Shown here: positions 1-64,000 of the stretch, piece by piece
Numbering within the stretch: position 1 is the stretch's first letter
Layout of the letters: the number at the start of each line of letters is the position of its first letter
Assembly: GCF_036711975.1 (NCBI RefSeq)
Contig: NW_027248940.1
Coordinates: forward strand, 1,798,001-1,862,000
Direction: 5' to 3'
Length of the DNA: 64,000 bases
Source of the DNA: Onthophagus taurus
Lineage: Eukaryota; Arthropoda; Insecta; Coleoptera; Scarabaeidae
Translations under genes and position numbers: made by a program
The notes under the pieces: model-generated
Database searches by the model: none
What the model saw: the letters and a program-made list of their open reading frames with translations, nothing else
Told to the model about the DNA's origin: nothing

Positions 1-166
1 GACGTGAAATTAGTGGAACTTCCGGAAGATTTTACATACAAGTTCCTTGTGAAGATTGGTAAGTATGTGCAACTTGGTGCAACTATACATATAGGAAACT
101 TATAGAAGACTCGTTAGATGCAGTTTTGATGGTGACTCGGTGGAAACTTTAAAATGAATTAAGTAT

Positions 167-1534
167 TATACAGGGTGATTCACATAAGAACCGACACAGA
201 GCAGGGAAATGTACAGGACAATAAATTAAGATGATTTAACGTAACTTACCTCTATACTAAGTTGTACATCTCAGGAGTTATAGCCTTTCAAAGTTGGCTC
301 TTAAATTTTTAAAAAGTTCAATATCTTCGTAATACGTTAAGCTAGAAAAACCAAATTTGGTATACGTTATGAGTGTACCAAGGGTACTAATTGGTAGCAA
401 ATTGAACTCAATTGAGGCATTTCATAGGGTTGATTAAGGGTGATGGTACCCTAAATTTTGACAATTTTTTTTAACCTTTTGGCGGATATAATACATTACT
501 ATTTCATTTCATGTGGAATTTAATTCTAAAACTTTTCTTGCTTGTATTATTTTTTAAAAAACTTTGTCGTTTGCATAAAAAACTTAAATAACTAAAGACA
601 CGTATTTCGTAATGTTACTTAAAATAAGAAAAAAATTAGTAGTCGGCTATGAAATTGTGCGTCAAACTTGACAAATAGGTTATAAAGTTATTTGACGACA
701 AGGTTTTCTCCATCTTTTCTCCATCACCTTTCATTCTTGAGTTATGATCGGTTTTAACACCAAAAGTACCCAATTTTGACATTTTGGTGATTTTTTCTTT
801 ATCACTAAAAAAATCATTATAACTAAACCAAATCTGTTTATGGATGATGTCTTTTTAGTTCATAATAAATAATTTATTTCAAAAAAACTTATCTCCATCA
901 CAATTAATTTTTGAGTAATGATCGATTTTAAAACCAAAAGTGACATTTTGGGGATTTTCTCTTTATCACTAGAAAATTATTATGCCTAAACTAAATTTGT
1001 TTATGGATGATGTCTTTTTAGCTCATAATAAACAGTTTATTCCTCAAATTACGTACAATTTCACAGCCGACTACTGAATTTTCGATGATTTTAAGTAGCA
1101 TTAACAAGATACGCGTTTTCAGATTTTTATAAAAACGACAATGTTTTTTAAAAAATAGTAAGAGGAAAAAAAGTTTAAGAATTAAATTCCACATGAAATG
1201 AGGTAATAATGTATTAAATCCACAAAAAGGTTAAAAAAATCTGCCAAAATTTAGGGAACTATCACCCTTAATCAACCCTTTGAAATTCCTCGATTGGTCT
1301 CAACTTGCTACCAATACCCTCGGTACACTCATAACGTATACCAAATTTGGTGTTTCTAGCTTTATGTATTACGAAGATATTCAATGTTTTAAAAATTATA
1401 GACCCAATTTTGAAGGCCTATAACTCCTCAGGGGTACAACTTGGTATAGAGATAAGTTGCATTAAATCATCTTCATTTATTGTCCTCTACATGTCCCTAC
1501 TCTGTGTCGGTTCTTATGTGAATCACCCTGTATA
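167..1534. mobile_element. Foldback TIR element, non-autonomous
   Basis: The ends TATACAGGGTGATTCACATA (from 167) and its reverse complement (to 1534) are inverted copies, and the similarity runs inward for about 400 bp with small mismatches. Together with TA at both borders this is the architecture of a Tc1/mariner-type foldback or large MITE. No transposase is readable inside; the open frame at 1347-1616 is just the right arm translated and shows no domain. The end motif CAGGGTG recurs in several other elements of this window, some of which carry transposase remnants. Confidence 0.85.
715..1050. repeat. Two-copy tandem duplication inside the foldback element
   Basis: About 165-175 bp starting near 720 (CTCCATCACCTTTCATTCTT) is repeated from about 893, and both copies contain TGTTTATGGATGATGTCTTT followed by a poly-T and a CATAATAAA segment. 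The copies differ by substitutions and short indels. They occupy the loop between the inverted arms. Confidence 0.75.
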
Positions 1535-2425
1535 TGTATATAAACAGAATTTAATTTTTTTAAATTTAAGTATATACAATATATTACAAGTAAAAATAAA
1601 AACAAATATTTTATAATTCGGATTTTTATTACAAACGTAAAACTTCCCTAAAAATACTTCACTTCATATTAAAAATTAACACTAATAAGTGGAAGATACA
1701 CACTATTTAGTGATATTTTGTCAATTAATATAGTAAAATTAGAGCGAATTTTTAATAATTTACACTGATTAGATTAGAAATGTATCTAATTGGAGTCACG
1801 ACAACATCTAGTTAGATTACATATAATACACTGTTATAGAGTAACGATTTTACACTATTTAATAAACACCATCTTCTCACTATTCAGTGTAAATTTTTAA
1901 TCTATTCACTTACACTATATAGTGCAAAAAAATAACTCTAAATAAATTGGACCGATCTAAACCATGTTTTAGAGTTGATTTTTACTCTATATTTTTGCTG
2001 TGTATAAAGTGTAAAGTGACGGTTTATGTCGCAAATTAAAGCTAAAAGAATCTATTTTATGATTAGGTTCAAAAAATTTAGTGTTTAATAATAAAAATTC
2101 CTGGAAAAAGAATCTTGAAGATAAAGTTGGAAATCTAGATTTTACGTGTCCGAAACAGAAGAAATTTCAAAAAATCGCCTTTGAGTTTCTCGCTTTGCTT
2201 CATCACCTAATTCGATAGTGTGATTAAATTTTGGTCTATACGGCAATATTTTATTTTCTCGATAAATTCTTTGTAAATGGAATTTACTTATACCGACTTA
2301 AATTACCCTTTTTCTTAACGACACCTTACCGTAATCCATTGCGTCATGTTCATCTAAAAGCTTTTTTCCTTCCTTGAAAAAATTTCCATTGCAATTTTAG
2401 CAAATTATTCCAACATTAAAATAAC
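1535..2425. other. AT-rich intergenic DNA, no gene seen
   Basis: No open frame with protein similarity, RNA gene or clear element end was found. Several short motifs resembling TTACACTATnTAGTG occur between 1690 and 1930, suggesting an old decayed repeat, but no boundaries can be set. Confidence 0.5.
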
Positions 2426-2640
2426 GCATAATTAAGTGCAATTTCAGAAAAATGTATTGATTCACTCCAAATATTTATATCAACATCTCGTTAAGAGAGA
2501 AATTTTGTTAATCACATCGTACTGAATTCAATTGAGCACCGTACTGTTCACAAGGAATGAAAATTTTCTTATTTTAAAAAGATTCTTTATAACACCATTC
2601 TAATCAAATATTGTATATAGAAAAGTTTGTGGAAAAGTGT
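2426..2640 (-). repeat. Inverted remnant of a P450 upstream region
   Basis: The + strand here reads like the + strand at 47795-47955, which is the upstream flank of the minus-strand gene CYP-C. Shared words are GCATAATTAAGTGCAATTT, ATTGAGCACCGTACT and ATTCTAATCAAATATTGTATA. CYP-A's own upstream flank (2779-2815) carries the same block in the opposite orientation. This therefore looks like the promoter-distal flank of a second, minus-oriented P450 unit that once stood head-to-head with CYP-A; no exon 1 is recognisable to its left. Confidence 0.75.
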
Positions 2641-2892
2641 TAATTAATTATCGTACCCAACTTCATCTTTGCAAGTATGCAACCAATATCGCAAATCGTA
2701 CGTCGATATATTTGGAATAATCGTATTAATAATTGGGCACTTAATTTTTTCGTAGCAAAGTTCGCACCAAAATTACGTCTCAACGAGATTATTTTTAAAT
2801 TGCACTTAATTCTGCTGAATTGTAATATTCGAATAAATAGCTAACAACGATATGTTTGGAATAATCGTAGTAATAATTGGATATCCAATTGC

Positions 2893-2940
2893 TATATAAG
2901 TATCTATACCAAAATTACTCCTGATAACAACATTCAGATT
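2893..2940 (+). promoter_or_regulatory. Core promoter of CYP-A
   Basis: TATATAAG at 2893-2900 lies 52 bp before the ATG at 2945. The same spacing is kept in CYP-B (17742 to 17794), with nearly identical sequence between. A TCAG initiator-like motif is at 2934-2937, 41 bp from the TATA box, which is longer than the usual ~30, so the start site may lie slightly upstream of it. The predicted 5' leader is very short. Confidence 0.7.
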
Positions 2941-2944
2941 GACA

Positions 2945-5900
2945 ATGCCTTTTGTGGAGTTTGTAGCTGCGATAATTATTGCGATTTTTTCGCTAACGTT
3001 ATGGTGGTATTTTACATTTTATAAATACAAAAAGTACTTGAAAATGTTTCCTACCCCGACCCAGTTGCCCCTTTTAGGGATCACCTACAAGATGCGAAAT
3101 ACTGTTGGTAAGTATCAAAAAGAAGAAAAATAATCGTTTTTTTAATTATTAATTTTTAAGGTATTTATAACGCTCTACAATCATATATTAAAGAAATGGG
3201 GAGAAATATTTTTGCTATGATGGGACCATTCCCAACTCTCCTTACATCCGATCCTAAAATATTTTCAGTCGTATTAGGATCCTCAAAACACATAAACAAA
3301 CCCTTCGTGTTCAGTGCAGCATTCAGCAAGATGGCACCAAATTCACTCGCTATAGTAAACGGTACCAAACATCATTTTAATGCTTCGCAAATTAATTTTT
3401 CAATTCCAGGGGACGAATGGCGACGCCAAAGAAAACTTTTAAATCCATCTCTTGACTATAAAAATGTAATGGACAACAACAAAATTTTTAATAAGCATTC
3501 AGAAAATTTAATTAACAAGTTAAAAGAGGAAATAAACAATGAATCGGTTGAGGTTGGACACATTCTGGAAGATTTTACTTTTGAACAATCTCTCGGTTCG
3601 TTTATTTATTTATTTTCACTTTTTATTGTTTCAAATAAAATTAAATGTGTTTTCACAGAAACGTTGTTTGGCGATACCGAATTTGAATTTGATAAGAAGG
3701 TCATGGGAAAATGTATTAAGTTATTGATGAATATAGGTGCGAAAAAAGTTGTTTCGCCACTTAGCTACTTTTCTATAACACAACTATTCACGAAAATTTA
3801 TTGGCAGGAAAGAAACACACTAAAAATTTTTCACAAAATCGTCAAGGAATTAATTGAAAAAAAGCGGAAAGAATTTAACAGCGGTGTAAAAATAGAAAGG
3901 AGACCAATATACATAGATATTTTATTTAGTACTAATTGCACGGATGAATTTATTGAGGACCAAGTAACTGTAGGGATTGGAGTTGTAAGAATGTTTGTTA
4001 TGAAATTTATAAAAGATTTAAATTTTTTGGTGTATATTTTAAATTTTTTCCGACATTTTTAAACGAGTTATGACGTCATCGAAGTTTTCTTTAAATGGAA
4101 CACCCCATTTTTTATACCATGGCAACCAAATGTTTTGATTTAAAATTTCCAAGTGTCAAAATTGGATTTGAAACAATGTATTGTGCGTTAATGAGATTAT
4201 TTTGAGTAGTATTGTGGAGTTTATAATAATAATAATAATAATAATGCCTTTATTAATAAGTCGCAAAAAAAAGGAAAGAAAATAATAATATACTCTTAGA
4301 AAATAGACTTATTTTCTGGACGAAGTTCAGTTTGGTTATTAACCAACTGCTCTTCCACTTAATCCAGAATATACAGGGTGGTTCAGTTTTTAATCGGGAA
4401 ACTTTACTAGGACGTAGTACTTGCCAAAATAAACAAGTTTTTTATATAAACATAGGGTCGCAACTCTTCTGTTTTCGAGCTATGAGCTGTCAAAGTTGAG
4501 CCAAAAATTTACATTTTATCTTTTATTTCGGGTATGAGTAAACCATAGAATTTGAAATTTGGTATGTATGTACTTCTGGTTGATATCTTATTTTCAACCA
4601 TACCTTAAACTTCCCTAGCGCCCTCTAAGGAGATGAAATTCACAGCCCCTTTGATTTTTTTATAACAACTTCTTAACGCCATGGAATATTAACAAAGAAA
4701 AATATGGGTTGTAAAGCTTATTCATTACTAGTACTTTTTTCTCTCTTTAGGTTTTTCCTTAAAAATAATAGTTTTAACGTAAAAAAATAAAATATGCTAC
4801 ATTGTACTGTAAAGCGCTGCTATTATTAAAAAAAATTTTTCTTTATAGGTGGCTATGGAAGTTGTGCACTTACTAGGATCTAGTACTAACTAAATAACAC
4901 CAATTAATTGTGATTTTCATAAGAAAAACCATAAATAAGATTAATGCCTGTCTGAACAAATTACGTTGTTTTAAACAATATTAAAAAATTGATACTCTGG
5001 CTTAATAACCGTCAAAAATTATTAATAACCAGCAATAATTATGAGGATTCACTGTAAATGAAACTTACAAGTTCTCAGAGCAAACTTTTAGAATAATTTT
5101 GGCTAAACATGGCGGCACATAGCAGTGCATGGCACGATATTTTATTTTTTTACACGGAAACTATTAACTTTAAGGAAAATACTAAAGAGACAAAAAAGTA
5201 CCACTAAAGAGTGAGCTTTACAACCCATATTTTTTTATGTTCATATTCCATAGCGTTAAAAAGTTGTTATAAAAAAAACAAGGGGGTAGTGAATTTCATC
5301 CCCTAAGAGGGCGCTGGGGAAGTTTAAGGTATGGTTGAAAATAAGTTCTTAACCAGTAGTACATACGTACAAAGTTTCAAATTCTACGGTTTACTTGCAG
5401 CCGAAATACAAAACAAAATGTAAATTTTTTTCTCAACTTTGATCGCTCATAGCTCGAAAACAAAAGAATTGCGACCCTATGTTTATATAAAAAATTTGTG
5501 TTATTTTGGCAAGTACTACATCCTAGTAAAGTTTCCCGATTAAAAACTGAACCACCCTGTATAGAAAATATACAGGTGCCCGGAAATTGCGTTCATATAT
5601 TTGAAGGGGTAATTCTACATAAAAAATCATGAAGAAAAGTTGATATAAAGGTGTGTCCTAAAATGCTTCCTAAGGGAGGTAGAGCACTTTGAAGAAGACG
5701 TTCAATATGTGGTTATTTCTCATTATTTCAAAAACTACTAGGGTTAGAAACACGAAATTTTGCATATTTAGCTATTTTTACGGGGCGAATACCATAATCG
5801 AATGAAAAATTAGAAGGAATGTGCAATTGCGGAAATGAGGGATAGGGTGCGCAATTTATTTCTAATATTTTTTTTTGCCTTGATCTTTTCACTATTTTAA

Positions 5901-8900
5901 CCTCAAAATTAGAATCTACGGAAAAAAATACATAAAAACTGTTCTGCTTATAAAATGGTCTACGACCTTTCGTTTTCAAGATAAATAATACTAAGTAAAA
6001 TACTGCACACAAACATGTGTATTAAACTATCACTAAAAATCTTAATAAATATAAGGGAAATATGCAAAATTTCGTGTTTCTAACCCTAGTAGTTTTTGAA
6101 ATAATGAGAAACAACCCCATATTGAACGTCTTCTTCAAAGCGCTCTACCTCCCTTAGGAAGCATTTTAGGACACACCTTTATATGAACTTTTCTTCATGA
6201 TTTTTTATGAAGAATTACCCCTTCAAATATATGAACGCAATTTCCGGGCACCCTGTATATATAAAGCAAAAATGAGAATGTTTTTAACAATATTAATAAC
6301 AAAATGAAAAAAAACAAAATAACAAAATACGACGATATGCCAGTATAAAGCTATACATTAGTAACTCGAATATAATAATAAAAAAAACTTACTTACTCTT
6401 GAACGAAATACAGTTCTTGTTCGTTTTATTGTTATTGTACGTTTTAGCTATCTGGTAGGAAAAGCAGATACGATATAGATATTGCATGCAGTTTACGTCT
6501 GTTCTTCATGTTCAACCACCCAGTCTCTGCCAACTTATGACTAATATTGTCATATTTACGAATTCCGTAAATAAACCTTAGACAACCGTTCTGGAGGTTC
6601 TGGATACGACGCTCACTCGCCTCCGTTAAATTTGGACTATAAACAACGTCGCAGTGATTTAATTTGCTTAGAACCACAGCATAATTTTTAATTTTTTACT
6701 TAAGACATCCCTATGGGCATACAAGAGACGCTGGGCGCCATACCCACCCCTCAAGCACCTGGCCACATGCTCCTCAAACCTCAACTGATGATCCAATGTG
6801 ACTCCTAAAATTTTTATATCATCAGAAACAGTAAGAGGTTCGCCATCCACCACCAATTGACCGGATATCAAAGACTTAATCGCTCTCCTTGTGACACTAC
6901 CGCAAAACAGAAGAACAGAAGACTTAAATGGATTTAGCACAAGTTCATGGCGTTTCGCAACATCAGAAAATAATGCTATATCTGAGTTAAATTTTATGCA
7001 GGCATCTAACCAATTATTTGGATTAAAATTCAGCAGAAGCTGTGTATCGTCTGCATACAACCAAGAACCTGGTCAAAATCAGATGTATAAATAGAGAACA
7101 ATAGTGGCCCCAAAATGGACCCCTGAGGGACTCCACGAGTAACTCGACACTTGATTATTAATCTTCACAACCTGAGACCTGTCCGACAAAAAAGACTTTA
7201 TCAAAATTGCAGCTTGATTTCTAAGACCAAAATAATTAAGTTTAGATGCAAGTATATTATGATTTATTGTATCAAATGCTTTGGTGAAGTCCAACGATAA
7301 CAAAAGTGCGGCTTGCCCGGCCTCTCTAGAAGCAAATACATCATCAGTAAGGTTCAATAAAGCTGTTGCGCAGCTGAAACCCGAACGAAACCCAGATTGT
7401 TGATCTGGCAGTATACTATACCTTTCGCAGTGTGCTTTTCCAAGACTCTCTCTAAAATTTTTGACATTATTGGGAGGATACTGATCGGTCTAAAATCTCT
7501 TAGGGCAGAAGGGGAAGATACTTTAGGCAATGCAATTACTTCTTCAGCCATCTTCCAGGCATCCGGAGAAACTGATTGATGAATAGCAGCGTTTATTACG
7601 TGAGTAATATAAGGAATGAGAAAACTGCTGCAGTTTTAATGTTATTAATTATTATAGATACTTCATGTTCATCAACAGGCATAAAAGCTTGCATTATCTG
7701 CACTCTAGGGTTTACATTATTTTGATAAATTGCAGCAGGCCTACCGATATCAAATGCCAGCTTACATTTTACTAGTTCATGATCAGATATATTAGGTACA
7801 TTTACAACATCAATACTAGTAAACAGCTGATCATTTGTTGTAAAAACTGGATCGAGTAAAGTTTGCGAATTTTGTGTAATTCTTCTGGGTTCGGTGACTA
7901 ACTGATGTAAGCCAATAGAAGTCGCAAATGAGTGAAGAAGTGTTGTTGAGGGAGAATCAAGCTTAAGAAGATCAACATTAATATCGCCCACGATAATTGT
8001 CGAGTGAGATGTAACAATACTCTCACAAAGGGTACTCTCCAGTGTTTCGATAAAAAGAGGAAGATTAAAATTAGGGGGCCTATAAACCACTCCAAAAGTA
8101 ATACAGAGTTTTTTTCCTGCATCAACGGTAAAAAATAGTTGCTCAATAGAGCAGGAACTGTTTAGAAGCTGAAATCGTATTGAGCTTCTCGTACAGCAAC
8201 ACCTCCACCGCGCCCCCCACGATCCCTACGAACCAGATTGTAGCCAAGAATATTAACTAAAGAGTTGGATATATTAAGAGTTAACCAGGTTTCCGTCATC
8301 GCAAAAATATCAATATTGTTATAAGGATTATACTTGGGAACCAATGATCTAACGTTCAAAAGAACTACGTTCAACTTCTTTTTATAATTTGAAATTTGAA
8401 TCCCCCTCGAACCAGATCCATCGAACATTTTCATCGAACATCATTTGGAGATCTCACAAATATACGCCCATCAGCAGTCCAAGCATTCCTTGGACCCACA
8501 GTATTTCTCGCGGCAGCGTACAACTTCATTCTTCTCTTGGTCAGTGACTCAGTTATTAAAAACTTCGTACCTTTCAACAGTTTCTTATTAGACCATATAA
8601 TTTTGCGATCCATATAAGAAATCAGTTTGATTATGATGGGTCTAGGTGTTGCAGAGGATCCAATTTTTTTCTTCTTTGGACCAATTCTATGTGATCTATC
8701 CAGGAGATTTAAATCGAAAGTGAAACCGGGTACCTTAAGATATTGCTCAAAGAAATTCGCCACTGTAATGTTGCCATGTATAAGTAAGCAATTTCGGCGA
8801 GAATACGTTTCCAAGTCATCCACGCGTACTTCCAATCCATCAATTAGAGATTTAATATCATTCAAACACCCAATAATATGGTCTTTAAATTCATAATATT

Positions 8901-10551
8901 CCTTAACCAGGTGTTCCAGGGTAATAAACGGAGTGTCGCCAGCTTTTCCTTTTAAAGCTGCATTTAACTTCGTCTCACATTACCATTTATCGGCCATGAT
9001 TTTATTTTATCTTATTTATTTAGATCACAACTAGTCCGGTCAAGGTCACCGGGTCGAAAATTTAATCGCCGCTCAGGAAAACGCAATGATAACAAAAAGA
9101 AATTTATATCACCCGCGATAAATGTCAATAAAAAGTTAGGATGGGAGTGTAGCTTAAGGGAAGATGATGTTGCAGGGCCAATGTGCTACTTGAGAGAACC
9201 AAGGAAAGTACATAACCTTAGATAATTTAAAACGTAGTTAAGATAATAATAATGAACATTTATAATTGTAACAGGATTTCTTCCTGATGATGAGGGCTCA
9301 GATTCCTCGAAAAATGTAGAAAAAACAAAAATAAATAACATTATCATACGATGTTAAGAAGACAAAACAACAATTTAAAAAAATTGTTTAATTTTTGATA
9401 TCTTATTTTCTGTTTGCGTTTTTTTTAAGCTATTGCTACTTTTGTATCTCAAGTATAATAGTAATAATAATTAATTTAAATAAATAATTCAATTCAAATT
9501 GAATTTTGACACTTGAAAATGTTAAATCAAAACAATTGGTTGCCATGGTTACGCACTGCTACTGCTATTTTCTATATTTCAAATGAATGAGAAATAATAA
9601 AACTTTAAATTAATTTTTCTCGAAAATTTTCTTATGTAACCGATATTAATATTTATTGCACATAATTCAGAAAAAAGTTCTCTTTCAAATTCCGATATAA
9701 AAAATGGGGTGTTCCATTTAAAAAAAACTTCGGTGACGTCATAACTCGTTTAAAAATGGCGGAAAATATTTAAAATATACACCAAAAAATTTAAATCTTT
9801 AGACCCGTTTCAGCGATCTTTTCATAAATTGTTCGTAATGATTTTATCGAATTTATCCGTTACTTTTGAAACGCACTGTATATAATTAATTTATATTTTA
9901 GGCCGTAGACACGACTGCAGTAACATTATCGTTTATGCTTTACCACTTAGCAAAATTCCCCGAAATACAAGTATAATAAATATTATTAATTTAAATCAAG
10001 CATTTTAAACTATTTAATCAAATTTATAGCAAAAAGCATTCGAGGAAGTTCGCTCAATCCTGGGCGAAGACATCCACCAAAAAATAACGAACCAACAAGT
10101 AATGCAGATGAAATACTTGGATTTAGTTATCAAAGAATCGATGAGATTAAATACGACTGCTCCTGTATTTTTACGAACACTTGAAGAAGATGTATCTTTC
10201 GAAAAAAACACGTTACCCAAAGGATTAATGGTTTTTATGATCCCGTTTATGATGCATGTTGACCCTGAATTATATCCGAATCCTGAAAAATTTATTCCCG
10301 AACGGTTTCTCCCGGAAAATTTGAACCCAAATAGATATAGTTACGCACCTTTTAATCTTGGTGTTCGGAATTGTATTGGAAAATTGTACGCAATGGTTTC
10401 GATGAAAATTGCGTTAGCTAAAATGTTGCTTAATTACGAATTTGTGGACGTTCACCATAAACTTTGTTTATCCGTGGAGGTTACTTTGCAATCAAAAACT
10501 GGGATTCGAGTTGGAATACGTAAAAGGAATAAAGTGGAAAAGAACGAATAA
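2945..10551 (+). CDS. Cytochrome P450, CYP4-clan (CYP-A)
   Basis: Predicted microsomal haem-thiolate monooxygenase; substrate unknown. Exons: 2945-3107, 3161-3595, 3659-3984, 9902-9970, 10030-10551, with GT-AG borders and phases that join to exactly 505 codons (504 aa). The start is the ATG at 2945; an upstream TTG at 2939 is in frame but not plausible. Visible features: an N-terminal hydrophobic anchor (about residues 5-25), the hinge FPTPTQLPLLG, the C-helix motif GDEWRRQRKLLNPSL, the I-helix GVAVDTT (joined across intron 3), KESMRL (ExxR), FIPERF (PERF), and the haem loop PFNLGVRNCIGK with the axial Cys. The CYP4 I-helix Glu that links covalently to haem is Val here. AATAAA lies at 10612. 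Intron 3 (5.9 kb) is filled with transposons. Very close to CYP-B. The clan 4 assignment rests on motifs, without a tree. Confidence 0.9.
4370..5563. mobile_element. Foldback TIR element nested in LINE1
   Basis: ATACAGGGTGGTTCAGTTTT at the left is mirrored by AAAACTGAACCACCCTGTAT at the right, with arms of several hundred bases and a loop of AT-rich DNA lacking any coding frame. The same family is present as split remnants at 13768-13842 with 17447-17482, and at 55532-55690. Confidence 0.85.
5569..6260. mobile_element. Foldback TIR element nested in LINE1
   Basis: TATACAGGTGCCCGGAAATT is mirrored at 6230-6258 (CAATTTCCGGGCACCCTGTA). The arms extend at least 190 bp, including the block with CTCCCTTAGGAAGCATTTTA. 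It lies only a few bases from the preceding foldback element. No transposase frame is present; the minus frame at 5728-6012 is loop sequence without a recognisable domain. Confidence 0.8.
6444..8434 (-). pseudogene. LINE1 ORF2: endonuclease and reverse transcriptase, broken
   Basis: Reading on the minus strand, an AP-endonuclease-like start is seen at 8434-8162 (LNVRSL, FAMTETWL). It continues after a frameshift at 8090-7596 (YRPPNFN, IVGDINVDLL, SDHELVKC). Reverse transcriptase blocks follow: RDFRPISILPIMSKILE (7551-7354), DFTKAFDTINH (7357-7079), the catalytic YADD in MYADDTQLLL (7060-6668), then a C-terminal domain (6677-6444). At least five frame changes or stops separate these pieces. 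Such a protein would nick target DNA and copy the LINE RNA, but this copy cannot make a full product. Confidence 0.85.
8431..8998 (-). pseudogene. LINE1 ORF1, RRM-like RNA-binding protein, broken
   Basis: The likely start is the ATG at 8998 (MADKW), but a TAA follows at codon 6. The frame then stays open to 8431. The body contains LETYSRRNCLLIHG, a basic segment with RPIIIKL, and LITESLTKRRMKLY, which closely parallels the ORF1 of the LINE at 51563-52309. This arrangement is typical of coiled-coil/RRM nucleic-acid chaperones of LINEs. The early stop makes it non-functional unless a downstream ATG is used. Confidence 0.75.
9284..9313 (+). ncRNA. Hammerhead-like core, degenerate
   Basis: CTGATGA, then a possible stem II (GAGG...CCTC), then GAAAA. 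The last conserved C of the GAAAC box is changed, so activity is doubtful. It is probably a scrap of a Penelope terminal repeat inside the CYP-A intron; a better preserved core is in the corresponding intron of CYP-B at 20492. Confidence 0.35.
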
Positions 10552-11180
10552 TGAATTATATTTTTAAATTTTATTTTCTTTCTTAATGGTATGTTTCGCT
10601 TTAAAACTTGTAATAAACTTAGTAACAATTTCTACATTGTAAATAATAGCCGTTATTACTACAACACACACGAATTAAAAATTTTATAAAGGAAATAAAA
10701 AAGGACAGTATTAAAACATCGAGGAAATTGATCAATTGTCAATTAAAATAATTATTTTTAATTTATTGACTAAAAGATTTGTAGTGATAAAACATACCTA
10801 GTTCACAGGAATTAAAATTATGTTATTTTAAAAAAATTTATAGACAAAAATTGCTTAAAATATAATTTTGATCAAATTGTATACAGGGTGTATCTGATTG
10901 ACGTTCCCAAATTTCAGGGGTTATTCTTTAGTAAAAATTTTAGATTTTTTATGAAGGTTTAGATTTAGATGGATGAAAATATTCTAAAACTTTTTTGTCT
11001 CTCTGATATTCTTGGAAAATTTAATGATTTCTAAAAAAAAATTGCTAAACTGTTAAGCTTTAGAGTTGTTAATCGAAAGTTGAAATGAATATTTCATATT
11101 CATTTAATGTTATGTCAAAAACTTAACGTTACATCGACTTAACCTCACATATAGAACAAATGTACCATTATAAATTTAAT
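10552..11180. other. 3' flank of CYP-A
   Basis: Holds the polyadenylation signal AATAAA at 10612-10617 and about 560 bp of AT-rich DNA that is also found behind CYP-B (21661-22740) and partly, inverted, behind CYP-C (39480-39660). An isolated TIR end TATACAGGGTG lies near 10882 without a visible partner. Confidence 0.6.
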
Positions 11181-12345
11181 GAAATAATAAAAAGTTCATT
11201 GCTTTATAAAGAAAAGAATGTTCTTTTAATTGGTGTAACCCGTTTTTGACAATATCATTTAGTTTTGAAGATATTAATTCTTAAACATAATGAAAAATGT
11301 TAGTAACTTTTGCGTTATTTTAGATAACTTTAAAAATCTCTGAAAAATCGAATTCTTAATCGTTTGTTCTCAAAGTTTGTTGATTTATAAAGAAAAGCAT
11401 GCTCTTTCAAGTGGTTCAACCCGTTTTTGAAAATATCATTTAGTTTTGAAGATATTAATTCTTAAATATGGTGAAAAATGTTAGTACCTTTTACATTATT
11501 TTGGATAACTTTAAAAATCTCTGTAAAATCAGATTCTGAAGAATTTGTTCTCAAAGTTTGTTGATTTATAAAGAAAAGTATGCTCTTTTAACTAGTGAAA
11601 CCTGTTTTTGAAAATATCATTTAGTTTTGAAGATATTAATTCTTAAACATGATGAAAAATGTTAGTAACTTTTATGTTATTTTGGATAAATTTAAAAATC
11701 TCTAAAAAATCAGATTCTTAAAAAATTTGTTCTCAAAGCTTGTTGATTTATAAAGAAAAGCATGCTCTTTTAACTGATAAAACCTGTTTTTGAAGATATC
11801 ATTTAGTTTTGAAGATATTAATTCTTAAACATGATGAAAAATGGTAATAACTTTTAGGTTATTTTGGATAATTTAAATGATTTTTAAAAATGAAATTCTT
11901 AAGAACTTATTCTCATTTATTAATTTATAAAGAAAAGCATGCTCTTTCAAGTGGTGCAACCCGTTTTTCAAAATATCTTTTAGTTTTGAAGATATTAATT
12001 CTTAAACATAATGAAAAATGTTAGTAACTTTTACGTTATTTTGGATAACTTTAAAAATCTCTGAAAAATCGAATTCTTAAGAATTTTTCTCAAAATTTGT
12101 TGTTTTATAAAAAAAAGCATGCTCCTTCAAGTGGTGCAACCCGCTTTTGAAAATATCATTTAATTTTAAAGATATTAATTCTTAAACATGATGAAAAACG
12201 TTCGTAACTTTTACGTTATTTTGGATAAATTTCAAAATCCCTGAAAAATTGAATTCTTACGAATTTGTTCTCAAAGTTTATTGATTTATAAAGAGAGGCA
12301 TGCTCTTTTAAGTGGTGCAACCTGTTCTTTAAAATATCATTTACA
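11181..12345. repeat. Tandem satellite, about 183-bp units, behind CYP-A
   Basis: About six to seven diverged units, each containing TTTATAAAGAAAAGcATGCTC, a GTGCAACCCGTTTTTGA block and GATATTAATTCTTAAACATG. Unit starts are spaced about 177-186 bp. The same satellite follows CYP-B (22741-23645) and, inverted, CYP-C (38728-39070), so it was part of the duplicated unit. No protein frame. Confidence 0.9.
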
Positions 12346-12760
12346 TATCATATCATTATGATTAAAAACACAGTCGATATGATTTTTTGAAAATTATGTG
12401 TTATCTTTGATTTATAGTTTAACAATTTCTTCTTTAATAATTTTTTCCTCGAAATTTCCATAATATTATCTAATATTTTTTATATCACATCATAATCTAG
12501 AATCCTTAAGGTTCACTTTAACATACATATCATATCATTATCATTAAAAACACGGCCAATATGATTTTTTGAAACTTGGTGTTATTTTTGATTTATAGTT
12601 TAACAATTTCTTCTCTAATAGTTTTTTCTTGGAAATTTCAATAATATTATCAAATAGTTTTTATATCACTTCATAATCTAGAATCTCTAAGCTTCAATTT
12701 AACGTACGTATTATATATTATTATAATTCTTAAAAATACGGCTGATTTGATCTTTTGAGA
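12346..12760. repeat. Tandem repeat, about 178-bp units
   Basis: Two and a partial third copy of a different unit: CATATCATTATGATTAAAAA at about 12346, 12524 and, diverged, 12710. Each contains GATTTATAGTTTAACAATTT and a TCATAATCTAGAATC block. It abuts the 183-bp satellite and has no counterpart behind CYP-B or CYP-C within this window. Confidence 0.75.
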
Positions 12761-12848
12761 ATAAAAAAAAATAACGGCAATGAAATAACTGCAGAAAAAA
12801 AAACTTGAAATACAATGAGCACAAAACAGTTGCTGACTTTTTAGCAGA

Positions 12849-12955
12849 CTATACAGGAGGGTGTTCCGTGTCTTCCGCATGTATAATGTATAATATGTAT
12901 TACCTGCCCTAGAAATCTGTCAGCGGTTTTTTGAATCATCCTGTATAGTCTGCTA
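12849..12955. mobile_element. Very short TIR element (mini-MITE)
   Basis: AGCAGACTATACAGGAGGGT at the left is mirrored by CATCCTGTATAGTCTGCT at the right, about 105 bp apart. This includes the TATACAG end common to the larger TIR elements here. The flanking AGCAGAC/GTCTGCT lies beyond the expected TIR and may be a palindromic target. Confidence 0.55.
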
Positions 12956-13432
12956 AAAAAATTTTTTAACGTTACTTTTCTCATTTATTTTTCTTTAATT
13001 TCTTTAATTATTTCCTAATACTCCCTTTGTTAAAGGGGTTTTTCGCTTATTACTTAACTTTTATTATTTTTCTTCAGATTCCACACTTTTTAACGATGCC
13101 ATTCGTGATTTATTTTTCATCCTCATATTGTTCATCCATCAGATAGCAAAATGCTTTACCTTTACATAATTTCCAGTCTACATCCTTTATAGCTTCATTG
13201 ACTGTAAGTATTTTTTGAAAATTTGTCTCACTTTTCATTTTTCCTCGTGGTTAGTTTTCTTTTACGTACAGAAAGAAACGTTATTCAATTTAATTGTTTT
13301 CTGCCTCTAAATTTAAATAAATCTATTACAAAAATTTAATCTAATTGATATTTGATTGGGTAACCCGAAACTAGTACGACTATATCTAAATAAATGCAAG
13401 TTAGAAGTTAATGTATGGTTTTTATTTAAAAT

Positions 13433-13732
13433 ATAATGGTTGTTATAATCCCGTTTATAATGCATATTGACTCTGAATTATATCCGGATCCCGAAAAATT
13501 CATTCACGAAAGGTTTTTCCCAGAAAATTTGAACCCAAATAGATATAGTTACGCACCTTTTAATCATGGTGTTCGGAATTGTATTGGAAAATACAATTCA
13601 GCTCTGGCAAAGTTGTTTCTTAATTATGAATTTGTGGACGTCCACCATAAACTTTGTTTATCCGTGGAGGTTACTTTGCAATCGAAAAGTGGGGTTCGAG
13701 CTAGAATACGCAAAAGAAACGCCATAAAATAG
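13433..13732 (+). pseudogene. P450 last-exon fragment (CYP-D)
   Basis: Matches the last exon of CYP-A/B from the segment before IPFIMHIDSELYP to the stop codon, including FIHERF (PERF motif with Ile-His before it) and the haem loop APFNHGVRNCIGK. The 5' part of the exon, with the ExxR helix, and all earlier exons are missing. After the haem loop about six codons are deleted (GKYNSALAK in place of a GKLYAM...ALAK stretch). The reading frame is otherwise open, but without the upstream exons it cannot give a P450. CYP-E on the other arm has the same deletion, so both derive from one ancestor. Confidence 0.9.
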
Positions 13733-13767
13733 AACAATTAAGTTATTATTATGTAATAGTAGTATTG

Positions 13768-13842
13768 TTTAAAACAAAAGAGTTGCGACCCTATGTTTAT
13801 ATAAAAAACTTGTGTTATTTGGCTGGTACTACATCTTAGTAA
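13768..13842. mobile_element. Remnant of TIR element, left part
   Basis: AAAACAAAAGAGTTGCGACC to the LINE insertion point matches an arm of the 4370-5563 family. Its continuation resumes at 17447-17482 and ends in GAACCACCCTGTATA. The LINE at 13843-17435 is inserted between, with an 11-bp target duplication CATCTTAGTAA at 13832-13842 and 17436-17446. Confidence 0.8.
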
Positions 13843-13941
13843 TAATTAAGTTTATTGCTACAAACTCAGCATTACATTCCACAAACAATTAAATTTTAAC
13901 AATACTACAATTACATATATCACATTACAATACAATACATT

Positions 13942-16207
13942 TTATTTCCTATCCCACCCTTCCCCATCTCCTCCCCGCATCTCCCTACGCTGCCTTGTCG
14001 CCACCACCTCCCTCATCCATTCTCTTCCCTCTGCCCTCTCCCCCAGCACCTGCTTCCAGCCGATCACCTCCTCTCTTAGCTCGTCACACTCCCTCAGTAG
14101 GTGCTCCAACGACTCCCACTCCCCCCCACATACCCTACAACCCCTCTCATCATCTCTCATCCAATACCTATTCGCTCTCTCCTCATTGCCGCATCTGAAT
14201 CTTGCCACCATCCTCTTCCCCTCCTCATCCCCCTCCACCGACAGGTACTTCGGCAATCCCTCCGTTATTATTTCCTCGTACTTAGGGTTGTACCTGCTCT
14301 CCCTTATCTGCCCCCTTCTTTCTTGCTTCTGTACATCTCTATCCCTGCTCTCCAGCTCTTTCCACATCTCAATCCCTTCCCTCCTTCTATCATCTACCGC
14401 TTTCACTGAGTACCCCACCCTTCTGAAATATTCCTCCCTCCCTCGTTGCCCGTAACCCCCTTTCCCTGCCTTAATCTCTTTCCAGCACTCCCCCAAAATT
14501 TTACATTGAGACCTCCCTTCAACCCTCTCCTCAAAACGTACCGCCCTTTTACCCGCCTCCACTCTTAACTTATCAACCTTCACCTCTTCTCTGACTATGT
14601 ACTCCGGCGTCTCTTTTGCCAACCCCAAAACCCATCTCCAATACCTATCCTGTACGCCTTCCAACAGCCCTTGTTCTTGGGCTTATTATCGCCGTCCTCC
14701 ATCCAATCGGAAACCCTTCCCCTTCCCAAACTTTGTTCAGCGCTTCCAACAACTTTCCCCTCACTTCTCCCGTTGCCTCCAGCCATGCCTCATTCTCGAC
14801 ACCGTCCTCCCCTGGAGCCTTCCCCCTCTTTAGTCCCCCCAACGCCGCCTCCATTTGTTCCCCGGCCATCTCCTCTCCTCTCCGTCCCCCTGTATCTACC
14901 TCCTCTACCCGCCTCTCCTCTTCCCCCTCCAGCAGACCCTTGAAGTAATCTCTCCACTCCGTCATTTGTATTTCACTGGTAATTTCCTGTCGTACCTTCC
15001 TTATTTTGTTTATATATTTCCAAACTTCACCCTCTTGTCTCACCCTTCTAATCTCTTCCGCCTCCCTCTCCCTCAATTCATTCTTTTTTCTTTTGCATAT
15101 CTCTTTATATCCCCTCAATGCTTCCCTATATTCTTCCACCCCCGCCAACCCTCTCCGCCACTGTCTCAACTTCCTTCTCGCCTCTCTCTTCGCCCCCATG
15201 CACTCACCATCCCACCATTCGTTCCTGCCTAGCTTTGCACTGCCCCCTCGTACGTACTCTTTCTTCGATATCGCTTCCCCCACCACCCGCGCCAGCTCGT
15301 CCAGCCCCCTAGACATCTCCACTCTCCGTCGCCACCCTTCCAACTTTTCCCTAAAGTGTTCTATCCCTCTTTCCGACCAGTCAGCCCTTATACTTTTTCT
15401 TTCCCGATTCAAACTCTCTCTCCCCCACGCGCCCCTTAGTACCAATTCCAGCGGTTGGTGATTCGATTCTACTGATTCTCCCACCCTGAAGCTTTCCACC
15501 CTATCCTACATCTCTTGGTCCACCACCACGTAATCAATTACCGACGCCCCCCTTGCCCCTGTATATGTGTACTCCCCTTCTTCTCCCTCCTCCTTATTGC
15601 CGTTCAGTATCTCCCATCCGTTCTTCTCCACCCACTGCAACAATTCTCTTCCTTCCCCATTCTGCACCTTATCCTTCGACCCTCGCCCCCTCTCCTCTCC
15701 CCATGTCCCCAGCCTTCCTCCCCCTTCCCCCACTCTCGCGTTGAAGTCTCCTCCCATTATTATATACCCCTCCTTCCCTTCTCCCACCATCCCTTCCCAT
15801 TGATTCTTTGTCTCCTTCATAAATCTGCTGTACACCGTGACTATTTGCACCTTTTCCCTTCCCAGCCTGATCTCCCTCTTCACCATCCCTTTTTTTCTCC
15901 ACTCCGCCTCCATCTCGCTTTCTTCCACCCTCCCCCTGGTGATTCCAGTTATAATTCCACCACTCGCCCTCCCCTTCTTGCTCCTCCTTTCTGCATGGAA
16001 GCAGTCCCATCTGCACCCCCCTGGCATTTTCCCCTTTATCCTCTCCCACCCCGCTTCGTCTACCCATGTCTCCGCCAAACAGATCACGTCAAAGCCCTTC
16101 AAATATTCCCAGAACTGCGTTCCTTTATTCGTTACACCTGCCACATTCCAAAACACCACTTTCGTCCGGCCCCTGTCTCCCACCAACTCGCTCGTATCCT
16201 TTGCCAT
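13942..16207 (-). pseudogene. LINE ORF2: endonuclease, linker and C-terminus, RT core deleted
   Basis: The frame from 16207 to 15506 starts MAKDTSELVGD and shows AP-endonuclease features (VVFWNVAGV, DVICLAETW, IIMGGDFNARVG). After a stop near 15503 the next frame (15499-14645) holds the linker (GKAPGEDGVENEAWLE) and reaches the first RT block (IGWRTAIIS). The sequence then jumps, near 14660-14690, directly to the C-terminal part (DRYWRWVLGLAKETPEYIV, and a knuckle with CRVCGGEWESLEHLLREC). By comparison with the copy at 24142-25494, roughly 0.9-1 kb containing YADD is missing. Confidence 0.85.
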
Positions 16208-16227
16208 TCCTCTTTCCCCCCCTTCAC

Positions 16228-17377
16228 CTAGTTTTTTGGTAAATTCCCCCGGACCTTTTCCATTACCACACCCTCTCCTTCATAATCAGTCATCCTGTCC
16301 CTTCTCTCCAACTCCCTCACCCTCTGTGGACACTCCTTGCTCCCAGCTTCATGATCCCCCTTCATCCCTACCTCCCTGCAGTTTGCACATGCCGGGTCCT
16401 GTCCCTTCTGTTTGCACTCTCTATATTCATGTCCCTCAGTCGCACAATGTCCGCACCTCTTTCCATTCTTGCATCTACCTTGCACATGCCCATATCTTTG
16501 GCATCTATAACACCTAGTCAGCCCCCTGTAATCCTCTACTCCGCATGATCTCAGCCCCAGATACACCCTCCCTCTCCTCAACAGCCCAACCCTCAGCCTC
16601 GCCGTCACTTCCATCACATAATTTACCAGATCCCTCCCCCTTTCGCCCCGTTTTGAACTTAATCTTCGCCCCTTTCAAAAACTCCTCATACCCCATCCCC
16701 AAGCTTTCCCCTTCAAAGTTCTTCTCCCACATCTGCCTCATTATCTTTTTCTCCTCCATTTCCCTTGGCACACCAAATACCACAATCTTCGGGTCTAGCT
16801 TCCTCGTCTCCCTTATAGACCACCCTGCCCTCTTCCCCATCTCCTCCTTTATCAGGTCTACGTCCCTCTTGGACTCCCCCTCTACCAACACCCTATTTCC
16901 CTTCGTTCCCCACACCGCATTTACCCTTAGATCCCCCTCTTTTCCCTTTAATCCTTCCATCACCTCCGCCTTCAAATCCCTTCCCTCACCGTCTTCCTTC
17001 CCTTCCCCTCTCTGATCTTCAATAACTATCACCCTTCCTTTAGCACGTCTTCTATCTTTCCCTACAACCCCCGCGTAGTTTCTGCCCAACAACCCCCCTT
17101 CCTCATATCTTTCCTTCCCGGTAATCAAGTTTTTCATCTCCTCCATCCTTTTCCCCATTTCCGTCTCCAACCGCCCCCACATTTCTCTCATTCTCTCCCC
17201 CTCTCCCATCCTGTCCCTCTCTCTCTCCTCCAGCTCTCTGTTCTTAATTTCCAAATTCAAAACCAAGTCCTCCATTCTCGCGAATGCCCCTAATACCTCT
17301 TGTATAACTCCTTTCTGGTTGTCCGTCAACCCCTCCATCAAGGTCTTCTCCAGCCTCCTCCTCTCCTCCCTCGCCAT
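16228..17377 (-). pseudogene. LINE ORF1, gag-like with three CCHC knuckles, frameshifted
   Basis: The frame from 17377 starts MAREERRRLEKTLMEG, is highly charged and probably coiled-coil, and runs to 16514. The second half is in another frame (16617-16228) and contains three zinc knuckles: CYRCQRYGHVQGRC, CGHCATEGHEYREC and CANCREVGMKGDHEAGSKEC. A frameshift near 16640 joins them. Such proteins coat LINE RNA. Confidence 0.85.
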
Positions 17378-17741
17378 CTCCCATCCTCCACAGTGTTCTC
17401 CTCCCTCGCCTTTCTCTTTCCGTCCCCCTTTTCTCCATCTTAGTAAAGTTTTCTGATTAAAAATTGAACCACCCTGTATAAATCAACATTTTTGAGGTTA
17501 TTTTAATAATCATCGATGCAATCAAATTTAGCATTATACAATATTTGATTATAATTGTTTTACAAATAATTTTGATTAATAAATTTTTTTGTAATAACAA
17601 AAATGTTATTTCCCTGTGAATAGTACGGTGCTCAATTAACTATGATTATAAAAATTTTTGTCTCAACGAGATTATTTTTAAATTGCACTTAATTATGGTC
17701 AATTGTAATTTTTTGTATTAAAGTTCACACCTGTCCGAACC

Positions 17742-17793
17742 TATATAAGTATCTATACCAAAATTACGCCTGATAACCACATTCAGATTTGCA
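17742..17793 (+). promoter_or_regulatory. Core promoter of CYP-B
   Basis: TATATAAG at 17742-17749, 52 bp before the ATG at 17794, in the same context as CYP-A (CTATATAAGTATCTATACCA). An initiator-like TCAG lies 41 bp downstream of the TATA box. The upstream flank (17483-17741) matches, inverted, the upstream flank of CYP-C. Confidence 0.7.
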
Positions 17794-20700
17794 ATGCTTT
17801 TTGTGGAGTTTGTAGCTGTGATAATTGTTGCGATTTTTTCGCTAACGTTATGGTGGTATTTTACATTTTATAAATACAAAAAGTACTTGAAAATGTTTCC
17901 TACCCCGACCCAATTGCCCCTTTTAGGGATCACCTACAAGATGCGAAATACTGTTGGTAAGTATCGAAAAGAAGAAAAATAATCGTTTTTTTAATTATTA
18001 ATTTTTAAGGTATTTATAACGCTCTACAATCATATATTAAAGAAATGGGGAGAAATATCTTTGCTATGATGGGACCATTCCCAACTCTCCTTACATCCGA
18101 TCCTAAAATATTTTCAGTCGTATTAGGATCCTCAAAACACATAAATAAACCCTTCGTGTTCAGTGCAGCATTCAGCAAGATGGCACCAAATTCACTCGCT
18201 ATAGTAAACGGTACCAAACATCATTTTAAAGCTTCGCAAATTAATTTTTCAATTCCAGGGGACGAATGGCGACGCCAAAGAAAACTTTTAAATCCATCTC
18301 TTGACTATAAAAATGTAATGGACAATAACAAAATTTTTAATAAGCATTCAGAAAATTTAATTAACAAGTTAAAAGTGGAAATAAACAATGAATCGGTTGA
18401 GGTTGGACACATTCTGGAGGATTTTACTTTTGAACAGTCTTTCGGTTCGTTTATTTATTTATTTTCACTTTTTATTGTTTCAAATGAAATTAAATGTGTT
18501 TTCACAGAAACGTTGTTTGGCGATACCGAATTTGAACTTGATAAGATGGTCATGGGAAAATGTATTAAGTTGTTGATGAATATAGGTGCGAAAAAAGTTG
18601 TTTCACCACTTAGCTACTTTCCTATAATACAAATATTCACGAAAATTTATTGGCTGGAAAGGAACACACTAAAAATTTTTCACAAAATCGTCAAGGAATT
18701 AATTGAAAAAAAGCGGAAAGAATTTAACAGCGGTGTAAAAATTGAAAGGAGACCAATATACATAGATATTTTATTTAGTACTAATTGCACGGATGAATTT
18801 ATTGAGGACCAAGTAACTGTTGGGATTGGAGTTGTAAGAATGTTTGTTATGAAATTTAAAATTCGTTATACAGTGCATTTCAAAAGTAACGGATAAATTC
18901 GATAAAATTATTATAAACAATTTATGAAAATATCGCTGAAAAGATTTAAATTTTTTGGTGTATATTTTAATTTTTTTCCGACATTTTTAAACGAGTTATG
19001 ACGTCATCGAAGTTTTTTTAAATGGAACACCCCATTTTTTATATCGGAACTTGAAAGAGAATTTTTTTCTGAATTATGTGCAATAAAGATTAATATCGGT
19101 TACATAAGAAAATTTTCGAGAAAATTAATTTAAATTTTCATTATTTCCCATATTCATTTGATATAAAAAATACTAGTAGCCGTGCGTAACCATGGCAAGC
19201 AAATGTTTTGATTAAAAATTTCCAAATGTCAAAATCCGATTTGAAACAGTGTATTGTGCGTTAATGAGATTATTTTGAATAGTATTGTGGAGTTTCTTGT
19301 GTTAATTGTTGTTATTTGTTGCTATTTGTTGCTATTCATCGCTGCTATTCATTCGTTGTTACTTTTTTGTTATTATTTGATCTTATTGTTTATCTATTAT
19401 TGGTTATTTTTTATTTATTGACTGCAAATTTAAGTACATCTAGAAGCACGCACAATATCAAGATCACCCCTACAAAGTACACTTGGTGCATGAGCTTTCC
19501 GATGACGATTTTGATCGACGCGTGCAATTCTGCGAAACAAATCCGGAATTTATTAAAAACATTCTATTCTCCGATGAAGCAACATTTTGTTTAAACGGCA
19601 CCGTCCATAAGCAAAGCTGCCGTTATTGGGCAGTAGAAAATCCCCATTGGAGGTGAATGTGTGGGCTGGAATAGTGGAGAATAGAATTATTGGACCGTAT
19701 TTCTTTAACGGAACAGTAGGCGGCAAAGTTTACTTGCAATTTTTGCAAATGCAGAAGATCCAAATTCACTACATACCAGAATTTGGCTACAGCAAGATGG
19801 CGCGCCTCCTCATTATGCTCTAGTTGTACGAGAATACCTCAACCAATCGGTGGATTGGCAGACGCGGACATATTGAATGGCCCTTTAGATTATTTTCTTT
19901 GGGGTTATTTAAAATCTAAAGTTTATTTTAATAAGCCTGATAATCCAGAAGATCTGAAGCAAAAAATTAGAGAAGAAATTCAATTAATCGGCCCGGATAT
20001 GATTCAAAACGTTCAAGAAGCATTTTCCCGATTAAGATATTGTCTTGCCGCTAACGGGCGTTAGATAATTCAAAACGTAGTTAAGATAATAATAATGAAC
20101 ATTTATAATTGTTCATTAGTTGAGCTCGCAACATACTGGATTCCTTTGGCTACCTATCCTTTCTTCTCCCCAAAATATCCCTCAACATCCCCCTTTTTTT
20201 CTCCCTTAAGCTTCACCATAGCCACCCCCCCCCCCTTCCTTTGAATTGTGTTTTTTAAATCGTATTTTCTACATATTATTTATTACTTTTTGACATTTGA
20301 AAATTTATTGATAACCGCAAACTTCAGGATATAAGTTTGACCTTGACAATCACGTTCCAGACAACCATTTTATCAAACGATTCATCGCATCCGCCCATAA
20401 TTACACTTTTATTTTTAATTTTCTTAAGTTTTTAACCACGAACAAATGTTTAATATTGATACCAGGCCTTTTTTCAAATCATGACGCGTTCCTGAAGATG
20501 ACTCTATGTTGAGTCGAAACCGGTAGAACATAAATGTAACAATTATCCATTAAAAAAAAGTGCAACTCTTTATTTTATTTTGATACGAATGATGGAAACA
20601 AATAATAATTACACCAATATTTATAATTGTAACAGGATCAAAACAATTGGTTGCCATGGTTACGCACTGCTACTGCTATTTTCTATATCAAATGAATGAG

Positions 20701-21660
20701 AAATAATAAAACTTTAAATTAATTTTTCTCGGAAATTTTCTTATGTAACCGATATTAATATTTATAGTACATAATTCAGAAAAAAAGTCTCTTTCAAATT
20801 CCGATATAAAAAATGGGGTGTTCCATTAAAAAAAAATTTCGATGACGTCATAACTCGTTTAAAAATGGCGGAAAAAATTTAAAATATACACCAAAAAATT
20901 TTAATCTATAGACCCGTTTCAGCGATCTTTTCATAAATTGTTCGTAATGATTTTATCGAATTTATCCGTTACTTTTGAAACGCACTGTATATAATTAATT
21001 TATATTTTAGGCCGTAGACACGACTACAGTAACATTATCGTTTATGCTTTACCACTTAGCAAAATTCCCCGAAATACAAGTATAATAAATATTATTAATT
21101 TAAATCAATCATTTTAAACTATTTAATCAAATTTATAGCAAAAAGCATTCGAGGAAGTTCACTCAATCCTGGGCGAAGACATCCACCAAACAATAACGAA
21201 CCAACAAATAATGCAGATGAAATATTTGGATTTAGTTATCAAAGAATCGATGAGATTAAATACGACTGCTCCTGTATTTTTACGAACCCTTGAAGAAGAT
21301 GTACCTTTCGAAAAAACCACGTTACCCAAAGGATTAATGGCTTTTATGATCCCGTTTATGATGCATGTTGACCCTGAATTATATCCGGATCCTGAAAAAT
21401 TTATTCCCGAACGGTTTCTCCCGGAAAATTTGAACCCAAATAGATATAGTTACGCACCTTTTAATCTTGGTGTTCGGAATTGTATTGGAAAATTGTACGC
21501 AATGGTTTCGATGAAAATTGCGTTAGCTAAAATGTTGCTTAATTACGAATTTGTGGACGTTCACCATAAACTTTGTTTATCCGTGGAGGTTACTTTGCAA
21601 TCAAAAACTGGGATTCGAGTTGGAATACGTAAAAGGAATTACGTGGAAAAGAACGAATAA
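17794..21660 (+). CDS. Cytochrome P450, CYP4-clan (CYP-B)
   Basis: Predicted ER-anchored monooxygenase, nearly identical to CYP-A. Exons: 17794-17956, 18010-18444, 18508-18833, 21011-21079, 21139-21660, together 505 codons with no stop. The same motifs are visible: the hydrophobic anchor, FPTPTQLPLLG, GDEWRRQRKLLNPSL, AVDTT of the I-helix, KESMRL, FIPERF and PFNLGVRNCIGK. Differences from CYP-A are scattered single residues (for example MLFVEF for MPFVEF, and KASQ for NASQ). Intron 2 is 63 nt, in frame and stop-free. Intron 3 (2.2 kb) holds a foldback element with a transposase remnant. AATAAA lies at 21721-21726. CYP-C mirrors it across the central Penelope element. Confidence 0.92.
19440..20064 (+). 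pseudogene. DDE transposase remnant (Tc1/mariner superfamily)
   Basis: Fragments in several frames read LFSDEATFCLNGTVHKQ (first catalytic Asp), NVWAGIVENRIIGPYFFNG (19626-19823), a second block (QQDGAPPHYA, second Asp), then DYFLWGYLKSKVYF and a C-terminal helix region (19783-20064). Frameshifts, a stop before NVWAG and loss of the N-terminal helix-turn-helix make it inactive. It belongs to the same broad insect family as the remnants at 58022-58853 and 40615-40830. Confidence 0.75.
20492..20521 (+). ncRNA. Hammerhead ribozyme-like core (Penelope scrap)
   Basis: CTGAAGA, stem II GACTC/GAGTC closing a TATGTT loop, then GAAAC: the conserved hammerhead arrangement CUGANGA-stemII-GAAAC. Penelope-like terminal repeats are known to carry such ribozymes. 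It lies inside the CYP-B intron 3 element. Self-cleavage is inferred, not shown. Confidence 0.6.
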
Positions 21661-22423
21661 TGAATTATATTTTTAAATTTTATTTTCTTTCTTAATGGTA
21701 TGTTTCGCTTTAAAACGTGTAATAAACTTAGTAACAATTTCTACATTGTAAATAATAGCCGTTATTACTACAACACACACGAATTAAAAATTTTATAAAG
21801 GAAATAAAAAAGGACAGTATTAAAACATCGAGGAAATTGATCAATTGTCAATTAAAATAATTATTTTGAATTTATTGACTAACAGATTTGTAGTGATAAA
21901 ACATACCTAGTTCACAGGGAAATTAAAATTGTTATTTTAAAAAAATTTATAGATAAAAATATAATTCTGATCAAATTATCTGAATGACTGACGTTCCCAA
22001 ACTTCAGGGGTGATTCTTTAGCAAAATTTAAGGGTACTGTCTTATATGAACTATGAGCGACTTCGACTCCCTTGGGGAGCTTCGCCCCTTCAAAAATTGG
22101 GAACAAGTTTAGCGCATAATAGAGCACGTTTCTAGCTTATTTGTACTTTCAATATTTCCTCCTAAGTTACGAAATATAACTTTTTTGTCTCTCTGATATA
22201 CTTGAAAAATTTAATAATTTCTAAAAAAAATTAATTAAGCAAACACTAACTGTTAAGCTGTAGGGTTGTTAATCGAAAGTTGGAATGAATTTTCAATGAA
22301 AAAATTCTTATAAAGCTTTGCAATTTTTTTCAGAAATATTTTTGACGTTCGAGAATGCAAAAGAATCTCGCTGTCGCGTATCAAACAACATTTTTTCGAA
22401 AACGACGTGTTCTAAAGTTTATA
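21661..22423. other. 3' flank of CYP-B
   Basis: Polyadenylation signal at 21721-21726, then AT-rich DNA homologous to the CYP-A 3' flank. Around 22020-22130 there is a short stretch not seen behind CYP-A. No gene found. Confidence 0.55.
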
Positions 22424-22441
22424 AATTAATTCATTTAATAT

Positions 22442-22684
22442 AAGTACGAAGGCTTTCAAGACCGGTGTTAATTAAACTAAAACTGAAACTAACACTAGCA
22501 CTATCACTAGAACTAACACTAGACCTAGAACTAGAAACTTTCAGGTTAAGCCGTGCGCTTTTTGAAAAAATGTTTGACGTTTCGGATGCCATGTTGCAAC
22601 CTTCTTCAGAAACAAGTTCGAAGTTCTTTCTTTATGTTTATTAATTCCTAGTTCTAGGTCTAGTATTAGTTCTAGTTTTAGTTT
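22442..22684 (-). mobile_element. Solo Penelope terminal repeat with hammerhead-like core
   Basis: The 243 bp from TAAGTACGAAGGCTTTC to the TCTAG-rich end are flanked by an 18-bp direct repeat, AATTAATTCATTTAATAT, at 22424-22441 and 22685-22702. The sequence matches the terminal repeat of PLE2 (61650-61800). On the minus strand CTGAAGA, a 6-bp stem II with one mismatch and GAAACGTC form a hammerhead-like core at about 22573-22609. The equivalent site behind CYP-A (about 11094) is empty. Confidence 0.8.
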
Positions 22685-22740
22685 AATTAATTCATTTAAT
22701 ATTATGTCAAAAACTTAACGTCACATCGACAAAACCTCAC

Positions 22741-23645
22741 ATATTAAACAAATCTACCATTATAAATTTAATGAAATGATAAAAAGTTTATTGATTTATA
22801 GAGAAAAGTATGCTCTTTTAACTGGTACAACCCGTTTTTAACAATATCATTTCATTTTAAAGATATTAATTCTTAAATGTGATGAAAAATAGTAGTAACT
22901 TTTACGTTATTTTGGATAAATTTAAAAATCTCTAAAAAATCGAATTCTTAAGAGTTTGTTCTCAAAGTTTATTGATTTATAAAGAAAAGTATGCTCTTTT
23001 AAGTAGTGCAACCCGTTTTTGAAAACATCATTTAATTTTAAAGATATTAATTCTTAAACATGATGAAAAATGTTAGTAATTTTTGCGTTATTTTGGATAA
23101 CTTTAAAAATCTCTAAAAAATCGAATTCTTAAGAGTTTGTTCTCAAAGTTTATTGATTTATAAAGAAAAGTATGCTCTTTTAAGTAGTGCAACCCGTTTT
23201 TGAAAACATCATTTAATTTTAAAGATATTAATTCTTAAACATGATGAAAAATGTTAGTAATTTTTGCGTTATTTTGGATAACTTTAAAACTCTCTAAAAA
23301 ATCGAATTCTTAAGAGTTTGTTTTCAAAGTTTGTTGATTTATAAAGAAAAGCATGTTCTTTTAGGTGGTGCAACCCGTTTTTGAAAACATCATTTAATTT
23401 TAAAGATATTAATTCTTAAACATGATGAAAAATGTTAGTAATTTTAGCGTTATTTTGGATAACTTTAAAACTCTCTAAAAAATCGAATTCTTAAGAGTTT
23501 GTTTTCAAAGTTTATTGATTTATAAAGAAAAGTATGCTCTTTTAAGTAGTGCAACCCGTTTTTGAAAACATCATTTAATTTTAAAGATATTAATTCTTAA
23601 ACATGATGAAAAATGTTAGTAACTTTTCCGTTATTTTGGATAAAT
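22741..23645. repeat. Tandem satellite, about 183-bp units, behind CYP-B
   Basis: Nearly five units of the same satellite as 11181-12345, spaced about 183 bp (TTTATAAAGAAAAG at 22793 and then every ~183 bp). The units nearest PLE1 carry private variants (AGCATGTTCTTTTAGGTGG, and CTTTTCCGTTATTTTGG) that reappear inverted at 38735-38850 on the other side of PLE1. Confidence 0.9.
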
Positions 23646-23651
23646 TTAAAA

Positions 23652-23955
23652 ATTTGGTAAAATCCATGTTGCAAGATATAATCGAAATAAAATTCAATAA
23701 AACAAAAAACTTCTTTCTTGCTCTTTATTATAATATCCTCGGTACCAGTTTCGGCTTTATTAATTAGCCATCATCAGCCGAATCTACATATTTTGAAAAT
23801 CACATTAAAATATTTTTATAAATAAAATTAATAACAGTTAATCTTACGGTCAAATATTCTTGCACTTATCGAAATTTGAAATCATGATCACATTAGTTGG
23901 GTAAATTTGTTAAAAAAAAAAGTCACTTTCGGCAAGGTAAAATACATAAAATAAG
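23652..23955 (-). repeat. PLE1 inverted terminal repeat (left)
   Basis: Reverse complement of the 3' terminal repeat split across 34270-34325 and 38467-38722. It contains the empty target site of the right P element (GTAAATTT near 23901) and a minus-strand hammerhead-like core (CTGATGATGGCTAATTAATA...GAAAC) at about 23745-23777. Confidence 0.85.
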
Positions 23956-24019
23956 ATATTAAAACATATTGTCAATCAAAATTGACAATATGATATTGAT
24001 TATTACATTTTTAACAATA

Positions 24020-26426
24020 TATATATTTTTTTTTTATATTTACAATTTTCCCCTTAATACATTCTAATATATATTATTAGTATATTATTTTCACCCTCTA
24101 CCCTCTTCCTCCATTTCCATACCCTCGGCCCAATCCTCCCCTCATCCACCTCTTTGTCTCCTCACCCCCACAACCATTCTCATCCATTGTTTCCCCTGTC
24201 TCCCCTCTCCTAAGATCTGCCCTCGGTCCAACTCCTCCTCCCTCAACTCACTGCACCCATTCAACATATGTTCCAACGTTTCCCATTCCTGCCTGCATAG
24301 CCTACACCACCTCTCCTCATCGGCCATCCAATATCTGTTAGCTTTCTCCTCGTTTCCACAACGGAACCTAGCCACCAACTTCTTCCCTTCCTCATCTCCT
24401 TCCCATAACAAGTATCTAGGCAGCCCCTCCGTAATTATGTCCCTGTACCTTTCGTTATACCTCCCCTCTTTTATTTGTGTCCTTCTTTCCTGTCTCTGCA
24501 CATCTCGGTCCCTATCTCTCAACTCCCTCCACATCTCCCTACCCACCCTTCGTCTACTATTTATCTCAGTTACCGAGTAGCCCGCTCGTCTATAATAGTT
24601 GTCTCTGTCTCCTTTCCCATATCTGATCTTTCCCTCTCTAATTTCCCTCCAACACTCCCCCAAGATCTCGCAGTTTGGCCTCCCTTCTATTCTTTCTTCA
24701 TATTTTACTGCTCTCCTGCCCGCCTCCACTCTGACCTTATACACCTTTACCTCTTCCCTCACTATATACCCCGTTGTTTCTCTCGCCACCCCAAGCACCC
24801 GTCTCCAGTATCTAGCTTGCACGTCCTCCAGCATTGCCTGCTCTCTCCATCCCCATACCTCTGCTCCATACATCATCACACTGCTAACCAGACCTTCAAA
24901 CATAATCTTCCTCGCTGCCACATTTCTTCCAAAGACTCTCTTCCCCCAACCCCATACTTGTTCCATCACCTTATTCGCCTTTTTTGCCATAGCTATCACA
25001 TGCGACCCCTCCCTGTTGTCCTCCCTGAACACATACCCCAAGTAAGTATACTCCCTAACCTCCTCGATCTCTTTTCCCTCCCATCTCCAGTTTTCTGTTC
25101 TTTTTCTCCCCCCCTTACAAAACTTCATCATCTTTGTCTTCCCCACATTCACTTCCAGCCCATTCCCCCTAAAATATCTTTCCAATGTCTTTATCATATC
25201 TTTCATCTCCGCCGCTTCTCTCGCCATGACCACGATGTCATCCGCGTATGCTAACATATGCATCTTTCTACCTCCCACCACCAACCCTCCCATTTGCCCC
25301 TTCCCCAATCTATCCTCCAGGTCCGCCGTATACAGTGCAAACAGACTTGGGCTCAGCGGACATCCCTGCCTCAGTCCCTTCGTCGTCCAAAACACGTCGC
25401 TCAGCTTATCTCCCACTTTTATTCTAGCCATAGTCTCCATGTATATTTCCTTCACTCTCGCAATTAGGTGTTCCGTGATCCCCCTCTTCCCCATCTCCTC
25501 CTACAAATCCGCCTTAAAATCTATAAACAGGACGTACAATTTCCCTCCCTTCTTATCCAGCTCTCTATCTGCCAGATGCTTCAACACGTACACGTTCTCG
25601 ATTGCTCCCTTTCCCTTCCGAAAGCCTGCCTGCTCATCCGGCAAAATTTCCCCCAACTGCATCTCCTCCTCCAATCTTCCCAGCAGTATCTTCATGTATA
25701 CCTTGTATGCCGAGTCTAGTAGGTTAATTCCTCTGTAATCTTTTTATATACTGGGCAAATTACCCCCACTTTCCATCCCTCCGGAATCCCACCCCCTCTC
25801 CATACGCTATTCATCCCCTCCAACAACTTCACTCTCACCACCCTTGATGCTTCCAACCATGCCTCGTTCTGGATGCCATCTTCCCCTGGCGCCTTTCCCT
25901 TCTTCAATCCCCTAAGCACTGCTTCCATCTCCTCTTCTGCTATCTCCTCTCCCCCATCTCCCTCATAGCCTCCCAAACCCGTTAGCCTCGTTTCAACCCC
26001 TCCCAATAATCCCATAAACTAACTCTTCCATTCTGTCATGTGTATTTCGCTGGTTATCCTCTCCCTACCCTTCTTTCTCTTTTTCAGATACCTCCAGACC
26101 TCCCCTTCCCTTGTTATCCCTCTAATCTCTGCCGCCTCCTTCTCCCTCAGTTCTGTTTTCTTTCTCCTGCATAACTCTCTGTATCCTCTCGTGGCCTCCC
26201 TATATCTATCCACCCCTATCTTCCCCCGTCTCCATTGCCTCAACCTCCTTCTCGCCTCCCTCTTCGCCTTCTTGCACTCGCCATCATACACTCTCTTTTC
26301 AGTGTTGCCTCCCGCACTACCTGGATAAGTTCTTCCAAACCATTGATCTCTTGTATCTTCTGTTGCCAAGTGTCGAGGTTTCCCCTGTAGAATGCTACCC
26401 CTTCTTCCGACCAGTCTGTCCTGAAT
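24020..26426 (-). mobile_element. Non-LTR retrotransposon inserted in PLE1
   Basis: A 5'-truncated minus-strand LINE flanked by the 15-bp target duplication ACATTTTTAACAATA (24005-24019 and 26427-26441). It contains linker and reverse transcriptase pieces and a long RT/C-terminal frame. Same family as 13843-17435 and 52578-55495, with the same purine-rich coding strand. Confidence 0.9.
24142..26369 (-). pseudogene. LINE reverse transcriptase with intact YADD, broken upstream
   Basis: Frames 26369-26019, 26015-25716 (GKAPGEDGIQNEAWLEA) and 25695-25501 (DEQAGFRKGKGAIENVYVLK, FIDFKADL) are separated by stops or shifts. The last frame, 25494-24142 (450 aa), contains GLRQGCPLSPSLFALYTADL, the catalytic AYADDIVVMA, thumb, EYTYLGYVF, and a C-terminal knuckle (CRLCRQEWETLEHMLNGC). 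The element was probably a young 5'-truncated insertion. The endonuclease is absent. Confidence 0.85.
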
Positions 26427-26435
26427 ACATTTTTA

Positions 26436-27214
26436 ACAATAGTAATTACAAAATAACTGATGGGCTACTCATGGGTATGCCTTTATCTGGTTTATTGTCG
26501 GACATTTTCTTTAACCACTTTGAAACTAATTTTATAATTAACGAGGTTAACCCTTTTGGTAAACATATTTTCAAATGGTTGAGATATGTCGATGATATAT
26601 TTTGTGTTTGGTGGGGGTAATATGGAAGAATTGGACCAGTTTCATAAATACCTTAATGAGTTACACAGTAATCTTAAATTCACTGTTGAACTGGAAAATA
26701 ATAAAACTCTAAATTTCCTAGATCTTAAATTGAATAATTTCGAAAACAAGATTGAGTTTGATATTTATAGAAAACCAACAGCCATTACCACAGTTATTCC
26801 CTACGATGCAAATCACCCTTGATCTCAAAAACTGGGTAGTTTTAGATTTTTCATAAATAGAGCTTTTAAATACCCGTTATCCGAATGTAATACAACAAAA
26901 GAATTAAACTATATTTTTAACGTCGCCAAACTTCATGATTTTAGCTTATCTATCATTAAAAACTTAATACGTAAAATTAATATTACTTTGGATGCGCTTT
27001 ATGTCAAAACACCTAATTCTAAAATATTCAAGTCAATACCTTTTAGTCCCTTGGCTTTATCTACCAAAAATGTCCTTTCTTTTTACAACATTGCTCTGTC
27101 CTTTTCTAATAATTCTTCGCTTAACAATTTAATCTCTAATTACCAATTTAATGATCAAAATAGTGAAGAGTTAAGTGGGATATATCGTGACAATAGTTTC
27201 AATTGCAAATCTGT
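26436..27214 (+). pseudogene. PLE1 reverse transcriptase, 3' part, broken
   Basis: Shows GLLMGMPLSGLLSDIFFNHF, then WLRYVDDIF with the catalytic YVDD, followed by a frameshift at about 26615. NKTLNFLDLKLNNFENKIEF comes next, then a stop at 26821 and further open sequence ending CKSVY at 27214. CKSVY is the start of the GIY-YIG domain, which resumes at 29590 (IGQTGR) beyond the inserted TIR element. Confidence 0.8.
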
Positions 27215-27906
27215 ATACAGGCTGTCCCGTTAAGCGTACGGAGCGGCAGTATCTCTAGAACGGGAAGACCTAGAGGTTTGGGAAAAAAATCCTTATAAGC
27301 AAAGTGACCAAGAGAAATAGCTGGAAATTATTTTGAAGTGCGTAATTCGACCGCTAGGGGGCGTAACTGCCATTGAGAAACATAAAGTTCCCGCTATCTC
27401 ACAAACTTAGACGATGAGCTATAACTTTGACAACATCATTTAATAGCTTGGATAATACCGCATCGCTTTTGTTTTGCGATATTTCTCATATCTGTCATAA
27501 TAAGGGAGGGGGAGGCCAATGCGTTTTCAAATGTTTACATTTTAATATCTTCTAGACCATTCAACCGATTTGAATATTTTCGGTGTTGTTTGAAAAAGCA
27601 TTTTATGCTCTTTTTAAAGATATTTTCAGTAAGACCATCTGCTTTAAAACAAATGAGCTAGAGGACGTTATCAGCAGCGATTACATATTTTTGTGATTTT
27701 TGAAGAAAAGTTAAATGGAACGATACCATTTACTTCACAGACCCATAGTCACCTTAAAATTTGCTAAATTTTAGTGAAAACCGCATCTCGATATCGCCAC
27801 CTGTTCTCGAGTTATAGAAGAAAATGTTAAAAACTCGAGTGCCATCAATCGGATCCAGTTACCTCATCGACAAAAACAAATCACATAACCATGGTAACTG
27901 TAAACA

Positions 27907-28200
27907 TGTCGTTTACTAACGCAGAAGCGTATGATAGAGCGTATGATGAGTTATTTTCAATGTTTCGAACACGATGCAACTGCATGGCAAAAATGTGCAA
28001 TGCAATTACGACAAAGAAAGACATTTTTCTCTAGAAGTGTTTTTAAGATTACGGAAAACTGGCAACGTGTCACATTGGTGCGCAATGCATGGAGTTCCCA
28101 CATAATCTGGAAATTCCGAAAACAATTGTCCACAAGATTCCTCAAGAGAATAATATCTCCACCACGTTGTTTTACATCAGGTCTTAACAGATACCGATTA
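27907..28200 (+). pseudogene. N-terminal transposase fragment inside the TIR element
   Basis: The frame following MSFTNAEAYD is soon shifted. The pieces YFQCFEHDATAWQ and SRSVFKITENWQ resemble the helix-turn-helix start found in the transposase at 58022 (YSKEEMADMVYCYGLADGNA...). No catalytic part follows. This links CAGG-ended foldback elements here to Tc1/mariner-superfamily transposases. Confidence 0.5.
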
Positions 28201-28280
28201 TGATAACAGACTGAACTATTACCATTGAATAAAATCGAAAATTTTTGTTACAACTGGTTTATTTTTAAGTTTAAGTTCAA

Positions 28281-28315
28281 CCTGACATGTTTCGGTCAAA
28301 TGACCATCATCGGAG
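28281..28315 (-). ncRNA. Hammerhead-like core, variant
   Basis: On the minus strand: CCGATGA (T to C in the CUGAUGA box), stem II GGTC/GACC, GAAAC. It lies within a Penelope-like scrap in the loop of the foldback element. The box change probably impairs cleavage. Confidence 0.4.
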
Positions 28316-29587
28316 GTCTACAAGTAATAACATATATTAGAAAAGTACATAGAGAACTAAATATATTAATTGAGGTTATGTTGCCAAAAACATTGAAATT
28401 ATTCAACAATATTACCATTGACTTTTAAATATGATTTGGGCAAATCCAAACCTTTTATCACAAAAGCTATGGATACATGAAGCATCTGTCCACAAGTTGA
28501 TGTAAACTTGCATAATATGCATTCTTGGTTCGAGCAAAACCCACATTGCTTTCACCCCTTTATCTATTGGGTAGACTAAACGACCTGACTTTTCAAGAAA
28601 AACCAATTACCAGGGAAAATATGACAAAACACTAAATACCAGTAGAAACGTGTCCAGGGCCGAGACTTAAGCAGCGCTTTTTTTTCGTCGAAACTAGATT
28701 AAATAAATGCATCGAGGTTTATGGAAGGCATTTCGCACATTACTGAGTTATTTTTGCCAAAAATTTAAGTTATTCTAAGTGTTTTGGTTTATTTTGTTTT
28801 ATTATCATTGTTAATGTTTCATTGATCCGTTGGCTTTTCAACACGCCTCAAAAGTAGTTTTGAAGCAGTTCTAAGCTTGGATAAAGTGTGAAGGAAGGTT
28901 CTAGATAATAAAATTTGTATTCTCTCTTATTTGTTTCTTAAGGTAACTTGATCCGATTAAGATATACGAATTTTTAACATTTTCTTTTATAATTCGAGAA
29001 TGGATGGAGATATCGAGATGCGGTTTTCACTAATATTTAGCAAATTTTATGGTGATTAACTGTCTGTGAAGTAAATAGTACCGTTCCATTTAACTTTTTT
29101 TCAAAAATCACAAAAATATGTAACCGCTGCAGGTAACGCCCTCTAGCTTATTTGTTTTAAACCAAGCGGTCTTACTGAAAATATCTTTTAAAAAAGCATA
29201 AAATGCTCTTTCAAACAAGACCAAAAATATTCAAATCGGTTGAATGGTCCAGAAGATATTAAAATGTAAACATTTGAAAACGCATTGGCCTCCCCCTCCC
29301 TTATTATGACAGATATGAGAAATATCGCAAAACAAAAGCGATGCGGTATTATCCAAGCTACTAAATGATGTTGTCAACGTTATGGCGCATCGTCTAACTT
29401 TCTGAGATAGCGGGAATTTTATGTTTCTCTATGGCAGTTACGCCCCCTAGCGGTCGAATTAAGAACTGCAAAATAATTTCCAGCTATTTCTCTTGCCCAC
29501 TTTGCTTATAAGGATTTTTCCCCCAAACCTCTAGGCCTTACCGTTGTTGAGATACAGCCGCTCCGTACGCTTAACGGGACAACCTGT

Positions 29588-29800
29588 ATATAGGTCAGAC
29601 GGGACGTAAACTGGGCAATAGATTAACAGAGCATAAGTATAAAAGTACCTCCAAAATAAATAAACATATGATTGAAACGGGACACAAAATTAATTTTGAG
29701 AACGTAAAATTATTATATAAATGTGAGAAAGGTTTCAAGATGGACCTCGGAGACTTTTGAATTAACCAAAAATGCTAAAAACAGAGTATACGATTTTGAA
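29588..29800 (+). pseudogene. PLE1 GIY-YIG endonuclease, C-terminal part
   Basis: IGQTGRKLGNRLTEHKYKST continues the CKSVY of 27214, followed by HMIETGHKINFENVKLLYK. This is the GIY-YIG nuclease fold diagnostic of Penelope-like elements (compare VYVGQTGR in PLE2). A stop near 29759 and the split by a foldback element inactivate it. Confidence 0.8.
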
Positions 29801-29960
29801 TGATCAGTTAGACCTAAAAATTTATACCACTCTTTAATGTGCTTACTAAAATTTAAATTCGAATTCTTCATTTCCCGTATCATGATGTTTGTTATTTAAG
29901 TTTTTAATGCGCAGAATCCATTTTTCATTCACGTCTTCTTCGTGGTTGATTGATGTCGCG

Positions 29961-32900
29961 CATTGAGGTCTTATATATAATCTAGAGTGCGTATGCTGTT
30001 GTCCCCACCACGCCAAAAATGAAGCCCAAAAGGTCGCCATGTTGGATGTACCAATTTAGCGGGAAATTCGAAATTCTTATATATACTTATGCAAGAATTT
30101 ACATTATTATAAACTGGAAAGACAGAAAATAATAACCAAAATAAAACATTAATTTTTTATTGATAAATAATTAATTATATAATATTTTAACAGAACTTAA
30201 TAATTTTTAACATAAACTAAGAAGAAAATATTACCTTTTGCTTATAGATAATTGTTAGTTTATTTTAAAAGAACTAAACATTCCTTAATAATAAATTTTA
30301 CTTGAACTTCAATTGTTAATTTCAAATCAAGTAACCAGAAACATTTTATGGACTGTTGTAAATAATCTTCCAACCTACCAAATTATAAAAATATATGTGA
30401 AACAAGAAGAATTCGAAAACCTACAACAAAAATAAAACTTTAATAAGAATAACAACATAAAAAATAAAAGAATATTAAAAAATATTATTACTGATTATGA
30501 AATAATAATAATTTGTTAAATTTATTTCTGAGAGGACGACCTTTTGCATTTAAATTAAAACATTTATTAATGTAATGTAATCTTATTCTAATATATACTG
30601 CAGCAATTTCCTTTATCAATTGAATTATATGTTGTGAGGGCAAGTCTTGATCTAATACATGAAATTTTAAATTGTGAAAAACGGATGAATATACATCTGA
30701 AAAAACAATATTTGTTAAATGTATGAGTACATGTTCGTCTCCTGGGGGTGTATCTCGATTTTGACTTATTTTTTGGCAAAGTTTTTCAGCACTTTTGCAC
30801 ACTGTTAATGTGTCCAAGCTGGGATATACCAGTTTTCCGTTACATTTAAAGGAAATAAATGAAAAATCAGGTAAATTTTTGTTCTTTTCTTCTATTAATG
30901 CAGATCGACATTCAAGGCATCGAATTTTCTCGGTTAATTTTCGTGCAACAAAACCTCCAATGTACGCAACAACATTGTCTACATATTGAGACAAATGTGC
31001 GAAGTTTGGCATATCCTGGTCTAGAGAGAAATCATCAAATAATTTATATTTTTTAATAAAGTTATAAGAAGATATTTGTAAATTGTATATTGGTCTACAA
31101 GACGAAATATTTAAAATCGATGTTGAGTCTGCTTTCACGTTACTATTGCTATGTACTAATTGATGATGGATTAACAACCGTTTGTAAGCCGCAGCAAATT
31201 GTTTGGCTGTTGGGTTGTTGTTATAACCTCCTTTACCTCGAATTGCAGAAAAAAACAATTCAAGATGGTCTTGACTAAACTTATATGTGAGGAAATAGCT
31301 AAAAAAAAAATATTATTATATGGTAATTAGATATTGACAGCAGTTACTTTATAGCCGGATTTTCGCAGATGATGTAAGTTTCAAACAGACCAAACAGGCT
31401 GTTAATTAATATCATATACCCTACAAAAGGCGTTTTACGTCGGGAATGAATTAGTAATTGCCCTGAACTTAATTTCAAATTGCTTAAATATTGTAAAGCT
31501 TCCTCTAAAAATGTTCTCCATAAACCAGCATTTTCTTTTCTTATTGAAGCTTTATAGTTCCTGGCAAATGGTGATCTTGAATTAAATGTATCAAATAATC
31601 TAGAACAATAATGTTATTAAAGGTACTGGAAAAGAAACAAAAAATTTGTTACAAACCTATCGCATATTCTAATAAATTTTGTTGTTGCGGAAGAATTTTT
31701 AAATGGATCTAATTGTAGATGAATATTGCAGTAATCTATCGCATCTGCAACGCTTGACGACAGAGTTTGTACAGCCAATCGGACTTTCATTGGTTGTTTA
31801 TCCCAGTCCATATGGGCTTTGCTAAGTTTATTAGCGAAGTGAAGCGGTTCTTTTCTTTGAAAATTGTACAACGCCTCTATGTACGCAACATTTATTTCCT
31901 GTAAGAAATGGTTTTTGAGAAACTGGAATAAAGAATAATTTTGTACGAAAATATACCTGTCCATCTGGATCAATAAACACACGTTGTTGGAAAAATGCGT
32001 TTCGTATTAATTTTATTAAATGACAATTGTCGGGCATGAAATAAATATTCTCATTTTCAACATTAAGACGACTTTGAATGGCGTTTGTATTAAAAGAAAC
32101 CCCAAGAGCTTCTGCTGTTTTTATGTTAGTAACAGGTGAATCACAGGTGAGGGATATTACTTTTACTCCTGTTTGACAAACAAAATCTATTACAATTTTC
32201 GTAATATTTGCTTTTTCTTCCGCATTTAATGTGTTTATTAAAAAATATGCTACAGGTATCTTCCAACTTGCATTCACCGCCACTGCCATGTACACTAGCA
32301 CATTGGTAGCTGCAGGTTTATCATCTTGATTACTAGTTTGTGCACCAAAGGTGCCAAAATCAACAAAACCTACGTTTTTCTTTCCATCAAAATCGATATG
32401 CTTTCTTATAGACATTTCATCAAACATAAGGGAAACAAAAATTTTTTTGTCATCAGAAGCTACATACTGCAGCGCTTTTAGGCCGTCACTACACAGTCCT
32501 GGCTCTCCATTCACGTGAACATACCAGTTTCGGAGTGTTGAGGCATGAGGCAGCGCTTTAAGAAAAGTATTCCGCACATACTCGTAAGCCTTAGATGACA
32601 AAAAATTAAGCGTTAATGCAAATGTCCTTAAATCCGCATCAAACTTTTTTTTAATAGTATAATCATTATTTTTTTGCAAGGCACATCTAGAAAGAAGACT
32701 ATCTAAAACATCTACAAAATATGAAATTATACAAGAACATTTTAATAGAAAAATAGAACAAGTCACCTGAAAAGGAATGTTCTAAAATATTTTCTGTTAT
32801 TGACGAAATTTTACCAGTTTGTTTCAAATTATTTAATAGTGCTTTGCCATTACAGACTTTCTTTTTCTGATGTCTCAAATTTTGCTGAAGCAAATGAATT

Positions 32901-34101
32901 TTTTTCTTGTAAAAAACAATTTTTTTTCTTAACATCTGTACTTCGTTATATAATTTTTCATCATTAATGCAGTAGGTATGGTCTAAAGCGACTCTTCGCC
33001 TTTTTTCTGAAATCTAAATCGTGCACTTGTGACTATGTGGTTATTGCGTGTAGATCTAAATAACTTTCTTACATCAGGTTCGTTATCGAATGACAGCTTA
33101 AGATTCCGCTTTAATTGGAATCTGTTACTTTTAACCCTAGAACTTTTAGGTGTATGCCAATTGCCCTATATAATAACAAGTTATTGAAGATGTGTGAAAC
33201 ATATTAGATTATGCTCAACATGCTGCAGAATATACTTACACAAATGTACATATATTCACATAAATATAGGTTAAAAATAATTGATCTACTTACGTTCAAG
33301 CTAAAGCATTGCTAAGTACTTATTTAACTACCTACCTAATGTATATTAATCACATTAAAATACCTACACACTTTATTGTCAAGTGTTCTTGATTGTAAAT
33401 TAAAATTTATTCTTTTTTGAAGTAAACTAAAATAAATTCTTAAAATAAATAACATAAAATATATTCTTGTTGGATTAGATTTCAAGGTGTATTCAAACAA
33501 ATCTTCACTAACCTGTATTTTTGTCGGTACACAACCTAATTTCACTCGAACATTAGGCCCCGACTTGTCCAAACTCTCATTATTAAAATGATCACTACAA
33601 ATAAAAATAGTTTTTACAGTGCGCTTTACATTCCCTTCCAAAACTTCTATCCACTTTCTCTTCAAAATCGCATCGTCTGGAATTCTAAATAAATAAAAAC
33701 AGAATTGTGAACAGAATTATTTACAAGGTTATTTACATTCCGAAAGTAGCAACTTACTGGTGAAACGTAATATTTTTGTTTTTATACGAATTTTTACAAG
33801 TGATAACACTACATGTTCGTCCCATGCTTGCTAAAATTTGTCCTAGAAAACACAATAACACAAACCAAACACAACACTGGAAAACCTGGAAAATAGCGAC
33901 GTATCCAAATACGAAACCGTATACGAAACTACAAAAGTGACGTTTATGAGAATTTTGAGGTTATAATGGGTTATAATTCTAGGGACAAGAGAGATTTGAA
34001 ACTATAGCTAAGTTCAGGTCGGTACATCCAACATGTCCGACTTTCTGATTACCCCCACCACCACCACATACGCACTCTAGATTATATATAAGACCTCAAT
34101 G
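29961..34101 (-). mobile_element. P element, left copy, apparently complete
   Basis: 4141 bp with terminal inverted repeats beginning CATTGAGGTCTTATATATAA (about 35 bp) and an 8-bp target duplication ATGTCGCG at 29953-29960 and 34102-34109. It is the mirror image of the copy at 34326-38466 and appears identical in every frame. The host site is the 3' part of PLE1. 8-bp duplications and a THAP-domain transposase are hallmarks of P elements. Confidence 0.93.
30488..33825 (-). CDS. P-element transposase with THAP domain (left copy)
   Basis: Same gene as at 34602-37939, on the minus strand; each coordinate x of the right copy corresponds to 68427-x. The eight exons join to 880 codons (879 aa). 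It catalyses excision and integration of the element after binding its ends through the N-terminal THAP zinc finger. No stop or shift is seen within the deduced exons. The gene reads towards the outer left end of the pair, so the two P-element genes are divergent. Confidence 0.85.
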
Positions 34102-34109
34102 ATGTCGCG

Positions 34110-34325
34110 TCGTAAATTATAATGTAGTTGTTTATTTGTAGTCATCCGGATTTTTAATATGTTATTAATTTTATTAGTTCATGTAAGTTTTATAATGTTC
34201 CCTTTTAGTGTTTTTTTCAACGATATTTTTTATTTTATTTTTATTTCAGAAACGTTGTCAAAAATTCTCTTCTTATTTTATGTATTTTACCTTGCCGAAA
34301 GTGACTTTTCTTTTAACAAATTTAC
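34110..34325. other. PLE1 segment between the two P elements
   Basis: The 216 bp left between the P elements are PLE1 3' sequence; the last part matches the inverted terminal repeat at 23900-23955. The final 8 bases AAATTTAC are the left target duplication of the right P element. No gene. Confidence 0.8.
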
Positions 34326-37300
34326 CATTGAGGTCTTATATATAATCTAGAGTGCGTATGTGGTGGTGGTGGGGGTAATCAGAAAGTCGGACATGTTGGA
34401 TGTACCGACCTGAACTTAGCTATAGTTTCAAATCTCTCTTGTCCCTAGAATTATAACCCATTATAACCTCAAAATTCTCATAAACGTCACTTTTGTAGTT
34501 TCGTATACGGTTTCGTATTTGGATACGTCGCTATTTTCCAGGTTTTCCAGTGTTGTGTTTGGTTTGTGTTATTGTGTTTTCTAGGACAAATTTTAGCAAG
34601 CATGGGACGAACATGTAGTGTTATCACTTGTAAAAATTCGTATAAAAACAAAAATATTACGTTTCACCAGTAAGTTGCTACTTTCGGAATGTAAATAACC
34701 TTGTAAATAATTCTGTTCACAATTCTGTTTTTATTTATTTAGAATTCCAGACGATGCGATTTTGAAGAGAAAGTGGATAGAAGTTTTGGAAGGGAATGTA
34801 AAGCGCACTGTAAAAACTATTTTTATTTGTAGTGATCATTTTAATAATGAGAGTTTGGACAAGTCGGGGCCTAATGTTCGAGTGAAATTAGGTTGTGTAC
34901 CGACAAAAATACAGGTTAGTGAAGATTTGTTTGAATACACCTTGAAATCTAATCCAACAAGAATATATTTTATGTTATTTATTTTAAGAATTTATTTTAG
35001 TTTACTTCAAAAAAGAATAAATTTTAATTTACAATCAAGAACACTTGACAATAAAGTGTGTAGGTATTTTAATGTGATTAATATACATTAGGTAGGTAGT
35101 TAAATAAGTACTTAGCAATGCTTTAGCTTGAACGTAAGTAGATCAATTATTTTTAACCTATATTTATGTGAATATATGTACATTTGTGTAAGTATATTCT
35201 GCAGCATGTTGAGCATAATCTAATATGTTTCACACATCTTCAATAACTTGTTATTATATAGGGCAATTGGCATACACCTAAAAGTTCTAGGGTTAAAAGT
35301 AACAGATTCCAATTAAAGCGGAATCTTAAGCTGTCATTCGATAACGAACCTGATGTAAGAAAGTTATTTAGATCTACACGCAATAACCACATAGTCACAA
35401 GTGCACGATTTAGATTTCAGAAAAAAGGCGAAGAGTCGCTTTAGACCATACCTACTGCATTAATGATGAAAAATTATATAACGAAGTACAGATGTTAAGA
35501 AAAAAAATTGTTTTTTACAAGAAAAAAATTCATTTGCTTCAGCAAAATTTGAGACATCAGAAAAAGAAAGTCTGTAATGGCAAAGCACTATTAAATAATT
35601 TGAAACAAACTGGTAAAATTTCGTCAATAACAGAAAATATTTTAGAACATTCCTTTTCAGGTGACTTGTTCTATTTTTCTATTAAAATGTTCTTGTATAA
35701 TTTCATATTTTGTAGATGTTTTAGATAGTCTTCTTTCTAGATGTGCCTTGCAAAAAAATAATGATTATACTATTAAAAAAAAGTTTGATGCGGATTTAAG
35801 GACATTTGCATTAACGCTTAATTTTTTGTCATCTAAGGCTTACGAGTATGTGCGGAATACTTTTCTTAAAGCGCTGCCTCATGCCTCAACACTCCGAAAC
35901 TGGTATGTTCACGTGAATGGAGAGCCAGGACTGTGTAGTGACGGCCTAAAAGCGCTGCAGTATGTAGCTTCTGATGACAAAAAAATTTTTGTTTCCCTTA
36001 TGTTTGATGAAATGTCTATAAGAAAGCATATCGATTTTGATGGAAAGAAAAACGTAGGTTTTGTTGATTTTGGCACCTTTGGTGCACAAACTAGTAATCA
36101 AGATGATAAACCTGCAGCTACCAATGTGCTAGTGTACATGGCAGTGGCGGTGAATGCAAGTTGGAAGATACCTGTAGCATATTTTTTAATAAACACATTA
36201 AATGCGGAAGAAAAAGCAAATATTACGAAAATTGTAATAGATTTTGTTTGTCAAACAGGAGTAAAAGTAATATCCCTCACCTGTGATTCACCTGTTACTA
36301 ACATAAAAACAGCAGAAGCTCTTGGGGTTTCTTTTAATACAAACGCCATTCAAAGTCGTCTTAATGTTGAAAATGAGAATATTTATTTCATGCCCGACAA
36401 TTGTCATTTAATAAAATTAATACGAAACGCATTTTTCCAACAACGTGTGTTTATTGATCCAGATGGACAGGTATATTTTCGTACAAAATTATTCTTTATT
36501 CCAGTTTCTCAAAAACCATTTCTTACAGGAAATAAATGTTGCGTACATAGAGGCGTTGTACAATTTTCAAAGAAAAGAACCGCTTCACTTCGCTAATAAA
36601 CTTAGCAAAGCCCATATGGACTGGGATAAACAACCAATGAAAGTCCGATTGGCTGTACAAACTCTGTCGTCAAGCGTTGCAGATGCGATAGATTACTGCA
36701 ATATTCATCTACAATTAGATCCATTTAAAAATTCTTCCGCAACAACAAAATTTATTAGAATATGCGATAGGTTTGTAACAAATTTTTTGTTTCTTTTCCA
36801 GTACCTTTAATAACATTATTGTTCTAGATTATTTGATACATTTAATTCAAGATCACCATTTGCCAGGAACTATAAAGCTTCAATAAGAAAAGAAAATGCT
36901 GGTTTATGGAGAACATTTTTAGAGGAAGCTTTACAATATTTAAGCAATTTGAAATTAAGTTCAGGGCAATTACTAATTCATTCCCGACGTAAAACGCCTT
37001 TTGTAGGGTATATGATATTAATTAACAGCCTGTTTGGTCTGTTTGAAACTTACATCATCTGCGAAAATCCGGCTATAAAGTAACTGCTGTCAATATCTAA
37101 TTACCATATAATAATATTTTTTTTTTAGCTATTTCCTCACATATAAGTTTAGTCAAGACCATCTTGAATTGTTTTTTTCTGCAATTCGAGGTAAAGGAGG
37201 TTATAACAACAACCCAACAGCCAAACAATTTGCTGCGGCTTACAAACGGTTGTTAATCCATCATCAATTAGTACATAGCAATAGTAACGTGAAAGCAGAC

Positions 37301-38466
37301 TCAACATCGATTTTAAATATTTCGTCTTGTAGACCAATATACAATTTACAAATATCTTCTTATAACTTTATTAAAAAATATAAATTATTTGATGATTTCT
37401 CTCTAGACCAGGATATGCCAAACTTCGCACATTTGTCTCAATATGTAGACAATGTTGTTGCGTACATTGGAGGTTTTGTTGCACGAAAATTAACCGAGAA
37501 AATTCGATGCCTTGAATGTCGATCTGCATTAATAGAAGAAAAGAACAAAAATTTACCTGATTTTTCATTTATTTCCTTTAAATGTAACGGAAAACTGGTA
37601 TATCCCAGCTTGGACACATTAACAGTGTGCAAAAGTGCTGAAAAACTTTGCCAAAAAATAAGTCAAAATCGAGATACACCCCCAGGAGACGAACATGTAC
37701 TCATACATTTAACAAATATTGTTTTTTCAGATGTATATTCATCCGTTTTTCACAATTTAAAATTTCATGTATTAGATCAAGACTTGCCCTCACAACATAT
37801 AATTCAATTGATAAAGGAAATTGCTGCAGTATATATTAGAATAAGATTACATTACATTAATAAATGTTTTAATTTAAATGCAAAAGGTCGTCCTCTCAGA
37901 AATAAATTTAACAAATTATTATTATTTCATAATCAGTAATAATATTTTTTAATATTCTTTTATTTTTTATGTTGTTATTCTTATTAAAGTTTTATTTTTG
38001 TTGTAGGTTTTCGAATTCTTCTTGTTTCACATATATTTTTATAATTTGGTAGGTTGGAAGATTATTTACAACAGTCCATAAAATGTTTCTGGTTACTTGA
38101 TTTGAAATTAACAATTGAAGTTCAAGTAAAATTTATTATTAAGGAATGTTTAGTTCTTTTAAAATAAACTAACAATTATCTATAAGCAAAAGGTAATATT
38201 TTCTTCTTAGTTTATGTTAAAAATTATTAAGTTCTGTTAAAATATTATATAATTAATTATTTATCAATAAAAAATTAATGTTTTATTTTGGTTATTATTT
38301 TCTGTCTTTCCAGTTTATAATAATGTAAATTCTTGCATAAGTATATATAAGAATTTCGAATTTCCCGCTAAATTGGTACATCCAACATGGCGACCTTTTG
38401 GGCTTCATTTTTGGCGTGGTGGGGACAACAGCATACGCACTCTAGATTATATATAAGACCTCAATG
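34326..38466 (+). mobile_element. P element, right copy, apparently complete
   Basis: 4141 bp, the same length and sequence as the left copy but in the opposite orientation. Terminal inverted repeats begin CATTGAGGTCTTATATATAA. Its own 8-bp target duplication is AAATTTAC (34318-34325 and 38467-38474). The inverted PLE1 terminal repeat near 23901 preserves the empty site, which shows that this is a real insertion event. Confidence 0.93.
34602..37939 (+). CDS. P-element transposase with THAP domain (right copy)
   Basis: Exons deduced from GT-AG borders and frame: 34602-34669, 34743-34914, 35262-35354, 35414-35660, 35716-36470, 36529-36770, 36828-37079, 37129-37939. They join to 880 codons (879 aa), close to the size expected for THAP9/P transposases. 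The THAP finger spans exons 1-2 (MGRTCSVITCKNSY, then IPDDAILKRKW, FICSDHF). A Lys-rich coiled coil follows (LRKKIVFYKKKIHLLQQ), then the RNase H-like catalytic region with candidate acidic residues in LMFDEMSIRKH, LTCDSPVTNI and SQDHLELFFSAIRGKGGYNN. GTP-binding segments between these are not individually assigned. No disabling change is seen. Confidence 0.88.
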
Positions 38467-38597
38467 AAATTTACCCAACCAATGTGATCGTGATTTTAAA
38501 TTTCGATAAGTGTTAGAATATTTGATCGTAAGTTTAACTGTTATTAATTTCATTTATAAAAATATTTTAATGTGATTTTTAAAATATGTAGATTAGG

Positions 38598-38628
38598 CTG
38601 ATGATGGCTAATTAATAAAGCCGAAACC
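38598..38628 (+). ncRNA. Hammerhead ribozyme-like core in the PLE1 terminal repeat
   Basis: CTGATGA, stem II GGCT/AGCC around AATTAATAA, then GAAAC followed by a possible stem III (CGG TA CCG). The same core is on the minus strand in the inverted left repeat. Penelope-like elements commonly carry hammerheads here, probably to process the RNA. Confidence 0.65.
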
Positions 38629-38727
38629 GGTACCGAGGATATTATAATAAAGAGCAAGAAAGAAGTTTTTTGATTTATTGAATTTTATTTCGATTATATC
38701 TTGCAACATGGATTTTACCAAATTTTT

Positions 38728-39070
38728 AAATTTATCCAAAATAACGGAAAAGTTACTAACATTTTTCATCATGTTTAAGAATTAATATCTTTAAAATTAA
38801 ATGATGTTTTCAAAAACGGGTTGCACCACCTAAAAGAACATGCTTTTCTTTATAAATCAACAAACTTTGAAAACAAACTCTTAAGAATTCGATTTTTTAG
38901 AGAGTTTTAAAGTTACCCAAAATAACGCAAAAATTACTAACAGTTTTCATCATGTTTAAGAATTAATATCTTTAAAATTAATTGATATTTTCAAAAACAG
39001 GTTTCTCCGGTTAAAAAAGTATGCTTTTCTTTATAAATTAACAAATGAGAACAAGTTCTTAAGAATTCGA
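38728..39070. repeat. Satellite of about 183-bp units behind CYP-C, inverted
   Basis: Reverse complement of the satellite behind CYP-B, about 1.8 units. Reading outward from PLE1 it repeats the private variants of the CYP-B units (AAAATAACGGAAAAGTTACT, CCACCTAAAAGAACATGC), with one unit missing between them. Confidence 0.9.
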
Positions 39071-39480
39071 TTTTCGAAATATTATTATTATTTCTTCAAG
39101 GATACCTTTAAGTAGAAAAAAGATTAATTTAACTACAAATAAATAGTTGAAGTTATCCGGTAAGGTGTTTTTACCTTCTTCGAGGATATTTTTAACTAAA
39201 ACAAGATTAGTTTAACTATGTATAAAGAGTTCAGAATATCCGTAAAGGTGTCTTTTCAACAACATAGAATCAGTTAATTAACAATTATTATTAGTTGCAT
39301 TCCTCCACCTTATGTATAACCTATAACTACGTTTTAGGAAAAATTTAACTACACTTGGCAATTTATATTTGTTAAATTTCTAACTTCGTAAAATTTGTCT
39401 CCGAAACGGATGGTCGTGAGGGAATTTCCTGATTTAGTTGAAAAAGAGTTAAATTTTGGTCCGTATTTTTAACAGTGTAT
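39071..39480. other. Unassigned sequence between satellite and CYP-C
   Basis: AT-rich DNA with no counterpart behind CYP-A or CYP-B, so it is probably an insertion of about 400 bp. Two imperfect internal copies of a TTTAACTA...GAGGATA segment occur at 39100-39240. No terminal repeats or frames were recognised. Confidence 0.45.
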
Positions 39481-39662
39481 GTTTTATCACTACAAATATG
39501 TTAGTCAATAAATTGAAAGTAATTATTTTAATTGACAATTGATCAATTTCCTCGATAATAACGGTTATTACTTACAATGTAGAAAGTGTTACTAAGTTTA
39601 TTAAAAGTTTTAAAGCAAAACATGTCATCAAGAAAGAAAACGAAATATAAAAATATAATTCA

Positions 39663-42600
39663 TTATTCGTTCTTTTCCACGTAATTCCTTTTACGTATTC
39701 CAACTCGAATCCCAGTTTTTGATCGCAAAGTAAGCTCAACGGATAAACAAAGTTGGTGGTGAACGTCCACAAATTCGTAATTAAGCAACATCTTAGCTAA
39801 CGCAATTTTCATCGAAACCATTGCGTACAATTTTCCAATACAATTCCGAACACCAAGATTAAAAGGTGCGTAACTATATCTATTTGGGTTCAAATTTTCC
39901 GGAAGAAACCGTTCGGGAATAAATTTTTCAGGATTCGGATATAATTCAGGGTCAACATGCATCATAAACGGGATCATAATAACCATTAATCCTTTAGGTA
40001 ACGTGGTTTTTTCGTAAGGTACATCTTCTTCAAGTGTTCGTAAAAATGCAGGAACAGTTGTATTTAATCTCATCGATTCTTTGATAACTAAATCCAAATA
40101 TTTCATCTGCATTACTTGTTGGTTCGTTATTGTTTGGTGGATGTCTTCGCCCAGGATTGAGTGAACTTCCTCGAATGCTTTTTGCTATAAATTTGATTAA
40201 ATTGTTTAAAATGATTGATTTAAATTAATAATATTTATTATACTTGTATTTCGGGGAATTTTGCTAAGTGGTAAAGTATAAACGATAATGTTACTGCAGT
40301 CGTGTCTACGGCCTAAAATATAAATTAATTATATACAGGGTGTTTCAGGTTTTTGTAGCAGGACTTTAACAGTCGATAGATCTTTTAAAATTAACACAAA
40401 AACTTCATATAAACATAGGTCGACAAACGCTTTGTTTTGGAAATACAGGGTGTTTAAATTAAATGTTTTTTTGGCCCTCTGTAACGTATTCTTTACGAAT
40501 TAAAATAGCAATAACTTTTCTGACAGTATACTTTTTGGTTTTTTGAATAAAAATTCTTATTCTGTGTACTTTTTAAGCAAAGTATAAAGCATCAAGTTGA
40601 AACCACTATGTTCAGCTACCAAAAATTACAAGAACGCCGCAGCGGTTAGTTGTGGTGGCAAAAAGTATGGCCCGAAAAGATGATTATTATGAACACCTAC
40701 CCAGACGTTGACACTAAATACGTAGGGGTACCAAAACATGTAAATTGTGAAAGTTTACAATCTCACGTCTTGTGAAAAACGATTCATCGTTCCACATTAC
40801 AAAAACGGCATTTTATAAAGTTTTTATTCTGCAAACAAAAAATTAAAAAATGAGAAAGTTTAATAAATTTACCACGTTAATAAACAAGAAAATTGAATTT
40901 AACACGTTAACGAATAAGAAAAATTAATTTAACTACTGGTGATTTTACACTTGATGCAATAAACTAAAACATTAGTGAACTTACCTACTTTGTTTCAATG
41001 GCAAACATTATTATACCTATCTTTAAAAATCCTCTAAACAAATTGGTCTACATCGAATGGTAAAAAGCGGATTATCTTGAAAACGATCAACTTTAGCGCA
41101 TTTTGATAAGAGTACCGTTTTTGCTTAAAAAAGTTCCGAGAATAAGAATTCTTATTTAAAAAGCCAAAAAGTATACTGTCAGAACAGTTATTGTTATTAT
41201 ATATTATGTTGCCCTCTGCCGCACAGAGGGGTATTTAAAAGCAAAACCTGGCCAAAAGTGATTTTAAAAAAAATCAATATACCGTATAAAAAACAATGTG
41301 CTGAGAAGTTAATGTGTCAATGCACCAAAGGGTTGAAGTTGTCATTCAAACAGCCAAGCAGTGCGCTTCACAATCAACCGGAAGTTACTATTTGCTAACA
41401 GTCGTAGAGTGATTTGTCAAACTTTGTGAATTGGTTTTGTGTTTAAGTATCATAGTGATTCTTTTTATGATGGATTATCGTACGCCAGGTGTGTATGAGA
41501 TATAGCACCGTTTTTATACAAAAAAAAGCATTATTTATATTGGTTCTGACTTATCTAAAACTAACATTTGATAATGTGTTTAAATTTCACAGTTTTAATA
41601 ATTGACGAAGTGTTTTGAAGGATTTCTCAGCACTTCTAAACAATAATAAATATCATGAAATATACAATACAATATATAGAGGATATTTAAAAAAAAAATT
41701 GCCGCTCAAAAGCGTACCTTTTTTAAATTTTTTTTAAATTTTGTTGTTTATGTAAATAGAATAAATAAATAATTATTTGTTGATCATGAAGGTGATCGTT
41801 TCCATAAGGAGAGACGTTTGCAGAGGATGAGGATGCGAAGCTTCCGAGTACCTTTTTAAAACTTTCAATTCATGTGAACACACTTTCATGGTGAATTATG
41901 TATAGAATTTTACCTGAAATCGTTAAGAATTCTCTTATAAAATCGATACAATTAAATTGAATATCAATTTGCAATTAAATGTCACACTATGACAAATATA
42001 TTTATTCACACCTTGTCACGGTATTTCATAGATATACATCAACTGCAGGCATGAAGTTTCTAGATTCTAAACAGTTTTGGAAGTTTGACTTTCTATCCGA
42101 TTTCAGGTAAAGACCTTTTATCACGCTTCAAATTATATGATATTTATGTAATGTTATTTAAATTATAGTATAACGGCTTTTATTGAAAAACGCTATTAAT
42201 TACTCTTGCTTTTACTTTATTTTTTTATACTCATATACCAGAAGTAGAAAAAGTTTTATTTTCGAGATTTAATTTTTATTATTATTTTATTCAAAGTGCG
42301 CTCTGGATTGAAGTCAATGACTCGAAATGAGTTATATGTATAATCTGTTTTTTATTTAAATCAATTGTCATTGCCAAATTTTTATAAAAAAACGGTCTGT
42401 ACCACCCTAGATACCATGTTCTATGACCACGCTTTATAATATTTTCCACTAAATAATAAGTAAGGTTGTGTATATTCTAAACGAAGTTGTCACTGATTGT
42501 CACTTTAAAGACGAAACCACTAATCTCTCGTCACTTGGCTAATATCTACGTTTTGAAATTAAAACTCGTGAGCAATATATTAAGATAACATAATTAAGTG

Positions 42601-45600
42601 CTATAATTAAAATTTGAGTATTGTTTAAAAATCAGAATTACTCGAAGAATCTGAGTCTTCCGCTAGTTGGATGATGACAGGAGGTAAATCAGTTATTAAT
42701 GAATTTCCCATTAATGTTGTCCAATCTTTTTTAATTAGTTCTTCACAGTGGCGAACACTATTTGCCCACATCTCCGGAGTGTAATGACCAAGAGCTTTTT
42801 GCCAAGTCTCCTTGACACGACAGATCTTTTTCTCCGAGCTGGACTGAACATGTTTATTGTAATAAGTTTTTAAGAACGCCCAACATAGTTCAATGGGATT
42901 ATATTGGCAATTGTATGGAGGAAGGCGAAGAACAGTATGGCCATGGTCTCTTATTAATTTGTCAATTTCAAAGGATTTTTCAATTTGAGGCTTGTAATAA
43001 CGGATTATTCCCCATAACAATTTTTTATTTAAGGTTGGTTCAAACTGTATATTATGTTCAGAACCATTTTTTCATATCATTTTTTTTGTGCAGAAACTTG
43101 GAGCTTTCTCGATTTGTTTTGAGTAATATGGAGCATTATCCATTACTACCGCACACTTCGCACCCAAATTATTTAATGCTTGAAGTAATTGATTTTTCAC
43201 CCATTCCATAAAAATAATTGACGTCATATTTTTATGATAATGTCTGTGCTCCGTGTTGTCACTGAGCAAGAGATCGCAATTTGGCAAAAACCCTGACGAA
43301 GTGCCTGCGTGCAAGATGTAAATCTTTTTCCTTCGCCTTCTGCTCTTTGCGGAATACCAAATCTTTCATTTTCATTTACCCATTGATAAACTTGGGTGCC
43401 ATTTTCGTAAATCCAAGTTTCATCAAGAAAAACAAAAGTATACTCTCCGGATTCTAGGTATTGCAAGTATGTCTTTAAAAATGTAATTCTTTTTGAAACT
43501 ATGTGGTTGTTCAATTAACACTTTTCTATTGCTAATCTTTTTATATCTATATCCCATAGATTTTATAATTTTATGTAATTTTGATCTACCATTAGTAAAA
43601 TCACATTCATTTCTTGCAAAATTAAGTAAATCATTAAGATTAAAATACTGTTTCTTTTCATGCAATATTTGTATTTGTGTTCCTAACTCTTCTTTAATAA
43701 AATATAAATTATTATCCGTTTTGTAGTTCATTTTACAACGCCTTTGTGTTTTTGGTTTTTTTACAGTTTTATATTTTTTTTGTAGGTTTGAATAATTTTA
43801 AAAACCGTCGTGCTGTGAACCTAATACAATTATGTTGAATATAAATTTAATTTTAAAACTCAAGTGCAATACACATACATCAAAAATACGTGAAGTTTTA
43901 TCACATATATATTTTAAATTCGTATTTGGTGTCTCCGTCTGTACTTCTTCACAATACCTAATTATAGAGTTTTTTTCGCGTTTAGACAGTTGACATCCCG
44001 TTCCACCCTTTCTTAACATTTTTATGGTAGATTTAGCAGCAAAAAAATTATATGAAAATTGTTTTTTAATCAATCTTAACAAATTTGATAGACAGTGGTG
44101 GCACACAATTAAAGTAAAAGTCACAACATGCGCTTTTACTTTCAATACCAACTTGACGACACTTTGACAATTGATTTAAATAAAAAACAGATTATAGTTA
44201 TGCAATCGTCACAAGAACCATCTTTTGACAGAAAGCTTGAATTTATGGAAAAAAAATTGTTAGAAAATTATAGTGGAAATGATCTTATAAGAAAGGATGC
44301 TAAGCAAAAACTTTCCATAATTAAGCACCAATTCAAGCAAAGATGGCTAACTGCTCGAAAAATAAGAACTAGATTTGAGAAGAATAACAGTGACTGGCTT
44401 ACCGGGAGTATTTGGCTGCCTAATGCTGGTACGCAAAATAAAATAGATGTAAACCTTGTGTTTTATTTTTTTGGCATTTTGTGGGATACAATACGTTTTT
44501 TACAAAAGATTCTTCTATATTAATTAGATTTTTACAGGATTCAAACCGGGTCGTCCTCAAAAAGAATTTCTTGAATCGAGCGAAAGAAGCAAGCGACGAA
44601 AAACTGAAGACATTCGATTAAAAAATGTGGATGAGTTGACTTATGCAACGCAAATGAAGTTAAGGGAAACAGGAAAAGTAGATGCCTCAAGAGTCGTCAA
44701 AGACCTTACAAAAAGTCCTAAAAGAGCAAAGAAATACGTAACAGCTATGAAAAAAGCTAGTGATGTGCAACCTCGTCAACTCTCACCTTTGCGTGCTTTG
44801 TCAATGTTTACAGAAGCAGGACTTACTAGAGCCCAATATGAAAGAGTACGAGAAACTAATAAAAGTTTTTTTCCGTGCTATAGTATTTTACAAAGAGTAA
44901 AAAGAGAATGCTATCCAGTTCAAGAAGCCTTCAGGGTAACCGAGACATGTGCTGAAGTGGAACTGCAGAAGTTAATGGATCACACGGCATCAAGATTAAT
45001 TTCACATCTTAAAGATGCTATAGAACCATTAAATAATGACGAAAAACAATCACTAACTTTAATAAGTAAATGGGGATGTGATGGTTCCCAGCAGATGCAA
45101 TTTAAAATGAAATTCGAAAATGAAACCGAATCTGATAGTAATATTTTTCAGAGCTCTGTAGTTCCACTACAGTTGGTTTATGGGCAGGACAAGAAAATTT
45201 TATGGCAAAACCCTACGCCGTCATCACCGCGTTACTGTCGACCTATACGAATACGGTTCATTCGGGAGAGCACTGATGTAACAAATCAAGAAATCGATTA
45301 TATTAAAGAACAGATAACAACTCTGTCTACAACTAAATTTGAAAACACCCGTATAAAACACGAAATATTATTTACAATGGTGGACGGAAAGGTGTGTAAC
45401 GCCGCAACTCAGACCAAATCAACAATGAGATGCTACATTTGCAATGCAACATCATCCGAATTTAATGATCTTGCCAAAAGTAGGCTACCTAAAAAAGAAA
45501 ATTTAAGTTTTGGGCTGTCATTACTACATGCTCGTATAAGATTTTTTGAAAGTATGTTACACCTAGCGTATAAATTACCAATAAAGAAATGGAATGTGCG

Positions 45601-47661
45601 ACTTACAATAGAAGAGAAAAAAATAATCGAAAACAGGAAAAAGAACATTCAAGAAAATTTCAAATCTCAGCTTGGACTATTAGTTGACATCCCTAAAGCC
45701 AATTTTGGCAATACGAATGATGGAAATACGAGCAGAAGATTTTTTGAAAACTATGAAATAGCCGCATCTATTACGGGAATCGACAAAAATTTAATTTACC
45801 GCTTAAAAATCATTCTCGATACTTTATGTAGCGGATATAATATTAATATTAAAAGATTTCAAGATTATGCTCAGGAAACGGCAAAACTATATGTAAAATT
45901 ATATAACTTTTATCCAATGTCCCCTACCTTGCATAAGGTGCTCCGACATGGAGCTGAGGTTATAAAGGAAGTCATTCTCCCTATTGGTCAACTTTCTGAA
46001 GAAGCTGCCGAAGCTAGAAACAAGCATATAAGAGCTTATAGATTAAATTATTCACGAAAATTCTCACGTGAGGCTTGTAACATGGACGTGCTAAATAGGC
46101 TTCTTTTAACATCTGATCCTGTGCTAACAGGCATGAGAGGACTCCCAAAGAAAAGTAAAAAGCCTTTATTAAAGGACGTTTTAGATTTGTTAGAAGAGGG
46201 TAATGTTTCAAACCCAAAAATTTGTGATAATAACAATAACATTTTTGAATAAATAGTTCTAAAGTAAAATTATTAGTGTTTTATTATTTACTGTTATTTT
46301 ATTACTGATAAATTTAATCAATAAACACATCTATAGATGTTTTAGGTAAAAAAATATTTTTGGCCAGGTTTTCAGCTCAAATACCCCACAGTGTGCCGGC
46401 TATAGTAAAACGGACTAATATTGTTCTGTAATATTAAATAAAAATCAATTTAAAAATTTAATTTGAATACCCTGTATCTCCAAAACAAAGCGTTTGTCGA
46501 CCTATGTTTATATGAAGTTTTTGTGTTAATTTTAAAAGATCTATTGACTGTTAAAGTCCTGCTACAAAAACCTGAAACACCCTGTATAACGAATTTCAAA
46601 TTTCATAACAAACATTCTTACAGCTCCAATCCCCACAGTTATTTGGTCCTCAATAAATGCATCCGTAAAATTAGTACTCATTAAAATATCTATGTATATT
46701 GGTCTCCTTTCAATTTTTACACCGCTGTTAAATTCTTTCCGCGTTTTTTCAATAAATTTCTTTAAGCTTTTGTGAACAATTTTTAGTAAGTTCCTTTCCT
46801 GCCAATAAATTTTCGTAAATATTTGTGTTATAGAAAAGTAGCTAAGTGGTGAAATACATTTTTTCGCAGCAATATTCATCAATGAGTTAATACATTTTCC
46901 TATAACCTTCTTATCAAATTCAAATTCGGTATCGCCCAACAACGTTTCTGTGAAAACACATTTAATTTTATTTGAAACAATAAAAAGTGAAAATAAATAA
47001 ATAAACGAACCGACAGACTGTTCCAAAGTAAAATCCTCTAGAATGTGTCGAACCTCAACCGATTCATTGTTTATTTCCTCTTTTAACTTGTTAATTAAAT
47101 TTTCTGAATGCTTATTAAAAATTTTGTTGTTGTCCATTACATTTTTATAGTCAAGAGATGGATTTAAAAGTTTTCTTTGGCGTCGCCATTCGTCCCCTGG
47201 AATTGAAAAATTAATTTGCGAAGCATTAAAATAAAGTTTGCTACCGTTTACTACAATGAGTGAATTTGGTGCCATCATGTTGAATGCTACACTGAACACG
47301 AAGGGTTTGTTTATGCGTTTTGAGGATCCTAATACGGCTGAAAATATTTTAGGATCGGATGTAATGAGAGTTGGGAATGGTCCCATCATGGCAAAAATAT
47401 TTTTTCCCATTTCTTTAATATATGATTGTAGAGCGTTATAAATACCTTAAAAATTAATAATTAAAAAAACGATTATTTTCCTTCTATTCGATACTTACCG
47501 ACAGTATTTCGCGCCTTGTAGGTGATCCCTAAAAGGGGCAACTGGGTCGGGGTAGGAAACATTTTCAAGTACTTTTTGTATTTATAAAATATAAAATACC
47601 ACCATAAGGTTAGCGAAAAAATCGCAGTAATTATCGCAGCTACAAACCCCATAAAAAGCAT
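39663..47661 (-). CDS. Cytochrome P450, CYP4-clan (CYP-C)
   Basis: Minus-strand counterpart of CYP-B. Exons: 47661-47499, 47445-47011, 46947-46622, 40312-40244, 40184-39663, again exactly 505 codons with intact borders. The motifs are the N-terminal anchor with FPTPTQLPLLG, GDEWRRQRKLLNPSL, AVDTT, KESMRL, FIPERF and PFNLGVRNCIGK. It is more diverged than A and B are from each other (for example TVPAFLRT for TAPVFLRT, and HHQLCLSVELTLRSK near the end). The polyadenylation signal is at 39602-39597. Intron 3 (6.3 kb) holds a TIR element with a Transib inside. The likely start is the ATG at 47661, not the upstream in-frame ATG at 47733, because the paralogues start there. Confidence 0.9.
42341..44194 (-). 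mobile_element. Tc1/IS630-superfamily element nested in the Transib
   Basis: 1854 bp bounded by perfect 30-bp inverted repeats (TAATCTGTTTTTTATTTAAA...) with TA on both sides (42339-42340 and 44195-44196). It contains a broken DDE transposase on the minus strand. The right end lies 5 bp before the Transib transposase ATG at 44200. Confidence 0.88.
42625..44019 (-). pseudogene. Tc1/IS630-like DDE transposase, frameshifted
   Basis: The first exon starts MLRKGGTGCQLSKREKNSII (44019), a helix-turn-helix region, and after a small intron (donor GTATTT near 43893) the gene continues from about 43740. The catalytic parts are visible: VFLDETWIYENG (first Asp), VVMDNAPYYSKQ (second Asp), and PPYNCQYNPIELCWAFLK (Glu of NPIE). 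At least four frameshifts separate them (near 43500, 43310, 43065 and 43050, two of them in A-rich runs). The C-terminus ends in an acidic-serine tail (EDSDSSSNSDF). It cannot encode an active transposase. Confidence 0.85.
44200..46252 (+). CDS. Transib transposase, RAG1 core-like
   Basis: Exon 1 44200-44428, intron 44429-44537 (GT-AG), exon 2 44538-46252; 648 codons, 647 aa, no stop. Predicted DDE transposase that cuts at the heptamer-like element ends through hairpin intermediates, as its relative RAG1 does at antigen-receptor loci. Visible features: a basic segment GRPQKEFLESSERSKRRK after the intron; candidate catalytic Asp in KWGCDGSQ (about 258), Asp in NTNDGN (about 471) and Glu in SEEAAEARNK (about 568). 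A zinc-binding pair CYIC (about 375 and 378) with HKVLRH (about 542 and 547) has the same CxxC...HxxxxH spacing as RAG1. The ATG at 44200 is chosen because the frame upstream enters the nested element. No RING or PHD domain and no RAG2-like partner is seen. Confidence 0.9.
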
Positions 47662-47700
47662 TGCAAATCTGAAGTAATTTTGGTATAGATTGTTATATAG
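47662..47700 (-). promoter_or_regulatory. Core promoter of CYP-C
   Basis: TATATAAC on the minus strand (47699-47692), 38 bp before the ATG at 47661. Compared with CYP-A and CYP-B, 14 bp are missing between the TATA box and the ATG, and the box itself is changed at one position. The TCAG initiator-like motif is now 27 bp from the TATA box, near the usual spacing. Confidence 0.65.
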
Positions 47701-48312
47701 GTTCGGACAAGTGTGAACTTTAATACAAAACAATTATTACTACGATTATTCCAAACATATCGGTGTTAGCTAATTATTCGAATATTGCAACTGAGCATAA
47801 TTAAGTGCAATTTAAAAATAATCTCGTTGAGACAAATTTTTTTAATCATAGTTAATTGAGCACCGTACTATTCACAGGGAAATAACATTTTTGTTATTAT
47901 AAAAAAATTTATTCATCAATATTATTTATAAAACAATTCTAATCAAATATTGTATAAATAATAATAATAATAATAAATGTCTTTATTGCACATACCATTG
48001 TATACAACAAAAGAAAAAATATATATAATAATAACAAAAATTGTATCTATAGTGTAGATATATTTTAAACTAGAATGTTTAAACAACAAGAGACCAAAAA
48101 ACTTAGTACCTAACACTACAAAAAAAGAAAAGAAAAAAAAATGGCATTGTGCAATAGGCGGGCTCCAGATAAAATCTGTTCAACCAACCTTATCACATAC
48201 ATAAACTTAATATTAATTATACTACACGCGTCCCACGACAACGACAATACAATTTCTTGAATAAACCTCCTCTCGTGCTCTGAACGTTAAAAAAATGCAT
48301 TCAATTGAATAA

Positions 48313-51263
48313 CTATGACAAGGCTGCACATTGCTCCAAAAATTTATCTTTATATAGTGTTTTTTTGAAATTAATGATATTTAGTTTTTTGATCATAGGC
48401 GGTCGCGTTCCATATGACTTATACATGTGACACGTAAAAGACCTGTGAAACAAAGAGGTTCTGTATTTTGGTGGATATATGCCATATTTTAATCTCGTTT
48501 GTAGATCATTGTTAGCCCTTTTAAAAGTAATCCTCTCATACAAGTATGTCGGTATATGTGTTGTGACGATTTTACGAAACAAAACCAAACTGTGCAACTC
48601 CCGGCGGATATCCATTCTGTGCCACCCAACACAAGTGAGACAGCACAAGAGAATCACATAACTGTTTTTTTAATTTTATCGAAAGAACGGATCGGTGAGG
48701 ATTAAGTTTTCTTAAACATGAATACGACCTTCTCATGTAAATATTAATTTGAGCTTTAAATCTGAAGGTGTTATCTATTGTTAAACCAATAGATACAACA
48801 TTGATTCTTGAACCATTTATATGAATATCAAGATCCAAGTTCAGCCCTGTGACCCCTCTCCCTCTCCCGAAACATACACACGCAGACTTATCAGGATTAA
48901 TCTTTAGTTTAAGAAACGTCGCAATATTAAATATAGTAGACAGGTCCTCATTAATACGTATCTGTGCTAGTTTCTTATCATTTTCATGAAAGGACAGATA
49001 ACACATATTGTACCCGACTACTAAACCGCGAAGTGTACAAAGAGAACAAGAGAGGCCCCAACACCGAACCATTCAAAACTCTAATTGTGTGAGACAAATC
49101 ATCACCGATCCTTACCCTTTGAGACCTATCGCAGAGGTAGTCACCCAACAAAGATACCGCCTCTGAACTCAACCCCAAATCATACAGAATCTCACCCAAA
49201 ACTGCATGATTAACGGTATCAAACGCTTTAGAAAAATCCAGGAAGACTACAGCAGTGTACAATAAATTGTCCGTGTTCGTAAGAATATCATCAGTTAGAC
49301 GCAACATTGCAGTTGTACAACTATAGCCACTTCGAAAGCCAGATTGCTCCTGAGGCAGCAAGCAATTACTCTCCACGTAACTCACCAACTGCTGCTTCAT
49401 AATTTTTTCAAGCACCTTAGATTACGTTGGAAGAATACTTATTGGTCTCAGATCTTTCAGTTGCTTGGGATCATCAACCTTTGCCAAAGGAATAACTATC
49501 CCTTGCTTCCAAAGCACAGGAAATTTACTCTCCGAAAGACAGCAATTGAGAAAATGAGTCAGATACGGCAAAATCAACGGACAACAGAGACGTATCATTC
49601 CTATGGAAATACCATCACACCCAACTGAAGCGGATGTGATAGAAGCCAGAATAGACCGCACCTCTACCTTATTTACATTTTTAAATACAAATTGATTTTG
49701 ACATGCATTATGCTTATAAAAATCCAAATTAACAGATGGCAAACTATCCACAAGCTCGTTTACACTATCTACAAAATAACTGTTAATACGGTCAGCATTC
49801 TGCATATGCGACGGTAAGGACGACGCCCTGCTATCCGTCATAATTCCAAGTCCTCTAACTTCATTCCATATCTGTTTAGAACTTCCTTGTTCTGTCAAAT
49901 AAGCAACATAAGCACGTTTTTCGTTCCTCACAGCTGCAGTAGTGTAGTTACGCAGAGATTTGTAATAATCCCAATCACCTCGACTGCGAGTCCTCCTGAA
50001 TTTCATCTTTGCGCGATCCCTCAAATTCATCAAGAGCTTTATATTATCTGTCAACCAAGGACTGCGTGGTTTAGTAAATCTGTAATTCCTCAGTGGAGCA
50101 TGAGCGTCAAACAAGGTATTTATGTTATCATTTAAAAACTCAAGTTTCCGATCAATATCATCCATATAAAACATAAAATTAAATGGTATGGACTGCAGAT
50201 CAAGCAAAAATCGTTCCTGACTAATACGACTCAACAAGCGCATGTTTCTATAAAGTGGAACACTCTCAGGAACATTCACATTCATCATACAGTACACCAT
50301 GTCATGATCGGAAACGTCACAGCCAATAACTCCACTACTCAGAATTAAAGACTCGTCAAAAGTAATAATTAGGTCTATTAAAGATATGCAGTTCCTCGCC
50401 GTCCTTGTAGGTGCATCAATGAGCTGAGTTCCACCCAATGAATCCATCAGAGACAAAAATTCAGTGGTATCACTTTTTTCGAAATTTAATAAGTTAATAT
50501 TAAAATCGCCACAACAAACAATTTTATCCGACATACTTAAATAATTTGTAATAGAATTTTCAAATTCATTGAGAAAATTTACGTAATTAAAGTTAGGCGG
50601 TTTATACACGCAACCCAAGGACAGTAGAATCTAACAGGACTGCTACATCCATTGTATTTTTGTAGTCCACTACGGATTGGTTGCCCGCACTCTACGTCAC
50701 ACTATTTGCCACGCCTGGTAACTGTCTGTGTTTTTAGAGGTTATATGATAGACATTAATACGTCTAAAAACATAAAACTTCAAAAATAATATGAATACGT
50801 CTAGGATATAACCTCTAAAAATACACAGTAAACGCAAAGACCATAACAACAGCTGGGCGTGGAAAATGGTGTGACGTAATTTGCGGGCAGGTTGTCACAA
50901 CAATGGATGTACCAGTCCTGTTAAATTCTACTGTCCTTGCACGCAACCAACAAAAAGATCTACACCACCGCAACAAACTTTTATCCATAGTTGCTCGATA
51001 CTAAACGACGTATCCATAACTACATATTGAAGGTCACTCCTAATATAAAAACAGACTCCCCCACCCCTAGTTTCACGATCCCCACGGACACAATGAAAAC
51101 CATTTATATTAATTACAGAATCTGGAATCTCATTATGTAACCAAGTTTCCGACAGAGCCAAGATATCTATATTATTGATCAAAATTAGATCTTTCACAAC
51201 AGCAACTTTCGGAAGCAACGATCTCACATTCAAATGCACAACCTTGACAAGCTTGTTTATCAT
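48313..51263 (-). pseudogene. LINE2 ORF2: endonuclease and reverse transcriptase, broken
   Basis: Endonuclease from 51263 (HLNVRSLLPK, NIDILALSETWLHN, GVCFYIRSDL) is interrupted by a MITE at 50616-50939 and resumes at 50618 (YKPPNFNYVNF, IVCCGDFNINLL, CDVSDHDMVYC). The linker and first RT block run to a single TAA at 49422 (LRPISILPT*SKVLEKI). The frame continues 49415-48984 (EQSGFRSGYSC, FLDFSKAFDTVNHAVL, GSVLGPLLFSLYT). At about 49000-49030 the expected YADD segment is missing, apparently deleted. The thumb and C-terminus follow at 49072-48313. Several lesions make it inactive. Confidence 0.85.
50616..50939. mobile_element. MITE in LINE2 with 9-bp target duplication
   Basis: 324 bp with inverted ends CAAGGACAGTAGAATCTAAC and GTTAAATTCTACTGTCCTTG. 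The flanking direct repeat CACGCAACC lies at 50607-50615 and 50940-50948. An inner pair of inverted segments (AGAGGTTATAT and ATATAACCTCT) folds the loop. A 9-bp duplication fits Mutator-like elements better than Tc1/mariner; no coding capacity. Confidence 0.8.
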
Positions 51264-51562
51264 TTTAACAAATATAATTGCAATTACAGCATCATATCAA
51301 ATCAATCAGTATTATAATTTATAACCTAAGTAAGTGTGAGATAAACAAAAAGTAAAAAATAAATTAAGTAAATCGCAAGAGAAATAGAAAAAAGCAAAAA
51401 GAAAGAAAAAAACAATTAAATGAAAATTTTGCGTTATTAAATTAACGTTATTTAAATTAACTTTTTCTTATATAAATCAAGAAATACCCAAGCAAGCGCC
51501 GCTTATCTTAAATCTCAACGATTCGATTTCAATCCGCGAATGTAAACGTAATATACTTAGCC

Positions 51563-52309
51563 TCATTTATTTTGACTTCTCTGCTGTCTGGTCACCCTCT
51601 TACTCGATGGCGCAACGTCCTTGATGGCTAACTGAGCACCCTTAAGTGACTCCAGCTCGTCTCCGTGAAGTATAACACGATTTTTCCCATCTGGACACTT
51701 TATAATTATCCGGCCGTCTGAAGTCCATACATTAGCCTTTCCGAAAGTAATACCTGCCTCCTTGAAAACATCCAGGCGTCGCTTTGATAGGGACTCGGTA
51801 ATGAGAATGTTACTACCTTTAAAATTTTTTTTGTGTCTCCATACCAACGCTCTATCCCGGTAAGAAAGAAACTTAATGATGATAGGTCGGCTCCTTGTCG
51901 ATCCCTTGTTAAAACAACCCAGCCTATGACATCTATCGATGATGGACATCGTTGGAATCCAATCAGGAATCCTCAATTTCGAGAAAGTCTGCAGCACACT
52001 AACTTCTAAATCGTGATCAGATTCGTCGGTTTTCTCCGTGATCCCATGAAGCAACAAACAATTTCTTCGACTGTAGTTTTCCAAATTATCCACCAAAACT
52101 TGTGAAATTCTCTCCAAATTGGCATATATCTCCGTTTGAGAAGCACTGAAATCCCTTTTAATGGAATCAATAGTTACAACAGCTTCCGGAATAGCTCCGT
52201 CTTTGTAGGAAAACGTTTCACCTACTGCTGTTAGTCTAGAATTAAATTCTAACATCGATTTCCGGAACTCTTCCGCCAAAGAGGAAAATTCAACATTTTT
52301 CCCGGCCAT
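51563..52309 (-). CDS. LINE2 ORF1 protein, coiled-coil and RRM-like
   Basis: Open frame of 248 aa starting MAGKNVEFSSLAEEF. The N-terminal half is helical and suited to trimer formation (KRDFSASQTEIYANLERISQ). ENYSRRNCLLLHGITEK follows, then SIIDRCHRLG, RPIIIKFLSYRDRALVW, ILITESLSKRRLDVFK and a basic C-terminus (SSKRVTRQQRSQNK). This matches the ORF1 of LINE1 at 8431-8998. Predicted to bind LINE RNA. It is unbroken although ORF2 of the same copy is dead. Confidence 0.8.
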   Translation of the reverse strand: MAGKNVEFSSLAEEFRKSMLEFNSRLTAVGETFSYKDGAIPEAVVTIDSIKRDFSASQTEIYANLERISQVLVDNLENYSRRNCLLLHGITEKTDESDHDLEVSVLQTFSKLRIPDWIPTMSIIDRCHRLGCFNKGSTRSRPIIIKFLSYRDRALVWRHKKNFKGSNILITESLSKRRLDVFKEAGITFGKANVWTSDGRIIIKCPDGKNRVILHGDELESLKGAQLAIKDVAPSSKRVTRQQRSQNK

Positions 52310-52577
52310 TTAAGATTGTTGGTTTAAACGCCATAAACCAGTTGTAAGAAAAAACACAGACAACACGTGTTATCCCGGAACTCAGAGTTAAAGAGCAACT
52401 TCGACAAAAACTTGACTATTAGGTACCAACACCAATCACTGATTAACAGTCAAATTTACGTTAAAATCGGACGACTAATTCCCCGTGAAAACTACTATTT
52501 TGCGGAATGAAAAGAACACGTGCGCTCAACTCGACATCTCGATATGTTTGTGATAAAGTTCGATGATTATTAAAATA

Positions 52578-55360
52578 GAGTCGGATCAACAACCGTTGGA
52601 GGTGGAGGTAAAGGGGGTGGACGGCAGAAGGCGAGCGGAAATGGGGAGCACGTTCATCAGAACAGACTGGTCGGAAGAAGGGGTAGCATTCTACAGGGGA
52701 AACCTAGACACTTGGCAACAGAAGATGCAAGAGATCAATGGTTTGGAAGAACTTATCCAGGTAGTGCGGGAGGCAACACTGAAAAGGGATTGTATGATGG
52801 CGAGTGCAAGAAGACGAAGAGGGAGGCGAGAAGGAGGTTGAGACAGTGGAGACGGGGGAAGATAAGGGTGGAGGCCAGCAGAGGATACAGAGAGTTATGC
52901 AGTAGAAAGAAAACAGAACTGAGGGAGAAGGAAGCGGCAGAGATTAGAGGGATAACAAGGGAAGGGGAGGTCTGGAGGTATCTGAAAAAGAGAAAGAAGG
53001 GTAGGGAGAGGATAACCAGCGAAATACACATGACAGAATGGAAGAGTTACTTTATGGGATTATTGGGAGGGGTTGAAACGAGACTAACGGGTTTGGGAGG
53101 CTGTGAGGGAGATGGGGGAGAGAAGATAGCAGAAGAGGAGATGGAAACAATGCTTAGGGGATTGAAGAAGGGAAAGGCGCTAGGGGGAGATGGCATCCAG
53201 AACGAGGCATGGTTGGAAGCATCAAGGGTGGTGAGAGTGAAGTTGTTGGAGGGGATGAATAGCGTATGGAGAGGGGGGGGATTCCGGAGGGATGGAAAGT
53301 GGGGGTAATTTGCCGGATGGGCAGGCAGGCTTTCGAAAGGGAAGGGGAGCAATCGACAACGTGTACGTGTTGAAGCATCTGGCCGGAGCCTACAATATTC
53401 CAGGCCATACTGTAATGGTGGGGAGACTCGAATCTCAGGGTATGATTCTTCATCTCGGGGTACCGCTCAGTCGTGTTTTAACTGTCGAGCTGAGAAGTGG
53501 TCGGAGCGTCCTCACAGTTTTAAACGTTAGATATTTTCAGGGATTTTTCTGTAGGTTTTCTGCGTCTTATTTAATTTTTCATTTTTGTTTTTCATCAGAT
53601 TTTCCTCTTTTTATAAAGAAGATTGTGTTTTTAGTTAATATTTTCTCAGAGTTAAGCTTAGACTAGAAAATAAAGTTACATCGGTTCTGTGCAATATATT
53701 TTTAAATAATTATACAAAAATCATAAATAATAATAATTTTGCAGAAAATAGTAGGAAAGTAAGAAAATTTAATGCCACATAAAAACAAATATTTTTTTCT
53801 ATCCACGTAGAACGATGAACGTCTTCTTAAAACGGCTACACTGCTATAGTCCGTCTTTGTCATCGTAGTTTATACCCCGAACCCCCACCATCACAGTACG
53901 GCCTGGAATATCGTAGGCTCCGATCTGGCAGATAGAGAGCTGGATAAGAAGGGAGGGAAATTGTACGCCCTGTTTATAGATTTGAAGGCGGCTTTTGATA
54001 AGGTGGATAGAGGAAAGTTGTGAGAGGAGATGGGGAGGAGGGGGATCACGGAACACCTAATTGCGAGAGTGAAGGAAATATACATGGAGACTATGGCTAG
54101 GATAAAAGTGGGAGATAAGCTGAGCGACGTGTTTTGGACGACGAAGGGACTGAGGCAGGGATGTCCGCTGAGCCCAAATCTGTTTGCACTGTATACGGCG
54201 GACCTGGAGGATAGATTGGGGAAGGGGCAAATGGGAGGGTTGGTGGTGGGAGGTAGAAAGGTGCATATGTTAGCATACGTGGATGACATCGTGGTCATGG
54301 CGAGAGAAGCGGCGGAGATGAAAGATATGATAAAGACATTGGAAAGATATTTTAGGAGGAAGGGGCTGGAAGTGAATGTGGGGAAGACAAGGATGATGAA
54401 GTTTTGTAAGGGTGGGAGAAAAAGAACAGAAAACTGGAGATGGGAGGGAAAAGAGATCGAGGAGGTTAGGGAGTATACTTACTTGGGGTATGTGTTCAGG
54501 GAGGGGTCGCATGTGATAGCTATGGCAAAAAAGGCGAATAAGGTGATGGGACAAGTATGGGGTTGGGGGAAGAGAGTTTTTGGAAGGAATGCGGCAGCGA
54601 GGAAGATTATGTTTGAAGGCCTGGTTAGCAGTGTGATGATGTATGGAGCAGAGGTATGGGGATGGAGAGAGCAGGCAATTCTGGAGGACGTGCAAGCTAG
54701 ATACTGGAGATGGGTGCTTGGGGTGGCGAGAGAAACACCGGGGTATATAGTGAGGGAAGAGGTAAAGGTGGATAAAGTCAGAGTGGAGGCGGCAGGAGAG
54801 CTGTGAAATATGAAGAAAGAATAGAAGGGAGGCCAAACTGCGGGATCTTGGGGGAGTGTTGGAGGGAAATTAAAGAGGGAAAGATCAGATATGGGAAAGG
54901 AGACAGAAACAACTATTATAGACGAGCGGGCTACTCGGTAACGGAGATAAATAGTAGACGAAGGGTGGGTAGGGAGATGTGGAGGGAGTTGAGAGATAGG
55001 GACCGAGATGTACAGAGACAGGAAAGAAGGACACAAATAAAAGAGGGGAGGTATAACGAAAGGTACAGGGACATAATTACGGAGCGGCTGCCTAGATACT
55101 TGTTATTGGAAGCAGATGAGGAAGGGCAGAAGTTGGTGGCTAGCTTCCGTTGTGGAAACGAGGAGAGAGCTAACAGATACTGGATGGCCGATGAGGAGAG
55201 GTGGTGTAGGCTATGCAGGGAGGAATGGGAAACGTTGGAACATATGTTGAATGGGTGCAGTGAGTTGAGGGAGGAGGACTTGGACCGAGGGCAGATCTTA
55301 GGAGAGGGGAAACGATGGATGAGAATGGTTGTGGGGGTGAGGAGACAAAGGGATGGATGA
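52578..55360 (+). pseudogene. LINE3 linker, reverse transcriptase and C-terminus, broken
   Basis: Pieces in order: ESDQQPLEVEVKGVDG and a basic linker (52563-53308), DGQAGFRKGRGAIDNVYVLK (53292-53380), interruption by a TIR element, KLYALFIDLKAAFDKVDRGKL with a stop near 54020, the main RT frame 54030-54806 (GLRQGCPLSPNLFALY), and the C-terminal part 54803-55360 with a knuckle (CRLCREEWETLEHMLNGC). The catalytic motif reads YVDD where the copy at 25.2 kb reads YADD. Inactive. Confidence 0.85.
53384..53922. mobile_element. Small TIR element nested in LINE3
   Basis: The ends CGGAGCCTACAATATTCCAG and, inverted, CGGAGCCTACGATATTCCAG extend as inverted repeats for about 40 bp. A 7-bp direct repeat ATCTGGC flanks it (53377-53383 and 53923-53929). 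It interrupts the RT frame. No coding capacity; the superfamily is uncertain. Confidence 0.75.
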
Positions 55361-55531
55361 GGGGAGGATTGGGCCGAGGGTATGGAAATGGAGGAAGAGG
55401 GTAGAGGGTGAAAATAATATACTAATGACATAGATTAGGATGTATTAAGGGGAAAATTGTAATTATCAAAAACAATATAATGCTTATTATTATTAATTAT
55501 TAAAATAACCTCAAAAATGTTGATTTATACA

Positions 55532-55690
55532 GGTTGGTTCAGTTTTTAACCAGAAAACTTTACTAGTATGTAGTACCTGCCAAATAACACAAGTTTTTTA
55601 TATAAACATAAGGTCGCAACTCTTTTGTTTTCGAGCTATGAGCGATCAAAATTGAACAAAAAATTTACATTTTACATTTTATTTTTTATT
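55532..55690. mobile_element. Remnant of TIR element (mirror of 13768-17482)
   Basis: TATACAGGTTGGTTCAGTTT... to the TTTACATTTTACATTTTATT region matches the 4370-5563 family. It is next to AAATAACCTCAAAAATGTTG, exactly as in reverse at 17447-17510 on the left arm, so it was present before the inverted duplication. Confidence 0.8.
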
Positions 55691-56039
55691 TTGTTAAAGA
55701 TAGAGAAACGGGTTTTGTATTAAATTAAAGATTAAAGTGTACTCTTTAAAAAGATATATCATACTATGTTACATTATGGTTGATTCCGCTCAAAAGATTC
55801 TTTTTCGAAAATGACTTAATTTTGATGAAATAGTTTCGAAGAAAAAAACGTCAACTTTAAAAATTCCGTGTGAGATGAGTTTTAAAGTTGGAAACACGAT
55901 TTTTATACCCAATTAAAGCTTACAATGTCCGATTGCTTCCCGATCAAAACAATTTTTTTCTAAATATTGTAATTTTTCAACGTAGTTTATAAACAATAAT
56001 ACTACTATTACATAATAATAACTTAATTGTTCTTTTTTA
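55691..56039. other. Spacer between TIR remnant and CYP-E
   Basis: AT-rich DNA without a recognised gene. Its first part, next to CYP-E (55985-56039), matches the 3' flank of CYP-D in reverse; the rest is deleted on the CYP-D side. Confidence 0.5.
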
Positions 56040-56215
56040 TGTCGTTTCTTTTGCGTATTCTAACTCGAACCTACTTTTCGATTGCAAAGTAACCTCCTCG
56101 GATAAACAAAGTTTATGGTGGACGTTCACAAATTCATAATTAAGAAACAACTTTGCCAGAGCTGAATTGTATTTTCCAATACAATTCCGAACACCATAAT
56201 TGAAAGGTGCGTAAC
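56040..56215 (-). pseudogene. P450 last-exon fragment (CYP-E)
   Basis: The minus strand matches CYP-D from the codons before RNCIGKYNSALAK to the C-terminus, including the same internal deletion after the haem-binding CIGK. It has additional one-base losses near 56090 and 56070 that shift the frame. Upstream it is cut off at 56215 by LINE4. It is the mirror partner of CYP-D in the inverted duplication. Confidence 0.88.
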
Positions 56216-57715
56216 TATTTATTTATTTTATTTTACTTCCGAAATTACAAGGTTGCCCCTAATTACAAATTTCAGAACTTAAGTCTATTAGTACATAATA
56301 TAACCAATAAAAACAAGCAAAACAACCAAGATCAAGCATAAATGTTAATTAACCCATCACAGAACGCGCGGAGGATATGTTGAACCAAAACTGTAAAAAA
56401 TGAACAGAATTACATCACAAATTACAGAATTCAATGACAAAAATCAAGTTTGGCTACTGGGTGGCTGCAGCACTTATCAAAGGTGTCAAATGTTGTTTAA
56501 ACGGTCTAAGACCAATGCCAAACAGAGGTATGAAGGAAGAAGCCGATAGTGTGTTGTACAGTGAAAGGATTCTAATAAGAGGAGAATTTCGTCTCAGTTC
56601 AGTTGAAAACCGAGGAATATAGAATGTTTAGCCTACCACAATATGCAGGCGCATAGAAACCAATATTTTCTAATATTAATGGAGCATTTATACTATTATT
56701 CAACATTTTCTGTAGAAAACACAGTGATATAATTTTTCTTCTGAGAAACAACCTGGTGATCTTAAATAATTTGCGTGCAAATTCGTACGATCTAAAACCA
56801 ATGAAAACACGGAATTTTTTGTAGCAGAGATACCTAATGAATTTATTTTGAATAGTTTCTATTAAATTAGAATAAAGAATTGACCTGGGATCCCATACTA
56901 TTACCGCATATTCCAGCTTAGATCGCACTAAAGAATTGTGCGATGTAAAAGTTTGAGAAACTGTATCCATTTCTAATGACAAATCCTAAGAGACGCAAAG
57001 CTGTGGCTTTAATATGTTCAGCAAAGCATAAACCAGGCGAAAACAACACACCCAAGTCTCTCTTTTTAACAACACACCTCAAATTCACATTATTTATTTT
57101 ATATACAAATTCTATCAGCCTCTTCCTCAATGTATACGTCATTGACTCACATTTAGACACATTAAAATGGAGCTTGTTGAGCCGACACCAATTAAATACG
57201 TTATCTAAATCAGACTGTAAGGACCGGCAGTCAGTTAAGTCATGTACAGTTGTGAATATCTTGAGATCGTCTGCAAAGAGTAAGCATCTGGTTGAGTTAA
57301 TTACTAGGGGCAAATCATTTATAAATAACAAAGGTCCCAGATTACTACCCTGCGGAACCTCTGAATCAATCCCCAACATATCTGATACTGCGTTTTTATA
57401 AGAGACGTAATAAAATCTGTTGGACAAATATGAAACAAAAAAAACTAAGAGTAAAACCCGTGTTGTGCCAGCTTGTGCAGAAGCGTATCATGATCCACCC
57501 TATCGAATGCTTTTGCAAAATCCGTGTAGATAACATCCACTTGAGCTCTAGCATCCAATGCTTTGGAAACGTAATCCGTAAAGATAGTTAAGTTGGTCTC
57601 CACAGAGCGACCAGGAATAAATCCATGCTGATTAACATTCAACGAAAGTTTTACTTGATTGAAAATCCTGCGATAAATCAATTCTTCGAAAAGTTTAGCA
57701 AAACAGGATGTAGCG
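56216..57715 (-). mobile_element. Non-LTR retrotransposon LINE4, 5'-truncated
   Basis: A minus-strand LINE with a TAAATAAAT-type tail at 56216-56235, cut at the 5' end near 57715. It inserted into CYP-E. It is a different family from LINE1-3: RT only, with NQHGFIPGRSVETN and FADD. No clear target duplication was recognised. Confidence 0.75.
56599..57681 (-). pseudogene. LINE4 reverse transcriptase, broken
   Basis: From 57681: LNVNQHGFIPGRSVETNLTI, TDFAKAFDRVDHDTLLHKL (palm). After a shift, 57427-56918 has VPQGSNLGPLLF, the catalytic LLFADDLKIF, and KCESMTYTLRK. A further shift leads to the C-terminal domain (56982-56599: SKLEYAVIVWDP, YEFARKLFKI). Frameshifts and lack of the endonuclease make it inactive. 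Confidence 0.8.
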
Positions 57716-57739
57716 CATCACGCACTCTTATTATTTTTA

Positions 57740-59212
57740 TATACAGGGTGTCCCGCAACGATTGTACAAAACTGTATCAGCGTATTCTATGATCAAAAAT
57801 TAACAAAAAAAGCCTAATAAACATAGGTCCGAAAATGGACCATTTTCGAGATATTCAAAGATTTAGTTTCATAAGTTGATATTGTTAACATCATGAATTT
57901 AAATTTGTTTTTATAATAATTAAGTCGTTACTATGATTACGATAAGTTGTCTAATCAAAAAAAAATAATAATACTTGACGAAATTATTATTTTACTATTT
58001 AATTTAATAAAACTATTAAGTATGGCTCCTATTAATTACTCCAAGGAAGAGATGGCGGATATGGTGTATTGTTATGGACTAGCTGATGGAAATGCGTCGT
58101 TAGCAGCTCGTCATTACGCGAAAAGGTTCCCGAACAGACGATTGCCTAATAGTCACACCTTTAGCAGACTATTTCTCAGATTAAAAGAAACGGGAAGCGT
58201 AACCCACAGCCATTCCACGGAGAGACATTACACAAGGCCGGTGGAATTAGAAGAAGCAGTTTTGAGAAGAGTCGATGAAAATGCCTCAACCAGCATTAGA
58301 AGAATTTCTGCACAAGAAAACATTAACAAAACAACCGTTCACCGCATTTTAAGGGAGCAGTTGCTTGATAATCCCCATGCAATATTAGAAACTCATCATC
58401 AGTGGCGATTCAGTGTTAATGTATGGGCTGGAGTTATAGGTGATCAGTTATTAGGTCCATTTTTTCTTCCAAAGAGATTGACAGCCGATGCCTACATACA
58501 TTTTTTACAAAATGACCTTACAGAGGCATTTGATGAATTACCTCAACAAATTCTAGAAGATTGCTACTTTATGCACGATTATGCACGCGCTACTCGAGCA
58601 TACTTAAATAACAGATTTGGCAATAAGTGGATTGGCCGAGGAGGGCCCCTCGTTCACCAGATTTAAATCCGTTAGATTTTTGGTTTTGGGGACATTTAAA
58701 ACAAATTGTTTATTCTGAAGACGTTCAAAATGTGCAGGATTTGACACTGTAAAACAAATTCCTGGTATCTTTGAACGCATTAAAAGTTCGTTTAGAAAAC
58801 GTATCCGTTTGTGTTTAGAAGTAAATGGTGCGCATATTGAACATTTATTATGACATGAATCTTTTCCAATTTGTTAAATATTCGTTGTTTTTATGCTGGT
58901 TGAACGATTTTCTTCGACAATCTTTGTTACTTGTTTTGTTAAATTATTAATGAACTGTATTAATTAACTTAATATTATCTTATTATTTATTAAACTTTAT
59001 CTTAACCGTCGTAACCATGGTAATCATATAATTACTGCATCTAAATCGTTAGAATTAATGATGTTTACAATAGGTCAACTTATGAAACTAAAACTTTGAA
59101 TATCTCGAAATTGGTCCATTTTCGGACCTATGTTTATTAGACTTTTCTTGTCTGTTTTCGGTCAGAGAATACGCTGATGCAGTATTGTACAATCGTTGCG
59201 GGACACCTGTAG
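57740..59212. mobile_element. TIR element with broken transposase
   Basis: TATACAGGGTGTCCCGCAAC at the left is mirrored by GTTGCGGGACACCTGTAG at the right, with arms of about 140 bp that include a GGACCTATGTTTATTAG block. It encloses a Tc1/mariner-superfamily transposase pseudogene (58022-58853). This is the most complete coding member of the CAGGGTG-ended elements in the window. Confidence 0.85.
58022..58853 (+). pseudogene. Tc1/mariner-superfamily transposase, internally deleted
   Basis: Starts MAPINYSKEEMADMVYCYGL, an insect-type helix-turn-helix (DUF4817-like), followed by a second helix-turn-helix (RRISAQENINKTTVHRILREQ). The frame then jumps to NPHAILETHHQ and SVNVWAGVIGDQLLGPFFLP, so the first catalytic Asp block is deleted. 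HDYARATRAYL stands where a DGAPAH motif is expected. A frameshift near 58635 precedes SPDLNPLDFWFWGHL, and the C-terminus ends EVNGAHIEHLL with TGA at 58851. Inactive. Confidence 0.8.
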
Positions 59213-59377
59213 AAACATCATGTTATATCACCATGGGTTGTTATATCAACATAATGTATTTTCCCATGGCGATTTTGTTATAGTTATAAAATAATAAATA
59301 AACGGATAGACACACATAAAACAGTCTATCAAATACTCCATTTTAATTTTTAATATTTTATTATACGATTAATTAAT
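59213..59377. other. Short spacer, nothing recognised
   Basis: AT-rich sequence between two TIR elements; no frame, repeat or regulatory signal seen. Confidence 0.4.
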
Positions 59378-60800
59378 ATACAGGGTGTTCCGGTGACTCG
59401 GGGCATAAAATTAACCTCATATAGTAGAGCAAAAATGATGACGATTCGTGAAAAAAAATTATTATAAAAGTCTTCAAATAGCCAAGATATGGGCCATCAA
59501 AGTTCAGAAATTTTAACACATTTTTCTAAATATTTTCAATACCATTTATGGTAGAGCGTTGAAATTTGGTAGAGGGTAAACAAATATCAAGCAAAATCAT
59601 TGAACCAATTTTGACTTTGATCGGGCGGCGGCAACCATGCTATACATGCTGTCCCTAAAATTTGTTTGCTCAGAACTTTTTTGTTCGCTCGTAACCCTAC
59701 ATTTATTTTTGTACTTTTTAATGGAAAATTTATTTTAGAAACTTTTATCACTCTTTGAAAATTTTATAACATTGACTGTTTTCGAGTTATACGCGAAAAT
59801 ATTAAGCTTCGATTTCAATCGGGAAAAATTGAAGAATAGACATGTCGCTTAAAAATCGATGATTTTTTTTTTCCGACGTAAAAATGCCTAAAAAACACGT
59901 TAAAAATAAAAAGAAAGTGCGGAAAAGTGAAGAACTTACCGAAAAATGAGTTTGAAATTTCGACGTGACGTCACAATTTGTGACGTCACGAACCATGCTT
60001 ACGACGTATTTTTCACAACACAATGGTTAAAATTGGGCCGATAAATAATTTGTTCCATATCCACGTGCACAACACGAATAATGTAAGTAAAAATAAATCA
60101 TTTTCTCAAATTTAATGACAGAATTAACAACTTTTTAGTCTTATAACGCATATTTTCGGGTGAAACATCTTTGGTTCTCGACGCATAACAACTAAAACGT
60201 GCTAAAACGCGTTTATTAACCATCTGCCTGCTCGTGTGTTTACCCTGCCCCTACTCCGAACCCAACCCGACATTTCGGGATTTCGCAGTTGTTTAAATGT
60301 TAATTAACCTAACTCAAAATCTAATTTCTACACAAAATTCGGAAATAAATCAGTATATTAGGTGGATCCGAATGTAACGTTTTTTTTCAACAAGACTATA
60401 CCAATATTTGACGACCCACACCCTTCTTCATACCTAATCCTCACGAGCAGGTATATCATTCGAAAATACGATAATACTAACAAGTTGTTAATTCTGTCAT
60501 TAAATTTGAGAAAATGATTTATTTTTACTTACATTATTCGTGTTGTGCACGTGGATATGGAACAAATTATTTATCGGACCAATTTTAACCATTGTGTTGT
60601 GAAAAATACGTCGTAAGGAAGGTTCGTGACGTCACCAAACGTGACCTCACATCGAAATTTCAAACTTATTTTTCGGTAGGTTTTTCACTTTTCCGCACTT
60701 TTTTTTTATTTTTAACGGCTTATTTGAGCGATTTCACACCGGTAAAAAAAATTGGCGATTTTTAAGCGACATGTCTATTCTTCAATTATACCCAAAACAG
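59378..60800. mobile_element. Foldback element, right outer end lost
   Basis: It begins TATACAGGGTGTTCCGGTGA. Arms at 59826-60147 and 60478-60787 are inverted copies (GAATAGACATGTCGCTTAAA; TGGATATGGAACAAATTATT). The left outer 450 bp have no partner beyond 60800, so the right terminus was deleted. The loop (60148-60477) has no coding frame. It contains a perfect GTGACGTCAC palindrome pair with GTGACGTCACAATTTGTGAC near 59968. Confidence 0.7.
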
Positions 60801-60896
60801 TTTTTCTTTGCTTCTGCAAAACATAGGAAAATGCACTTACGAGGTTTTCAAAGTAAGTTATCGATGTGTTAGAATTATCGGGTATTGCTACTAAAC

Positions 60897-60945
60897 GTTA
60901 TGCATAAACGGTACATGTCAGTGACATGTTCCCTTTATGCATAAC
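60897..60945. promoter_or_regulatory. 49-bp hairpin-forming palindrome upstream of the 61007 gene
   Basis: GTTATGCATAAACGGTACAT and its near-exact inverted copy around a single central G, 24 bp per arm with about three mismatches. It lies about 60 bp before the ATG at 61007. It could be a dimeric factor site or the relic of a small inverted repeat; function is unknown. Confidence 0.45.
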
Positions 60946-61755
60946 CTCTACATCTATTTCTTAGTTTGTTGTTGATGCCATCGCAACTAACACGTGTAGA
61001 CCCAAAATGGTGGACAATAGTGAAATGCGCGGCAAAAACTGTAAAAGTGATCCTACTAAATACGACCGTTTTATTAGAAAAAAAGCAAGGGTAGAAGGGA
61101 CGTGTTATACAAGTTCTAAAGGTAAAAATATTCCTGCAAAGCAAGTAGGAGGCCCCCCTTGCAGGTAAGTTGTATAAAGGATTCTTTTATAACAGAAAAT
61201 CTAACCTTATATTATTTTAGTTGTAGGCTAAAATGCTATGAGATGTTTAGTGAAGATGATAAGTTGCAAATTTTCCAACGATTCTATTCTCTTCACACCA
61301 AAGACAAACAAGACATCTTTCTCCAGGGTCTTATTCAGGTATTAAATATAAAGCAGAGACGGCCTCGGCAACGTGAGAAACACAAACCGAAATCAGTTAG
61401 TTTCAAGTTTTATGTATTTAAAGGACCTGCTAAAACTGAAGTTTGTCTTAAAGCTTTCATGTCTTTACATGCAGTTACTCATAAGCGTGTTAGAAGAATC
61501 GAAAGGCTAGCTCAATAGGGCAAGTCACCTAGAGATTTACGCGGAAAACAACCAAGCGCAAATGCCTTTTCTGAGAATTAGTGCGAGACCACATTCAGTC
61601 TTTCCCTGTAAAACTAAGCCACTACTCTGGAACAGACAGGAAATATTTGTATAAGTACGAAGGCTTTCACGGCCGGTGTGAATTAAACTAACAATAAGAT
61701 TAGAACTAACACTAGAAACTTTCGGGTTTTGCCGTGCGTCTTTTAATAAAAGGTT

Positions 61756-61790
61756 TGACGTTTCGGATGCCATGTTGCAACCTTCTTCAG
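61756..61790 (-). ncRNA. Hammerhead-like core in the PLE2 terminal repeat
   Basis: Minus strand: CTGAAGA, stem II GGTTGC with GCATCC (one U-U mismatch), GAAACGTC. The inverted terminal repeat carries the same core on the plus strand at 63529-63561. Confidence 0.6.
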
Positions 61791-61879
61791 AAACTGGTTC
61801 GAAGTGACGAGATCAAAAAATCGGTAACTATATATAAGTCGGAAAAACTAATTAATAATCAGTTAACGCTAATTACAAA

Positions 61880-63297
61880 CTAATTAATAACTAATTGCGT
61901 CGCGTCCGGTGTGAGGCGGGAAGAGGTCTTCGTGTTCACCACCATCTTCCATGTTCTGCTAAGCTCCCAGCCATCCTCTCTGTTGACGTTATTTTTATGT
62001 CGGTGAATCTCTATGGCTTCTCTTGTCAGTCTTTGGTAGTATCTGTTGTCCCTAGCCAGCACCTTTGTTTGTTCGAAGTCTATTCGGTGCCCCTCTGCAT
62101 GGCAATGTTCCGCAACCGCCGACTGCTGGATCTTCTTCAGCCTTACATCCCTCTCATGCTCCTTGATGCGGCACTCGACGTTGCGTCCAGTTTGGCCAAC
62201 ATAAACCTTCCCACAACTACACGATAGTCGATAGACTCCCGCTCCTTTTAATGAAGTTAGTTTGTCCTTGGCTATCGGGAGTGTGTTCCGAATTTTGTTC
62301 CGCACTACGATGTCGTTCTTCTTGAGGTGCCTAGCAATTCGTTCCGTTACACCTGAAACATAGGGAAGACAGATAAATCCAAGTGGTTTTGTACTTACCG
62401 TGTCCTCTTTCTGCTTTCGCTGCTTGATGGCCTGGTTGATGTCCCTCGAAGTGTATCCATTCTTCTGCAGCACGCCTCGTAGAAAGTGTTGCTCCTTCTT
62501 CAAGTTCTCTCCTTCACATAGTCTCGCTGAAATAATGTACGGATCACGGACCTCTTCTGTTGGGGATGATGATGTGAACATGCCTGTAAATACCTGTTGG
62601 TATGGGTCTTCTTTCGGTATACACCAAGTTCTATATCTCCATTTGTCGTCCTGGTGACCAACACATCTAGGAAAGGTAGTTTTTTGGCAGTTTCTGTTTC
62701 CATGGTGAACTTAATCATAGGATGTTGAGAGTTCAAGTGATCCAAGAACTCTTGGAGCCGTTTTTGACCATGTTGCCATATCACAAACGTGTCATCCACA
62801 TATCGGAGCCATAGTTTTGGCTCTTCTTCAAAGCGTCCTCTTCGAATAATTCCATGCAGAAATTAGCTATAACTGGCGATAGTGGAGATCCCATGGCTGC
62901 CCCTTCGAACTGCTCGTAAAATTCTCCTTTCCAGCTGAAATACGTCGACGATAAGCAATACTCCACCAGATCTGGCACGTATCCTGGTAAACGTTCCGGA
63001 ATGAGTTTTCGGCGAAGACCCTCTAGGTACCCTAGTAAAAAGGGATTCCACATCGAAACTTACCAACATATCCCCAGCATCCAGCTTTACACCTTTTACC
63101 GATTCCACAAAATGTGTAGAATCCCTGACATACGATTCCGTGTTACCTGTGAAGGGGGACAGAATCTTTGCAAGGTGTTTAGCCAGCTGGTATGTTGGGG
63201 AGTTGATGGCGCTGACGATAGGGCGGAGGGGGACGTCTGGTTTGTGAATCTTCGGTAGTCCGTAGATTCTTGGTGGTACCGGCGCCTGCACAAACAA
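61880..63297 (-). pseudogene. PLE2 reverse transcriptase and GIY-YIG endonuclease, frameshifted
   Basis: From 63297: [20 protein letters not shown], then [15 protein letters not shown]. After a shift, [20 protein letters not shown] (63053-62781), then the catalytic block as MDDTFVIWQHGQKRLQ (62799-62500; the YVDD context is split by a shift), LPFLDVLVTR. A 233-aa frame, 62581-61880, contains the connector, GVYRLSCSCGKVYVGQTGRN and CRIKEHERDVR, the GIY-YIG nuclease, and ends near TWKMVVNTKTSSRL. The N-terminus is missing. The GIY-YIG half is open. Confidence 0.85.
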
Positions 63298-63528
63298 ACA
63301 TTTCTGCTGTTCTGCTGTAATTCCTGTAGATCCTGAGATTCACCGACATAAAAATAACGTCAACAGAGAGGATGGCTGGGAGCTTAGCAGAACATGGAAG
63401 ATGGTGGTGAACACGAACACGCAATTAGTTATTAATTAGTTTGTAATTAGCGTTAACTGATTATTAATTAGTTTTTCCGACTTATATATATTTACCGATT
63501 TTTTGATCTCGTCACTTCGAACCAGTTT

Positions 63529-63561
63529 CTGAAGAAGGTTGCAATATGGCATCCGAAACGT
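63529..63561 (+). ncRNA. Hammerhead-like core in the inverted PLE2 repeat
   Basis: CTGAAGAAGGTTGCAATATG, then GCATCCGAAACGTC: the same core as at 61756-61790 in opposite orientation, with one loop change. Because the two cores are inverted, each strand of a read-through transcript would contain one. Confidence 0.55.
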
Positions 63562-64000
63562 CAAATCTTTTATTAAAAGACGCACGGCAAAACCCGAAAG
63601 TTTCTAGTTTTAGTTCTAATCTTAGTTTAAAGGAAATATTTGGATAGGGATTTAACCATTTCTACTATGCATAAGCTTTTTCAACAAAAACACCCAAATG
63701 TCGTGTTGAGTTTCTCTTTTTATAGAAGTTATTTTCGTGAAAATTTCAACTTTTCCTTCGGTAGACCCCAGGTTGATGTGTGTTCGACAAAAGTAAAAAG
63801 TGAAACCGAGAATTGTGCAGATTCAGAAAATGTCTTGGCTTTGGCATTTGATTATATGCAAAATATCCAGTTGCCAAAGTCACCAGTTGGCGAAATTTTT
63901 TACTACCAACAGTTAACAGTATCGGTTTTTTGCATACATAATTTGAAGACCAACCAAGCTAGGATGTATATATACCATGAGGGACAGGCCAAAAAAACAG

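Follow-up and report, generated by a model that had tools for sequence, protein, structure and literature searches.

The window analysed here, a 64-kb stretch of a 7.39-Mb contig of Onthophagus taurus, contains cytochrome P450 copies facing opposite ways on the two sides of a retroelement, PLE1. Its arrangement raises the question of whether the element simply occupies the centre of an inverted duplication or took part in making it.

Mirrored arms of the P450 cluster

Self-BLAST of the window yields 53 inverted matches. Nine of these form a single chain in strict mirror order, which starts with remnant D and gene B on the left, ends with gene C and remnant E on the right and spans 13434-56224; the chain excludes the 44 others, which are transposons, satellite register shifts and P450 paralogues. 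The genes and flanks are:

13434..13760 (+), P450 remnant D, last exon, at the outer end of the left arm
17441..17712 (+), gene B upstream flank, with mirror counterparts at 55565-55496 and 47957-47781 (self-BLAST)
17893..21660 (+), P450 gene B, six coding exons; P0001, 455 aa, NCBI 'cytochrome P450 4d10-like'
39663..47562 (-), P450 gene C, mirror of B; P0002, 455 aa, NCBI 'probable cytochrome P450 313a4'; ORFs matched by eye
44528..46252 (+), transposase ORF in the large intron of gene C, presumably of Transib type; PDB 6pqn, E 9.7e-115
55985..56224 (-), P450 remnant E, mirror of D (self-BLAST)

The mirror block pairs from self-BLAST (left arm / right arm) are:

Pair 1, 13537-13769 / 56224-55995
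Pair 2, 13771-13842 / 55631-55560, 94.4% identity; TIR-element remnant, (+) in the left arm
Pair 3, 17441-17510 / 55565-55496
Pair 4, 17534-17712 / 47957-47781
Pair 5, 17706-18882 / 47736-46573
Pair 6, 20976-21767 / 40347-39556
Pair 7, 21827-21912 / 39556-39471
Pair 8, 23298-23908 / 39074-38467
Pair 9, 23900-23956 / 34326-34271

The chance of nine blocks falling in one given order is 3e-6, a value that is indicative only, as neighbouring blocks are not independent. A control comparison of the window with its own complement read backwards gives 0 matches at 1e-10. A P450 block is copied as a mirror image at this locus, with arms of ~10-18 kb, insertions included. The first-pass annotation had described the mirrored order of the cluster and an inverted duplication giving tail-to-tail P450 genes; the nine-block chain, which takes in genes B and C, bears out both. 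The internal deletion that it ascribed to D and E is likewise found: these remnants differ at 11/221 positions and have in common an 18-nt deletion that is missing from copies A, B, C, X and F.

The Pfam p450 domain is found in the exons of B and in A, and the heme-binding loop FNLGVRNCIG is present in the ORFs of A, B and C. The CYP4-like assignment rests on the NCBI names of P0001 and P0004, P0002 (C) being named 313a4-like.

Two further P450 copies form an outer pair beyond the window, X at -28449..-18527 and F at 76390..68191 (window coordinates), and they too are inverted relative to each other. A single palindrome including X/F, however, is rejected as the same event, because this pair is older: dS is 0.17-0.23 for X/F against 0.06-0.10 for B/C (p 1.4e-4, pooled rounded counts), and the noncoding differences are 55/649 against 70/1199 in the B/C-D/E host arms (p 0.033). 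The intervals X-D and E-F show no joining inverted match at 1e-8 with tandem arrays masked. Beyond X/F there are three short inverted matches (62-94 bp), which are not counted as mirror, because two of them pair one right-hand stretch with two left-hand places. The older X/F pair shows that inverted copies also arose at this locus by an earlier route, and no PLE is seen there.

The central element and its junctions

PLE1 spans 23653-38722 at the centre of the palindrome. Its parts and the adjoining satellite arrays are:

22783..23652 (+), 181-bp satellite array of the left arm, ~4.8 units
23653..23956 (-), 3' end of PLE1, left inverted copy, 304 bp; 13/303 differences from the right copy
23953..23957 (no strand), inner head-to-head junction of PLE1, overlap either exact (1 bp) or imperfect (4 bp)
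26428..27217 (+), part of the PLE1 body with the reverse transcriptase; the element resumes at 29587-29960, 34110-34325 and 38475-38722
34271..38722 (+), 3' end of PLE1, right copy, in two pieces (34271-34325 and 38475-38722) separated by E2
38724..39074 (-), 181-bp satellite array of the right arm, ~2 units

On its structure and motifs, PLE1 is most probably a Penelope-like element, for which curated Pfam gives a sub-threshold reverse transcriptase (RVT_1, E 0.0023 at window 26126-26620 and E 0.00014 at 4048-4485 of the sister stretch L039). The motif YVDDIF is what we take to warrant the PLE label. The inverted terminal repeats noted in the first pass are indeed present, as a 304-bp inverted repeat of the 3' end at the element ends; such pLTR-like terminal repeats recur in sister copies as inverted or direct pairs. 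For the GIY-YIG endonuclease expected downstream of a PLE reverse transcriptase, a GIY-YIG-like stretch was read by eye at 4520-4906 of L039, where Pfam gives 0 families. Among 95 candidate proteins, 87 match L039, many with RVT_1 or PF26215, and Penelope occurs in no displayed name. The reverse transcriptase region has no significant match in PDB, and no part of the window matches Rfam at gathering scores. The possibility that the mirrored repeat down to 23956/34271 is an unknown non-Penelope element was dropped, as it is most probably the Penelope-like element itself.

Several insertions are later than, or confined to one side of, the mirror:

13843..17435 (-), LINE in the left arm; 11-bp TSD CATCTTAGTAA; the mirrored site 55560-55565 is without the LINE
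24020..26425 (-), LINE within PLE1, later insertion; 16-bp TSD TACATTTTTAACAATA
27218..29586 (no strand), TIR element within PLE1, later; ~650-bp inverted repeats; the adjacent sequence reads TATA at either end
29961..34101 (-), P element E1; 35-bp TIRs, 8-bp TSD ATGTCGCG; empty site at C15:4.57M (L040)
34326..38466 (+), P element E2, 100% identical to E1; 8-bp TSD AAATTTAC; its site is empty in the left arm and at C2:26.47M (L039)
48572..55479 (no strand), LINE-type insertions separating C from E in the right arm, missing from the mirrored left-arm site

The palindrome had been described as centred on PLE1, and the element does lie at its centre, but the 15 kb between the arms are mostly later insertions (a LINE, the TIR element and two P elements). 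E1 and E2 carry Tnp_P_element and TNP-like RNase H domains together with the 35-bp TIRs and 8-bp TSDs of P elements. Since they are identical to each other, have separate TSDs and leave visible empty sites, they were inserted late and are rejected as seeds of the palindrome.

The alignment of the two sides runs gap-free across the satellite/PLE boundary. The 31 bases across the satellite/PLE junction have exactly two sites in the genome, one on each strand, and nothing else matches them at ≤3 mismatches, so that the host mirror begins at the PLE1 ends, as first claimed. The last satellite unit also matches between sides, including a CC change absent from 8 other listed units. This change upholds the earlier claim of mirrored private variants, whereas the AAATTTAAAAAT variant does not, because the B-side unit at 22905 carries it as well. 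With a retroelement at the joint and the host mirror starting from its ends, the locus has the arrangement of a retrotransposon-coupled fold-back inversion. The inner junction has no other occurrence in the genome; therefore, the PLE1 dimer is not seen as a mobile unit.

Age and origin of the palindrome

The PLE1 ends differ at 13/303 positions (4.3%) and the host arms, counted as B/C noncoding sequence, D/E and flanks, at 70/1199 (5.8%; Fisher p 0.33). The PLE-adjacent satellite has 8/253 differences between arms. Twelve PLE substitutions can be polarised (row L053, which duplicates a copy in L049, being excluded from the counts): four are private to the left side, two of them adjacent and possibly one event, seven are private to the right, and one is shared and predates the left/right split. 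The similar divergences and the single shared change in twelve therefore indicate that insertion and palindrome are of similar age. The one shared change has a 95% upper bound of 5.6 events (Poisson), while the private changes average 5.5 on each side, so that a lag between insertion and fold-back up to about the age of the split is allowed. Given the unique shared junction and the similar divergence of PLE ends and host arms, the PLE was very probably in place when the palindrome formed. Insertion and inversion may have been one event, which the similar divergence and the 1/12 shared changes fit, the bound on the lag being wide.

Our leading, tentative reading is an inverted duplication around the PLE in which the fold-back was most likely part of PLE integration; its probability is judged to be appreciable, if short of an even chance. 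The PLE would have been copied into an AT-rich satellite site, and its 5'-truncated cDNA would have become linked, in head-to-head orientation and over 1-4 bp of overlap, to a second strand running back via the PLE 3' end into the satellite and then the gene. Either the cDNA would have snapped back on itself, with repair synthesis continuing into the host arm, or head-to-head cDNAs would have bridged two sister chromatids cut at the same site. The block copied would comprise a P450 gene, its downstream 181-bp satellite and the neighbouring P450 remnant, with the right arm (C, E), joined to the long PLE copy, as source and the left arm (B, D) as copy. The coupling to integration, the direction of copying, the enzymes and the healing of the outer end are what we infer. 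That integration itself made the palindrome in one step, through cDNA fold-back or a sister-chromatid bridge and synthesis past the 3' end into a detoxification gene, is held a little more cautiously still.

Coupling is favoured because on either side the mirrored host sequence begins where the PLE ends, with the 31-base junction present twice in inverted orientation; because PLE ends and host arms are similarly diverged, with 1/12 changes shared and a unique inner junction; and because the PLE family forms head-to-head copies at other loci (C1:315k and C6:29.67M; a direct pair lies at C2:27.116M, and further inverted pairs at C11:27.15M, C15:2.338M and C1:5.28M). From the literature, a PLE enzyme that cuts both DNA strands, extends from them and favours AT-rich DNA (PMC11167929), the head-to-head pLTRs of PLEs with their proposed self-priming (PMC3846280) and the LINE-1 bridges inferred in tumours (PMC7058536) also speak for it. 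It is weakened because the Poisson bound allows a lag equal to the whole period after the split, because the older X/F pair arose by an earlier route, and because C1:315k and C6:29.67M, the two head-to-head copies examined, show no mirroring in the 1.2-1.5 kb of flank on each side, flanks that are partly another PLE-like repeat. The PLE family thus produces inverted ends unaided, and inverted ends alone seem insufficient for palindromes. Of the original proposal that the inverted repeats of PLE1 seeded the fold-back, the very probable presence of the PLE at formation stands, but pre-existing repeats are only one candidate for the seed; the inverted PLE end may just as well have resulted from the fold-back or have arisen together with it.

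It is possible, though rather less to be expected, that a single 5'-truncated PLE lay beside the satellite and that a later fold-back or template switch broke inside it, the inverted end being a by-product and the PLE non-causal. Such an incidental break accounts equally well for the two copies of the satellite/PLE junction and for an overlap of 1-4 bp, and the lag is only loosely bounded; excerpts of a yeast study describe how fold-back at breaks gives very short inverted duplications that are templated (PMC11724301). The break must, however, hit a short element, most simply soon after insertion, given the 1/12 shared changes.

The insertion of PLE1 as a head-to-head dimer, whose inverted repeats later seeded a fold-back copying one arm, is unlikely. 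The unmirrored copies at C1:315k and C6:29.67M show that a dimer can come first, and in yeast, inverted repeats that lie far apart can pair by fold-back once the DNA is single-stranded, as described in part of PMC10164571. However, with the same satellite junction at both ends, one original flank must have been replaced by copying; moreover, the inner junction is found nowhere else, and few changes predate the split.

Less likely again is an older palindrome into whose centre PLE1 was inserted later. The flanks can be read as a 6-bp target duplication, AAATTT, a PLE enzyme is described in PMC11167929 as favouring AT-rich targets, and X/F is an older inverted pair at the locus. Yet AAATTT is self-reverse-complementary, so that the apparent duplication follows from the mirror alone; the insertion must fall within a few bases of the symmetry centre; and neither satellite nor host arms are significantly older than the PLE ends, the host-arm value being nominally higher. 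An assembly artefact, through inverted joining of two haplotypes or chimeric reads, is very improbable, as 144 kb are without N, each P element has its own TSD with PLE continuous across both, the arms are ~6% different and carry several TSD-flanked insertions, and the 1-4 bp inner overlap is unlike a repeat-driven misjoin.

Relation to known inverted duplications

The coupled fold-back that we prefer resembles what part of a tumour study reports for LINE-1, which is inferred to bridge sister chromatids head-to-head (PMC7058536): there too the halves of a head-to-head duplication meet at a retrotransposon, whose insertion is taken to be the same event as the inversion. The tumour case is somatic and of megabase scale, whereas the present one is germline, old and interstitial, with ~10-18 kb arms and a Penelope-like element. 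In PLEs, head-to-head inverted pLTRs are common and self-priming has been proposed, according to excerpts of PMC3846280; the Adineta vaga Penelope likewise combines head-to-head inverted ends with a PLE tied to expansion of a host gene family. In A. vaga, however, the gene is enclosed by pLTRs and its move produced a TSD, while here the genes are outside the element and mirrored in place. Inverted repeats also nucleate inverted duplications in yeast systems, by fold-back (PMC10164571) and by ODIRA (PMC4689423), as far as the sections drawn on describe them; ODIRA predicts an inverted triplication, whereas this locus has two inverted P450 copies and one direct copy (A). No PLE-centred palindrome of P450 genes is among the matches listed from titles and abstract beginnings in the openly licensed literature, and no title among them concerns this Onthophagus taurus P450 cluster.

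If coupling is true, the locus would be a heritable counterpart, with a Penelope-like element and a datable joint, of the LINE-1 fold-back in tumours (PMC7058536, in part). The palindrome junctions are unique and short and hence typable across Onthophagus populations and species, which makes the question testable. The same accident could then build gene clusters in evolution, here tail-to-tail P450 genes.

The inverted duplication and the element at its centre

The assembly searched comprises 290.8 Mb in 33 contigs, with the window at C15:1798001-1862000. In the self-comparison of the window, nine of 53 inverted matches form a strict mirror chain whose outer and inner limits are 13537/56224 and 23956/34271. 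The remaining 44, which represent transposons, satellite register shifts and P450 paralogues, were left out, and the control (the window against its complement read backwards, at 1e-10) gave no matches. The inverted duplication with a Penelope-like element (PLE1) at its centre, as observed in the first-pass annotation, is real. Common descent of the arms is indicated by an 18-nt deletion that is common to the P450 remnants D and E and absent from the P450 copies A, B, C, X and F, and by a CC change in the centre-most satellite unit on both sides, absent from eight other units listed. Gene B of the left arm shows exon-by-exon identity with an O. taurus protein named by NCBI. Since remnant E is truncated at 56224, the outer end of the young duplication is known only approximately.

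Features of the locus (window positions; negative values and those above 64000 lie outside)
-28449 to -18527 (C15:1769551-1779473), gene X, close to NCBI protein P0004
11191-12721, 22783-23653 and 38724-39074, satellite arrays, with others outside the window
23653-38722, PLE1, at the palindrome centre
23653-23956, inverted PLE1 3' end, 304 bp, from comparison with a copy of the element on contig C2 (L002/L039)
29961-34101 and 34326-38466, the two P elements, oppositely oriented and separated by 224 bp
44528-46252, long open frame (574 aa) within gene C's large intron, matching transposase structure 6pqn, presumably of Transib type
76390 to 68191 (C15:1866191-1874390), copy F, with a stop in the last exon

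The host mirror does start at the PLE1 ends, as the annotation had claimed: on either side the alignment runs ungapped across the boundary between satellite and PLE, and the 31-base satellite/PLE junction occurs exactly twice in the genome, in mutually inverted orientation, with no further copies at up to three mismatches. The inner joint, which occurs once in the genome, has an exact overlap of 1 bp or an imperfect one of 4 bp, and beyond it, by comparison with the C2 copy, a 5'-truncated PLE1 copy continues to the 3' end.

The assignment of PLE1 to the Penelope-like elements is not proven; it is based on motifs typical of these elements and on a pLTR-like structure, not on a curated family match. 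Pfam gave a sub-threshold score for reverse transcriptase and no family for the endonuclease-like stretch, and the name Penelope is absent among the relatives shown in the protein search.

A LINE, bordered by a 16-bp TSD, splits the long PLE1 copy. A TIR element in the PLE1 copy (27218-29586; inverted repeats of about 650 bp) has TATA at both flanks and a copy, about 95% identical, at -27174 to -24944. The two P elements also interrupt PLE1, each with a separate 8-bp TSD; empty sites were found for both, and they therefore arrived later. They are identical across 4141 bases and are the only full-length ones among the best 40 of 199 candidates, with internally deleted derivatives elsewhere; the pair looks like the result of recent local transposition.

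Other copies, ages and the origin of the palindrome

A genome search with the 3' end gave 45 matches from the best 40 of 236 candidates. At a threshold of ≥ 80% identity across > 100 bases, which leaves out shorter matches at C2:12.17M and C1:5.284M, there are at least nine PLE loci, including the window, among the candidates scored. A head-to-head arrangement is seen at three of the nine (the window, C1:315k and C6:29.67M); C2:27.116M is a direct pair. At C1:315k and C6:29.67M no inverted match links the flanks (1.2-1.5 kb per side, partly another PLE-like repeat). Three further inverted pairs, seen as 3'-end matches only (74-82% identity), lie at C11:27.15M, C15:2.338M and C1:5.28M. By eye, 61880-63339 (minus strand) resembles a Penelope-like element of a different family, without support from Pfam, and related sequence adjoins the PLE copies on C1 and C6.

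Between the left and right PLE ends, 13 of 303 sites differ; for the adjoining satellite the count is 8 of 253. The corresponding values are 19/372 for D/E with flanks and 51/827 for noncoding B/C; pooled (70/1199), these do not differ from the PLE ends (p 0.33). Polarised against seven other PLE copies, the changes in the PLE ends are four left-private (two adjacent), seven right-private and one shared, with two ambiguous sites and one right-private deletion uncounted. Because the 95% upper bound for shared changes is 5.6, against a mean of 5.5 private changes per side, the ends probably split close in time to the insertion, although these counts also allow for lags as long as roughly the age of the split.

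PLE integration may have been coupled to fold-back, a single step that would yield both the palindrome and the PLE dimer. Such coupling would explain the base-exact duplicated junction, the short-overlap head-to-head PLE and the similar ages. Passages in the literature describe cleavage and extension of both strands by a PLE enzyme that prefers AT-rich DNA (PMC11167929), propose self-priming for head-to-head PLEs (PMC3846280), and infer head-to-head joining of sister chromatids by LINE-1 in tumours (PMC7058536). The strongest rival is a later break inside the PLE. The annotation's interpretation is partly supported; the fold-back that it proposes, seeded by pre-existing inverted PLE ends, is possible. 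An older palindrome that received PLE1 at its midpoint would require a coincidence at the base level. A causal role of PLE1 is likely but not proven.

Divergence of the P450 copies

X and F are mutually inverted, with satellite arrays in the corresponding intron of both. Their dS is 0.17-0.23, versus 0.06-0.10 for B/C (p 1.4e-4, rounded pooled counts); judged by this divergence, they are an inverted pair older than the B/C duplication, and the 43-kb extent given in the annotation (13433-56215) thus suits the young duplication. The locus abounds in satellites of differing period (about 172-193, 291 and 368-372 bp), which lie within or next to the P450 genes.

Gene A, a direct relative of B, differs from it at 56 of 873 noncoding sites, yet dS is lower (0.017-0.073), which points either to tandem copying at a similar time or slightly later, or to conversion. 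In the 5' exons (17893-18833), B and C differ at 58 of 777 coding sites (dN 0.074, dS 0.097). This coding divergence is as high as the noncoding, hinting at relaxed or diversifying selection on B and C after the duplication.
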